Below are positions 1-49,985 of a stretch of DNA of 49,985 bases, piece by piece; the first letter of the stretch is position 1, and each line of letters starts with the position of its first letter. The notes beneath the pieces are model-generated. The model was given only the letters and a program-made list of their open reading frames with translations. It searched no databases and was not told the DNA's origin. The position numbers were made by a program, and so were the translations under genes. This stretch comes from Pseudomonadota bacterium (GTDB taxonomy: Bacteria; Pseudomonadota; Gammaproteobacteria; Steroidobacterales; Steroidobacteraceae), in contig JABBNZ010000011.1 in assembly GCA_019352035.1 (NCBI GenBank), positions 1 through 49,985 of the forward strand. The letters are read 5' to 3'.

Positions 1-143
1 GCCAGCACGCCGAGTACATCCTGAAGCAGCTCGCCTCGTTCAAGAACAACATGCGTAACGTCGCGGTCATGCACGGCGTGGCGGGCACCCTGCACGAGGG
101 GCAGATGAAGGCGGTGGCGGACTACCTGGAATCGCTGCCTTAG
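1..143 (+). CDS. C-type cytochrome, C-terminal end only (partial)
   Basis: The window opens inside this gene. The readable frame begins at base 3 and ends at TAG 141-143, giving about 46 residues. The tail YILKQLASFKNNMRN followed by a helix ending DYLESLP resembles the last helices of class I or c4-type cytochrome c domains, where a long helix of the form YLxxQLxxFxxG precedes a final AxYLxSL helix. The haem-binding CXXCH would lie upstream and is not visible, so the call rests on the C-terminal pattern alone. If correct, it is a periplasmic electron carrier. The downstream membrane protein starts 39 bases later on the same strand and could be cotranscribed. Confidence 0.55.
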   Translation, partial: QHAEYILKQLASFKNNMRNVAVMHGVAGTLHEGQMKAVADYLESLP

Positions 144-182
144 CGGCTGCGGGACGCCCGCCGCAGGTGGAGCCCGGCCGCC

Positions 183-1505
183 ATGAAACCCGACGTTCAG
201 GCTCTCTCGGCCTACCTGCTTCCCCAGCTCGCGATGGCCGCCCGCATGGGGCTGGCCATCGCCATGGCCATCGTGCTGGGTCTCGCGTTCGAAGGCATAT
301 ACAAGCGCGAGGAGCGCACCAGCCCGGGCGGCATACGCACTTTCCCGTTGCTCACCCTGCTCGGGATCGTGCTTTATTCCCTCGAGCCGAAGTATCTGCT
401 GCCCTACGTCGCGGGCCTGGTCGCAATCTCCCTGTGGCTGTACGGGCACATCCGTAGCGGACCCGAGTCCGCCGCCTCCGCCGGTGACCTGCCCCGCCCC
501 GGGCTGATGGTGCCGGCCACGAACCTGCTCGCCTACACCTTCGGGCCGGCCGCCCTGACCCAACCCGCCTGGGTGGTGGTCGCCGTCGCGGTGGCTGCGG
601 TGCTGTTCCTCGAAAGCCGCAACGCGCTGCACCGTGTGGCGCAGCAGGTGTCCTCGGATGAGATCTTCACGCTCGGCAAGTTCCTGATCCTGGTCGGCGT
701 CATCCTGCCGCTCCTGCCCGACCATCCGATCAGCCAATGGACCCCGATCACGCCATTCAAGGCGGCGCTCGCGCTCGTCGCCGTCTCATCGCTGTCGTAC
801 GGAAGCTATCTCCTGCAGCGGTATGCGCCGGCGCGGGTCGGGGCCCTGTGGCCCGCCATCCTCGGCGGCGCCTACTCCTCGACGGCGGCAACGGTCGCGC
901 TCGCACGGGAGCAGGGGCGGCTCGGACCGCTCGCGGCGGCGCGGCCCGATCTCGGGATCGGCATCGTCGTTGCCACGGCTGTCATGTATGTGCGCATCAA
1001 TGCGGTGGTCGCCTTCTTCAACCGGCGGCTCGCGTTACTGCTCCTGCCGGCGATGGCCGCCTGCTTCGCGCTCGCGGCGGCGATCTCGGGATGGCGCTGG
1101 CTGCGCCGTCCACGCGAGAAGGTGCCGCAGGCAGCCAGGCTGCCCGCGGCCAATCCGCTTCAGCTCGGAGCCGCGGCCACCTTCGCGGCGCTGTTCGTGA
1201 TCCTGGCCATAGCCTCGGCGTGGGTCAGCCGCGAGTTCGGCTCGCGCGGCATCTACTCTCTCGCCACGCTCACGGGGTTCACGGATATCGACCCCTTCGT
1301 GCTCAGTCTCGCGCAGGGCGGGGTCGCCGGCATGTCGCTCCCGGGCATCGCGGCCGCGATTCTGATCGCGGCATCGTCCAACAACGTCCTCAAGGCCTGC
1401 TACGCGCTCGCCTTCGGCGGCCGCCGCGCCGCCGGGCCGGCGGCATCGGCGCTGTTCCTGCTCGCGGCCGTGGGCGTGGGTCTCGCGCTCTTCTACGCGC
1501 TCTGA
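183..1505 (+). CDS. MgtC/SapB-DUF4010 family integral membrane protein
   Basis: This 440-residue protein is almost entirely hydrophobic, with roughly 11-13 predicted membrane helices. Near the N-terminus it has GLAFEGIYKREERTSPGGIRT, which matches the MgtC/SapB-like segment (GLxxGxERE...GxRTF) that starts DUF4010 proteins. The C-terminal half has the DUF4010-type loop containing GFTDIDPF and later SSNNVLKACYA. The substrate is unknown for this family; a role in ion transport or envelope homeostasis is often supposed but not shown. The ATG at 183 follows a purine-rich GGTGGAG stretch. It is convergent with glgP, whose stop lies 11 bases downstream on the other strand. Confidence 0.8.
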   Translation: MKPDVQALSAYLLPQLAMAARMGLAIAMAIVLGLAFEGIYKREERTSPGGIRTFPLLTLLGIVLYSLEPKYLLPYVAGLVAISLWLYGHIRSGPESAASAGDLPRPGLMVPATNLLAYTFGPAALTQPAWVVVAVAVAAVLFLESRNALHRVAQQVSSDEIFTLGKFLILVGVILPLLPDHPISQWTPITPFKAALALVAVSSLSYGSYLLQRYAPARVGALWPAILGGAYSSTAATVALAREQGRLGPLAAARPDLGIGIVVATAVMYVRINAVVAFFNRRLALLLLPAMAACFALAAAISGWRWLRRPREKVPQAARLPAANPLQLGAAATFAALFVILAIASAWVSREFGSRGIYSLATLTGFTDIDPFVLSLAQGGVAGMSLPGIAAAILIAASSNNVLKACYALAFGGRRAAGPAASALFLLAAVGVGLALFYAL

Positions 1506-1515
1506 TCCGCAGCCA

Positions 1516-3216
1516 TCAGCGCAGGTATGCCTCGGTGGCGTAGCGGCGCATCATGCGATGGCTGTTGAAATAGGCGGCATTCTTCGTGATCGCGCCCCGC
1601 ATGACGCCGATCCAGCCGCCCGGATCGGCCGCCCGCGCGTAGAAGAGCGGCAGGACGATGCGCTCGAGCTTGTCGTAGAGGGCCGCCGCATCCTCGACCG
1701 ACCAGCCGGTCACCCCCTCGATGCAGCCTTCGGCCCACCAGCCGTCGAGGACGGAGAGGCTCGGCACTCCGTTGAATGCCGCCTTCATGCCGCTCGTGCC
1801 GGAGGCCTCGAACGGCGGCAGTGGCGTGTTGAGCCATAGATCGGCGCCGGCCACGACCAGCTGCGCCAGCGCGAGGTCGTACTCGGGCAGATACGCCACG
1901 GGGACGATGCCGGCGAGCGCCCGGGCGTGCTCGTGCAGCAGCGCGATGAGGCGCTTGCCCTCCTCATCGTGCGGATGTGCCTTGCCTCCGAGCACGATCT
2001 GGAACGGGGCCTGGGCCGCGATGCGCCGCAGCCGCTCCATGTCGGTGAAGAGCAGGTCGGGACGCTTGTATGCGGTCATGCGCCGCGCGAACCCGAGGAT
2101 CGGCCGGGCGGCATCCAACCCAACTCCGGTGAGCGCGCGCACGCGCTCGATCAGCTCGCCCTTGGCGCTCACGTGCGCAGCGCTCAGCGCCTCGGCGGGG
2201 ATCGCATCGGCACGGACGAGAAGCTCGGGCTCGACCGACCATCCCGGCACGTACCGGTCGTAAAGCGCGCGAAAGCTCTGCGCCGTCCAGGTGTAGGGAT
2301 GGACGCCGTTCGTGATCGCCCTGACCTTGTAGCCGGGGAACATGCCGCTGGAAATCTCCGCGTGCCGCTTCGCGACCCCGTTGACGAAGTCGCTGAGATT
2401 GAGCGCGAGCCGCGTCATGTTGAGAACGTCGGCACCGCCGAGCTCCCGCAGGAGCGAGAGCTCGACGGGCGCAGTCTTGCCGGCGAACAGCCGGGCGACG
2501 AGGTCGTAGGAGAACCGGTCATGGCCCGCCTCGACGGGTGTATGCGTCGTGAAGCGGCAGCGCCCGCGCACGCGGGGCAGGTCGTAAGCCGGCTCGCCCG
2601 GACGCACGTCCTCGGGCCGATAGGCATTGCGGCGCAGGAGCTCGAGGCCGAGGAGCGCGGAGTGGCCCTCGTTCATGTGGTAATCGCTGATCCTGAAGCC
2701 GAGGGCGTGCAGGATTCGCACACCGCCCAGGCCGAGCACCATCTCCTGCGCGAGCCGGTAGTCGTCACCGTCGCCGTAGAGCTGATGGGTGAACTCCCGA
2801 TCGCCGCTCGCGTTCTCCGGAAGATCGGTGTCGAGCAAGATGACGGGCGCGAGGCCGCCGAGAGGACTCTCGATCACGTAGAGCCAAGCGCCGACCCAGA
2901 CGGACCGGCCCGCGATCCTGACCGCGACCTTGGCATCGAGCGGGACGCCCCAGCGCGCGGGATCCCAGTGGGCGGGATGCTCGATCTGGCGGCCGCTCGC
3001 ATCGAGCTCCTGGCGGAAGTAGCCGGCTCGGCTCACCAGGGTGACGCCCACCATGGGCAGGCGCAGATCCGCCGCCGTGCGCAGCGTGTCCCCCGCGAGG
3101 ACACCGAGGCCTCCCGCATAGGTCGGGATCTCGCTGCGCAGAGCGATCTCCATGGAGAAATACGCGACGCGCGGGTCGCCGAGGAAGGAATCGATCCCGA
3201 TCGGTTGGGCGGCCAT
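1516..3216 (-). CDS. glgP: Alpha-glucan (glycogen/maltodextrin) phosphorylase, short form
   Basis: The 566-residue product belongs to the short GT35 phosphorylases that release glucose-1-phosphate from alpha-1,4-glucans using pyridoxal phosphate. The N-terminus has VAYFSMEIAL and PTYAGGLGVLAGDTLR; the middle has MNEGHSALLGLE and TNGVHPYTW; the C-terminal domain has ARRMTAYKRPDLL and EASGTSGMKAAFNG, whose lysine is the expected PLP Schiff-base residue. I chose ATG 3216 (MAAQPIGIDSF) because the open frame upstream runs backwards through hsp20. No clear Shine-Dalgarno precedes it. It is divergent from hsp20, with an inverted heptamer site between them. Phosphorolysis saves one ATP per glucose compared with hydrolysis, which suits the energy-economy theme of the neighbours. 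Confidence 0.93.
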   Translation of the reverse strand: MAAQPIGIDSFLGDPRVAYFSMEIALRSEIPTYAGGLGVLAGDTLRTAADLRLPMVGVTLVSRAGYFRQELDASGRQIEHPAHWDPARWGVPLDAKVAVRIAGRSVWVGAWLYVIESPLGGLAPVILLDTDLPENASGDREFTHQLYGDGDDYRLAQEMVLGLGGVRILHALGFRISDYHMNEGHSALLGLELLRRNAYRPEDVRPGEPAYDLPRVRGRCRFTTHTPVEAGHDRFSYDLVARLFAGKTAPVELSLLRELGGADVLNMTRLALNLSDFVNGVAKRHAEISSGMFPGYKVRAITNGVHPYTWTAQSFRALYDRYVPGWSVEPELLVRADAIPAEALSAAHVSAKGELIERVRALTGVGLDAARPILGFARRMTAYKRPDLLFTDMERLRRIAAQAPFQIVLGGKAHPHDEEGKRLIALLHEHARALAGIVPVAYLPEYDLALAQLVVAGADLWLNTPLPPFEASGTSGMKAAFNGVPSLSVLDGWWAEGCIEGVTGWSVEDAAALYDKLERIVLPLFYARAADPGGWIGVMRGAITKNAAYFNSHRMMRRYATEAYLR

Positions 3217-3250
3217 CGGGCGGATGATGGGCGCGCGCGCGCGCCGCCGC

Positions 3251-3268
3251 ATCCGCATTCCTACGGAT
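3251..3268 (-). promoter_or_regulatory. Inverted heptamer site A between glgP and hsp20
   Basis: The + strand reads ATCCGCA-TTCC-TACGGAT, two inverted heptamers (TGCGGAT and TACGGAT) four bases apart. A possible extended -10, TGC-TATGTT, lies at 3288-3296. The site centre is 32 bases upstream of the first base of TATGTT, so it would sit near -44 for hsp20, as expected for an activator touching the -35 region. Related sites occur before several other genes in this window. Binding by the local FixJ-type regulator is an inference. Confidence 0.55.
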
Positions 3269-3333
3269 CGAACCGGCCGCGCCGCGCTGCTATGTTGTTT
3301 TGCGATCAGACCGACATACTTGAGGAGACTGCC

Positions 3334-3774
3334 ATGAGCATGGTTCGTTGGGATCCGTTTGCAAATCTGGACGACATGTTTGCACGCATGCCGAATTTGG
3401 TGGGCCGCTGGCCGCGGCTGAGCGGCGATGGCGACAGCGGGGTCGAGTGGGCCCCCACGGTCGACATCAGCGAGACCGACGCGGAGTATCTGCTGAAGGC
3501 GCAGCTGCCGGCAGTGAAGAAGGAGGACGTGCACATCACGTTCGACGATGGAATGCTGACCATCAGCGGCGAGCGCAAGCAGGAGAAGGAGGAGAAGGGC
3601 GAGAAGTACCATCGCATCGAGAGCCTGCGCGGTGCCTTCTCGCGCAGCTTCTCGCTCCCCGATGCGATCGATGCCGGCGCCATCCGGGCCGAGGGCAAGG
3701 ACGGCGTGATCACGGTTCACGTGCCAAAGAGCAAGGCCGAGCCGCGCAAGGCCCAGGAGATCAAGATCCAGTAA
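3334..3774 (+). CDS. Small heat-shock protein, Hsp20/alpha-crystallin family
   Basis: This 146-residue protein is an ATP-independent holdase. After an N-terminal MSMVRWDPFANLDDMFARM segment (a WDPF motif typical of class A bacterial sHsps), the alpha-crystallin domain runs from about residue 40 to 135. It contains VDISETDAEYLLKAQLPAVKKEDV, the GMLTISGERK strand and GAFSRSFSLPDAID. The tail ends EIKIQ, an IxI-like anchor for oligomer assembly. The start at ATG 3334 is preceded by GAGGAG at 3322-3327 with ideal spacing. The longer open frame upstream is the complement of glgP and is not coding. It corresponds functionally to mycobacterial HspX in the DosR regulon. Confidence 0.95.
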   Translation: MSMVRWDPFANLDDMFARMPNLVGRWPRLSGDGDSGVEWAPTVDISETDAEYLLKAQLPAVKKEDVHITFDDGMLTISGERKQEKEEKGEKYHRIESLRGAFSRSFSLPDAIDAGAIRAEGKDGVITVHVPKSKAEPRKAQEIKIQ

Positions 3775-3776
3775 GG

Positions 3777-3805
3777 GACCGTCCTTCGATGTCCGGGCGA
3801 CGGTC
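3777..3805. terminator. Possible weak stem between convergent hsp20 and acyl-CoA synthetase genes
   Basis: GACCGTC at 3777-3783 and GACGGTC at 3799-3805 form a 7-bp perfect stem with a 15-base loop just after the hsp20 stop. There is no T-run, so it may only stabilise transcript ends. The whole convergent gap is 61 bases. Confidence 0.25.
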
Positions 3806-3835
3806 GGGCAGGCCGCCGCCCTCCCTTCGTGCGGC

Positions 3836-6541
3836 TCAGCGCTCGGCGGTGCCGGCCCGGGGCTGCGCGCCGGCGCGCAGATCGAGGCTCATCTCCAGGA
3901 TGCCGCGCTCGGCGAGACGCGTGGTGAATCCCAGTGCGGCGCCGAGGCCGAGCATGCGCCGGTTGCCGCTCAGCACGCTGCTCGTCATATGCGCGGTGCC
4001 TCGGTCGCGGCAATACCGGATCAGCTTCGCGAGCAGCAGGCGCCCGAGTCCGCGCCGCTTGAAGTCCGAGCGCACGAGGATGGCGAACTCCGCTTCCTGA
4101 TTGTCAGGATCGGTGGACACGCGGGCGACCCCCAGCGTCTGCGTGCCGTCCGGCGCATCCGGCTCCTCCGCGACGAAGGCCATCTCCCGGTCGTAATCGA
4201 TCTGGGTAAGGCGTGCGATCTCGGCGTCCGGCAGCTCGCGAAAAGTCGATAGGAAACGCGCGTGCAGATCCTCCGGCGAGCATCCGGAGAGGAAGCGCTT
4301 GTACTGCGCGTAATCCTCCGGCCGGATCGGGCGCACACGGATCGCGCGACCCTCCAACCGCGCCGACTCCTCCAGCTCCACCGGATACGGGCGGATGGCG
4401 AATCGCTCGCTGCCCTTGAGCGAGGTGCGCTCGAGGCGCACCCGCGCGTCGAGCGCGATCACGCCATCCCGGTCCGCCAGCAGCGGGTTGACGTCGAGCT
4501 CGACGATCTCCGGCACGTCGGCCGCGAGTTGCGACAGGCTGACCAGGGCCCGCTCGAGCGCGGCCATGTCGGCGGCCGGGGATTCCCGGTAGCCGAGCAG
4601 CAACCGGTGGATGCGCGTCCTCGCGATGAGCTCGCGCGCGAGACGCGCATTGAGCGGCGGCAGCGCGAGCGAGCGGTCGGCGATCAGCTCGACCGCGGTG
4701 CCGCCCTGCCCGAACACGATCGTCGGGCCGAAGGTGCTGTCGACGGCGATGCCGGCGAGCAGCTCGTGCGCGCCGCCGCGTCGAATCATTTTCTGCACGG
4801 TGAAGCCTTCGAGCCGCGCGGCGGGCGAGCTCTCGCGGCATCGCTGCAACATGGCCGCGGCCGCGCGCTCCAGCTCCTCGGCCGACTCGATGTTGAGCGC
4901 GACCCCGCCCACGTCAGACTTGTGAGTGATATCCGGTGAGAGGATCTTGAGCGCGACCGGGTAGCCGATGTCGCGGGCGGCCGCACCGAGGTCCCGCGGC
5001 TCACGCGCGATGCGCGTCTCGACGACCGGAATGCCGTAGGCCGCCAGGATCGCTTTCGATTCCGGCTCGGTGAGCGTCTGGCGATTCGCGGCGAGCGCCC
5101 CCGCGACAGTGGCGCGGGCCAGCTGTATGTCAGGTCGGCCCGGCTCGGGCGTGACGGCCGGCGCTTCGAGCAGCAGTGCCTGCGACTGGTGGTAGCGCAC
5201 CACGTGCTGGAATGCGCCGACCGCCTCCTCCGGAGTCGAATAGGACGGCAGCATGGAGGCTTCGGGAAGGCCGTCGCCGGGTGAGCTCGCCCCGGCTCCC
5301 AGCCAGCAGACCAGTGCAGGGCGGGGACCGCGGGCGAGCCTGGGAACGCACGCGGTGGCGATCTCCCTGACCGATGCGACCGCGGTCGGCGCGTGCATGA
5401 GGAGCAAGGCGTCGACGCCGGGATCCGCCGTGATCACATCGACGGCGGCCAGGTACCGCTGCGCACCCGCATCGCCGCCGATATCCAGGGGATTCGCGCG
5501 GCCCGGCGCACCGGGGATGGCCAGATCCAGCCCGCGCACCGATTCGGCGCCGAGCTCCGCCAACTTGCCGCCGCCGCGGGTGAGCGCGTCGGTGGCGAGC
5601 ACCGCCGGCCCCCCGCCGTTGGTCACGATCGCGAGCCGCGGCCCGCGATAGCTTCGCCACCGCGACAGGATCTCCGCGGCGTCGAAGAGCTCCCGCAGCG
5701 TGTCCACCCGCAGGATCCCGGCCCGGCGGAATGCCGCATCGTAGACGGCATCCGATCCCGCAAGCGCGCCGCTGTGCGACCGGGCGGCCACGGCGGAGGC
5801 GGCCGTGCGGCCCGATTTGACGACGATCACGGGCTTCGCGCGCGCCGTCGCGCGCGAAGCCGACATGAACTTGCGCGCGGCGCAGATCGACTCGGCGTAG
5901 AGAAGGATGGCGCGCGTGGTGGAATCGCGGCCGAGGTAATCCAGCAGATCGCCGAAATCGATGTCGGCGGCGTTGCCGAGCGAGATGAAGTGCGAGAACC
6001 CCACGTGCCGGCCACGGGCCCAGTCGAGCAGCGCCGTCGTGAGTGCCCCGGACTGGGCGACGAAGGCGAGGCTGCCCGGGCTCGCCCCGACGTGCGCGAA
6101 GCTCGCATCGAGCCCGATCCGCGGCACGAGCAGGCCAATGCAGTTGGGGCCGAGGATGCGCAGTTGGAACGGCCTCGCGGCCCGCAGCATCGCATCGGCG
6201 AGCGTGCCGCCGGCCGGCGCCGGCTGCTCCAGTCCCGCGCTGATCACGACCGCAGCACGCGTCCCGCGTGCGCCGAGCGCAGCGATGAGGTCCGGCACCG
6301 TTGCGGCGGGCGTGCAGATGACGGCGAGCTCGGGAGCTTGCGGCAGTTTCTCGACGGTGGGATACGCCTCGCACCCCGCCACGACGGCATGGCGGAGATT
6401 CACCGGCCAGATCGGGCCGCCGAATCCGCCCCGCAGAAGGTTGCGCATCACGGTCGCACCGATGCTGTGCGGCCGGTCGGAGGCACCGATCAGGGCCACC
6501 GAGCGCGGGTTGAAGAGATGCTCGAGGTTGCGGCTGCTCAT
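3836..6541 (-). CDS. ADP-forming acetate/acyl-CoA ligase fused to GNAT acetyltransferase (Pat-like)
   Basis: The product is 901 residues. An N-terminal CoA-binding Rossmann domain (FNPRSVALIGASDRPHSIG) is followed by ligase-CoA domains containing ARSHSGALAGSD, whose histidine is the expected phospho-acceptor. An ATP-grasp domain (about 480-700) has GYPVALKILSPDITHKSDVGG. The C-terminal GNAT domain (about 735-885) has the acetyl-CoA loop RRGLGRLLLAKL. Such fusions either make acetyl-CoA with ADP release, conserving energy, or act as protein lysine acetyltransferases with a degenerate ligase part. The ligase motifs look intact, so both roles are possible. ATG 6541 is chosen because CAGGGA lies just upstream and the CoA-binding domain begins directly after it. 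It is divergent from the Usp gene. Confidence 0.9.
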   Translation of the reverse strand: MSSRNLEHLFNPRSVALIGASDRPHSIGATVMRNLLRGGFGGPIWPVNLRHAVVAGCEAYPTVEKLPQAPELAVICTPAATVPDLIAALGARGTRAAVVISAGLEQPAPAGGTLADAMLRAARPFQLRILGPNCIGLLVPRIGLDASFAHVGASPGSLAFVAQSGALTTALLDWARGRHVGFSHFISLGNAADIDFGDLLDYLGRDSTTRAILLYAESICAARKFMSASRATARAKPVIVVKSGRTAASAVAARSHSGALAGSDAVYDAAFRRAGILRVDTLRELFDAAEILSRWRSYRGPRLAIVTNGGGPAVLATDALTRGGGKLAELGAESVRGLDLAIPGAPGRANPLDIGGDAGAQRYLAAVDVITADPGVDALLLMHAPTAVASVREIATACVPRLARGPRPALVCWLGAGASSPGDGLPEASMLPSYSTPEEAVGAFQHVVRYHQSQALLLEAPAVTPEPGRPDIQLARATVAGALAANRQTLTEPESKAILAAYGIPVVETRIAREPRDLGAAARDIGYPVALKILSPDITHKSDVGGVALNIESAEELERAAAAMLQRCRESSPAARLEGFTVQKMIRRGGAHELLAGIAVDSTFGPTIVFGQGGTAVELIADRSLALPPLNARLARELIARTRIHRLLLGYRESPAADMAALERALVSLSQLAADVPEIVELDVNPLLADRDGVIALDARVRLERTSLKGSERFAIRPYPVELEESARLEGRAIRVRPIRPEDYAQYKRFLSGCSPEDLHARFLSTFRELPDAEIARLTQIDYDREMAFVAEEPDAPDGTQTLGVARVSTDPDNQEAEFAILVRSDFKRRGLGRLLLAKLIRYCRDRGTAHMTSSVLSGNRRMLGLGAALGFTTRLAERGILEMSLDLRAGAQPRAGTAER

Positions 6542-6570
6542 GCCAGATCCCTGTCTGCCCAGGGGCAGCG

Positions 6571-6618
6571 TACGGATGGCGGCCCGGGTCCCGCCATACG
6601 TGTAGGTACGCATGGCGG
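6571..6618. promoter_or_regulatory. Inverted heptamer site D plus flanking half-site between acyl-CoA ligase and usp
   Basis: The + strand at 6596-6613 reads ATACGTG-TAGG-TACGCAT, the 7-4-7 arrangement seen at site A. It lies inside a longer inverted repeat: CCGCCATACG at 6591-6600 and CGCATGGCGG at 6609-6618, with 9 of 10 arm bases pairing across 8 bases. A further copy of the right half, TACGGATGGCGG, stands at 6571-6582. The region serves two divergent genes (starts at 6541 and 6674). A poor -10 candidate, GAAGAT, lies at 6636. Confidence 0.5.
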
Positions 6619-6673
6619 CCCCGCGCCCCCGCGGCGAAGATGACCTGCAGATCGGTCCTCTGAGGCGTCAGCC

Positions 6674-7663
6674 ATGTCCACCATCCGCCGCATCCTGGTC
6701 GCGGTGAAAGACCCCTGGGCGCGGTCGCTGCCGGCAGTGGAGAAGGCGGCGCAGCTCGCCCGCTCCCTCGGGGCGCGGGTGCAGCTCTTCCACGCCCTGT
6801 CGGAGCCTCTCTACATCGACGCGAGCGAGGCCAGCGGTGTCGCGCTGCCGGCGCTCGAGCACACCGCGCACGAGCGCGCCGCAAGCCGGCTGGAGGTGCT
6901 CGCGCAGCGGCTGCAGAAATCGGGGATCCGTACGGAATCCGCGGCGCAATGGGACTATCCGCCCCATGAGGCGGTGGTGCGCGCCGCCCGGCGCTTTCGC
7001 GCCGATCTCATCGTCGCCGCGCGGCACCCGGGCGCACACCACCTCACCTGGCTGCTGCGCTTCACCGACTTCGAGCTGCTGCGTCTCGCTCCCGTCCCGG
7101 TGCTCCTCGTCAAGACGCGCGGCAAGTACGATCGCCCCGCCGTACTGGCGGCTGTCGATCCCAGCCGCGCCTACTCCAAGCCCCTGCGGCTCGACCGCGA
7201 GATCCTGCGCAGCGCGACCGAGATCACGGCAGCCCTCAAGGGCTCGCTGCACGCCCTCTACGCGTTCAATCCGATGCCGGTCGCGGTCATGGACGGGGGA
7301 CTGCCGCTCTCCGGGACGGCGGAAGTGATCGCGGCCGACGCGCAGGCGCGTGCGAAGAAGGCGCTGACCGGCGCGTTGAACGGCACCTCGATTCCGGCGT
7401 CGCGCCGGCATCTCATACCGCGGCATCCGATCGATGCGATCGAAGGCGCGGCGGAGCGCATCGGCTGCGGCATCGTCGTCATGGGCGCGATCTCGCGCTC
7501 GGGCCTGAAGCGCCTGGCCCTCGGCAACACCGCCGAGCGCGTATTCGACAGCCTGCCATGCGACCTGTTGGTGGTGAAGCCCAGGAGCTTCACGAGCCGG
7601 GTGCCGCGCGCGCGACGCGGGCCGCAGCTCTTCACGCTGCCGATCATCCAGCCCGGAATGTGA
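6674..7663 (+). CDS. Universal stress protein, tandem UspA domains
   Basis: The 329-residue protein has two UspA folds. The first begins IRRILVAVKDPWARSLPAVEKA and ends with VPVLLVKT; the second starts around residue 155 (VLAAVDPSRA) and carries GIVVMGAISRSGLKRLALGNTAERVFDSLPCDLLVVK, a G-x2-G-x9-G(S/N)xxE-like nucleotide-loop pattern. The second domain therefore probably binds ATP, while the first looks degenerate at that loop. It is cytosolic. Tandem Usp proteins are hallmarks of hypoxia and starvation islands. The gene follows an inverted heptamer site and its start is the only ATG compatible with the N-terminal beta strand. Confidence 0.92.
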   Translation: MSTIRRILVAVKDPWARSLPAVEKAAQLARSLGARVQLFHALSEPLYIDASEASGVALPALEHTAHERAASRLEVLAQRLQKSGIRTESAAQWDYPPHEAVVRAARRFRADLIVAARHPGAHHLTWLLRFTDFELLRLAPVPVLLVKTRGKYDRPAVLAAVDPSRAYSKPLRLDREILRSATEITAALKGSLHALYAFNPMPVAVMDGGLPLSGTAEVIAADAQARAKKALTGALNGTSIPASRRHLIPRHPIDAIEGAAERIGCGIVVMGAISRSGLKRLALGNTAERVFDSLPCDLLVVKPRSFTSRVPRARRGPQLFTLPIIQPGM

Positions 7664-7715
7664 TCGCGGAGCACCGCCGGTGCGCGCGCGGCCACCGCTG
7701 TGCTGCTGCCCGAGG

Positions 7716-7961
7716 TCAGCGGCGCCGCGGCACACGCCTCCCGGGCGGCAACGCGACCTCTTCCGTCCGCCAAGGGCGCCCCTGGCGCTCCTCGATGTAG
7801 GCGCGGATCAGGCGGCGCACGACCTGGGAGGGCGTCGCGTCCTCCTCGGCGCAGAGCCGCTCGAAGACGGCTTTCTTACGGGGATCGATCAGGATGGTCA
7901 GGCGGGCGGTGCGGTCTTCGAGTGCCACGTGGGTGTGATCCGCTTCACATTGAACGCACAT
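7716..7961 (-). CDS. Ribbon-helix-helix (CopG-like) putative transcriptional regulator
   Basis: A small protein of about 81 residues. The segment ARLTILIDPRKKAVFERLCAEEDATPSQVVRRLIRAYIEE fits the RHH fold: a basic strand (RLTILID) for DNA contact, then two helices with the SQVVRRLIRAYI pattern. The C-terminus is basic and proline-rich. The start is uncertain. ATG 7961 lies inside a perfect palindrome with no ribosome site, a TTG at 7976 is possible, and GTG 7928 has a loose AAGCGGA upstream. It is divergent from the hyf operon and most likely controls it and itself through that palindrome; this is inferred from position. Confidence 0.65.
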   Translation of the reverse strand: MCVQCEADHTHVALEDRTARLTILIDPRKKAVFERLCAEEDATPSQVVRRLIRAYIEERQGRPWRTEEVALPPGRRVPRRR

Positions 7962-7972
7962 TGTATGATAAT
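7944..7972 (+). promoter_or_regulatory. Predicted sigma70-type promoter of the hyf-like operon
   Basis: TTCACA (7944-7949) and GATAAT (7967-7972) are separated by 17 bases, which would start transcription near 7979, about 70 bases before the hyfB start codon. The -10 falls inside the palindrome at 7959-7978, so binding there would block the promoter. It is the most AT-rich point in this part of the window. Confidence 0.5.
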
Positions 7973-7978
7973 ACAATG
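7959..7978. promoter_or_regulatory. Perfect palindrome, likely RHH operator
   Basis: CATTGTAT-GATA-ATACAATG: two 8-base arms with exact complementarity around a 4-base centre. One arm contains the possible ATG of the RHH gene and the other overlaps the -10 of the divergent hyf promoter. Short palindromes of this kind are typical RHH targets. It is followed directly by CGTATG, so TGCGTAT at 7977-7983 also resembles half of the heptamer sites found elsewhere. Confidence 0.6.
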
Positions 7979-8047
7979 CGTATGACAGGTGAATACCGCC
8001 GCGGAGGGCGCCAAGCCGCCGGGCGGTGACGCCGCAACTGCCCGCAC

Positions 8048-10075
8048 GTGACCACCAGCCTCTCGCCGCTGCTCGCCGACCCTCTGGCCGACTGCCTTGC
8101 CCTGGTCGGGGCCTGGCTGGTCATCGGCATTGCCGGCCTCGCCGCCCCGCGCAGCGTTCGCTACGCGGGCCGCGCCCTCTTCGCGCTGGGCGCGCTCGTC
8201 GCGCTTGCGCTGGCGGCGGTCGCCGCGTGGAGTCTCGTGAGCGGCGTCACGCAGACCCAGGTGTTGCCGATCGGCCTGCCGGACCTGCCGTTCCATCTGC
8301 GGCTCGATGCGCTCTCCAGCGCGTTCCTCCTGCTGCTCGGCGCGTCCGTCGCCGGCGTATCGCTCTTCTCCGCGGGCTACTTCCGCGAGAGCGATGGGAT
8401 GGCGCCGGGCCTGCTCTGCCTGCAATACCACGTGTTCCTCGCGAGCATGGCGCTGGTGCTGCTCGCGGACGATGCGTACGCCTTCATGGTCGGCTGGGAG
8501 CTGATGGCGCTCTCCTCCTACTTCCTCGTCACGACCCAACACCGGATCCCGGAGATCCGCAGGGCTGGATTTCTGTACCTCCTGATGGCGCACGTGAGCG
8601 CGCTCTTCATCCTGCTGGCTTTCGGGATCCTGCAGGGCGGCAGCTGGCACTTCACCTTCGATGCCATGCGCACGGCCCACCTTTCACCCGCCTGGGCCGC
8701 TGGCGCCTTCCTGCTGGCGACGCTCGGCTTCGGCGCCAAGGCGGGACTGGTGCCATTGCATGTCTGGTTGCCGGAGGCGCACCCGGCGGCGCCCTCGCCC
8801 GTCTCGGCGCTGCTCTCCGGTGTGATGCTGAAGACCGCTGTCTACGGAATGCTGCGCGTGACCTTCGACCTCCTGGGCCACCCGGTCTGGTGGTGGGGTC
8901 TCGTGCCGCTCGCCGCGGGCCTGCTCACCGCCCTCTACGGGGTGATCTTCGCGGCGGTTCAGACGGACATGAAGCGTCTCCTCGCCTACTCCTCCATCGA
9001 GAACGTGGGGCTGCTGTTCACCGGGCTCGGCCTCGGCGTTGTGTTCTTCGGCGTCGGGATGCCGGCCCTGGCGGCGCTGGCGCTTCTGGCGACGCTCTAT
9101 CACGCGCTGAACCACGCGGCCATGAAAAGCCTGCTCTTCCTCGGCACGGGCTCCGTGCTCCATGCGACCGGGCAGCGCAACCTCGGGCGCCTCGGGGGAC
9201 TCATCCACCGCATGCCGTGGGTCGCGGCCCTGACGTTGATCGGCGCGCTCGCGCTCGCAGGCCTGCCGCCGCTCAACGGCTTCGTATCGGAGTGGCTGCT
9301 GCTGCAGTCGTTCCTGTTCGCCGACGAGATCCCGCGCACGTTCGTCAATCTGCTGCTCCCGCTCGGCGCCGCGGTCGTGGCGCTCTGCGCCGCGCTCGCC
9401 GGCTACGTGATGGTGAAGTTCTACGGCGTCATCTTCCTCGGTCAGCCGCGGGAGAGCTCGCTCGCCCACGCGCACGACTGCGGCCGGCTGGAGCGGCTGG
9501 GATTGGGCTGGCTCGCGGCGCTGTGCATCGCGCTCGGGCTCGCGCCCGTGCCGGTGATCGCGGCGCTGGCGCCGGTCACGCGTCAGCTCGTCGGCAGCAC
9601 CGTGCCGCAGGCGGGCGCTTCGTGGTGGCTGCTTGCGCCGGTGCCCCACCGCGCGGTCTCGTACTCGCCGCTTGTCCTTCTCCTCGCCGGCGCTGCGATC
9701 ATCGCCCTGACGGCGCTCCTCGTCCGGCTCTTCTATCGCCGGGGCCTGCGCCGGACACGGCCGTGGGACTGCGGCTTCGGGGAGATCACCCCGCGGATGC
9801 AGGACACCGCGGAGGGGTTCGGGCAGCCGATCCGCAGCATCTTCCAGTCGTTCTTCGCCATCGAGCGCGAGCTGCCGACGCCCTTCGACGCGGCGCCGCG
9901 CTATCGGATCGCAATTTCCGATCGCATCTGGCGCGGTCTCTACCAGCCCCTCTGGCGTGGGGTGCGCCGGCTCGCAGACGCCGCGGCCGTCCTGCAGCGC
10001 GGGCGGATCTCGGCCTACCTCCTCTACAGCTTCGCGACGCTGGTCATCCTGCTCGCGGTGGTGCTCGCGACGTGA
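8048..10075 (+). CDS. hyfB: Hydrogenase-4/complex-I-like membrane subunit HyfB (MrpA/NuoL-like antiporter)
   Basis: This 675-residue polytopic protein belongs to the proton-translocating ND2/4/5 family. Diagnostic segments are the helix pair with GWELMALSSYFLV, GFGAKAGLVPLHVWLPEAHPAAPSPVSALLSGVMLK (the conserved lysine and histidine line of antiporter subunits), the DMKRLLAYSSIENVG helix and ALNHAAMKSLLFLGTGSV. About 14-16 membrane helices are expected. Translation probably starts at GTG 8048, since a stop lies a few codons upstream and there is no ATG near; no strong Shine-Dalgarno is visible. It heads a six-gene operon with overlapping or closely abutting reading frames. Its stop overlaps the next start in GTGA. 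Confidence 0.9.
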   Translation: MTTSLSPLLADPLADCLALVGAWLVIGIAGLAAPRSVRYAGRALFALGALVALALAAVAAWSLVSGVTQTQVLPIGLPDLPFHLRLDALSSAFLLLLGASVAGVSLFSAGYFRESDGMAPGLLCLQYHVFLASMALVLLADDAYAFMVGWELMALSSYFLVTTQHRIPEIRRAGFLYLLMAHVSALFILLAFGILQGGSWHFTFDAMRTAHLSPAWAAGAFLLATLGFGAKAGLVPLHVWLPEAHPAAPSPVSALLSGVMLKTAVYGMLRVTFDLLGHPVWWWGLVPLAAGLLTALYGVIFAAVQTDMKRLLAYSSIENVGLLFTGLGLGVVFFGVGMPALAALALLATLYHALNHAAMKSLLFLGTGSVLHATGQRNLGRLGGLIHRMPWVAALTLIGALALAGLPPLNGFVSEWLLLQSFLFADEIPRTFVNLLLPLGAAVVALCAALAGYVMVKFYGVIFLGQPRESSLAHAHDCGRLERLGLGWLAALCIALGLAPVPVIAALAPVTRQLVGSTVPQAGASWWLLAPVPHRAVSYSPLVLLLAGAAIIALTALLVRLFYRRGLRRTRPWDCGFGEITPRMQDTAEGFGQPIRSIFQSFFAIERELPTPFDAAPRYRIAISDRIWRGLYQPLWRGVRRLADAAAVLQRGRISAYLLYSFATLVILLAVVLAT

Positions 10076-11025
10076 GACCGGCAGCGCTCATCTCCCAGGC
10101 GCTCGAGATCCTCGTGGCTCTGGCCGCCGCGCCGCTCTTTCTCGGCTGGGTGAGCCAGTGCCGCGCCTGGCTCGCCAACCGCGGCGCGCCGAGTGTGTTC
10201 CTGCCCTACCGCAACCTCCACAAGCTCTTCCACAAGGAAGCGGTGCTCGCGCAGAACGCTTCCGCCCTGTTTCGCATCGCCCCGTATGTTGTGTTCGGCA
10301 CGATGGTGGTAGCCGCCGGTATCATCCCCTCGCTCTCCGGACGGCTGCCGCTCGTCGCGGCGGCGGATGCCATAGCGCTGGTGGGCCTCTTCGCCACCGC
10401 GCGCGTATTCCTCTCGCTTGCCGCGATGGACGTGGGCACCGCGTTCGGCACGCTCGGCGCGCGTCGCGAGATGATGGTCGGATTCCTGGCGGAGCCGGCC
10501 CTGCTCATGGTCATCTTCGTCGCCTCGCTGATCTCGGCGACGACGGCGCTGCCCGCGATCTCGGCGCACCTCGCGAGCGAGCGCCTGAGTGTCGACCCGA
10601 GCCTCGCATTCACGGGGGTCGCCTTCACGCTGGTCCTCCTCGCCGAGAACGCCCGCATCCCCGTCGACAACCCGGCGACACATCTCGAGCTGACCATGAT
10701 CCACGAGGCGATGCTGCTCGAGTACTCGGCGCGGCACCTCGCGCTGATGGAGTGGGCGTCCGCGCTGCGCCTGTTCAACTATGCCTGCATCGGCTTCGCG
10801 CTGTTCGTCCCCTGGGGAATCGCCGCCCGCGGCATCGGTCCCCTGGGGCTGTCCCTCGCCGTGCCGGTCCTTGCGCTGAAGCTCGCGGCGGCGGGCGCCG
10901 GCCTCGCCGTCATCGAGACACTGTCCGCCAAGCTGCGCGTCATGCGCGCCCCGGAATTCCTGGCCACCGCGTTCGTGTTCGCCGTGCTGGGACTCCTGGT
11001 CCATATCCTTCTCGGAGGCCCCTGA
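10072..11025 (+). CDS. hyfC: HyfC/HycD (NuoH-like) membrane anchor subunit
   Basis: The 317-residue protein is the NuoH/ND1 homologue that couples the hydrophilic arm to the antiporter-like arm. NuoH-type signatures include PYRNLHKLFHKEAVL near residue 42, and ENARIPVDNPATHLELTMIHEAMLLEYS, containing the conserved acidic loop (IPVDNPxTHLELTMxHE) at the quinone-side cavity region. Around eight membrane helices are expected. Start is GTG 10072 in a GTGA overlap with hyfB; the same open frame upstream is a shadow of hyfB. Translational coupling is likely. Confidence 0.92.
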   Translation: MRPAALISQALEILVALAAAPLFLGWVSQCRAWLANRGAPSVFLPYRNLHKLFHKEAVLAQNASALFRIAPYVVFGTMVVAAGIIPSLSGRLPLVAAADAIALVGLFATARVFLSLAAMDVGTAFGTLGARREMMVGFLAEPALLMVIFVASLISATTALPAISAHLASERLSVDPSLAFTGVAFTLVLLAENARIPVDNPATHLELTMIHEAMLLEYSARHLALMEWASALRLFNYACIGFALFVPWGIAARGIGPLGLSLAVPVLALKLAAAGAGLAVIETLSAKLRVMRAPEFLATAFVFAVLGLLVHILLGGP

Positions 11026-11033
11026 GCGCTGCC

Positions 11034-11702
11034 GTGACCCACGTCCCCTTCAATCAGCAACTGTTGAACGCCTGCGCGGCGCTGATGCTGCTCCTGTCGT
11101 TCGCGATGCTGTCGCAGCGGCGCATCGTGAGCCTGGTGAACCTCTTCGCCGTGCAAGGCGCCGTCCTCGCGGCCACGACGCTGCTGCTCGCATGGCGCAC
11201 CGGCGCAGGGCACCTCTACTTCTCCGCCGTGCTCACTCTCGCTCTGAAAGTCGCGTTCCTTCCCTGGCTGCTGCATCGGCTGATCCGGCGGCTCGGGGTC
11301 TACTGGGACACCGAGCCGCTCCTCGAGATCTCGGGGACGATGCTGGCGGGGATCCTGATAGTGGTGTTCTCGTTCGGCCTGGCGGAGCCGATCGCGCATC
11401 TGGCGAGCACCTCGATGCGCAATGCCATCGGGATCGCGGTCGCCGTGGTGCTGCTCGCATTCCTGATGATGATCACCCGGCGCAAGGCAATGTCGCAGGT
11501 CGTCGGGTTTCTCTCCATGGAGAACGGCCTGTTCTTCGCCGCCATGAGCGCGACCTACGGCATGCCGATGATCGTCGAGCTCGGCGTGGCGCTCGATGTG
11601 CTGGTCGCAGTGCTCGTTCTCGGCGTTTTCTTCTTCCAGATCCGCGAGCAGTTCGACAGTCTCGATCTGCATCACCTCGAGCGTCTGAGCGAGCATCAAT
11701 GA
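11034..11702 (+). CDS. hyfE: HyfE-like (NuoK-related) membrane subunit
   Basis: A 222-residue, six- to seven-helix protein. It matches the HyfE/HycP type: an N-terminal NQQLLNACAALMLLLSFAMLSQRRI, the KVAFLPWLLHRLIRRLG loop, and a NuoK-like pair SQVVGFLSMENGLFFAA with its glutamate in the membrane. The end DVLVAVLVLGVFFFQIREQFDSLD is typical. The start is probably GTG 11034, preceded by GGAGG at 11015-11019 at slightly long spacing; no ATG is available before the first helix. The stop overlaps the hyfF start (ATGA). Loss of this glutamate would break proton relay, but it is present. Confidence 0.88.
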   Translation: MTHVPFNQQLLNACAALMLLLSFAMLSQRRIVSLVNLFAVQGAVLAATTLLLAWRTGAGHLYFSAVLTLALKVAFLPWLLHRLIRRLGVYWDTEPLLEISGTMLAGILIVVFSFGLAEPIAHLASTSMRNAIGIAVAVVLLAFLMMITRRKAMSQVVGFLSMENGLFFAAMSATYGMPMIVELGVALDVLVAVLVLGVFFFQIREQFDSLDLHHLERLSEHQ

Positions 11703-13159
11703 TCGAGCTGTCGTTCCTTCTCGGCATTCCGGCGGCCGGCGCGATCGCGCTGGCGCTCTGGGGCGCGCGCGGCGATGCGCCGGAGATGAACGCGGCATTC
11801 AGCCTCGGCACCTTTGCCGCGGCGTGCGCGCTCACGCTGCGCGTCATCGCCCACGGACCGCAGCTTCTGTGGCGTGAGCAGTTCTTCATCGATGCGTTCA
11901 ACGTCTTCCTGGTGGCGCTGACGGCGTTCGTCGGCCTGACGACATCGCTCTTCTCACGCCCCTACATGCGCGTGGAGGTGGCTCACGGCAGGCTGAACCC
12001 GGGCCGGCTGCGGCTCTACCACAGCATGTACCAGCTCTTCATGCTGACGATGCTCACCGCACTGACCACCAACAACATGGGGCTTCTCTGGGTCGCCATG
12101 GAGGGAGCGACGCTCTCCACCGTTTTGCTGGTGACGCTCTACCGTACGCCGCAGAGCCTGGAGGCGGGCTGGAAGTATTTCATCCTCTGCGGCGTCGGGA
12201 TCGCGCAGGCGCTCTTCGGTACGATCCTCCTCTACTTCGCCGCCGAGAAGGTGCTCGGTGCCCAGGGGGTGGCGGCGCTCGAGTGGACGCGCCTGGATGC
12301 CGTCAAATCACAGCTCGAGCCGACCGTGCTCGCGCTGGCGTTCGTCTTCCTCCTCGTCGGCTACGGCACCAAGGCCGGACTGGCGCCGCTTCACAGCTGG
12401 CTTCCCGACGCGCACGCCGAGGGGCCGACGCCGATCTCCGCCGTGCTGTCAGGACTGCTGCTCAACGTTGCGCTCTATGCGGTGGTGCGCTGCAAGGTGC
12501 TGGTCGAGGGCTCGGTCCATTCGGCGCTGCCCTCGCGGATGCTGATGGGATTCGGACTGCTGTCGGTCGTGCTGGCCTCCCTCCTGCTCTTTCGCCAGCG
12601 CGACATCAAACGGCTCTTCGCCTACTCCTCCATCGAGCACATGGGGCTCGCGACCTTCGCGTTCGGTCTCTCGGGACCCGTGGCCACCTTCGCGGCGCTG
12701 CTGCACATGACGGTGCACTCGCTCACCAAGTCCTCGATCTTCTTCACGGTCGGCCATGCGGCGCAGAAGGCAGGCTCGCAGCTCGTGGACGACATTCGCG
12801 GCCTCATCACGCTCTCGCCGACGGTCGGCTGGGGCCTGATGATGGGCACCCTCGCGATCCTCGGCCTGCCGCCCTTCGGGGTGTTCGCGAGCGAGTTTCT
12901 GATCCTGACGACCGCCATGCGCCAGCAGCCGTGGTCGATTCCGATCCTGCTGCTCGCGCTCGGCATCGCTTTCGCCGCAATTTTCCGCAGGGTGCAGCCG
13001 ATGGTGTTCGGCGACACTCAGGCGCGCCGCCTGCCGCATGCGCCGGCGCTGCTGCCGGTGTTCGCGCACCTCGCGATCGTGCTCCTCCTGGGACTGTACA
13101 TCCCGCCATATCTCGCCGACTGGTACCGGGCGGCCGCCCACCTGATCGGAGGACGCTGA
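11699..13159 (+). CDS. hyfF: HyfF-like antiporter subunit (ND4/ND5 family)
   Basis: The 486-residue product is a second ND4/5-type antiporter subunit. It carries WVAMEGATLSTVLLVTLYRTPQSLEAGWKYFILC, the GYGTKAGLAPLHSWLPDAHAEGPTPISAVLSGLLLNVALYAV signature with conserved lysine and histidines, RDIKRLFAYSSIEHMG and a C-terminal GLPPFGVFASEFLIL helix. Its shorter length and the GLLLNVALYA variant separate it from HyfB and place it with HyfF/HycQ. The start ATG 11699 overlaps the hyfE stop. Two antiporter-like subunits in one complex mean two potential ion channels. Confidence 0.9.
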   Translation: MIELSFLLGIPAAGAIALALWGARGDAPEMNAAFSLGTFAAACALTLRVIAHGPQLLWREQFFIDAFNVFLVALTAFVGLTTSLFSRPYMRVEVAHGRLNPGRLRLYHSMYQLFMLTMLTALTTNNMGLLWVAMEGATLSTVLLVTLYRTPQSLEAGWKYFILCGVGIAQALFGTILLYFAAEKVLGAQGVAALEWTRLDAVKSQLEPTVLALAFVFLLVGYGTKAGLAPLHSWLPDAHAEGPTPISAVLSGLLLNVALYAVVRCKVLVEGSVHSALPSRMLMGFGLLSVVLASLLLFRQRDIKRLFAYSSIEHMGLATFAFGLSGPVATFAALLHMTVHSLTKSSIFFTVGHAAQKAGSQLVDDIRGLITLSPTVGWGLMMGTLAILGLPPFGVFASEFLILTTAMRQQPWSIPILLLALGIAFAAIFRRVQPMVFGDTQARRLPHAPALLPVFAHLAIVLLLGLYIPPYLADWYRAAAHLIGGR

Positions 13160-13162
13160 GCC

Positions 13163-14689
13163 ATGCCGCTCACCAAATGGTGGGGTTGCGCGCGGGAACT
13201 GCCGGGCGCGCCGCGAACCCGCCGAATCGGGCTGACGGTCGGGGATTGGAGTCCGTGCACCAGCGATGTCGCCGCGAGCGGGGGACGGCTTCTCGCGATG
13301 TGGGCTTCGGCCTGCGCCGAGAACTCGCCGGATCCGCCATCCGGCCGCGGCCCGGGCGGCGTGCAGGAAGTTTACGCCGCGTTCCTGACGGACCGCGGCA
13401 TCCTCATCATCGAGCTGCCGCTCGAAAGCGCTGCTGCCTGCGCAATCCCCCAGGCCGACTATCCCGGCATCGAAGCCCTGTTTCCCTGCGCCTCCCGCAT
13501 GCAACGCGCGATGGCGGAAACCTCGGGCCTGCGCTCGAGCGACCCGGATCGCCGGCCGTGGCTGCGGCATCCGCCGGAGGCTTACGGGTTCATCCGCGTC
13601 GAGGGCGAGGGCGTGCACGAGATCGCGGTCGGACCCGTGCACGCGGGCACGATCGAGCCCGGGCATTTCCGCTTCTCGGTCGTGGGCGAGAAGGTGCTCA
13701 GGCTGGAGGAGCGCTTCGGCTACAAGCACAAGGGGGTGGAGCGGCGCTTCGCCGGGATGCCGCTTCTCGAGGGCCACCGCCTGGCCGCGCGGATCGCCGG
13801 TGATTCCACGGTCGCTTACGCGTGGTCGTACTGTCAGGCGCTGGAAGGGATGGCGGGCCATCGGATTCCCCCGCGCGCCGCAGCGCTGCGTGCGCTCTTT
13901 CTGGAGCTCGAGCGCATCGCCAACCATCTCGGCGATCTGGGCGCCCTCGGCAACGACGCCGGCTTCGCCTTCGGCCTGACGCAGTTCTCGCGGCTCAAGG
14001 AAGATCTGCTGCGCTCGGTCTCACAGGCGTTCGCGCAACGCTATCTGATGGATGCGGTGGTGCCTGGAGGCACACGGGACGACCTCTCTGCGACGAGGGC
14101 CGGGAGCCTTGCCGCGCGAATCGCGGCCGTCGCGCGTGAGGCGGCCGAGCTCCGGGCCATCTACGAGGATCACACCGGCGTGCGCGACCGCTTCACCGGC
14201 GCCGGAATCCTGACACCGGAGCTCGCCCTGCGGCTGGGCGTCCTGGGGCTCGCGGGGCGGGCCAGCGGCCAGGCGCTCGATGTCAGGATCGATTTCCCGT
14301 GTGCGCCCTATGACCAGCTTGCACCAACCCGGGTGGTGCGTCACGAAGGCGACGTGGCCGCTCGCGTCGCCGTGCGATTCGATGAGCTTGCCGAATCCTG
14401 CCGGTTGGCACGCGCGCTGCTCGCCTCGCTCCCGGCAGGCCCGCACCTGGCATCGCTGCAGCCTCCTGCGGAGGGCTCCTTCGGCACGGGCGTCGTCGAG
14501 GGCTGGCGCGGCCCGGTGTTCGTGGCGCTCGCGGCGGGGCCGCACGGCAGGATCAACCGCTGTCACCCGCATGATCCTTCCTGGCAGAACTGGCCGGCGA
14601 TCGAGCATGCCATTCTTGGCAACATCGTCGCCGACTTCCCGCTCATCAACAAATCGTTCAACCTCGCCTACAGCGGGGTCGATCTTTGA
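13163..14689 (+). CDS. hyfG: HyfG/HycE-like large subunit lacking NiFe-site cysteines
   Basis: The 508-residue protein has an N-terminal NuoC-like region (about 1-140) fused to a NuoD/hydrogenase-large domain (about 145-508), as in HycE and HyfG. Core signatures are GPVHAGTIEPGHFRFSVVGE, GYKHKGVERR and ELERIANHLGDLG. The two cysteine pairs that hold NiFe in true hydrogenases are absent. The first motif reads RIAGDS (R210-S215) where RICGIC is expected. The C-terminal DPCxxC region reads NLAYSGVD, with A502 and G505 in the cysteine positions, and the protein ends three residues later. It therefore cannot bind NiFe in the known manner. Like NuoD, it may instead serve a quinone- or unknown-acceptor site. 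No maturation protease gene is present nearby. Confidence 0.9.
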   Translation: MPLTKWWGCARELPGAPRTRRIGLTVGDWSPCTSDVAASGGRLLAMWASACAENSPDPPSGRGPGGVQEVYAAFLTDRGILIIELPLESAAACAIPQADYPGIEALFPCASRMQRAMAETSGLRSSDPDRRPWLRHPPEAYGFIRVEGEGVHEIAVGPVHAGTIEPGHFRFSVVGEKVLRLEERFGYKHKGVERRFAGMPLLEGHRLAARIAGDSTVAYAWSYCQALEGMAGHRIPPRAAALRALFLELERIANHLGDLGALGNDAGFAFGLTQFSRLKEDLLRSVSQAFAQRYLMDAVVPGGTRDDLSATRAGSLAARIAAVAREAAELRAIYEDHTGVRDRFTGAGILTPELALRLGVLGLAGRASGQALDVRIDFPCAPYDQLAPTRVVRHEGDVAARVAVRFDELAESCRLARALLASLPAGPHLASLQPPAEGSFGTGVVEGWRGPVFVALAAGPHGRINRCHPHDPSWQNWPAIEHAILGNIVADFPLINKSFNLAYSGVDL

Positions 14690-14699
14690 GACTGCGGCC

Positions 14700-15239
14700 A
14701 TGCTGAAGACCCTGCGCAAGATCCGTGAAGTAGGCGTGATCTCCGAGACGGCACCGCAACCCGAGGAGTTGCTGCGCGTCCGGGACGCCCTCGATGCGCG
14801 CATCCGCTCCGTTCTTGGACGGGCGCTCTGCATCCGTCACGTCGATGCCGGCTCCTGCAACGGCTGCGAGCTCGAGATCCAGGCGCTCAACAACCCGATC
14901 TACAATCTCGCGGGGCTCGGGGTCCGTTTCGTGGCGAGCCCCCGGCACGCCGACCTGCTGCTCGTGACCGGCCCGGTTGCAGCCAACATGGAAGCCGCGC
15001 TGCGCCGGGTCTACGATGCAACGCCGGACCCGAAGCTGGTCGTGGCGATCGGGGACTGCGGCTGCACGGGGGGAATCTTCGCCTCGCCGGACGCGGGGTG
15101 CGGATCAGGCCCCTCCTCTTGCGGCAAAGTGTCGAACGTCATCCCCGTCGACGTCGCCGTGCCCGGCTGTCCGCCGACGCCGGTGCGGATCATTCAGGGC
15201 ATACTGACGGCGATCGGTGCCGGTGCGAAAGGCCGCTGA
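14700..15239 (+). CDS. hyfI: HyfI-like small subunit with proximal [4Fe-4S] ligands (NuoB-like)
   Basis: The 179-residue product is the NuoB/HycG/HyfI homologue. Cysteines for one [4Fe-4S] cluster are intact: C53 and C56 in AGSCNGCELEIQ, C120 in GDCGCTGGIF, and C157 in PGCPPTPVRIIQG. The tandem cysteines of NuoB are absent at the first site, which groups it with hydrogenase-type small subunits. The ATG at 14700 follows the hyfG stop by ten bases. So the cluster next to the vanished NiFe site has been kept, which argues that the complex still transfers electrons. No HyfA or HyfH ferredoxin-type subunit is encoded here, so the electron source is unclear. Confidence 0.9.
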   Translation: MLKTLRKIREVGVISETAPQPEELLRVRDALDARIRSVLGRALCIRHVDAGSCNGCELEIQALNNPIYNLAGLGVRFVASPRHADLLLVTGPVAANMEAALRRVYDATPDPKLVVAIGDCGCTGGIFASPDAGCGSGPSSCGKVSNVIPVDVAVPGCPPTPVRIIQGILTAIGAGAKGR

Positions 15240-15240
15240 C

Positions 15241-15963
15241 CTATTGCGAGAGACCCGCAGGCGAGTCCATCGGGATGCCCGACATCCTCTCGACCCAGAG
15301 CAGATGGTCGACCACGCCGCGCACGCCGGGCATGTTTTCCGCGAGCACCCGGATCGCCTCGCGCTGCCGCGGGTCGGTCACCACGCCCAACAGCTCGACG
15401 ATGCCGCCCTTGACCGTCAGGTCGACCGAGGTGTCGCTGCGAGCCCAGGACTGCGCCTTCAGGGAAGCAAGTATGCGGCCGCGCAGCTGCGCATCCGCCA
15501 CCGGGCGCGCACCCGCCGCGGGCAGCAGCTTCGCCAGCTCGCGCAATAGGTCCGCCCGCGTCACGATGCCCGCGACCCGGCCGTTCTCGAGCACCGGGAC
15601 CTGCTTGATCCGGCGCGATTCCATGAGCGCGACGACCTCCGCCAACTCGGTGTCCGGAGTCACGGAAACGACCGGGACGGTCATGACCTGCCCGACCCGC
15701 ACTGCATGCGATCGCACGTAGTTGAGCGCCTCGGTTCCGGATGCCCCGAGCCAGCCGCGCCAGGCCGGCATCCGCTTCTCCGTGCCGAGCTCCGCGCGCC
15801 GCACAAAATCGCCTTCGGTGACGATCCCCACCGGGGCGCCTGACTGATCGACCACCGGCAGCCCGCTGATGCGGTGATCGAGCATCAGGCGCACGGCGTC
15901 CCTGATCGGAGCACGGGGCGTTACCGTGACGACCCCACCCTGCATGACCTCTCGGACTTTCAT
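15241..15963 (-). CDS. CBS-domain pair fused to a BON domain
   Basis: This 240-residue protein starts with two CBS motifs: MKVREVMQGGVVTVTP...VDQSGAPVGIVTEGDFVRR and VGQVMTVPVVSVTPDTELAEVVALM...NGRVAGIVTRADLLREL. A BON domain (about 160-230) follows with GRILASLKAQSWARSDTSVDLTVKGGIVELLGVV. CBS pairs sense adenine nucleotides and BON domains often bind lipid or peptidoglycan, so the fusion may be an energy-state sensor at a surface; its partner is unknown. ATG 15963 overlaps the stop of the upstream Usp gene (ATGA), so the two are coupled. Its stop meets the hyfI stop with one base between. Confidence 0.85.
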   Translation of the reverse strand: MKVREVMQGGVVTVTPRAPIRDAVRLMLDHRISGLPVVDQSGAPVGIVTEGDFVRRAELGTEKRMPAWRGWLGASGTEALNYVRSHAVRVGQVMTVPVVSVTPDTELAEVVALMESRRIKQVPVLENGRVAGIVTRADLLRELAKLLPAAGARPVADAQLRGRILASLKAQSWARSDTSVDLTVKGGIVELLGVVTDPRQREAIRVLAENMPGVRGVVDHLLWVERMSGIPMDSPAGLSQ

Positions 15964-16859
15964 GCAGCCCGCGATCCGCGCACCGGCTTCACGAGCAGAC
16001 AGTCGCAATCGAGCGTCTCGATCAGCTTTCCGGTCAGCGTGCCGACCAGCGCGGTCAACGCCTTGCGGTGGGTCAGCGCGCCGAGAACGATGAGATCGAA
16101 ATCGCGCCGCTGCGCGAAATCCGGCAGCACAACCGCGGGCTCACCGCGGATCAGATGAATGGCCGCGGCCTCGACCCCGGCGTCCTGCGTCCGCTCGAGG
16201 AGCGCGGCGCGCCGCGATGCCTCCTCCTGCGGCTGGGCGGGATCGAAGAGGCTGGCATGGACGATCTCCAGATCGCCCCCCGCGCTCTGCGCGACCGCCG
16301 CGGCCGTTCGCAGAATGGTGCGCGTGAGCTCAGGCGCCTCGGCGGCCGAAAGGTCAACCGCGGCGGCGATCAGCGGATGTGACTTCCAGACTCTGCCATG
16401 CGTGAGGAGCAGCGGCGAGGGACAGGCGCGGACCAGCTCCCAGTCATTGGCGTCCAGTCCCGCCGCACTGTCGCCGCCGACAGCGCGTCTGTTGCGGTGG
16501 GCGCTTCCGGTGCCGCGGACGACCAGATCCGGATGGTCTCGCTCCACCGCGTGCACGATTCCGGCGTACAGCGGGCTCTCGCATGCGACGCTCATGGACG
16601 CTTTGACATCCTTCACGTTCAGCGAGTGCCAGAGTGAGTCGAGGAAGCGGCGCGATTCGTCGAGGCAGGTTTCCCTGGCGCGCGCCGCGGCGCGAGGGTC
16701 GTACTGATGCTGACGCGCATAGGCCCGCTCCGAATCGCAGTGGAAGAGCTCGACGTCGCCGCCGCTCAAGCGCGCCAGCGCGACGGCCTTGGCCGCAACC
16801 TCCACCGGCCGCTCATCGCGATCGACGGCCGCCATGATCGATCCAAAGGACTGTTTCAA
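15960..16859 (-). CDS. Universal stress protein, tandem UspA domains (TTG start)
   Basis: The product is 299 residues with two Usp domains. The first begins KQSFGSIMAAVDRDERPVEVAAKAVALARLSGGDVELFH; the second begins HPLIAAAVDLSAAEAPELTRTIL and ends RRDFDLIVLGALTHRKALTALVGTLTGKLIETLDCDCLLVKP. The usual ATP loop GxxG-x9-GS is only partly kept (GALTHRK...GTLTGK). I place the start at TTG 16859 because a 9-base ribosome site, AGGAGGTGA, stands five bases before it (16865-16873), whereas the upstream ATG at 16892 has no such signal and overlaps atpG. The gene is coupled to the CBS-BON gene downstream. Confidence 0.85.
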   Translation of the reverse strand: MKQSFGSIMAAVDRDERPVEVAAKAVALARLSGGDVELFHCDSERAYARQHQYDPRAAARARETCLDESRRFLDSLWHSLNVKDVKASMSVACESPLYAGIVHAVERDHPDLVVRGTGSAHRNRRAVGGDSAAGLDANDWELVRACPSPLLLTHGRVWKSHPLIAAAVDLSAAEAPELTRTILRTAAAVAQSAGGDLEIVHASLFDPAQPQEEASRRAALLERTQDAGVEAAAIHLIRGEPAVVLPDFAQRRDFDLIVLGALTHRKALTALVGTLTGKLIETLDCDCLLVKPVRGSRAA

Positions 16860-16864
16860 CGGGG

Positions 16865-16873
16865 TCACCTCCT
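16865..16873 (-). promoter_or_regulatory. Full-length Shine-Dalgarno deciding a TTG start
   Basis: On the minus strand AGGAGGTGA is fully complementary to the 16S rRNA tail and is spaced five bases from TTG 16859. It overlaps the atpG stop codon, so the Usp gene can be translated right after the ATPase operon. Confidence 0.7.
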
Positions 16874-17781
16874 CACCGGATTGATAGCGCATCCGTTGCG
16901 GGGCCGCATCCGCAAAGATACGGATCGCCGTCACCCTCGGGAGTGACGGCGAGCTCTCCGGTCACGAGGTCGAGCAGCTCCGCGGTCACCTCCTCCTGGC
17001 GCGCCCTCGACCCCTCGAGGCGCAGCGTCTGCAGGCGCTTGCCGACGTTGTCATGCGCAGCCTCCATCGCGGCAAAGCGCGCGCCGTTCTCGGCGGCCAG
17101 AGACTCGACGGCCGCTGCCGTGAGCCGCGCCAGGATGTATTCGGCCGTGATCCTTTCGAGGAGCTCCGCCGCGGACAGGTCATGGAGCGGTGGCGGCCCG
17201 GACCGCTCGCGCTGCGGCGCGATCTCGAGCGGAAAGAGCCGATGGCGCTGGATATCGGACGTGCCGCTGCGCTGATACCGCGCAAACACGACTTCCGCGT
17301 GCGCCGTCTCGCCGAGCGCGATGGCGGGATAGAGCGCCTCCTGGAGCTGACGCACGGTTTGCGGGATGCTCGCGAGCCGTGTCGCCATCGAATGAGCCGA
17401 TGTCGGAGAAAGGTCCCGCTCCGCAGCGAGAGCGGCGCCACGGCTGCCGGCGATGATGAGCGTGTCGCCCGGTCCCGGCGATGCGGCCTCGAGCAGTCGC
17501 TCGTTGAAGCCGCCTACGAAGCCGTGCTCGCTCGCGAATACGACGATCGCCCGGCGGCTGCCGGGCGCGGGCCGCTCGCCCGGGACCATGCGCGCCTCGG
17601 CCGCGATCGCGAGCGCCTGGCGCACCGCCCTGGCCAACGCGTCACCGTATTGCCGCACGCCGGCCAGAGCGCGCGCCGCTTCCTGCACCCGCATGCTGGC
17701 GATCGCGCGCATGGCGCCGACGATCCGTTGCAGCTCCTCCATGCTCGCGACATGCCGTTGTATCTCGGCGAGACGCATCAC
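16873..17781 (-). CDS. atpG: N-ATPase gamma subunit
   Basis: The 302-residue F1 rotor shaft. The N-terminal coiled helix has [31 protein letters not shown] and the C-terminal helix has [56 protein letters not shown], the classical gamma end with its RQxxITxEL-like segment. The middle Rossmann part contains [20 protein letters not shown]. It is the last gene of atpDCQRBEFAG, the order typical of N-type ATPases. Its start overlaps the atpA stop by four bases. Confidence 0.92.
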
Positions 17782-19322
17782 TTCACGGCCGACGGCCGCG
17801 CCGCGGCCTGTACCAGTGCCTGTGCCAGCGCGGCGAGCACCTGTCGCAGCTTCGTCCGCGCCTCATCCGTCAGCGGTTGGGACCGGTCATCGAGCGCCAG
17901 CGTCTGCGGGCAATGCGCCGCGAGCCAGTCGTGCAACCGCTCGCGAAAGAGACCGACGCGCTCCAGCGGGACCTCATCGAGCACCCGCTCCGCGAGAGCC
18001 AGCAACAGCGCCGTCTGCACGCCCACCGAAAGCGGCCCGTATTGCGGTTGCGCGAAAACGGCGCGGATCCGCCGTCCGTGCTCGATCACCCGCCGCGTTC
18101 GCTCATCGACCAGCGTGCCGAAGCGTGTGAACACCTCGAGCTCGAGAAACTGCGCGTAATCCAGCCGCAGCCTCTCGGCGAGCGGCTTCACGACGGCCGC
18201 CTGCGCTTTGCCCCCGACCCGCGAGACACTCCTGCCGACATCGATGGCCGGCTTCTGATTCTCGTAGAAGAGCGCCGGGTCGAGATAGATCTGGCCGTCG
18301 GTGATCGAGATGAGGTTGGTGGGAATGTAGGCGCTGAGATTGCCGGCCTGCGTCTCCGCGATCGGCAGCACCGTCAGCGAGCCGCCGCCGCGCCCGGGCG
18401 CGAGCTTGGCGGCCCGCTCGAGCAGGCGGGAGTGAATGTAGAAGATGTCGCCGGGATAGGCCTCGCGGCCCGGGGGCCGGCGCAGCAGGAGCGACAACTC
18501 CCGGTATACCGCCGCATGCTTGGTGAGATCATCGAGCACCAGCAGCACGTCGCGGCCTGCCTCCATGAAGTACTCGGCCATGCTGCACGCCGCATAGGGC
18601 GTCAGCCACTGCAAACCGGGCGCCGCATCGGCTTCCCCCACGACGAAGAGGCAGCGCTCCGGCGCTCCGTAGCGGCGCACCGCGTCGATCACGCGGGCCA
18701 GCGAAGATGCCTTCTGTCCTATCGCCGCATACACGCAGATCACATCGCTCGTGCGTTGGTTGATGATCGTATCCACCGCGATGGCGGTCTTGCCGGTGCC
18801 GCGGTCGCCGATGATGAGCTCGCGCTGGCCGCGGCCCAGGGGAATTGCGGCATCGACCGCGAGCACGCCGGTCGCCAGGGGGCGGTCCACGAGCGCACGG
18901 CTCACGATCGAGGGCGCGGGACGCTCCACCGGCGCAGTCGACCGAGTGGCCACGGGCTGGCCGCCGTCGAGCGGCCGGCCCAGCGCATCGACCACACGGC
19001 CGAGCAGCGCATCGCCCACCGGCACGCTGACGACCTCGCTCGAGCCGCGCACGAGCTTGCCGGCGCTTACGGCGGCAGCCTCTCCGAGCAGAACACAGCC
19101 GATGGTGGTCTCGCCCAGCTCCACCGCCTGCGCGGCGACTCCGCCCTCGATCTCGAGCAGCTCCTCCAGCCGGGTGTCGGGCAGCCCCTCCACGGTCGCG
19201 ACGCCGTCGCCGGCTCGTACGACGCGGCCGAACCGGGTGACGCTCGGCGCCAGCGCCGCTTGCGCGATGCGCTTGCGGCCGCGCGCCAGCCACTGTTGGA
19301 AATCCTCAGCGATCCGGTCCAT
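17778..19322 (-). CDS. atpA: N-ATPase alpha subunit
   Basis: The 514-residue non-catalytic F1 subunit. Key motifs are the P-loop [18 protein letters not shown], the [11 protein letters not shown]alker B strand and [10 protein letters not shown], whose arginine is the expected finger reaching the beta site. The N-terminal beta barrel contains [28 protein letters not shown]. It overlaps the end of atpF by 17 bases. All catalytic hallmarks are intact, so the enzyme should be active. Confidence 0.95.
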
Positions 19323-20061
19323 GAGACCGGACCTCCTGTTGCAAAGCGGCGATGGCCCCCTGGACGGAGAAGCCCAGTCGCGCGTGAGGGAACCGCAGCT
19401 CCGCGCCGGCGATCAATCCGGGCTCGGTATCGAAGGCGACGCTGGCCTCGGGAGCGGCCGCGGCCCGCAGCCGCGCGCGCCATTGCTCCTGAGCCCCGGC
19501 GGCCAGGGGCGCTGCCGTCACGACCCGCAGCGTGCCCCCGCCGGAGAGCTGATCCGACAGCTCCCGCAGCTCCTCGCGCGGCAATGCCGTGAGATGGCCT
19601 TCGATCCGCTCGAGCCACGCCTGCACCCGCAAGGGCTCCGGAATCTGCGCCAGTACCCGGCTCGCGATGTCGGCCGCCAGATCGAGCGCCGCACTCCTTA
19701 ACTCCTCCTGCGCCAGCTCGCGCTCGCGCGCTAGCGTCCTGCGGCCCTCCTCCAACAGCCCCTGCGCTTCGCGCTGCGCCTGTGCCTGGCGGGCCGCCAA
19801 CAGTGCGCGGCCCTCCTCCTCCGTTCGGGCGAGTGCGGCCGCCCGCTCGCCCGCGAGCCCGGCGCGCTGCGCCTCGAGATCGGCGAGCTGCCGCTTCGCG
19901 GCCTCGGCCTCGCTCGCCGCTTGCGCCTGCTGCCCGAGGAGGGCGGCCCGCCGCGCGTCGATCGTCCGCAGCACGGGTCGATAGAGGAAGCGCTGCAGCA
20001 GCCAGACCAGGATCGCGAAATTGACCAGCTGCAGCGTCAGCGTGGACCACTCGAGGCGCAT
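19306..20061 (-). CDS. atpF: N-ATPase b subunit with extended, delta-like C-terminal part
   Basis: This 251-residue protein begins with one membrane helix ([20 protein letters not shown]), followed by a long Ala/Glu/Arg-rich coiled coil (about 35-145). The last hundred residues form a folded segment ([29 protein letters not shown]...[18 protein letters not shown]) resembling the C-terminal part of the delta subunit. The family b subunit is normally about 155-160 residues, and no separate atpH exists in this operon. The fusion therefore explains how the stator reaches the top of F1. Confidence 0.88.
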
Positions 20062-20067
20062 GGCCGC

Positions 20068-20307
20068 TCAGACGTAGGGGTTGGCAAAGAGCAGGATCAG
20101 CGCGATGACCAGGCAGTAGATCGCCATGGTCTCGATCATGGCGAGCCCTACGAAAAGCGTACGCGAGATCGTCCCGGCCGCTTCCGGCTGGCGCGCGATG
20201 GCATCCATGGCGGCGGCGACCGAGCGGCCCTCGCCCAGCGCCGGCCCGATCGAGCCGATGGAGACGGCCGCCGCGGCGGCAATGATGCTGATGAGCTTGG
20301 CGTCCAT
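20068..20307 (-). CDS. atpE: N-ATPase c subunit (two membrane glutamates)
   Basis: A 79-residue hairpin of two membrane helices with the polar loop ARQPEA. Helix 1 has IGPALGEG with E26; helix 2 has [12 protein letters not shown] with E59, T60 and Y64. Compared with sodium-binding rings, where helix 1 carries glutamine and helix 2 carries E-S-T and Tyr, glutamine is replaced by E26 and the serine by threonine. A two-carboxylate site is typical of N-ATPase rings. Whether the ion is Na+ or H+ cannot be settled by sequence; the second glutamate would be compatible with protons. The gene lies between atpB and atpF. Confidence 0.93.
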
Positions 20308-20322
20308 TGGATCCTCTTGCAG

Positions 20323-20991
20323 TTATGAATCATCGGCCGTCGCCGCGCCGATGAACACCGTGGCGAGCATGGAGAAGATGTAGGCCTGCACGACGCCGAC
20401 CAGCAGCTCGAGCGCCATGAGCGGGATCGGCACGAACAGTCCGGCGAGCGCGAGCACAATGCCGATCAGGAACTCGCCGCTCATGATGTTGCCGAAGAGA
20501 CGCACCATCAGGGAGAAGGTGCGCGTGACTTCCGCCAGGAGGTTCAGAGGCAGCATGATCGGCTTCGGCCGCGCGAAACTGCCGAGATAGGCGGAGAGGC
20601 CCCGGGCGCGGATGCCGAACCAGTGCACGGACAGGAACACCACGAGCGCGAGCGCCGCCGGTGTCTCGATCCTGCCGGTGGGCGCCTGCACGCCCGGCAC
20701 GATGCCGCAGACGTTCGCCGTGAGAAGGAAGATAAAGAGCGTGCCGAGGAGCGGCAGCAGCGGGCGCGCATCGCGGCGGACGACCTCCTCGATCTGGCTC
20801 TGAATGCCGGTGACGAGAAGCTCGAGCACCGCCTGCAGCCGCGATGGCTCGGGGCGCAGGCGCCGGGTCCCCGCCCAGGACCCGATGGCGAGCACGGCCA
20901 TGATGCCCCAGGTCGTCACCACCGGCCGGGTCACCGGGACCGGGCCCAGGCGAAACACCACCGCGGCGGCGAGCGGCGACCCCGGTGTCAT
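20323..20991 (-). CDS. atpB: N-ATPase a subunit
   Basis: The 222-residue stator channel protein with five to six membrane helices. The conserved arginine is in TFSLMVRLFGNIMSGEFL, and FLLTANVCGIVPG and GVVQAYIFSMLATVFIG match the family. Its ATG at 20991 overlaps the atpR stop (ATGA). Short length and a compact N-terminus are usual for N-type enzymes. Confidence 0.93.
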   Translation of the reverse strand: MTPGSPLAAAVVFRLGPVPVTRPVVTTWGIMAVLAIGSWAGTRRLRPEPSRLQAVLELLVTGIQSQIEEVVRRDARPLLPLLGTLFIFLLTANVCGIVPGVQAPTGRIETPAALALVVFLSVHWFGIRARGLSAYLGSFARPKPIMLPLNLLAEVTRTFSLMVRLFGNIMSGEFLIGIVLALAGLFVPIPLMALELLVGVVQAYIFSMLATVFIGAATADDS

Positions 20992-21281
20992 GTGGGCTTC
21001 CGTGCCGCGCGCAGCGCGAGCTGCCGGGCCGTCAGGAATCCGAGGAACGCGGCGAGCAGCGGCCACGCGCCCCAGGCCATCGTGAAGGCGAAAAAGACGG
21101 CCGCGGCCGCAAGTCGCGCGAGCAGCCCGCCGATGCTCCTCCAGAGCGCGCCCGCCTCGGCGGCCGTGTACGCGGCCACATCCCGGCGCAACGCCGCGAA
21201 GTAGGCGCGGCCGAACGCGAGACCCATCGCCGCAAAGAGCAGCGTGAGCCACGGAGCGGCGCCCAGCGGATGCGCAATCAT
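20988..21281 (-). CDS. atpR: N-ATPase accessory membrane subunit AtpR
   Basis: A 97-residue protein with three hydrophobic segments: PLGAAPWLTLLFAAMGLAFGRAYFAAL, LLARLAAAAVFFAFTMAWGAW and PLLAAFLGFLTARQLALRA. Position between AtpQ and a, together with size and the arginine-containing second and third helices, identifies AtpR, a subunit found only in N-ATPases and probably involved in rotor assembly or in contacting the extra carboxylate of the c ring. ATG 21281 overlaps the atpQ stop. Confidence 0.82.
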   Translation of the reverse strand: MIAHPLGAAPWLTLLFAAMGLAFGRAYFAALRRDVAAYTAAEAGALWRSIGGLLARLAAAAVFFAFTMAWGAWPLLAAFLGFLTARQLALRAARKPT

Positions 21282-21524
21282 GATCGATTCAACCGCTGCC
21301 ACGCGAGCACGCAGCCGAGGGTGATGCCTGTGAGCAGCAGCGCCAGCGTGAAGGCGACTCCCGTCCCGAACCGGCGATCCAGCCACCTGCCGGCATAGAT
21401 GCCGAGAAGGGCGGTGAGGATGATGGTCCAGCCGAGCGCGCCGGCCTGCGCCAGGTCCTTGCCGATGGAGCGCTGCTCGTCCTTGCGCGCGCGCGCTCGC
21501 CGCTCGCGGTGGCGGCGCACCACC

Positions 21525-21544
<20 letters not shown>
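21278..21544 (-). CDS. atpQ: N-ATPase accessory membrane subunit AtpQ (AtpI-like)
   Basis: An 88-residue protein with a charged N-terminus (MPRPLDEVVRRHRERRARARKDEQ) and two membrane helices: GALGWTIILTALLGIYAGRWLDRRFG and GVAFTLALLLTGITLGCVLAW. This is the AtpI/AtpQ hairpin used to assemble the c ring. I start it at ATG 21544 inside the end of atpC; the longer frame upstream is out-of-frame atpC. Confidence 0.82.
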
Positions 21545-23458
<1,914 letters not shown>

Positions 23459-24232
23459 CTATCCGCCGCCGGTGGCCGCGAGCGGCGCATGGCGCATGGC
23501 AGCCGACTGGGCCGCAAGACTCAACACCGCGACGCTGTCCGTCGCGGCTCGCGCGGTTTCGCGCGGGATCCGGGGGAGCGCGCTCAGCGCTTGCGCGACG
23601 CGCTCCGGTGTGCCGAGGTCACTCCAACCGCAGTCGGGGATCGGCAGCGCCCGCAGGTGCTGCTCCTGGCCCTGGAGGATCGAGCGCGAGAAATCGAGGG
23701 TGGGCAGCGTCTCGTAGAGCCGCGCGAGCGCCTCCCCGGCAATCCCGCCCGGCTCCCCGCGGATGGCATCCCGCATGGCGGTCACGATATCCGGGCAGCG
23801 CCGCTCGAAGAGCTTCAGCAGTGACTGTCCGTCCGCGGCGATGATGAACGTGTTCCACAGCGCGCCTTGCTCGAGAAGCCGCTGGGCGCCGGCCGTGTCG
23901 GGCTTTTCCACGAAGCGCTCGACGGCGTGATGGCTGTGGCCGGCCAGCCGATGCGCAACGATGTAGCCGAGCTGGCAGTCGGGCGCCGTCGGCTCGAGGC
24001 CGAGGAGCAGGATCTCCGCCCGCTCGCACTGCGGCGGAGCCGCCGCGTAGCGCAAGGCTCGCGCGAGCCGGTCCTCCTCGCGCACGTGGTGGTCGGAAGG
24101 CAACACGACGATCCGTGCGTGCGGATCACGCTCGAGAAGCATGATGAGCGGCAGCAGCAAGCCGATGGCCGTGCCGCGATTCTGCGGCTGGACGATGAGG
24201 TTCCCCCAGGGCCCAAAGTCTGTCGGAATCGC
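23459..24232 (-). pseudogene. 5'-truncated mannose-1-phosphate guanylyltransferase-like remnant
   Basis: The readable frame encodes the later part of a GDP-mannose pyrophosphorylase-like nucleotidyltransferase: NLIVQPQNRGTAIGLLLPLIMLLERDP, VLPSDHHV, GYIVAHRL, VERFVEKPD, GALWNTFIIAADG and DFSRSILQ. The family normally starts with about 90 residues containing the GGxGxRL nucleotide loop, which I find in no frame upstream. The frame is closed by TGA at 24233-24235 and has no ATG or GTG before the conserved part; TTG 24160 is the first plausible start and would delete more. An ATG in another frame at 24255 joins only with a frameshift. I regard it as a decayed gene, although its 3' part is intact. 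Confidence 0.7.
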
Positions 24233-24299
24233 TCATCGCACGAGGCCTCGCTCATGAACGGTGACCGCGCCAGCCTCGTACAGGTCGGCGGTCGCGAAA

Positions 24300-24317
24300 A
24301 TACGCACCTGTACCTAA
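24300..24317 (-). promoter_or_regulatory. Inverted heptamer site B', distal copy before the host-attachment gene
   Basis: The + strand reads ATACGCA-CCTG-TACCTAA. The left heptamer (TGCGTAT on the other strand) is a perfect fit to the family and the right one is weaker. It lies 31 bases, about three helical turns, upstream of site B. Confidence 0.4.
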
Positions 24318-24330
24318 GGCGGTGCCGCGC

Positions 24331-24348
24331 ATCCGCATTGCTACGCAT
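24331..24348 (-). promoter_or_regulatory. Inverted heptamer site B before the host-attachment gene
   Basis: The + strand reads ATCCGCA-TTGC-TACGCAT, differing from site A at only two of eighteen bases. It continues as GGCGG, so the string CGCATGGCGG (24344-24353) is identical to that at 6609-6618. It stands about 70 bases before ATG 24418. Confidence 0.55.
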
Positions 24349-24417
24349 GGCGGGGAATGTCGATGCATGGCCCAATCGCGTTGGGCGGTCACTGAGTCAT
24401 GACCGCAGGAGGCCCAA

Positions 24418-24894
24418 ATGCGTGTCCGTATCGTGGTCGCCGACCAGAGCGAAGCCAGGTTCTACGATGTCGAGCACCGCGACTCGCAGTTGCGGCTCAT
24501 CGCCACCCTCACCGACCCGCTGGCGCATCTGCACGACCGTGATTTCAAGTCGGATCGTCCGGGGCGGGTCTACGACCATGCGGCCGGGAAGGGCCGGCGC
24601 GGCGCCACGGCTCATCACGGCACGGCCGGCGAGCGCAGTCCGCGCAAGCACGAGGCGGAGATGTTCGCTCGCAGGATCGCCGCGCAGGTCCAGACCGCCT
24701 ACCGTCAGAACGAGTTCGATCGGCTGATCCTCATTGCCGCTCCGGGATTTCTCGGCCTGTTGCGGCACGCTCTACCGGCCTCCCTCACCGCGATCGTCGC
24801 CGGGGAAGTGGGCAAGAACCTCGTCCGGGAGGCTGCGACGGCCGTGGCGGCGCACGTGCCGGCCGATACGTTCCACACCGTCGCGCAGGGCTGA
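24418..24894 (+). CDS. Host-attachment family protein (PF10116-like)
   Basis: The 158-residue protein begins MRVRIVVADQSEARFYDVE, a strand-and-loop pattern of the host-attachment family, and contains HEAEMFARRIAAQVQTAYRQNEFDRLILIAAPGFLGLLRHALP, the conserved core of these proteins. The family name comes from an Agrobacterium attachment phenotype; the biochemical role is unknown, though the fold is related to release-factor-like domains. A strong ribosome site, CAGGAGG, precedes ATG 24418. Two heptamer sites lie upstream, so I infer stress or low-oxygen induction. Confidence 0.82.
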   Translation: MRVRIVVADQSEARFYDVEHRDSQLRLIATLTDPLAHLHDRDFKSDRPGRVYDHAAGKGRRGATAHHGTAGERSPRKHEAEMFARRIAAQVQTAYRQNEFDRLILIAAPGFLGLLRHALPASLTAIVAGEVGKNLVREAATAVAAHVPADTFHTVAQG

Positions 24895-24909
24895 GCCGTT
24901 CCATTCGAG

Positions 24910-25977
24910 CTACGCCGGCGGCGGGTCCCGAAGCGCCGCCGCGAGTTGGATGTGACGCAGCGCGTCGGCCAGATAGGAATACGCCCGGGTCTTCCACGCG
25001 CGCCGTTCGCCGGCGAAGGCCCGGTCCCGCAGGTGCCAGGCCGCGATCTGCGCCCGCACGGCGGCTCTGCGGCTCATGTAGAAATGCATCAGGATCGGCG
25101 GCACCGGATCGCCGGCGAGGCGGCGGTAGCGCGCGAGCAGCCCTTCCCCCGCCGCCGCCGCCGCGAGCCGCGCGCATTCGAGCGCGAGGAACGCGAGCTC
25201 CTCCGCCGGATCGAGCCGGCGGAGGCCGCGGTCGAACTCCAGGCAATCGATCACGCAGGCTCGCATCGAGGAGGTGCCGAGAAAGACGTGCTCGGGGCGC
25301 AGATCGCCGTGACCGTCCAGCAGCCGTGCGCCCCGGCCGGCGAGCGCCCGCGCATGGCGGTTGACGAAGTCGAGCTGCGCCCGGGAAAGATTGACGATCC
25401 GGCTGCGGCTCAAGCCGAGATCGCGCGCGCAGAGCTCATCCGCGTTGCGCCGGATCTCACGAGAGAGCCGCGCGCGATAAGCGCCGTCGGTCAGCGGGCG
25501 GCGCTGCGCATGCCGAAAGAACGCTGCGAGAGTCGCCGCGAGCCGATCGAGGTCCGTGGGGCGCAGCCCGCCCGCCGCGATGACGCGGTCGAGCATGCGT
25601 GTCGCGGGCAGCCGGCGCATCTGCACCAGCCAGTCGGCGACGCGGGAGCCGGCCATCGCCCGCAGGCTCAGCGAGCCTTTCGCATCGCGGTACAGCGGCA
25701 CGACCCGTAGGTAGACGTGGGGCGCCAGGCGGCGGTTGAGCCGCAGCTCATCGCGGCACGCGCGCTCCCGGCGTGCGAGCGTCCGATAGTCCATCGCGCC
25801 CTGCCGCAGCGGCTTCTTGAGCTTGTAGGCGCGGGTCCCCGTGAGGAACACAAACGCGAAATGCGTTTCGATGATCTCGACGGGCCGCCGCCGCCCCGCG
25901 TAATGACACGGATCCGCGAGCCACGCGACCTTCGCGTGCAAGACCGCTTCCCTCGAGCCGATGGGATTGGGAGGCAT
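24910..25977 (-). CDS. Aminoglycoside-phosphotransferase-like kinase (COG2187 type), no AAA domain
   Basis: A 355-residue protein of the APH-like fold. It opens with VEIIETHFAFVFLTGTRAYKLKKPLRQGAMDY, where the lysine pair is in the nucleotide-binding strand, followed by DELRLNRRLAPHVYLRVVPL. The catalytic loop is GHGDLRPEHVFLG and the metal-binding part is ACVIDCLEFDRGLRRLDPAEELAFLALEC. The same layout forms the N-terminal half of the fusion protein at 38433-40010, which also has a P-loop kinase domain. The substrate is unknown. The start is taken as ATG 25977; its ribosome site is poor. Confidence 0.82.
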   Translation of the reverse strand: MPPNPIGSREAVLHAKVAWLADPCHYAGRRRPVEIIETHFAFVFLTGTRAYKLKKPLRQGAMDYRTLARRERACRDELRLNRRLAPHVYLRVVPLYRDAKGSLSLRAMAGSRVADWLVQMRRLPATRMLDRVIAAGGLRPTDLDRLAATLAAFFRHAQRRPLTDGAYRARLSREIRRNADELCARDLGLSRSRIVNLSRAQLDFVNRHARALAGRGARLLDGHGDLRPEHVFLGTSSMRACVIDCLEFDRGLRRLDPAEELAFLALECARLAAAAAGEGLLARYRRLAGDPVPPILMHFYMSRRAAVRAQIAAWHLRDRAFAGERRAWKTRAYSYLADALRHIQLAAALRDPPPA

Positions 25978-26011
25978 GGAGGAGTCTTCATGGCGGCGGC
26001 GCGTGAGGTGC

Positions 26012-26028
26012 ATTCGCATTAGTACGGA
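26012..26028 (-). promoter_or_regulatory. Inverted heptamer site C upstream of the class II RNR operon
   Basis: The + strand reads ATTCGCA-TTAG-TACGGAC (through 26029), again a 7-4-7 pair. It lies between the APH-like gene (starting at 25977 on the minus strand) and nrdJ (26349). A possible -10, GTATGC, begins at 26047. If it drives nrdJ the leader would be about 290 bases. Confidence 0.5.
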
Positions 26029-26146
26029 CTCGCACCCGGCCCGCACGTATGCCGCAGCGGCGACTACTGCTTCCGCGGGCGCAGCCGCCGTGGAACGCTA
26101 CCGCACAGCCGCTCGCGAGCCTGCGAGTCGATCCGAGGTCGCCGTC

Positions 26147-26332
26147 ATGACGATACGCAGAGTCACCGCACCGATTCTCTATGCGCAGAGCGCTTCAGGC
26201 CGTTGGCTTTCCAGCCTGACAGCCGCCATGGACGAGGGGGCGGCAATCCTGTGCCGCACGTGCTGGCGGCAAGGCCGCACGCTGGAGCTTCGGCCCGTGC
26301 GCATGGAGCAGCCGCCGCGGCCGGCTCGCTGA
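26147..26332 (+). CDS. Possible small protein in the long nrdJ leader
   Basis: A 61-codon frame starts at ATG 26147 with GAGG nine bases upstream and ends 16 bases before nrdJ. It encodes a moderately basic peptide with two cysteines in CRTCW. I recognise no family. The 371-base region 25978-26348 otherwise contains only heptamer site C and no other gene; no adenosylcobalamin riboswitch could be recognised by eye, though it would be a natural place for one. Confidence 0.3.
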   Translation: MTIRRVTAPILYAQSASGRWLSSLTAAMDEGAAILCRTCWRQGRTLELRPVRMEQPPRPAR

Positions 26333-26348
26333 CGCGCGGCGTCGCCCG

Positions 26349-28190
26349 ATGCGCGCGATACCGTTGGAGCCTTCGACCGAAGAGATCTCGCATTTCATCT
26401 GGCGGACCCGCTACAGGGATGATGAAGCCCATCCGCCGGAGCATTCGATCGCAGACACGTGGGACCGCGTGGCGCGCAGCGTCGCGGCGGTCGAGCACGA
26501 TTCGCCGCTCTGGCAGACCCGCTTCCGCCGCATCCTGGAGGGCTTTCGCTTCCTGCCCGCGGGCCGCATCCTCGCCGGCGCCGGAGTCGCCCGGCAGGTG
26601 ACGCTCGCCAACTGCTTCGTCATGGGACTGATCGAGGACTCCATCCCGGGCATCTTCGAGGCGCTGAAGGAAGGGGCCCTCACGATGCAGCAGGGGGGCG
26701 GTGTGGGTTACGACTTCTCCACGCTGCGTCCGCGCGGCAGCCGCGCCCGCACCACGGGGATGATCGCCTCGGGTCCGGTCTCCTTCCTGCACGTGTGGGA
26801 CGCCATGTGCGCGACCATTCTCTCCACCGGGGCGCGGCGCGGCGCCATGATGGCGACGCTGCGCTGCGATCATCCTGACATCGAGGAATTCATCGGCGCC
26901 AAGCGGACAGCGGGCACGCTCAGCCATTTCAACCTCTCGGTGCTCGTCACCGACGCCTTCATGCAGGCGGTGTGCGAGGATGCGCCTTGGGCGCTCGTGT
27001 TCCCGCAGGAGGCCACCGGCGATTGCGGTGCCGCGGAGCATCTCGAGCGCCCCTGGAGCGGGAGCGCACAGCCGGTGACCTGCCGCGTATCGAAGTCCGT
27101 TCGCGCACGCGAGCTGTGGACCCGACTCTGCGAGGCTGCGCGCGATTGCGCCGAGCCAGGCGTTCTCTATGTGGATCGCATCAATGCCGAAGACAATCTC
27201 GGCTACGCCGAGACGCTGAGCGCCACCAATCCCTGCGCCGAGGAGCCTCTGCCGCCCTACGGGGCCTGCCATCTCGGCTCGCTGAACCTCACGCGCTTCG
27301 TGAGCGACCCGTTCACGCCCGCGGCGCGGCTCGACCACGAAGGGCTCGCGAGCACGGCGCGGGTCGCCGTCCGGTTCCTCGACGATGTGATCGAGATCTC
27401 GCGGTTTCCGCTCAACCGCCAGCGGCTGGAAGAGCACCGCTCGCGCCGCATCGGACTCGGCATCACGGGCCTCGCCGATGTGCTCGCGATGCTCTCGCTG
27501 CCCTACGACTCGCCCGGCGCGCGCGAAGCCGCAGTCAGATTCATGCGCACGGTGCGTGATGCCGCCTATGAGGCATCGGTGGAGCTCGCCCGCGAGCGCG
27601 GATCGTTCGAGCGCTTCGATGCCGGGCGCCACGCCGAGCGGCCATTCATCCGCCGCCTTCCCGAGTCGATCCAGGCGGGCATTCACCGCCACGGCATCCG
27701 CAACAGCCATCTGCTCGCCATCGCGCCCGCGGGCACCATCAGCCTGCTCGCCGGCAACGTGAGCAGCGGCATCGAGCCGATTCTGCGCCTGCGAGCCGCG
27801 CGCCGCGTGCTCGATGTGGACGGCAGGGCGCACTCGTTCCCGGTCGCCGATCGGGCCTATGCGCTCTGGCGGGCACTCGCGCCCCATGGGCAACGGATAC
27901 CCGAAGTGTTCCTCCACGGCGCGGGGATTGCGCCCGGCGAGCAACTCTTGATGCAGGCTGCGCTGCAAGCGCTCGTCGACGGCTCGATCTCGAAAACGGT
28001 GGCGCTCGGACGCGATGCGACCCTCGATCAGGTGCGGGACGTCTTCGAGCGCGCACACCGGCTCGGCCTCAAAGGGTGCACGGTATTTCGCGAAGGCGCT
28101 CGCCCGGGGATCCTCGCCAGCCGCTCGCCGGAATATATCTTGCGACAGCCGCACGCCCATTGTTGCGATGCGCAGCGTGAATCGGATTGA
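26349..28190 (+). CDS. nrdJ: Adenosylcobalamin-dependent ribonucleotide reductase, class II
   Basis: This 613-residue enzyme reduces ribonucleotides without oxygen, using a cobalamin-generated thiyl radical. The first active-site cysteine is in TLANCFVMG; QQGGGVGYDFSTLRPRG and TGARRGAMMATLRCDHPDI are typical of class II; the finger loop NPCAEEPLPPYGACHLGSLNL holds the conserved Asn, thiyl Cys and Glu plus the partner Cys; IAPAGTISLLAGNVSSGIEP is the phosphate loop. No ATP-cone is visible. The C-terminus ends with an adjacent pair in HAHCCDAQ rather than a spaced CxxC arm. Mycobacterial NrdZ of the DosR regulon is the parallel. It is followed by PRPP synthetase. Confidence 0.92.
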   Translation: MRAIPLEPSTEEISHFIWRTRYRDDEAHPPEHSIADTWDRVARSVAAVEHDSPLWQTRFRRILEGFRFLPAGRILAGAGVARQVTLANCFVMGLIEDSIPGIFEALKEGALTMQQGGGVGYDFSTLRPRGSRARTTGMIASGPVSFLHVWDAMCATILSTGARRGAMMATLRCDHPDIEEFIGAKRTAGTLSHFNLSVLVTDAFMQAVCEDAPWALVFPQEATGDCGAAEHLERPWSGSAQPVTCRVSKSVRARELWTRLCEAARDCAEPGVLYVDRINAEDNLGYAETLSATNPCAEEPLPPYGACHLGSLNLTRFVSDPFTPAARLDHEGLASTARVAVRFLDDVIEISRFPLNRQRLEEHRSRRIGLGITGLADVLAMLSLPYDSPGAREAAVRFMRTVRDAAYEASVELARERGSFERFDAGRHAERPFIRRLPESIQAGIHRHGIRNSHLLAIAPAGTISLLAGNVSSGIEPILRLRAARRVLDVDGRAHSFPVADRAYALWRALAPHGQRIPEVFLHGAGIAPGEQLLMQAALQALVDGSISKTVALGRDATLDQVRDVFERAHRLGLKGCTVFREGARPGILASRSPEYILRQPHAHCCDAQRESD

Positions 28191-28206
28191 GGAGCGAAGC
28201 CAGACG

Positions 28207-29220
28207 ATGTCCGCCGTGTTGTCGAGCGCTCCCTGCCTGATTGCGCCGGGCGAGAGCCGTACCCTCGCCGGCGCCCTTGCCGCCGAGACCGCTCTGCCGC
28301 TGATCCCGCTCGAGGAGCGCCGCTTCGAGGGCGGCGAGCTGAAGCTGCGGCCGCTGGAGTCGGTGCGGGGACGCGCGGTGTTCGTGTTGGAGAGCCTGGC
28401 CGGCACGGGTGAAGCGCCCGTCTGCGAGCGGCTGGTGCGGCTCCTTTTTCTGCTGCAGGGGCTGCGTGACGCCGGTGCGCTGACCACCATCGCCGTGCTG
28501 CCCTATCTCGCGTTCGCGCGGAAGGACCGTCGCACGCAACTGCGCGATCCGGTGACCTCGCGCTACGTGGCGGAGCTGCTCGAGACGACCGGAGTGGCGC
28601 AGGTGGTGTGCCTCGACGTGCACAATCCGGCCGCGTTCGACAATGCATTCCGGGTCCCGACCGTCCACCTCACCGCGCTTCCCATGATGGTGGAGCACTT
28701 CGCCCGGCAGGCGCCCGCGGCCGGGTTTGCGGTCGTCTCGCCCGACGTGGGCGGAATCAAGCGGGCGCAGATATTTCGCGAGCTGCTGGCCGCCCGAACC
28801 GCAAGCGAGGTCGAGCTGGCATTCCTCGAGAAGCGCCGCGCGAAGGGAGTCGTTGCGACGGGACTCCTCGCGGGTGAGATCGCGGGACGCGCGGTGATCG
28901 TGCTCGATGACCTCTGCGCGACCGGCGGAACGCTGATTCGCGCAGCGCAAGCCTGCCATCGCGCAGGCGCGCGAAGCGTCGCTGCCGCGGTGACGCATAC
29001 GCCACTGGCGGCCGGTCTCGAGGCGCTGCTCGCCGCGGACGCGGTCTCCGCGATCGTCGCCACTGACAGCGTCGGAATCGATTTCAGCGCAACACAAACC
29101 TCCGCGGCTTCCGACAAGCTGGTCACTCTGCCCGTTGCACCCCTCATCGCCCAGGCAATCGTGCGGATGATCGCCGGGCGGCCGATCGCGGAGCTGCTCG
29201 AGCGCTGGCCTCCCCGATGA
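28207..29220 (+). CDS. prs: Ribose-phosphate pyrophosphokinase (PRPP synthetase)-like
   Basis: The 337-residue product makes PRPP from ribose-5-phosphate and ATP. Recognisable parts are YLAFARKDRRTQLRDPVTSRYVAELLE (the ATP-binding flexible region), the VVCLDVHNPAAFDNAF strand in place of the usual DLHxxQIQGFF, the SPDVGGIKRAQIF site and the PRPP loop VIVLDDLCATGGTL. The altered DVHNPAAFD puts it in a divergent subfamily distinct from housekeeping Prs. ATG 28207 is used, 16 bases after nrdJ, with GAGGAG at 28188-28193. Pairing with nrdJ suggests nucleotide supply or NAD salvage together with pncB. Confidence 0.85.
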   Translation: MSAVLSSAPCLIAPGESRTLAGALAAETALPLIPLEERRFEGGELKLRPLESVRGRAVFVLESLAGTGEAPVCERLVRLLFLLQGLRDAGALTTIAVLPYLAFARKDRRTQLRDPVTSRYVAELLETTGVAQVVCLDVHNPAAFDNAFRVPTVHLTALPMMVEHFARQAPAAGFAVVSPDVGGIKRAQIFRELLAARTASEVELAFLEKRRAKGVVATGLLAGEIAGRAVIVLDDLCATGGTLIRAAQACHRAGARSVAAAVTHTPLAAGLEALLAADAVSAIVATDSVGIDFSATQTSAASDKLVTLPVAPLIAQAIVRMIAGRPIAELLERWPPR

Positions 29221-29241
29221 GGAGCCGCGGCGGCGCCGTAT

Positions 29242-29679
29242 TCAGCGCAGCCGCTCCGGGACGACGGGACGCTCGGGCACCAGCGCCTCGAGCGCTGTGT
29301 CCTCGGCTTCCAATTCCTCCTCTTCCGCCTCCTGCGCCAGGATCGCTCGACCCGCGGGCCCCGGCCCCGGCTCCTCGCCTTCGGCTCTGAGCTGCCGCAG
29401 GGGCTCGGACCAGTCGGCGCCCGTCATGCCCGTCTCGGAGTAGCCGAGATCATCGCGCTCGACATCATCCACCGGACCGGTCCAGTCTTCCGGGGGCGCC
29501 GCCAAGGCGAGCCGCAGGGCCGACCACGTGTCCCGGTCGATCTCGTCCAGGTCGCCGTCGAAGTTCTGGATCTCGATCGTCGGGGAGTCCTCGTCGCAGC
29601 CGATGACCTGAAAGATCTCGCCCTTGTCGCAGCGCGCATACCACTGCCCGATCCGCGCGCGGCCCACACCCATATGCAT
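29242..29679 (-). CDS. DUF6763 family protein
   Basis: A 145-residue acidic protein. The conserved N-terminal block is IGQWYARCDKGEIFQVIGCDEDSPTIEIQNFDGDLDEIDRDTWSAL followed by PPEDWTGPVDDVERDDLGYSE, which I recognise as DUF6763, known mainly from gammaproteobacteria. No function is assigned. The C-terminal third is low complexity and rich in Glu and Ala. It shares strand with polX and lies 88 bases after it. Confidence 0.75.
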   Translation of the reverse strand: MHMGVGRARIGQWYARCDKGEIFQVIGCDEDSPTIEIQNFDGDLDEIDRDTWSALRLALAAPPEDWTGPVDDVERDDLGYSETGMTGADWSEPLRQLRAEGEEPGPGPAGRAILAQEAEEEELEAEDTALEALVPERPVVPERLR

Positions 29680-29767
29680 GACACTGCTCCCCTCGCCATG
29701 AGGCGTTCACCTCGGGTGAGCGTGCACGAGGCCGGCCGACGGCGGAATACGAACAACTGCGGACCGG

Positions 29768-31513
29768 TCAGGGGCGCGGTTTTCGCAGGATGTCCCTCAG
29801 CTCCCCGAGAGAGCGGGTGTTGAGGACGTCCTCGCGCCGCGCCCAGCCGCGCCGCGCCTGCCGCACCCCGCCCTCCAGATTGGCGAGCTGATCCGAGGAA
29901 TGCGCATCGCTGCCGATCGAGAGCAGCACCCCGCGATCGCACGCCGCCATGACGTGCACGTCGTCGAGATCGAGCCGCAGTGGCTGGCCGTTCACCTCGA
30001 GCGTACACCCCCGATCGCGCGCCGCATCGAGCACACGCTCGAATTCGAGTGTGTACGGCTCGCGCTCACCCAACAGCCGGCCGGTGGGGTGCGCCAGGAT
30101 CGAGACGTGTGGCCGGTCGAGCGCTCGCAGCAGCCGGGCCGTCTGCTTCGCCCCCGACAGGCCGAAGTGGCTGTGGATCGCGATGACGACCACGTCGAGC
30201 TTCGCGAGCACCGCATCCGGCAGCGCCAGCCGGCCGTCCTCGAGGATGTCGACCTCGGCGCCCTTCAAAACGGTGATGTCGCGCAGCCGGTCGTTGAGCT
30301 TATCGATCGCCTCCCCCTGGCGCGCGAGCCGGTCCGCGTCGACACCGTGCACGATGCCGAGGTGCTTGCCATGGTCGGTGATCGCGATGTAAGAGAGCTT
30401 GCGCGCGCGCGCCGCGGCGACCATCTCCTCGAGCGTGTCGTTGCCGTCGGATGCATCGGTGTGCATGTGCAGATCTCCCAGGAGATCGGCTCGCTCCAGG
30501 AGGACCGGCAAGGCGTGGCGCGCGGCCGCCTCGATCTCGCCGCGGTCCTCGCGCAGCTGCGGCGGAACGAACTCGAGCGCCAGCGCCCGATAGAGGCCCT
30601 CCTCCGTCTCGCCGGCGATGCGCCGGTCGCCTCGAAAGAGGCCGTACTCGCTCAGCTTCAAGCCGCGCTCCCGCGCGCGGCGGCGCAGGCGGATGCCGTG
30701 ATCCTTGCTGCCGGTGAAGTATTGCAGAGCCGCCCCGAAGCTCTCCTTCGGCACGACGCGCAGATCGATCTGCAGCCCGTTGCGCAGGACGCCGGCCGCC
30801 TTTGTCGTGCCGGCGGCGGACAGCTCGCGCAGGTCCCGATAGTGCTCGAGAGGTCCGAACGGGTCGACGCCGGCGGGCGCACACAACAGCACGTCGAGAT
30901 CCCCCACGGTATCCCGGCCGCGGCGATAGCTGCCCGCGATCTCCACCCGGGTCACTCCGCGAATGGCGCCGAGGTAGCGCCGCAGCGGCTCCGCGTATTC
31001 AGCCGCGACCGACAGCGGGAACCTGCGCGCTTCGCGTGCGGCCGGCTCGGCGGCGAGAGCCGACTCCAGACGCGACTTCAGCTTCGGCCCGAAGCCGTGC
31101 AGCGTCGCGAGGGCTCCAGCGGCGAGAGCGCGCTTCAAATCCTCCCGATCCCTGACATGCAGGCCCGTCATCAGCGCCCGCACCCGCACCGGCCCCAGGC
31201 CGGGCAGGCCGAGGAGCTCGCGCACGCCGGCTGGCACCCGCCGGCGCAGCTTTTCCAGGGCTTTCAGATGCCCGGTGGTGACGAGCTCTGCGATCTTGGC
31301 AGCGAGGTCGGTGCCGATGCCGGGCAGCGCATCGTACTCACTCTCCTTCCCCATCTCGGCGAGCTCTCTTGGAAGACTGCGCACGACCTGTCCCGCCCGG
31401 CGATAGGCACGGATGCGAAACGGACTCTCGCCCTCGATCGCGAGCAGGTCCCCCATCTCCTCGAAAGCCTCGGCGACATCCGCATTGTGGATGCCCGGAC
31501 CGTGTGTGCCCAT
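29768..31513 (-). CDS. polX: DNA polymerase/3'-5' exonuclease PolX (Pol X + PHP)
   Basis: The 581-residue protein starts with a helix-hairpin-helix 8-kDa-like region (ADVAEAFEEMGDLLAIEGESPFRIRAYRRAGQVV). The nucleotidyltransferase core has GSYRRGRDTVGDLDVLLCA, whose two aspartates bind metal. The C-terminal PHP domain has LGDLHMHTDASDGNDTLEEM, ITDHGKH, HSHFG and GSDAHSSDQL, an intact set of metal ligands for exonuclease or AP-endonuclease activity. It performs gap-filling base-excision repair. ATG 31513 is selected since the alternative upstream start would add a basic tail not seen in the family. Confidence 0.93.
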   Translation of the reverse strand: MGTHGPGIHNADVAEAFEEMGDLLAIEGESPFRIRAYRRAGQVVRSLPRELAEMGKESEYDALPGIGTDLAAKIAELVTTGHLKALEKLRRRVPAGVRELLGLPGLGPVRVRALMTGLHVRDREDLKRALAAGALATLHGFGPKLKSRLESALAAEPAAREARRFPLSVAAEYAEPLRRYLGAIRGVTRVEIAGSYRRGRDTVGDLDVLLCAPAGVDPFGPLEHYRDLRELSAAGTTKAAGVLRNGLQIDLRVVPKESFGAALQYFTGSKDHGIRLRRRARERGLKLSEYGLFRGDRRIAGETEEGLYRALALEFVPPQLREDRGEIEAAARHALPVLLERADLLGDLHMHTDASDGNDTLEEMVAAARARKLSYIAITDHGKHLGIVHGVDADRLARQGEAIDKLNDRLRDITVLKGAEVDILEDGRLALPDAVLAKLDVVVIAIHSHFGLSGAKQTARLLRALDRPHVSILAHPTGRLLGEREPYTLEFERVLDAARDRGCTLEVNGQPLRLDLDDVHVMAACDRGVLLSIGSDAHSSDQLANLEGGVRQARRGWARREDVLNTRSLGELRDILRKPRP

Positions 31514-31570
31514 GGCCCGATGTTGCCTTCCGCGCGGCAGGCAAACCACTTCGATCATTCGGCTACCCGG

Positions 31571-31588
31571 CTGCGTAGAAGTCCTTAT
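31571..31588 (+). promoter_or_regulatory. Inverted heptamer site F between polX and ppsA
   Basis: Read on the minus strand it is ATAAGGA-CTTC-TACGCAG; on the plus strand TGCGTAGAAGTCCTTAT. The TGCGTAGAA part is identical to that of the site before the LOG gene (43736-43744). A half-site, CAATGCGTATGGCG, lies 40 bases downstream at 31628-31641. Confidence 0.45.
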
Positions 31589-31689
31589 TGACGGACCGCT
31601 CCCGAGCCGTCGGGGCCGATTGCCAACAATGCGTATGGCGCCGCCGCGGGGCGGGCGGCCACCATGGCCTACCCGATCTGGAGTCGTCC

Positions 31690-34161
31690 ATGGCCGAGAG
31701 ACGTCACATCCGTTTTTTTCAAGAGATCTCCGCCGATGACGTTGCGCGCGTCGGCGGCAAGACGGCTTCGCTAGGTGAAATGTATCGCCAGCTCGCGCCC
31801 CAGGGCGTGAAGGTTCCCAACGGCTTCGCCATCACCGCCGAGGCATACCGCTACGTGCTGGAGCGGGCCGGCGCCTGGCAGCCGCTGCGCGAGGCCCTGG
31901 CAGGACTTCGCGCCGACGACATGGAGGACCTCGCCCGCCGCGGACGCCGCGCCCGCGAGATCGTCTACGGTGCCGTGCTGCCCGATGATCTGCGCAGCGA
32001 GATTCTCGATGCGTATCGCGCACTGTGCGCCGAGTATGGCCATAAAGTCGACGAGGGTGCCGGCGAGGATGTCAGCGTCGCCGTGCGCAGCTCCGCGACG
32101 GCAGAGGACCTCCCGACGGCGAGCTTCGCCGGGCAGCAGGAGACCTTTCTCAACGTCCGGGGGGCGGAGCGGCTGCTGGATGCCGTCAGGCGCTGCTTCG
32201 CCAGTCTCTTCACCGACCGCTCCATCCACTATCGCATCGATCAGGGATTCGATCACTTCACGGTCGCGCTCTCCGTCTGCATCATGAAGATGGTCCGCTC
32301 CGATCTGGCCTCGAGTGGTGTCATGTTCACCATCGACACCGAGACGGGCTTCCGCGACGTCGTCCTCGTGACCGCGGCCTATGGACTCGGCGAGAACATC
32401 GTCCAGGGCGCCGTCGACCCGGACGAGTTCCTGATCTTCAAGCCGACCTTCGAGCAGGGTCATCGCGGCGTGCTGCGGCGCACGCTCGGCAGCAAAAAGA
32501 TGAAGCTGGTGTACGCCGAGGGCGGCACCCGCGAGACGACCCGGAACGTGCCGACGCCTCAGGCAGACCGGGAGCGGTTCTGCCTGACCGACGCCGATGT
32601 GCTGACGCTGTCGGAGTACGCCATCCGGATCGAGCGGCACTACAGCCAGAAGGCAGGCCATCCCGTCCCCATGGACATCGAGTGGGCGAAAGACGGCCTC
32701 GACGGTCAGCTCTACATCGTCCAGGCGAGGCCCGAGACGGTGGCATCGCAGAAGCGGGGCGGCCTCCTCGAAGAGTTCACGCTGAAGGGAACCGGCACCG
32801 CGATCGTCACCGGACGGGCTGTCGGCACCCGCATTGGCGGCGGCGCGGCCCGCGTCATCTCGAGCGCGGCGCATCTGGCGGAGTTCGTGCCCGGCGAGGT
32901 GCTCGTCACCGACATCACGACGCCCGACTGGGAGCCGATCATGAAGCAGGCGGCCGCCATCGTGACGAACCGCGGCGGCCGCACCTGCCATGCGGCGATC
33001 ATCGCGCGCGAGCTCGGCATTCCGGCGGTGGTCGGGGCGGACGGCGCCACCGAGAAGCTGAAGACCGGTGAGCCGGTCACGGTATCGTGCGCCGAGGGCG
33101 AACTCGGCAAGGTTTACACAGGCGCGATCCCGTTCGAGGTGCGGCGCACGGACGTCGGCAGCCTGCCGCGGCCGCGCACCAAGGTCATGCTCATCCTGGG
33201 CAATCCGGAGCTCGCATTCCAGGCGAGCTTCCTGCCGAACGACGGTGTCGGACTCGCGCGGATGGAGTTCATCATCGCGCAGTACATCAAGGCGCACCCG
33301 ATGGCGCTGCTCCATCCCGAGCGCGTGGCGGACGAGGGGGAGCGCCGCGCGCTGCTCGCGCTGACCCGGCACCACGGCCGCCCGGCGGACTACTTCGTGC
33401 AGCGCCTGGCGGAGGGAGTCGGCACGATCGCCGCGGCGTTCCATCCGAAGCCGGTGATCGTGCGCATGTCGGACTTCAAGACCAACGAGTACGCCAGCCT
33501 GCCGGGCGGCCGCTGGTTCGAGCCGCAGGAGGCCAACCCTATGTTGGGATTTCGCGGAGCGGCCCGTTACACGCATCCGGCGTATGCGGAGGGATTCGCC
33601 CTGGAATGCGCCGCCATGAAGCACGTGCGCGAGACCCTGGGCCTCACCAACGTGCATCTGATGATCCCGTTCTGCCGGCGGGTCGCCGAGGGCGCGCGGG
33701 TCGTCGCGCGCATGGCCGAGCTCGGCCTGGAGCGCGGCCGCGACGGCCTCCAGATCTACGTGATGTGCGAGATTCCCAACAACGTGCTCCTCATCGACGA
33801 TTTCAGCAGGATCTTCGACGGCTTCTCCATAGGATCGAACGATCTGACGCAGCTCACCCTGGGAGTCGATCGCGACTCCGCCATGGTCGCCTTCGACTTC
33901 GACGAGCGCGACCCCGGCGTCGAGCTGATGCTCAAAATGGCGGTGGAGGGCTGTCGGCGCAACGGGCGCCACTCGGGCATCTGCGGCCAGGCGCCGTCCG
34001 ATTATCCCGAGCTGGCCGAGTACCTGGTGCGCCTCGGGATCGACTCGATCAGCCTCAATCCCGATGTGGTGATCAAGACCACCTCGAGCATTCTCGCGAT
34101 CGAGCGCGCGGCCGCAGGCGGCGGCGCGATGACGACCTCGGCGGCCGCTTCCCCTATGTAG
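31690..34161 (+). CDS. ppsA: Phosphoenolpyruvate synthase
   Basis: An 823-residue three-domain enzyme that makes PEP from pyruvate and ATP, or can run toward ATP when AMP and Pi are high. The N-terminal ATP-grasp domain has VGGKTASLGEMYRQL and VAVRSSATAEDLPTASFAGQQETFLNV. The swivelling domain has GGRTCHAAIIARELGIPAVVG with the phospho-histidine. The C-terminal TIM barrel has GLARMEFIIAQYIKAHPMAL, EANPMLGFRG and the active cysteine in HSGICGQAPSD. ATG 31690 follows GGAG at 31680-31683. Its promoter region holds heptamer site F. Confidence 0.95.
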   Translation: MAERRHIRFFQEISADDVARVGGKTASLGEMYRQLAPQGVKVPNGFAITAEAYRYVLERAGAWQPLREALAGLRADDMEDLARRGRRAREIVYGAVLPDDLRSEILDAYRALCAEYGHKVDEGAGEDVSVAVRSSATAEDLPTASFAGQQETFLNVRGAERLLDAVRRCFASLFTDRSIHYRIDQGFDHFTVALSVCIMKMVRSDLASSGVMFTIDTETGFRDVVLVTAAYGLGENIVQGAVDPDEFLIFKPTFEQGHRGVLRRTLGSKKMKLVYAEGGTRETTRNVPTPQADRERFCLTDADVLTLSEYAIRIERHYSQKAGHPVPMDIEWAKDGLDGQLYIVQARPETVASQKRGGLLEEFTLKGTGTAIVTGRAVGTRIGGGAARVISSAAHLAEFVPGEVLVTDITTPDWEPIMKQAAAIVTNRGGRTCHAAIIARELGIPAVVGADGATEKLKTGEPVTVSCAEGELGKVYTGAIPFEVRRTDVGSLPRPRTKVMLILGNPELAFQASFLPNDGVGLARMEFIIAQYIKAHPMALLHPERVADEGERRALLALTRHHGRPADYFVQRLAEGVGTIAAAFHPKPVIVRMSDFKTNEYASLPGGRWFEPQEANPMLGFRGAARYTHPAYAEGFALECAAMKHVRETLGLTNVHLMIPFCRRVAEGARVVARMAELGLERGRDGLQIYVMCEIPNNVLLIDDFSRIFDGFSIGSNDLTQLTLGVDRDSAMVAFDFDERDPGVELMLKMAVEGCRRNGRHSGICGQAPSDYPELAEYLVRLGIDSISLNPDVVIKTTSSILAIERAAAGGGAMTTSAAASPM

Positions 34162-34171
34162 TTCCTCGTAT
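34154..34171 (+). promoter_or_regulatory. Weak heptamer-like site H before the BON/groEL operon
   Basis: The + strand reads CTATGTA-GTTC-CTCGTAT, overlapping the ppsA stop; on the other strand ATACGAG-GAAC-TACATAG. It keeps the TAC and CGTAT ends and the spacing but is the poorest member of the set. Confidence 0.3.
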
Positions 34172-34228
34172 TTTCACCCACCCTCGCGCGGCTCACGATG
34201 CCCGTATCTGTTGTTGGAGGGTCGAGCC

Positions 34229-34882
34229 ATGAGAGCAGACAGCGACATCGAGCGGGACGTGAAAGCCGAGCTCAAGTGGGCGCCGGAGCTCGACGAGACC
34301 GACATCGCCGTCAAAGTCGGCAACGGTGTCGTGGCTCTCACCGGTTATGCCTCGAGCGCGCACGAGAAATATCGGGCCGAGGCGGCGGTGAAGCGGGTCG
34401 CCGGCGTGGCCGCGGTGGCGAATGACCTTGCGGTGCGGTGGCCGCTCGGCGGCAATCCCACCGATCCGGAAATCGCGCGCGATGCGCTCACAGCGCTCAA
34501 GATCGAGCTGCCGCTCGCCTGGGAGAGCATCAGGCCGGTCGTCAAGCAGGGACACGTGGGGCTCGAGGGCACGGTGGACTGGCATTACGAGCGCGAGCGC
34601 GCGGAAGGGGCCGTGAGGCGCGTGCGCGGCGTGCTGAGCGTGCGTAACTCCATCAGCCTCAAGCCCCGCCGGCCTCCCGCCGAGATCAAGCGCAGGATAG
34701 AGGAGGCATTTCGCCGCAATGCGCTCATCGACGCCCAGAAGATCACGATCGACGCCCAGGGCGATGACATCACGCTGCGCGGGGAGGTCCGCTCGTGGGC
34801 GGAACGCGACGAGGCGCAGCAGGCCGCCTGGGCCGCGCCCGGCGTCGCGAAGGTGCACAACGAGCTCACCGTCAGGGTTTGA
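34229..34882 (+). CDS. Triple BON-domain protein (OsmY-like, cytoplasmic)
   Basis: The 217-residue protein has three BON repeats, each beginning with a charged helix and ending in an alternating strand: [41 protein letters not shown], then [39 protein letters not shown], then [39 protein letters not shown]. There is no signal peptide, unlike OsmY. BON proteins protect membranes under osmotic stress. ATG 34229 follows GGAGGG at 34216-34221. It sits 5 bases before groEL. Confidence 0.88.
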
Positions 34883-34887
34883 CGGCC

Positions 34888-36507
34888 ATGACCGCAAAGC
34901 AGGTGCTGTTCCAATCCGCGGCGCGGGAAAAGGTGCTGCGGGGCGCGACGCAGCTCGCGGATGCCGTGCGCATCACGCTCGGACCGAAGTCGAAATCCGT
35001 CCTGATTCAGAAGAAGTGGGGCGCGCCCATCGTCTGCAACGACGGCGTGACCATCGCGAAGGAGATGGAGCTCGAGGACCCCGAGGAGAACCTCGGCGCG
35101 CAGATGCTGCGTCAGGCCGCGGAGAAGACGGGCGATGTCGTCGGTGACGGCACGAGCACCTCGACCGTGCTCGCTCACGCCATCTACGCCGATGGCGTGC
35201 GCAATGTGGCCGCGGGCGCCAGCGCCATCGACCTCAAGCGCGGTCTCGATCGCGGGCTCGAGGCGGCCGTGCAGGCGCTGAAGACCATGGCGAAGCCGGT
35301 CGAGAGCCGCAGGGAGAAGGCGCAGGTCGCGACGATCTCCGCGCACAACGACCCCGCGATCGGCGAGCTCGTCGCCGACGCGATGGAGAAGGTCGGCGGC
35401 GACGGCGTCATCACGGTAGAGGAATCAAAGACCACCGAGACGGCGCTCGAGGTGGTGGAAGGGCTGCAGTTCGATCGCGGTTATCTCTCGCCCTACTTCG
35501 TCACGGACTCCGCCGGCATGGAAGCCGTGCTGGAGGACGCCTACGTCCTGATCTGCGACCGCAAGCTCAACATCCTCAAGGACATGTTGCGGCTCCTCGA
35601 GGAAGTGGCGAAATCGGGCAGGCCGATCCTCTTCATCGCGGAGGAGATCGAGGGCGAGGCGCTGGCAACGCTCATCGTCAATCAGATCCGAGGGGTGCTG
35701 AAGAGCGCGGCGGTCAAGGCGCCAGGCTACGGCGACCGGCGCAAGGCGATGTTACAGGACATCGCCACGCTCACCGGCGGCGAGGTCATCTCCGAGGAGC
35801 TCGGCATCAGGCTCGAGGACGTGAAGCTCAGCCAGCTCGGCCGCGCCGGCCGCATCGTGGTCGACAAGGACGCCACGACGATCATCGGCGGCGCGGGCGA
35901 GAAATCCCGGATCGAGGCCAGGATCGGGACGCTGCGCAAGGAGATCGAAGATACCAAGAGCGATTACGACCGCGAGAAGCTCGAGGAGCGTCTCGCCAAG
36001 CTCTCGGGCGGGGTCGCCGTGATCCGGGTGGGCGCACCGTCTGAATCCGAGATGAAGGCGAAGAAGGAAGCGCTGGACGATGCGATCAGCTCCACCAAGG
36101 CCGCCGTGGCCGAGGGCATCGTCCCGGGCGGCGGGCTTGCGCTCCTGCGCGCGACCGGCGCAGTGGCTGCGCTCGAGGCGCAATGCACGGACGATGAGCG
36201 GACCGGCGTGCAGATCCTGCGCCGGGCGCTGGAGGCGCCGACGCGCCAGATCGCGGAGAACTCCGCCGCGGACGGCGGAGTGGTGGTCGATCGCATGTTG
36301 AATGGCACGGGCAACGTCGGCTTCGATGCGGCCCAGAAGCGCTTCGTCGATCTCTTCTCGGCCGGTATCGTCGACCCGGTGAAGGTCGTGCGCATCGCAC
36401 TCGAGAACGCCGTCTCCGTCGCAAGCGTGCTCCTGCTCACCGAGGCGACGATGACCGAGCGCCCGCAGAGGCCGTCGGAGCACGCGGCGGCCGAGCCGCA
36501 GATGTGA
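34888..36507 (+). CDS. groEL: GroEL-type chaperonin, paralogue without the GGM tail
   Basis: A 539-residue type I chaperonin subunit. The nucleotide site has [48 protein letters not shown]; the apical part has [25 protein letters not shown]; the late motif is [12 protein letters not shown]. It starts [27 protein letters not shown] rather than MAAKDVKF. The C-terminal GGM repeat is replaced by a polar tail ([16 protein letters not shown]), and no groES lies beside it. It is therefore a specialised second chaperonin, with a changed cavity floor. It is cotranscribed with CBS and pfk genes. Confidence 0.93.
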
Positions 36508-36530
36508 GAAGAGCGTTGGAGAACCCCATC

Positions 36531-36986
36531 ATGAATGTCGGAAGGATTTGCAAGCGTCAGATCATCACCCTCACGGCCCGCACCGATCTGTTGGCGGCGG
36601 CGGAGCTGATGCGCGAGAAGCATGTCGGCTTTCTCATCGTGGTCGAGCCGGAGGCGCAGGCGCAGTACGGAAGGCCCGTCGGCGTCCTGACTGATCGCGA
36701 CATCGTGATCTCCGTCGTGGCGCGAGGGGCGGACCCGACGCTCCTCACCGCTGGCGATGTCATGAACCGCGAGCTGGTGATGGTGGACGAGTCGGATTCC
36801 GTCGAGCAGGCGCTGCGCACCATGCGCCGCATGGGGGTGCGCCGCCTTCCGGTGATCGGAGCGCGGGGCATGCTCACCGGTGTTCTCTCCCTGGATGACA
36901 TCCTCGATGTGCTCGCGGCCGAGATCGGCGAGATCTCCGGCACGGTGCGCAACGAGCAGCGCATCGAGGGTGTTTTGCGCACGTGA
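36531..36986 (+). CDS. CBS-domain pair protein
   Basis: A 151-residue protein made of two CBS motifs: MNVGRICKRQIITLTARTDLLAAAELMREKHVGFLIVVE...GVLTDRDIVISVVARG and AGDVMNRELVMVDESDSVEQALRTMRRMGVRRLPVIG...LTGVLSLDDILDVLA. It probably binds AMP, ATP or related nucleotides, like the hypoxic response protein Hrp1 of mycobacteria. ATG 36531 has GGAG nine bases upstream; a GTG at 36504 overlapping the groEL stop is less likely. Its stop overlaps the start of pfk (TGATG). Confidence 0.87.
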   Translation: MNVGRICKRQIITLTARTDLLAAAELMREKHVGFLIVVEPEAQAQYGRPVGVLTDRDIVISVVARGADPTLLTAGDVMNRELVMVDESDSVEQALRTMRRMGVRRLPVIGARGMLTGVLSLDDILDVLAAEIGEISGTVRNEQRIEGVLRT

Positions 36987-37957
36987 TGAAGCGGATCGCG
37001 GTCCTCACCAGCGGCGGCGATGCGCCGGGGATGAATGCGGCCATTCGCGCGGCGGTGCGCACCGGCGTGTCACTGGGCGTGGAGATGTTCGGCGTGCGCC
37101 ACGGCTACACGGGGCTGATCGCGGGCGACTTCCTGCCGCTCGGCCCGCGCGAGGTCGGCGGCATCATCGAGCGCGGCGGCACGATGCTGGGCTCGAGCCG
37201 CTGTCCGGCATTCCTGACCGAGAAAGGACAGGCGGCTGCCGTCCGGCAGCTTTCACAGCGCGACATCGGCGGCCTCGTCGTCATCGGCGGCAACGGCTCC
37301 CAGTCCGGTGGACATGCGCTTTCTCTGCGCGGTGTCAGCGTCGCGGGCGTGGCCTCGACCATCGACAATGATCTCGCGGGATCGGACGTGACTCTTGGCG
37401 CGACCACGGCGCTCGACATCGCGCTCGAGGCCATCGACCGGCTGCGAGTGACGGCGTCGGCTCACGGGCGCGTGTTCCTCGTCGAAGTCATGGGCCGGGC
37501 GTGCGGGTATCTCGCGCTCATGGCCGGCATCACCGGCGGCGCCGAGGCGATCGTGATCCCGGAATCGGAGGAAAGCCCGGAGGCGGTCGCCACCGCGATC
37601 CGCGAGGCTTACCAGCGCGGTAAGAGCCATGCGATCGTCATTGTAGCCGAGGGCGCGAAGCACGATGCGGACGCCCTCTCCCGCTATTTCACCGAGCATG
37701 CCGAACGGCTCGGCTTCGAGCTGCGCGTCACGAAGCTCGGCCATGTGCAGCGTGGCGGCGCGCCCCGTGTGTTTGATCGCCTGAGCGCGACACTGCTCGG
37801 CGCGGCCGCCGTCGAGCACCTGGACGCCGGGCGGCACGGGGTTCTGCTGGGAATCGTCGCCGGGAACGTGACGGCAACCTCGCTCTCGGACGCCATCCGC
37901 GCCGTGAAACCGCTCAATGCTCACCTGATACAGCTCGCGCACGTGCTCTCGCGCTGA
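36986..37957 (+). CDS. pfkA: 6-phosphofructokinase, PfkA family, with Asn at position 103
   Basis: The 323-residue enzyme phosphorylates fructose-6-phosphate. The first loop is TSGGDAPGMNAAIR, the catalytic loop is STIDNDLAGSDVTLG (D127, D129), and RACGYLAL and KLGHVQRGGAPRVFDR fit the sugar site. The nucleotide loop reads GGNGSQSG: the Mg-binding Asp103 of Escherichia coli PfkA is Asn, while Gly104 is kept, which predicts ATP rather than pyrophosphate use. I use ATG 36986 (TGATG overlap); GTG 36983 would add one residue. The gene is in the groEL-CBS operon. Confidence 0.92.
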   Translation: MKRIAVLTSGGDAPGMNAAIRAAVRTGVSLGVEMFGVRHGYTGLIAGDFLPLGPREVGGIIERGGTMLGSSRCPAFLTEKGQAAAVRQLSQRDIGGLVVIGGNGSQSGGHALSLRGVSVAGVASTIDNDLAGSDVTLGATTALDIALEAIDRLRVTASAHGRVFLVEVMGRACGYLALMAGITGGAEAIVIPESEESPEAVATAIREAYQRGKSHAIVIVAEGAKHDADALSRYFTEHAERLGFELRVTKLGHVQRGGAPRVFDRLSATLLGAAAVEHLDAGRHGVLLGIVAGNVTATSLSDAIRAVKPLNAHLIQLAHVLSR

Positions 37958-37986
37958 CCCGCCGGAGCGCTCGAGGAGACAGAACC

Positions 37987-38436
37987 ATGCTACTGAAAGA
38001 GATCTGCACACCCGACGTCGTCCACTGCACGCCTGAGACCACGGCGCTCGGCCTGGCCCGTCTCATGCGGGAGCGGCATGTGGGAGACGTGGTCGTCGTC
38101 GAGGACGCGGAGAATGACCAGACACCGGTCGGCGTCGTGACCGACCGCGACCTCGTGGTCGAGGTTCTGGGCCGCGAGCGGGACCCGGCCAAAGTCTGCG
38201 CACGCGAGATCATGCGCAAGCCGGTCGTGATCGCGCGCACGACCGAGGATACGGCTCAGGCGGTCGAGCGCATGAAGGCTCACGGGGTGCGCCGCATCCC
38301 CGTGATGGACGAGCGGCGCCGGCTGGCCGGAATCGTCTGTCTGGATGATCTGCTCAAGCAGCTCGCCGCCGAGGCCGGTGCGCTGGTCGACATCGTCTCC
38401 CGCGAGCAGGACCTGGAGCATCGCAACAGGCGTTAG
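37987..38436 (+). CDS. CBS-domain pair protein
   Basis: The 149-residue protein has two CBS motifs: MLLKEICTPDVVHCTPETTALGLARLMRERHVGDVVVVE...VGVVTDRDLVVEVLG and AREIMRKPVVIARTTEDTAQAVERMKAHGVRRIPVMDERRRLAGIVCLDDLLKQLA. It is about as similar in layout to the CBS protein 1 kb upstream as a duplicated paralogue would be. GAGGAG at 37973-37978 precedes ATG 37987. Its TAG stop shares three bases with the TAA of the convergent gene. Confidence 0.87.
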   Translation: MLLKEICTPDVVHCTPETTALGLARLMRERHVGDVVVVEDAENDQTPVGVVTDRDLVVEVLGRERDPAKVCAREIMRKPVVIARTTEDTAQAVERMKAHGVRRIPVMDERRRLAGIVCLDDLLKQLAAEAGALVDIVSREQDLEHRNRR

Positions 38437-40010
38437 GCCACCCGGCGCAAGACCGTCGCAAGCGCTTCGGGCTCGGCGGTCCCGACGCGGATGACCTCCA
38501 ACGGCTCATCCGCAAGCAGCCGCTCGAAGTGACGTAATTGCCAGTCGAGGACCGCCATGTCGGCTTCGGAAGCATCGAGCCCGCCTCGCCCGCGGGCGGC
38601 GATGCGGGCCCGCAGCGTCTCGACCGGCGCATCGCAGTAAACGAGCCGGGCCGGCACGGCGAGTCTGGCGCCGAGCTCGGCGAGCCGTCTCCGCTGCTCG
38701 CGCCGCAGAAACGCCGCATCGACGATCGCGCTGCAGCCGCCCGCGAGGATGTCCTGCGCGGCGCGCGCGAGGTCCTCGTACACGGCCGCGCTCGTGTGAC
38801 TCGAGTACAGCCCCTGTCCGATACCGGATTGCGTGCGCGCCAGCGCATCGAGCCCTGCCCGGCGCTTGCGCTCGACATCGGAGCGCACGTGCACCGCGAG
38901 CAGTCGCTCGGCGAGCTGGCGCGCGAGCCAGGTCTTGCCCGATCCGGACAGACCGCACATCAGCAGCAGGACCGGTTTGCCGCCCGCGATCGATCGAGCG
39001 GCGTGGGCGAGACGTGCGTCGTGCTCGCGGCGCAGCGGCTCCCGCGCCTCCGCCCGGGGCGAGGCGGCGGCCTCGAGGGCCGCGATCTTGGCGCGCACCA
39101 GCGCTCGATGGGCCTCGTAGAGCCGCAGCACCCGGCAGGCCGAGTAGTCGCCGCTTCGGGCAAGATAACCGCCGATGAATGCATGGGCGTGCAGCGGCCG
39201 CTCGCGGGCGGTCAGATCGCTCGACAGGAAGGCGATCTCATCGGCCACGTCGATCCAGCGGAAGGCCGGCTCGTACTCCAGACAGTCGAAGGCGACCAGC
39301 CGGCCCTCGAGGCGCACCAGGTTGCGGGTGTGAAGGTCGCCGTGGCATTCGCGGATATGACCGCCCGCCCGCCGCGCCGCCAGCGAGGCTGCCGCGGCGG
39401 ACAGGCTCCGCTGCAAGCCGGCGTGCAGGGCGAGCACCGATTCGGCGGTGCCGAGGGTCCTGGAGGCTTCGGCGCACTCGAGGAGGTTTCGGATCATGAG
39501 CGCCCCGATATCCTCCGGTCGCCCCCAGGGAGAGTCCGGCGAGGCAGCAGGGAATGTCGCGTGCAACGTGGCCAGATCCCGTCCGAAAGTCTCCAGCTCG
39601 CAGGCGTCGGCCTTGCCGGCCTCGAGCAGCCGATCGAGCTCGTCCTGCGCCTCGAAACGTCGCATGCGCACCGCGTACTCGAGCGTCGGACCGTCCACGC
39701 CTTGCGCCGCGATCGCCGCGCTCCCGTCCTCGTCGATCACGCGGCAAACGCCGAGATACAGCTGCGGCGCGAAGCGGCGGTTGAGCCGCAACTCCTCCTC
39801 GCAGAGAAACTTGCGCCGCTCGGGCGCGCGCAAATCGATGAAGGGATACCGGACGGGCCGCTTGATCTTGTAGGCGAACTCGCCCGCGAGCAGCACCCAG
39901 GAGATGTGGGTCTCGATGAGCCTCACCGACTCGACCGGATGCGGGTAAGCCCGCGGCGCGAGCAGTCCGCGCAGAGAGTCGGGCAGCGCCGAGCCCGTGA
40001 CCTGAGCCAT
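38433..40010 (-). CDS. APH-like kinase fused to P-loop (AAA/gluconate-kinase-like) domain
   Basis: A 525-residue fusion. The N-terminal half (about 1-330) is an APH-like kinase: VRLIETHISWVLLAGEFAYKIKRPVRYPFIDL, then the catalytic ECHGDLHTRNLVRLEGRLVAFDCLEYEPAFRWIDVADEIAFL. The C-terminal half has the P-loop LLLMCGLSGSGKTWLARQLAERL and a Walker B-like VDAAFLRREQR. This combination (COG2187 plus COG0645) occurs in Rv2004c of the mycobacterial DosR regulon, according to my recollection. The substrate is unknown. ATG 40010 is used; the longer frame upstream is complement of hemN. Confidence 0.88.
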   Translation of the reverse strand: MAQVTGSALPDSLRGLLAPRAYPHPVESVRLIETHISWVLLAGEFAYKIKRPVRYPFIDLRAPERRKFLCEEELRLNRRFAPQLYLGVCRVIDEDGSAAIAAQGVDGPTLEYAVRMRRFEAQDELDRLLEAGKADACELETFGRDLATLHATFPAASPDSPWGRPEDIGALMIRNLLECAEASRTLGTAESVLALHAGLQRSLSAAAASLAARRAGGHIRECHGDLHTRNLVRLEGRLVAFDCLEYEPAFRWIDVADEIAFLSSDLTARERPLHAHAFIGGYLARSGDYSACRVLRLYEAHRALVRAKIAALEAAASPRAEAREPLRREHDARLAHAARSIAGGKPVLLLMCGLSGSGKTWLARQLAERLLAVHVRSDVERKRRAGLDALARTQSGIGQGLYSSHTSAAVYEDLARAAQDILAGGCSAIVDAAFLRREQRRRLAELGARLAVPARLVYCDAPVETLRARIAARGRGGLDASEADMAVLDWQLRHFERLLADEPLEVIRVGTAEPEALATVLRRVA

Positions 40011-40154
40011 CTGCGGTGAGCCCTGTGACCGTCGGTAGGAAATGTTAACGCCGCGCGAGGCCCCGGAACAGGCGCCCGCAGGCGGGGCCCCCGCCGGCGC
40101 CGATAGGCACAAACCCTGATTCGCGGCCGCGCCCCCGGACGCTACCGTCCCGCG

Positions 40155-41549
40155 ATGGCACTCGCCGAGCTCGATCCGGACCTGCTGCGCCGCTACGACA
40201 CCGCAGGCCCGCGTTACACCTCTTATCCCACGGCGCGCGAGTTCACGCCCGATTTCGGCGAGGCGGCGTATCGCCGTCACATCCTCTTCGGCGGCCGCCC
40301 AGCTTCGGCGCCGCTCTCCCTGTATGTCCACGTCCCGTTCTGCGAGAGTCCCTGCTTCTACTGCGGCTGCAACCGCCTCATCACGCGCGATCGCGCCGCG
40401 GCCGATCGGTATCTCGAGTATCTCGCCCGTGAGATCTCGCTGATCGCCCCGTTCTTCGGCGATGACCGCCCGGTGCGCCAGCTGCACCTCGGTGGGGGAA
40501 CGCCCAACTTTCTCAGCCCGGAGCAGCTATCAAGGCTCATCGAGGCGCTCGAACGCGGCTTTCTCCTGACTTCGGGCGGCGAGAGAGACTACTCGGTGGA
40601 GCTCGATCCCCGCTGGCTCTCGAGCGCATTCCTCGACACGTTGGCAGCGCTCGGCTTCAACCGCGCGAGCTTCGGCGTGCAGGACTTCGATCCTGACGTG
40701 CAGCGCGCCGTCAACCGCATCCAGAGCGAGGCGCAGACGCTCGAGGCGATCGCGCAGTGCCGTGAGCGCGGCTTCCGCTCGATCAACGTGGACCTGCTCT
40801 ACGGACTGCCCAGGCAGACGGCCGAGGGCTTCGGCCGCACCTTGAGCGCCGTGATCCGGGCGCGGCCGCAGCGGATTGCGGTGTACGGATACGCGCATCT
40901 GCCGCAGCTCTTCAAGGCGCAGCGGCAACTCGATGCCACCGAGCTGCCCGCCGCCGAGACCCGACTGGCGCTGCTGCGCCTCGCGATCGAGCGGCTCGGC
41001 GCCGCCGGCTACCGGTACATCGGGCTCGATCACTTCGCGCTGCCCGAGGACGACCTCGCTCAGGCCCGCGAGCGCGGCGACCTGCACCGCAATTTCATGG
41101 GGTACACCACGCACGCGGATTGCGATCTGATCGGGCTCGGCGTCAGCGCCATCAGTCACGTGGATGACTGCTTCAGCCAGAACCATCGTGATCTGAAAGC
41201 CTGGGAGGCCGCCCTGGATCGCGGCCGGCTGCCGATCTGGCGCGGACTGGCGGCGAGCTTCGACGACATCGTGCGCGCGGATGTGATCCAGCGGCTCATG
41301 TGCCAGGGCGTCGTCGATATCCGCGCCGTGGAAGCGCGCCATGGAATCGTGTTCGAGGAGTATTTCTCCGAGGCTCGCATGAAGCTCGAGCGTCTTCAGG
41401 CCGACGGCCTCGTCACGGTCGGTGCGCGCGAGATCAGGGCCACCGATCGCGGCCAGCTCCTCCTTCGGCTCCTCGCGATGTGTTTCGATCGTTATCTCGG
41501 GCCGCGTGCGGCATCTGCCGATCCACCGAGGTTCTCACGCGTCATTTGA
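40155..41549 (+). CDS. hemN: Oxygen-independent coproporphyrinogen III oxidase
   Basis: This 464-residue radical SAM enzyme decarboxylates coproporphyrinogen III during haem synthesis without oxygen. It begins DPDLLRRYDTAGPRYTSYPTAREF, the true HemN start, with the CESPCFYCGC iron-sulfur motif, HLGGGTPNFLSPEQL and VELDPRWL. The C-terminal domain has LHRNFMGYTTHADCDLIGLG, a HemN-specific segment that separates it from HemW. Expression under low oxygen is usual for this gene. The 144-base spacer upstream shows no clear FNR box and no convincing heptamer site. Confidence 0.94.
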   Translation: MALAELDPDLLRRYDTAGPRYTSYPTAREFTPDFGEAAYRRHILFGGRPASAPLSLYVHVPFCESPCFYCGCNRLITRDRAAADRYLEYLAREISLIAPFFGDDRPVRQLHLGGGTPNFLSPEQLSRLIEALERGFLLTSGGERDYSVELDPRWLSSAFLDTLAALGFNRASFGVQDFDPDVQRAVNRIQSEAQTLEAIAQCRERGFRSINVDLLYGLPRQTAEGFGRTLSAVIRARPQRIAVYGYAHLPQLFKAQRQLDATELPAAETRLALLRLAIERLGAAGYRYIGLDHFALPEDDLAQARERGDLHRNFMGYTTHADCDLIGLGVSAISHVDDCFSQNHRDLKAWEAALDRGRLPIWRGLAASFDDIVRADVIQRLMCQGVVDIRAVEARHGIVFEEYFSEARMKLERLQADGLVTVGAREIRATDRGQLLLRLLAMCFDRYLGPRAASADPPRFSRVI

Positions 41550-42906
41550 CATCGGTGGAGAACACCTCCCCCTGCTCGGGCACCGTCACCTCGACATCGA
41601 GCGCGCGGCGCAGATGCTGACGCAATGCGTCGGCCGCGGCGGGCTCACCGTGTGTGACGAAGACGCGCCGCGGCGCCTGCGGCGAGGCGGTGAGCCACGC
41701 GACGAGCTCGCGATAATCGGCATGGCTCGAGGTGCTATGGAGCTGCATGACCTCGGCGCGCACCGTCACCCACTCCCCATGGATCTTGATGGCATCGGCA
41801 CCGCCCAGAAGTGCCGCGCCTCGGGTACCGGCGGCCTGATAGCCCGTGAAGAGAATGAGCGTGCGGCCGTCGGAAGCGAACGCCTTCAGATGATGCAGAA
41901 CGCGGCCGCCGCTCGCCATGCCGCTCGCCGACAGGATGATCATGGGGCCCGAGCGGGTGTTGAGAGCCTTCGACTCCTCGACGCTGTTGACGAAGTGCGC
42001 GACGCGCGACATCGCCGCAAGCTCCGCGGCGCTCAACCGGTGCTCGTCCGGATATTCCTGGTAGAGCGGCGTCGCGTCCTCCGCCATCGGACTGTTGAGG
42101 TACACGGGAACATCGGGAATCGCTCCTCGGGCGCGCAGGCGCGCGATCAGATGCAGGAGGAGCTGCGCCCGCCCGATGGCGAAAGTCGGCACGATGACCA
42201 CGCCGCCTCGCGCGAGCGCGCGATTGAGGGGAGCGGCGAGCTCGGTCTGCGCATCGACGTTCGAGTGCAGCCGGTCGCCGTAGGTCGATTCGATCACGAC
42301 CCAATCGGCCGCGGCGGGCGGATCGGGCGCACGCATCAACGGGTCGTGCATGCGTCCGAGGTCGCCCGAGAAGAGAATGCTCTCGCCATTCGCCTCGATC
42401 CGGATCGAGGCGGCGCCGAGGAGGTGCCCGGCGCGGGAATAGCTCGCACGGACCCCGGCGCAAACGGCGATGTCTGCGTGCAGGGGCACGGGGTGCAACA
42501 GCGCGAGCGCCGCGTGCGCATCGGCCTCGGTGTAAAGCGGCCGCGCCGGGGAGTGCTTGGAAAAGCCGTGGCGGTTCGCGAACTGCGCCTCTTCCTCCTG
42601 CAGCCGCGCGGCATCGGGCAGCACGATCGAGAGGAGTCTGCGGGAGGCCTCGGCGCAATACACCGGGCCGCGGTAACCCTCGCGGGCGAGCACCGGCAGA
42701 TAGCCCGAGTGATCAATGTGCGCATGGGTCAGCAGCACCGCATCGAGCGAGCGCGGATCGAACGGCAGCGGCTGCCAGTTCCGCTCCCTCAGGCGCTTCA
42801 CCCCTTGGAACAAGCCACAGTCGAGGAGTACGCGCCCGGAGCCGAAGTCCAGCAGATATTTCGAGCCGGTCACGGCGCCCGCGGCCCCGAGGAAAGTCAC
42901 GCGCAT
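41542..42906 (-). CDS. MBL-fold/beta-CASP nuclease (RNA-specific exonuclease type)
   Basis: A 454-residue metallo-beta-lactamase-fold protein. Metal-binding motifs are LLTHAHIDHSGYLP, AGHLLGAASI and SGDLGR; beta-CASP motifs follow in VIESTYGDRLH, IVPTFAIGRAQLLLHLI and SASGMASGGRVLHHL, and the end has STSSHADYRELVAW. Homologues process or degrade RNA; some have other hydrolase roles. It starts four bases after the LOG-family gene and so shares its transcript, and its end overlaps hemN by eight bases. Confidence 0.9.
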   Translation of the reverse strand: MRVTFLGAAGAVTGSKYLLDFGSGRVLLDCGLFQGVKRLRERNWQPLPFDPRSLDAVLLTHAHIDHSGYLPVLAREGYRGPVYCAEASRRLLSIVLPDAARLQEEEAQFANRHGFSKHSPARPLYTEADAHAALALLHPVPLHADIAVCAGVRASYSRAGHLLGAASIRIEANGESILFSGDLGRMHDPLMRAPDPPAAADWVVIESTYGDRLHSNVDAQTELAAPLNRALARGGVVIVPTFAIGRAQLLLHLIARLRARGAIPDVPVYLNSPMAEDATPLYQEYPDEHRLSAAELAAMSRVAHFVNSVEESKALNTRSGPMIILSASGMASGGRVLHHLKAFASDGRTLILFTGYQAAGTRGAALLGGADAIKIHGEWVTVRAEVMQLHSTSSHADYRELVAWLTASPQAPRRVFVTHGEPAAADALRQHLRRALDVEVTVPEQGEVFSTDVK

Positions 42907-42910
42907 GAGC

Positions 42911-43699
42911 TCATCTCTCGCTGACCGTTGGCGCGGCCTCGTGATGCGAGTGGGCGAACGCCGGCGACGGCTCTTCTTTCGCTTCCTCCCCGAGCCGCCG
43001 CTGCAGGCAGGCCAGCGCCCCGGCCGGATCCTCGGCGTATTCGAACAGGCGCAGATCCTCCCGCGCGATCATGCCATGGCGGCAGAGCGCCTCGAAGTTC
43101 ACGATCTCCTTCCAATACGCCGACCCGTACAGGATCACCGGAATCGAGCGCGACAGCTTGCGCGTCTGGGCAAGCGTCAGGATCTCCGTCAGCTCGTCCA
43201 AGGTGCCGAATCCGCCGGGAAACGCAACGAGCGCCCGAGCCAGATGCGCGAACCAGAGCTTGCGCATGAAGAAGTAGTGGAACTCGAACGCGAGCTCGCG
43301 CGTGACGTGGGGATTCGCGTGCTGCTCATAAGGCAGGCTGATGTTGAGGCCGATCGTCTTGCCGCCGGCCTCCGCCGCACCGAGGTTGGCCGCCTCCATG
43401 ATGCCGCCGCCGCCTCCGGAGCAGATGACGAAGCGGTGCGCGTGCGACGGGAGGGACTTCGACCATGCGGTGATGAGCCGGGCAAGCTCGCGCGCCTCCT
43501 CGTAATAGCGGCCGAGCGGCCCCGAGGGCTGAAGCCGCGCCGAGCCGAAGAAGACGATCGTGTCGTGTATGCCGGCGCGGCGAAAGCGATGCAGGGGCTC
43601 GAGGTATTCCGCCAGAATCCGCAGCGGCCGCGCTTCGTCGCTCTCGACGAATGCCCGATGCTCGTAGGCCAGCTCGGGGCGGGGGTAATGTTCCGGCAT
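42911..43699 (-). CDS. LOG-family Rossmann protein (TIGR00730-like)
   Basis: The 262-residue protein has DTIVFFGSARLQ, VICSGGGGGIMEAANLGAAEAGGKTIGLNISLP and the catalytic motif FPGGFGTLDELTEILTLAQ (PGGxGTxxE), defining nucleoside-5'-monophosphate phosphoribohydrolases of the LOG family. It has a long N-terminal segment, as in the larger LOG proteins. ATG 43699 has AGGG just upstream. Purine-nucleotide cleavage would link it with prs and pncB. A heptamer site lies upstream. Confidence 0.88.
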   Translation of the reverse strand: MPEHYPRPELAYEHRAFVESDEARPLRILAEYLEPLHRFRRAGIHDTIVFFGSARLQPSGPLGRYYEEARELARLITAWSKSLPSHAHRFVICSGGGGGIMEAANLGAAEAGGKTIGLNISLPYEQHANPHVTRELAFEFHYFFMRKLWFAHLARALVAFPGGFGTLDELTEILTLAQTRKLSRSIPVILYGSAYWKEIVNFEALCRHGMIAREDLRLFEYAEDPAGALACLQRRLGEEAKEEPSPAFAHSHHEAAPTVSER

Positions 43700-43703
43700 G
43701 CCC

Positions 43704-43718
43704 TGGAACCTAGGTCCA
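43704..43718. promoter_or_regulatory. Near-palindrome at the start of the LOG gene
   Basis: TGGAACCTAGGTCCA contains the perfect 8-base palindrome ACCTAGGT (43708-43715). It begins five bases before the start codon on the minus strand. CCTAG also occurs in the site before the histidine kinase (46016-46020). Confidence 0.35.
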
Positions 43719-43734
43719 AAGAACGTGGGCCGGT

Positions 43735-43752
43735 ATGCGTAGAACTGCCTAT
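43735..43752 (+). promoter_or_regulatory. Inverted heptamer site G before the LOG gene
   Basis: Read on the minus strand it is ATAGGCA-GTTC-TACGCAT. The 7-4-7 spacing and TACGCAT match sites B and D. A hexamer TAGGTT lies 32 bases from the centre on the minus strand, the same offset as TATGTT at site A, but it would leave almost no leader before ATG 43699. Confidence 0.5.
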
Positions 43753-43770
43753 GTACGCTGCCGCTGAGCG

Positions 43771-43816
43771 ATGCGGAACATACGTAGCGACAGGGCACGG
43801 GGGGGCAGGCGACACT
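43771..43816 (+). promoter_or_regulatory. Predicted promoter of the FixJ-type regulator with activator site
   Basis: ATGCGGA-ACA-TACGTAG at 43771-43787 followed by CGAC, then GACACT at 43811-43816. Nineteen of the first 21 bases match the block before the kinase gene at 46004, and the hexamer lies 40 bases from the block start in both. GCGACA at 43787-43792 is a poor -35 with an 18-base spacer. TACGTAG also resembles the core of known FixJ sites. Confidence 0.55.
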
Positions 43817-43889
43817 GCTGCGCCACTTCCGCCCATTCGTCAAAGCGGCGAGAATGACAGGCAGCAGACCAGGTCGTAGGTAGCCTTCC

Positions 43890-44516
43890 ATGCATGAGCC
43901 CACCCCCACCGTCTTCGTGGTCGACGACGACAACGCGGTCCGCAATTCCCTGCGCCTGCTTTTGAAATCCGTGGGCCTGGCCTCCCAGCCGCTCGGCTCG
44001 GCCGCGGAGTTCCTCGAGACCTACCGCCCGAGCCAACCCGGATGTCTCGTGCTCGATGTGCGCATGCCCGGGATGAGCGGCCTCGAACTGCAGCGGGAAC
44101 TGAATCTGCGGGGGGCGACGATTCCGGTCATCTTCATCACCGGCCACGGCGACATCCCGATGGCGGTGGAAGCCATGCAACAGGGCGCCTTCGATTTCCT
44201 GGCGAAGCCCTTCCGCGACCAGGAGCTGATCGACCGTGTTCAGCGCGCGCTGGCCAAGGACGGCACGACGCGCGCGGCGCTCACGGAGCGCGAGCGCATC
44301 CGCGAGCGACTGGAGTCCCTCACCCCGCGCGAGCGCGAGGTGCTCTCCCTGATGACCCAGGGCAAGCCCAACAAGATCATGGCTCACGAGCTCGGCGTCA
44401 GCCAGCGCACCGTCGAGATCCATCGGGCGCGGGTCATGGAAAAGAGCGGCGCCAGCTCCCTCGCCCAGCTCGTGCGCATGGTCATGGACCAGGAGCCCGA
44501 GAACGCCGCCGGGTAG
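43890..44516 (+). CDS. FixJ-type two-component response regulator
   Basis: A 208-residue regulator. The receiver domain has VFVVDDDNAV, the phospho-acceptor D56 in CLVLDVRMPGMSG, FITGHGD and FDFLAKPF with the conserved lysine. The LuxR-type helix-turn-helix is LTPREREVLSLMTQGKPNKIMAHELGVSQRTVEIHRARVMEK. Length and linker are typical of FixJ/TodT/StyR. It is divergent from the LOG gene and carries its own copy of the conserved promoter block, suggesting autoregulation. Two histidine kinases are nearby (46072 and 46925). It is the best candidate reader of the heptamer sites in the window. Confidence 0.93.
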   Translation: MHEPTPTVFVVDDDNAVRNSLRLLLKSVGLASQPLGSAAEFLETYRPSQPGCLVLDVRMPGMSGLELQRELNLRGATIPVIFITGHGDIPMAVEAMQQGAFDFLAKPFRDQELIDRVQRALAKDGTTRAALTERERIRERLESLTPREREVLSLMTQGKPNKIMAHELGVSQRTVEIHRARVMEKSGASSLAQLVRMVMDQEPENAAG

Positions 44517-44546
44517 AGCCCGGCCCCAGCGTTCCAGCAGGGACCC

Positions 44547-44565
44547 GCCTCCGGGCCCGGGAGGC
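44547..44565. terminator. GC-rich hairpin after the response regulator gene
   Basis: GCCTCC (44547-44552) and GGAGGC (44560-44565) form a 6-bp stem around GGGCCCG. There is no clear T-run (ATTGGCTTAT follows), so termination would be weak. Confidence 0.3.
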
Positions 44566-44594
44566 CCCGCATTGGCTTATCATCCATCGGATCC

Positions 44595-45968
44595 ATGCCA
44601 CATACGACTCGCATGCCGGGGAGCGCCGGCGCTCTGCTCACCGATCTCTATCAGCTCACCATGGCTCATGCCTACTTCCGGGAAGGCATGACCGAGACCG
44701 CCGTGTTCGAGCTGTTCGTGCGCCGGTTGCCGCCGGCGCGCCGCTTCCTCGTCGCCGCCGGCCTCGAGCGGGCTTTGGAGTTCATCGGAGCACTCCGCTT
44801 CACGGCGGCGGAGTTGGAGTTTCTCGCCGCGCAAGGCATCTTCGCGCAGCCGTTTCTCGATTATCTGAGCACCTTCCGCTTCACCGGGACGGTGCACGCC
44901 ATGCCGGAGGGCAGCCCCTTCTTCGCGGAAGAGCCGATTCTGCGGGTCACCGCCCCGATCATAGAGGCCCAGCTGCTGGAGAGCCGCCTCATCAACATCA
45001 TCCATTTCCAGACTCTGATCGCCAGCAAGGCGGCCCGCTGTGTGATAGCGGCGGACGGACGCCGGCTGCTCGATTTCGGCATGCGGCGCGCGCATGAGGG
45101 GGATGCGGCACTCCTCGCCGCGCGCGCCGCCTATCTGGCGGGCTTCGATGCCACGGCCACAGTGGAGGCCGGACGGCAATGGGGAATCCCGATCTGCGGC
45201 ACGGTCGCCCATTCCTACATCGAAGCCCACGACGACGAGGAGCAGGCGTTCCGCAGCTTCACGAGTGGCATGCCCTCCCGCACGACGCTGCTCATCGACA
45301 CGTACGACACGATCCGCGCCGCCGGGAAGGTCGCGCGCCTGCAGAGCGAGCTCAATGCGCAGGGCTCGCCGCACGGTGTCGAGTCGGTGCGCATCGACAG
45401 CGGCGACCTGGGCGCGCAGGCGAGAGAGGTGCGGCGGATCCTCGACGAGCACGGCTGCCGGGACGTGCGCATTGCTTTGAGCGGCAACCTCGATGAGCAT
45501 CGGATCGCCGCTCTCGTGTCTTCCGGGGTGCCGGCGGACGCGTTCGGCGTTGGAACCTCCCTGGGCGTTTCGGCCGACGCGCCCGCGCTCGACATGGCCT
45601 ACAAGCTGCAGATGTACGCAGACCGGCCGCGCCGCAAGCGCTCGCCCGGCAAGGTCACCTGGCCAGGCGCGAAGCAGGTATTCCGCGAATACGACACGCT
45701 GGGGGCGGCCTCATGCGACCGGATCGTGCTGGAGGGCGAGCAGGCCGCCGGAGCGCCGCTCCTCACCGAGGTGATGCAGGCCGGCCAGGCCGTTGCCGCC
45801 TCGAGGCCCCTGGAAGCGATCCGGAGGGATTGCCAGCATCAGGTCCGAGCGTTGCCGCAATATGTACTGCGGCTGGAGGAGCGGCCGGCCGCCGGCAACG
45901 GCTCTCAGAGTTATCCCGTGACCCGGTCGGCCGCGCTCGAGGCGCTGGCGCGCGCGTCCTCGAGCTGA
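44595..45968 (+). CDS. pncB: Nicotinate phosphoribosyltransferase
   Basis: The 457-residue enzyme joins nicotinate to PRPP in NAD salvage. Motifs are LLTDLYQLTMAHAYFREGM, the LDFGMRRAHEGDAALLAARAAYLAGFDAT active segment, ICGTVAHSYIEAHDDEEQAF with the regulatory histidine, and VRIDSGDLGAQAREVRRILD. It belongs to the long PncB type. The start ATG 44595 has no obvious ribosome site. It lies between the response regulator and kinase genes; PncB2 (Rv0573c) of the DosR regulon is the parallel. Confidence 0.93.
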   Translation: MPHTTRMPGSAGALLTDLYQLTMAHAYFREGMTETAVFELFVRRLPPARRFLVAAGLERALEFIGALRFTAAELEFLAAQGIFAQPFLDYLSTFRFTGTVHAMPEGSPFFAEEPILRVTAPIIEAQLLESRLINIIHFQTLIASKAARCVIAADGRRLLDFGMRRAHEGDAALLAARAAYLAGFDATATVEAGRQWGIPICGTVAHSYIEAHDDEEQAFRSFTSGMPSRTTLLIDTYDTIRAAGKVARLQSELNAQGSPHGVESVRIDSGDLGAQAREVRRILDEHGCRDVRIALSGNLDEHRIAALVSSGVPADAFGVGTSLGVSADAPALDMAYKLQMYADRPRRKRSPGKVTWPGAKQVFREYDTLGAASCDRIVLEGEQAAGAPLLTEVMQAGQAVAASRPLEAIRRDCQHQVRALPQYVLRLEERPAAGNGSQSYPVTRSAALEALARASSS

Positions 45969-46003
45969 GACGGATGGGGGGGCGGCCTGCCCGCGGCGCC
46001 GGC

Positions 46004-46049
46004 ATGCGGAACATACCTAGAGACGCGCGCGAGGCCCTGGCCCGATACT
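46004..46049 (+). promoter_or_regulatory. Predicted promoter of the sensor-less kinase with activator site
   Basis: ATGCGGA-ACA-TACCTAG at 46004-46020 followed by AGAC, then GATACT at 46044-46049, a fair -10. It is the twin of the block at 43771: the same 17-base core except one base and the same 40-base offset to the hexamer. Confidence 0.6.
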
Positions 46050-46071
46050 GAAGAAGGACCCGAATCCCTAT

Positions 46072-46896
46072 GTGCAGCCAATGCCTAACGCTCTGACTCC
46101 GCCGTCCGCCCCTCGTCCTGAGCCCGGCTCGCAGTCGGAGACCGTTCCCGAAGCGCCGGCTTCCGGCCCGGGAGCCACCCTGCACGGCCGCATGCTGCAG
46201 GTCTCCCGGCTCGCCACCATCGGCGAAATGGCCGCTGGCGTGGCGCACGAGCTCAACCAACCCTTGACCGCGATCGCCAACTACGCACAGGCCTGCGACC
46301 GGCTGCTCGCACGCCCGGCCGCCAATCTGGAAGACATCCATACCGCCCTGAGGGAGATTGCGGCTCAGGCGGTGCGGGCCGGCGACATCCTGCGCCGCCT
46401 TCGCAGCCTCGCCCGCTCTCAGCCCATGCGCCGGGAGCGCGCCGACATCAACGCGGTGATCGAGGAGATCAGCGATCTGCTCACGGCGGATGCCCGCGCT
46501 CACAGAGGCGTCCTGACCTTCGATCTCACCCCTGCGCTGCCGCCGATATCCATCGATTCCGTGCAGCTGCAGCATGTGATCGTCAATCTCGTGCGCAACG
46601 GCCTGGAGGCCCAATCGGATGCGGTCCCCGGAACGCGCGAGCTCAGACTCACCACCGGCCTCTCGGCCGACGGCGAGGTCGAGATCACGATCAGCGACAA
46701 CGGCCCCGGTCTTTCCCCCCAGGCGCTCGAGCGCCTGTTCGATCCCTTCTTCTCGACCAAGCCCGAGGGCACGGGGCTCGGACTCGCCATCAGCAATACG
46801 GTGGTGCGCGCCCACGACGGCTCGCTCGGCCACCGCCCCAACCAGCCCTGCGGCGCGTGCTTCTTCATCCGGCTGCCGCCCGAGCGCGGAGTATGA
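46072..46896 (+). CDS. Cytosolic histidine kinase without a sensor domain
   Basis: The 274-residue protein has an unstructured proline-rich N-terminus (about 1-35), then a HisKA domain with H59 in GEMAAGVAHELNQPLTAIANYAQAC, and a HATPase_c domain with NLVRNGLEAQ (N box), ISDNGPGLSP (G1) and STKPEGTGLGLAISNTVV (G2). This resembles the C-terminal half of FixL/DctB-type kinases; no PAS, GAF or membrane helix is present, so a partner must supply the signal. Start is GTG 46072 or ATG 46081; AAGGA at 46054-46058 is nearer the former. It precedes the PAS hybrid kinase by 28 bases. Confidence 0.9.
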   Translation: MQPMPNALTPPSAPRPEPGSQSETVPEAPASGPGATLHGRMLQVSRLATIGEMAAGVAHELNQPLTAIANYAQACDRLLARPAANLEDIHTALREIAAQAVRAGDILRRLRSLARSQPMRRERADINAVIEEISDLLTADARAHRGVLTFDLTPALPPISIDSVQLQHVIVNLVRNGLEAQSDAVPGTRELRLTTGLSADGEVEITISDNGPGLSPQALERLFDPFFSTKPEGTGLGLAISNTVVRAHDGSLGHRPNQPCGACFFIRLPPERGV

Positions 46897-46924
46897 TGCG
46901 CATCGTCAGCATCAGCCGCGCCGC

Positions 46925-48430
46925 ATGCTCTCGCCCGAACTGCTCGGAAAAGTCCTCGAGTCCGCGCCCGACACCGTCGTGATCGTCGATGGCGGGGGCG
47001 TGGTGCTCTTCGCCAGCCGGCAGATCACGGCGCTCGCCGGATACCTGCCCGAGGAAGTCCTCGGGCGCCCGATGGAGATCCTGATGCCCGAGCGCTTCAG
47101 GAGAACGCATCTGCTCCATCGCGGCAACTACAGCCGCGATGCGCACACCCGTCCGATGGGCGTCGATCTCGAGCTCTTCGCACTGCACAAGGACGGCAGG
47201 GAGCTTCCCGTCGAGATCAGTCTGAGTCCGATCCGCGATGACGGGCGGCTGCTGGTCGCGGCGGCCATTCGCGATGCGGCCGAGCGCAAGCGCATCCAGA
47301 CGGAGCTGCGGCAGGCGCGCGAGACCGCCGATCGCGCCAATCTCGCCAAGAGCCGCTTCCTCGCCGCGGCGAGCCATGACCTGCGCCAGCCGCTGCAGAC
47401 CCTTTCCCTCCTCAACGGCACGCTCCGGCGGACCGTCCGCGACCCGATCGCCGCGGAAGCGGTGCTCCAGCAGGGGCAGGCCATCGAGGCGATGTCGCGC
47501 CTCACCAACGCGCTGCTCGACATCAGCAAGCTGGAATCGGGCGCCATCCGGCCCGACCCCGCCGACTTCGCCGTTGCGACGCTCTTCGAGGAGCTGCGCA
47601 ACGAGTTTGCCAGTCTCGCCGCGAACAAGGGCCTGGAGCTGCGGATCGGGGCTCCCGGCCCCTCCGCGCACTCCGATGCGTCGCTGGTCGGGCAGATTCT
47701 GCGCAACCTGATCTCCAACGCCATCAAGTACACGCGCGAGGGCTGGGTTCAGCTGCGTGCCACCGCGGGCGCCAAGGGTGTGCGCCTGGAAGTGGCCGAC
47801 ACGGGCGTCGGCATCCCCGCCGATCAGTTGCCCTACATCTACGACGAGTTCTATCAGGTGGGGGTCCCGAGCAACACCTCCCGCGAGGGCTACGGGCTCG
47901 GCCTCGCCATCGTGCAGCGGCTCGTGAAGCTCCTCGGTTTGCGGCTCGAGGTGCGCTCCGAGGTCGGCCGCGGGTCGACGTTCGCGCTCGAGCTGCCGGC
48001 GGCCGCGGGAGTTGCCGCCGGCGAACGCCCGCCCGAATCGCTCTCATCCCGGCAGGCAATGCCCGGCACCGCGCGCATTCTGCTCGTCGACGACGATGCG
48101 GGAGTCAGGAACGCCACGGCGATGCTGCTCGAGGTGGAGGGATTCGAGGTCGCTCGCGCCGCCTCGCTCGCCGAGGCGATCCGCGAAGCGCGCCGCGGCG
48201 AGAGAATCGATCTCGTGATCGCCGACTATCACCTGCAGAAGGGCGAGACCGGAGTCGATGTCATCGCGGCGGTACGCCAGCTCGCGGGTGAAAGCCTTGC
48301 CGCCGTGCTGGTGAGCGGCGATACATCGTCGAAGCTTCGCGGCCTGGAGGCGCATGAGCGCCTGCGGGTCGCCAGCAAGCCCATCCGGGCCGACGAGCTG
48401 CTGCGTCTGATAGGATCGCTGCTTCCTTGA
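46925..48430 (+). CDS. PAS-domain hybrid histidine kinase with receiver
   Basis: A 501-residue soluble protein. The PAS domain (about 5-120) contains VVIVDGGGVVLFASRQITALAGYLPEEVLGRPMEILMPERF and HKDGRELPVEISLSPI. H151 is in SRFLAAASHDLRQPLQTLSLLNG, and the ATPase domain has NLISNAIKYTREG, VADTGVGIP and GYGLGLAIVQRLVKL. The C-terminal receiver (about 385-500) has ILLVDDDAGVR and LVIADYHLQKGETG. The PAS is similar in outline to FixL PAS but I cannot confirm a haem ligand. It may feed phosphate to the FixJ-type regulator or sense redox state. ATG 46925 is used. Confidence 0.9.
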   Translation: MLSPELLGKVLESAPDTVVIVDGGGVVLFASRQITALAGYLPEEVLGRPMEILMPERFRRTHLLHRGNYSRDAHTRPMGVDLELFALHKDGRELPVEISLSPIRDDGRLLVAAAIRDAAERKRIQTELRQARETADRANLAKSRFLAAASHDLRQPLQTLSLLNGTLRRTVRDPIAAEAVLQQGQAIEAMSRLTNALLDISKLESGAIRPDPADFAVATLFEELRNEFASLAANKGLELRIGAPGPSAHSDASLVGQILRNLISNAIKYTREGWVQLRATAGAKGVRLEVADTGVGIPADQLPYIYDEFYQVGVPSNTSREGYGLGLAIVQRLVKLLGLRLEVRSEVGRGSTFALELPAAAGVAAGERPPESLSSRQAMPGTARILLVDDDAGVRNATAMLLEVEGFEVARAASLAEAIREARRGERIDLVIADYHLQKGETGVDVIAAVRQLAGESLAAVLVSGDTSSKLRGLEAHERLRVASKPIRADELLRLIGSLLP

Positions 48431-48438
48431 AGCGCTGG

Positions 48439-48459
48439 ATCCGGGCATCCTGCCCGGAT
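48439..48459. terminator. Bidirectional hairpin between hybrid kinase and cardiolipin synthase
   Basis: ATCCGGGC-ATCCT-GCCCGGAT: eight perfectly paired bases around a five-base loop in the 49-base gap between convergent genes. It lacks a long T-run but is the best terminator-like structure in the window. Confidence 0.55.
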
Positions 48460-48479
48460 TAACCCGTCCCCGTGCCTGA

Positions 48480-49883
48480 CTACAGGTACGGTGAGAACAG
48501 CCAGAAGAGGCTGTCGCGCACGCGGCCTCCCAGGCTCTGGCGGGCGCAGTCCCGCGCCAGGACCTCGAACGCATGCTCGCGCGCGGACAGAACGTACGCG
48601 GCGAGCTCCGTGCACACCGTCGCGTCATAAACTTCGACGGCGACCTCGAAGTTCAATCGCAGGCTTCTCGGGTCGAGGTTGGCCGAGCCGATCTGGGCGT
48701 AGGCGCCGTCGACGACCAGGAGCTTGGTGTGGGAGAAAGGCGGGCGCTGCAGGAACACGCGCACGCCCCGCTCGAGAAGCGCCGGCAGCCAGCGCCGCGT
48801 GGCCCAGTCCACATAGCGCAGATTGCTGCGGGCCGGCAGCACCAGGCAGACCTCGACACCGCGCAGCGCGGCCGTCTGCAGCGCCGCCGTGAGCTCCGGC
48901 GGCGGGATGAAGTAGGGAGTCATGATGAGCACCTGCCGGTGCGCGACCGAGATGGCCCCCAGGATCACGAACAGCAGCTTGTCGTTGTCCTCATCCGGGC
49001 CCTCGGTGATGACCCGGCAGATGCTTCCGCCGGCGTGGGCGCCAAGCAATGGGAGCTGCAGCGATTCGCCAGTGGCGAACAGCCAGTCGGCGGCGAAGCA
49101 CTCCGCGAGCTGACTCACGGCCGGCCCCCGGAGCCGGAAGTGCAGGTCCGCCATGCGCCGATGCTGCGCCTTGCCGACTTCCCTGCCGCCGATGTTCATA
49201 CCGCCGGCGAAGCCGGTCTCGCCATCCGCGATGAGGAGCTTGCGGTGATTGCGCAGGTTGAGGGACAGCACCGGCGGCGCAAGTCTCGGCGGCAGAAACC
49301 GTGCGGCGGGCACTCCACTGTCCCGCAATAGGCGAACCGCCCTCGGCCAGCTGTACCACTCCCCGACGCCATCCACCAGCACTCGGACCCGCACGCCGCG
49401 CCTGACGGCCGCCGCAAGCGCCGCGATGAAGTCGCGCCCGACGGGATCCGTCTCGAAAATATAGGTCGAGAGCCAGATCGAGCGGCGCGCCTCCCCGATC
49501 GCGGCCAGCATGACCGGGAAGGCCTTCTCCCCGTTCTCCAGCTGCACCACCTCGTTGCCGGACAGCATCGGTCGCCGCGTTACCGCATCGCCTATGCGCG
49601 CCAACTGCGCGGCCATGTCCTGCGGGGGCTGACCCTCCTCCGAGCCGCCGAGGGACGGCAGTCGCGCCCGGAGTTGCCTGGCGCGCGTGCGCACGCGATT
49701 GACGCCGAAGAGCACATAGAGGGCGAGGCCGGCAATCGGGAGCAGCCAGCAGGTGGCGATCCAGCCGAGCGCGCTGCGCGGATCGGGTTTGGTGAGGAGC
49801 GCATGCAGGGCGCCCGCCGCCGCACAGATCACGTACAGCGCGATCAGCAGCGCCGCCCCGATCGCATCAGGGTGCCAGGGCAC
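48480..49883 (-). CDS. cls: Cardiolipin synthase (phospholipase D family)
   Basis: The 467-residue protein has two N-terminal membrane helices (ALLIALYVICAAAGALHALL and IATCWLLPIAGLALYVLFG) and two PLD motifs: NHRKLLIADGETGFAGGMNIG and SHTKLLVVDGAYAQIGSANLDPRS. It condenses two phosphatidylglycerols, or PG and PE, into cardiolipin at the inner membrane. Both histidine-lysine-aspartate sets are intact. The start appears to be GTG 49883, with only a weak ribosome site; no ATG precedes the first helix. Confidence 0.92.
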   Translation of the reverse strand: MPWHPDAIGAALLIALYVICAAAGALHALLTKPDPRSALGWIATCWLLPIAGLALYVLFGVNRVRTRARQLRARLPSLGGSEEGQPPQDMAAQLARIGDAVTRRPMLSGNEVVQLENGEKAFPVMLAAIGEARRSIWLSTYIFETDPVGRDFIAALAAAVRRGVRVRVLVDGVGEWYSWPRAVRLLRDSGVPAARFLPPRLAPPVLSLNLRNHRKLLIADGETGFAGGMNIGGREVGKAQHRRMADLHFRLRGPAVSQLAECFAADWLFATGESLQLPLLGAHAGGSICRVITEGPDEDNDKLLFVILGAISVAHRQVLIMTPYFIPPPELTAALQTAALRGVEVCLVLPARSNLRYVDWATRRWLPALLERGVRVFLQRPPFSHTKLLVVDGAYAQIGSANLDPRSLRLNFEVAVEVYDATVCTELAAYVLSAREHAFEVLARDCARQSLGGRVRDSLFWLFSPYL

Positions 49884-49939
49884 GTTCGCTGCAGGCGGAG
49901 GTCTTTCGCATGCCCCATTATCGTATGATTTGACTCAGC

Positions 49940-49955
49940 GCGCGGCTTGCCGCGC
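49940..49955. repeat. Short GC palindrome upstream of the last gene
   Basis: GCGCGGC-TT-GCCGCGC, a perfect seven-base inverted repeat between a TATGAT hexamer (49924-49929) and the start at 49972. It could be an operator or an mRNA hairpin. Confidence 0.3.
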
Positions 49956-49971
49956 CCGATGGGAGCTCACG

Positions 49972-49985
49972 ATGCAACACCGGCC
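49972..49985 (+). CDS. Start of an unidentified gene, cut by the window end
   Basis: ATG 49972 is preceded by GGGAG (49961-49965) at six-base spacing. Only four full codons (MQHR) are visible, so no family can be given. Confidence 0.4.

Follow-up and report, generated by a model that had tools for sequence, protein, structure and literature searches.

A palindromic FixJ-register operator preceding stress genes in a Steroidobacteraceae genome, and its candidate FixJ-type regulator

The stretch of DNA analysed here, 49,985 nucleotides long and hereafter called the window, comes from a member of the Steroidobacteraceae, a family represented in this work largely by metagenome bins. Neighbouring genes encode Hsp20, universal stress proteins (Usp), CBS-domain proteins and a cation ATPase, with phosphofructokinase (PFK) and class II ribonucleotide reductase (RNR) nearby, and a FixJ/StyR-type response regulator and a hybrid sensor kinase are encoded towards the end of the window (Table 1). 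Gene starts were taken from the longest open reading frames (ORFs) and codon-position GC, with no gene finder. The operator found among these genes is an 18-letter palindrome of two heptamers, with the half-site ATNCGYA and a 4-bp spacer.

Table 1. Operator sites and genes in the window; scores are from a matrix of eight distinct sites taken from another genus (g2) and one relative (L045).
Feature	Coordinates	Strand	Remarks
Operator ATCCGCA-TTCC-TACGGAT	3251-3268	+	Score 25.4, exact match; Hsp20 (+) / alpha-glucan phosphorylase (-) intergenic
Operator ATACGTG-TAGG-TACGCAT	6596-6613	+	Score 13.9; between ADP-forming acyl-CoA ligase (-) and Usp1 (+)
Operator ATCCGTA-TCTT-TGCGGAT	16908-16925	-	Score 22.2, exact match; precedes Usp2
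Weak site adjoining 24331	24300-24317	+	Score 8.6, background; unsupported alone
Operator ATCCGCA-TTGC-TACGCAT	24331-24348	+	Score 23.5; precedes baeRF/Host_attach gene 24418-24894
Operator, reads GTCCGTA-CTAA-TGCGAAT towards ORF 24910-26046	26012-26029	-	Score 18.7
Originally predicted site, unsupported	31571-31588	-	Score 7.0, background
Operator ATAGGCA-GTTC-TACGCAT	43735-43752	-	Score 14.9; towards LOG-family gene 42911-43945
Hsp20 small heat-shock protein, 146 aa	3334-3774	+	PF00011, E 2.4e-24
Usp1, tandem Usp	6674-7663	+	PF00582
Usp2, longest ORF	15960-16934	-	PF00582
378-aa ORF, unknown family	24910-26046		No Pfam match; target side of 26012
FixJ/StyR-type response regulator, REC + GerE HTH	43890-44516	+	PF00072 and PF00196, over cut-off
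Hybrid sensor kinase, PAS-HisKA-HATPase-REC	46619-48430	+	Pfam; candidate regulator partner

The original prediction had proposed seven sites of a shared 7-4-7 operator, lying outside coding regions, and all seven sequences were found as written, where it had placed them. The shared operator is borne out by exact matches, spacer dependence and conservation, but the scores of 24300 and 31571 do not rise above the background (128 matches scoring at least 8 in 482 kb of unselected contigs of the same genome), and these two were dropped as operators; a further match at 31619 is weak (11.6). In addition, the strong site at 16908, with the second Usp gene downstream, was absent from the original list. 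Matches scoring at least 14 number six in the window (12 per 100 kb) and three in the unselected contigs (0.62 per 100 kb), and one good window match, at 29900 (17.3), falls inside the PolX coding region. The placement outside coding regions needs care: site 16908 overlaps the last codons of an atpG-like ORF, and several longest ORFs extend over a site. The latter probably run from early start codons, and the true start of Usp2 probably lies downstream of its operator.

Across the 4.5-Mb genome, the pattern ATNCGYA-N4-TRCGNAT occurs exactly seven times and its reversed control not at all; allowing one mismatch gives 31 matches versus six. The spacer matters. Thus, spacer 4 yields three exact matches in the window and seven with at most one mismatch, whereas 24 other spacers pooled yield no exact match and 13 with at most one mismatch. 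Sequence around 80 relatives of the regulator, 1.26 Mb in all, holds the exact pattern four times at spacer 4 and zero to one time at each other spacer; the one-mismatch pattern shows no excess there (11 versus a mean of 8 and a maximum of 16). Spacer and density counts are biased for four contigs of this genome (C201, C93, C130 and C117) and for most family stretches, because these were fetched for holding matches; the window and 40 unselected contigs were chosen independently of them. The family genomes hold 77 exact sites, at least two of which are not among the matches listed, and the reversed control gave nine matches, which are genuine background. One match (L087) falls within a purL-like ORF, the family being called by eye. 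When 5-mer palindromes were counted de novo for each recognition-helix group, no clear signal emerged, the family loci included, and so these counts do not link distant FixJ-type regulators (50-58% identity) to this box.

In another genus, the operator precedes orthologues of the Usp, CBS-domain and baeRF-type genes, and the matrix trained on that other genus re-finds the sites at 3251, 6596, 16908, 24331, 26012 and 43735. With a matrix from the own genome, a site scoring at least 14 lies before 21 of 37 target orthologues versus 5 of 85 non-target ones, a comparison whose P value takes rows to be independent. Each of two divergent genes sharing a site was counted in either class, and four of the five non-target matches score at least 21. 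Three near-duplicates (L042, L044 and L047) were left out, as were matches lacking the N-terminal third or with less than 150 bases of upstream DNA. By gene, sites were found for all three baeRF/Host_attach orthologues examined, for five of eight Usp2 relatives (at least 14) and for two of eight Usp1 relatives (L160 and L174; 20.3 and 20.4); the 16 target rows without a site include all three for the phosphorylase, six of eight for Usp1 and two of three for the cation ATPase. In L045, which supplied the one LOG relative looked at, no site precedes that gene (6.0). A shared operator governing stress genes, as first predicted, is supported by this conservation across other genera.

New in the present analysis is a -10-like hexamer that begins about 22 bases past the operator. 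Scored with an approximate -10 matrix, such a hexamer stands at offsets 20-24 on at least one side of 18 of 33 sites (null 4.2; as many in 0 of 1000 shuffles). Of 66 flanks, 17 have one at offsets 21-23 (mean of shuffles 2.9; as many in 0 of 2000), other three-offset windows in the same flanks averaging 2.4 with a maximum of 6; a flank-identity filter left all 33 sites in place. At 3251, TATGTT lies 22 nt beyond the site and scores 7.8 towards Hsp20 versus 4.7 towards the phosphorylase; with an AGGAG and an ATG also 3' of the site on that side, we propose the Hsp20 gene as its best-placed target. TATCAA lies 21 nt beyond 16908, and TAGGTT 22 nt beyond 43735, scoring 5.0 towards the LOG-family gene versus 3.2 towards the regulator. 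Site 26012 scores just 3.8, and at the usual distance neither it nor 24331 or 6596 shows a -10 that convinces. The fixed spacing, found at about half of the sites, puts the operator near -42.5, in the -35 position, and it is on this spacing that the operator is placed as for a class-II activator.

Which protein might occupy this position? The original prediction named the regulator encoded at 43890, and it is still the best candidate, although its binding is something we infer. No other DNA-binding regulator turned up in a scan of 37 window proteins and, with 39 of 99 candidates scored, it is the sole genome-wide match to itself at E<=1e-30. Its best PDB relatives are StyR (1yio), the closest, and FixJ (5xso). 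We regard it as FixJ-like rather than as FixJ itself, because it reaches 238.3 bits against the NCBIfam FixJ cut-off of 255. A phage search with it returned nothing useful. Nine genomes (own included) with a regulator of at least 76% identity average 0.74 sites per Mb, and the density elsewhere is 0.20-0.27. It is not raised at 62-76% identity, and eight genomes with no regulator match hold five exact sites, so the counts include some background. Among the matches listed, and judged by eye, at least seven of the 77 exact sites in the family have a regulator match no more than 5 kb away, where about 0.4 are expected; four of the seven belong to the two closest genera. Over 80 genomes, sites and regulator co-occur weakly (Spearman 0.26, or 0.23 minus the own genome), because 72 of the 80 match the regulator. 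Self-regulation was rejected, since none of 19 relatives examined has a site scoring at least 14 before the regulator gene (best 11.1); beyond these 19, such sites stand in L218 (15.7) and in the distant L054 (17.6).

In 6 of 22 loci from relatives (L045, L050, L164, L170, L174 and L175), and in L218 and L221 as well, a match to the hybrid kinase lies no more than 3 kb from the regulator gene. In L046, L048, L049, L160 and L170, a different kinase is encoded directly 5' of the regulator. FixL, a haem PAS kinase, has a proximal His and a distal Arg. The PAS domain of the window kinase aligns with FixL PAS structures, a His aligning in an MPE-x5-H stretch and Leu standing in place of the Arg after IIGI.

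Taken together, we put at about 70% the reading that these are FixJ-register operators of one regulator, most likely bound by a dimer of the 43890 protein that activates stress promoters, with the PAS kinase as donor. The hybrid kinase would be the likely source of phosphate, possibly in response to a low-oxygen or redox signal; the phosphorylated regulator would bind as a dimer centred about -42.5 to -43.5, replacing the -35 element; and, so bound, it would activate the Hsp20, Usp, CBS-domain and baeRF-type promoters, and probably those of the cation ATPase and the acyl-CoA ligase.

Eleven GerE proteins in the genome score over the cut-off, ten of them besides 43890, and a real operator might be bound by one of these, for example by the NarL-type regulator on contig C130 (34575-35222, minus), a contig that itself carries two operator matches (26151 and 31816). 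We consider this unlikely. Among the matches listed, homologues of the C130 regulator above 50% identity occur in just three of 79 other family genomes (G018, G038 and G026), and in three of four g2 genomes its best match reaches just 40-42%, though g2 has many sites; the FixJ-type regulator is found at 80-82% in all four. Its absence from g2 is uncertain, because the g2 genomes are 62-87% complete. Its recognition helix also differs (SVHTIESHREKIR), and NarL half-sites differ from the operator here. Next to the gene lies one for another hybrid kinase, of PAS-GAF type and related to the kinase (HHK) of the window.

The 43890 protein could also bind as a repressor, the site overlapping the promoter and blocking RNA polymerase. 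A site at -42.5 can be repressive too, close site pairs occur (24300/24331, and 727/751 on contig C93), and for StyR, bound at two sites, repression by looping is proposed (PMC2442086). We give this a low probability: activators of this kind have the operator at the -35 position and at a constant distance from the -10 (StyR at about -40, the DevR box overlapping the -35).

Crp/Fnr proteins, such as FixK and Anr, likewise bind inverted repeats with a G equally far from the centre, and a protein of this kind might bind the palindrome; the FixLJ-FixK-lxa cascade of Burkholderia may work in this way. There, the response to oxygen may be under a FixK of Crp type (PMC6127331). In the window, this explanation appears very improbable: the TTGAY-N4-RTCAA box is absent from 298,673 own bases, window included, the half-site beside the spacer is CGYA and not TTGAT, and no Crp/Fnr domain was matched among the 37 window proteins. 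Chance palindromes in GC-rich intergenic DNA, which would suit the two background sites and the 15.1 loose two-mismatch window matches that dinucleotide shuffles yield (24 observed, a mild enrichment), are scarcely credible for the exact sites, given the exact matches, the spacer control, the cross-genus matrix and the orthologous conservation.

Returning to activation by the FixJ-type regulator, several known systems can be compared. First, of the known operators that we found, the closest is the one to which FixJ binds in alphaproteobacterial fixK promoters (the FixJ box), a REC-GerE regulator being common to both. It is likewise an 18-bp imperfect palindrome, with the SELEX half-site GTAMGTAG, and in the survey cited it lay before four genes in Rhizobiales and before only fixK in Caulobacterales (PMC4999443). 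Aligned by eye on the same centre, its core GTAMGTA keeps the register of the operator (T -8, A/C -6, G -5, T -4, A -3), whereas the latter has A for G at -9 and is variable at -7, and many stress genes here seem to be direct targets. Within the NarL/FixJ family first suggested, the operator agrees with FixJ in register and half-site, and not with NarL 7-2-7: the NarL operator consists of inverted heptamers TACYYMT with a 2-bp spacer, and the operator's own half-sites at spacer 2 give no exact and one one-mismatch match in the window.

Second, StyR/STY2 of Pseudomonas fluorescens ST differs in serving a single styrene catabolism operon, and its operator letters differ from those here. The likeness lies in activation from a site at about -40 (PMC2442086).

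Third, the lxa locus of Burkholderia cenocepacia is a similar low-oxygen island of Usp, alpha-crystallin and phosphofructokinase genes. In that organism, FixLJ drives fixK, a gene of Crp type to which control of the response may fall (PMC6127331), whereas the operators here, with Fnr-type boxes absent from the bases scanned, look like direct FixJ-type boxes.

Finally, DosR/DevR and OsdR are also response regulators of NarL/FixJ type over Usp, heat-shock and stress genes, many adjoining the regulator gene, and the DevR box overlaps the -35 as predicted here. They differ in belonging to Actinomycetota and to the NarL subfamily, and the OsdR operator AGGGCCGATCGGCCCT, compared by eye, is unrelated to the present consensus. 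The mycobacterial regulon shares Usp, alpha-crystallin and PFK, and also has CBS, RNR and ATPase genes; both the lxa and DosR hypoxia regulons resemble the gene set here, in which Hsp20, Usp and CBS genes have those for PFK and class II RNR as neighbours. We tentatively suggest, at a little short of even odds, that Steroidobacteraceae possess a DosR-like dormancy or hypoxia regulon of some ten promoters, built independently on a FixJ-type regulator acting directly, with no FixK, from about -42.5. For a stress regulon of this family, the analysis offers an operator that can be tested, a candidate for its regulator and the geometry of the promoters. It also suggests that genes of the sort controlled by DosR in mycobacteria came here under a recruited FixJ-type regulator, the FixK step being left out, in which case this protein fold would have given rise to dormancy-like regulons on more than one occasion.

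All seven site sequences listed in the original prediction are found in the window as written. The loose pattern with two mismatches shows only mild enrichment there (24 versus 15.1 in shuffles). Across the genome searched (4,499,376 bases in 217 contigs, with bases 1-49985 of C203 making up the window), ATNCGNA-N4-TNCGNAT occurs exactly at eight places and the tighter ATNCGYA-N4-TRCGNAT at seven, with 0 for either reversed control; the tighter form with one mismatch gives 31 versus 6. Because reversal alters dinucleotides, spacer variation was added as a further control. In the window a spacer of 4 gives three exact sites and seven with at most one mismatch, against 0 and 13 for 24 other spacers summed. 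Family-wide, 80 genomes hold 77 exact sites versus nine reversed controls, a match being present in 40 of the 80.

The window was also scored with an independent matrix of eight distinct sites, taken from another genus and one named relative (L045). Hits of at least 14 number six in the window (12 per 100 kb) versus three (0.62 per 100 kb) in 482 kb of unselected contigs of the same genome, where two of the six hits of at least 13.5 lie outside predicted coding regions and near a gene start. Two sites of the original prediction, 24300 (8.6) and 31571 (7.0), fall to background level with this matrix, and neither PFK nor RNR has an operator of its own among its top matches in the window. The second-type F-ATPase cluster has an N-ATPase-like gene order.

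Operators and associated features in the window
Feature	Coordinates (strand)	Score, independent matrix	-10-like hexamer fitting the geometry
Operator, towards Hsp20	3251	25.4	TATGTT
Operator	24331	23.5	
Operator, towards Usp2	16908	22.2	TATCAA
Operator	26012	18.7	
Operator match inside PolX coding region, probably chance	29900-29917	17.3	
Operator, towards LOG-family gene	43735	14.9	TAGGTT
Operator	6596	13.9	
Hsp20 gene (PF00011)	3334-3774		
F-ATPase cluster, largely complete; beta-type gene first, atpI-like gene present; 3' end overlaps Usp2 operator	16873-23431 (-)		
378-aa ORF immediately behind good operator; no match in Pfam or NCBIfam	24910-26046 (-)		
FixJ-type regulator	43890-44516 (+)		
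Hybrid sensor kinase	46619-48430 (+)		

The flanks of strong sites, taken orientation-blind, carry a -10-like hexamer starting 21-23 bases past the site in 17 of 66 cases versus 2.9 in shuffles, none of 2000 shuffles reaching 17; other three-offset windows of the same flanks have a mean of 2.4 and a maximum of 6. Counted by site, 18 of 33 have such a hexamer at offset 20-24 on one or both sides (null 4.2, 0/1000). With the hexamer taken as -12 to -7, the operator would lie at about -52 to -35, centred at -42.5 to -43.5. A clear -10 at that spacing was not seen at 24331, 26012 or 6596. Downstream of 3251 come an AGGAG ribosome-binding-like sequence and the start of the Hsp20 gene, which best fits as its target and sharpens the earlier reading.

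A conservation matrix trained on seven own-genome sites (best upstream site per row, threshold 14) finds a site before 21 of 37 target-relative rows versus 5 of 85 non-target rows. The positive rows come from CBS-domain relatives of C93:225-758 or C130:25633-26085 (10/10, several sharing a divergent site), baeRF-type genes (3/3), Usp2 (5/8), Usp1 (2/8) and the cation ATPase (1/3); the phosphorylase (0/3), LOG (0/1) and VIT-family (0/1) genes give none. Since the order of genes around the targets varies among genomes, this conservation is not mere synteny. Further genera also have similar sites close to genes for Usp, a hybrid kinase or the regulator (L218, L220, L221, L224).

Contig C93 (L031) has operators at 165, 727 and 751. 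ATCCGTATTGATACGGAT, at 28.0 the top of 31 genome matches, precedes a CBS-domain gene there; a weaker one lies 24 bp from it, and the third is at 165. At L106 5412, in a MAG labelled Thiobacillus denitrificans, AATCGTAGACCTACGGAT has TATAAA behind it, again at offset 22, and the contig carries a regulator relative (53%) as well; this is a hint that Betaproteobacteria may have the box too. At L054 9930, in a MAG labelled Verrucomicrobiaceae, a site (17.6) lies a short way upstream of a regulator of 58% identity, whose recognition helix is identical to that of the window regulator; horizontal transfer is possible.

Which protein binds these sites? The candidate regulator has REC-GerE domains, StyR and FixJ as nearest PDB relatives, and 238.3 bits against NCBIfam FixJ, below the cut-off of 255. 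Its close homologues (e.g. P0017, 97% identity) are in records labelled Steroidobacteraceae; in GTDB, the nearest loci belong to MAGs that bear the label Proteobacteria, Gammaproteobacteria or Steroidobacteraceae. The recognition helix SQRTVEIHRARVMEK varies little in relatives of at least 65% identity; L218 has SPRT. The FixJ motif has been described as an 18-bp imperfect palindrome with SELEX consensus GTAMGTAG (PMC4999443). Centred by eye, ATNCGYA and GTAMGTA share T-8, C/A-6, G-5, T/C-4 and A-3, and it is mainly on this half-site alignment that the regulator is the predicted operator binder. The assignment is supported by its being the sole self-match in the genome at E<=1e-30, among the 39 of 99 candidates scored, and by at least 7 of the 77 exact family sites lying within 5 kb of a regulator match (expected about 0.4). 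In the nine genomes, own included, whose regulator shows at least 76% identity, exact-site density is 0.74 per Mb, compared with 0.20-0.27 in the others (0.24 in eight genomes lacking a regulator match). None of the 19 relatives examined has a site of at least 14 upstream of its regulator gene; therefore, self-regulation is not general.

A NarL-type regulator on C130 might bind the sites instead, and that contig also carries two operator matches; however, just 3 of the 79 other genomes have a homologue of it above 50%. Beside it (L033 12514-15567) is a second PAS-GAF hybrid kinase resembling that of the window. As for an Fnr-type protein, a scan of 298,673 own bases gave no box of that type.

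The sequences themselves show the operator, its spacer, its conservation and the distance to the -10. With the FixJ-type regulator as binder, we propose that its receiver Asp (residue 56, own count) would be phosphorylated by the hybrid kinase or another kinase, and that the regulator would then bind the operator as a dimer and activate from about -42.5, comparable with StyR, whose activation site is at about -40 (PMC2442086), and DevR, whose site overlaps -35 (PMC3029386). Of 22 loci in relatives, 6 (taking L047 together with L174) have a match to the hybrid kinase no more than 3 kb from the regulator gene, as do L218 and L221; in other relatives a different kinase precedes the regulator. The kinase's PAS domain can be aligned with that of FixL; one His falls at the position of the haem ligand, but a Leu stands at that of the distal Arg, so this kinase may or may not sense oxygen.

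Among the matches listed, in open-licence papers, none described such a regulon. FixJ-type operators directly at stress promoters would make a shorter circuit than in Burkholderia, where FixLJ drives fixK (PMC5234846). In gene content (Hsp20, Usp, CBS, PFK, class II RNR and PEP synthase) the window is similar to the lxa locus, whose six Usp all increased together and whose alpha-crystallin and phosphofructokinase the authors liken to DosR (PMC6127331), and to the DosR/OsdR regulons (PMC5069765).
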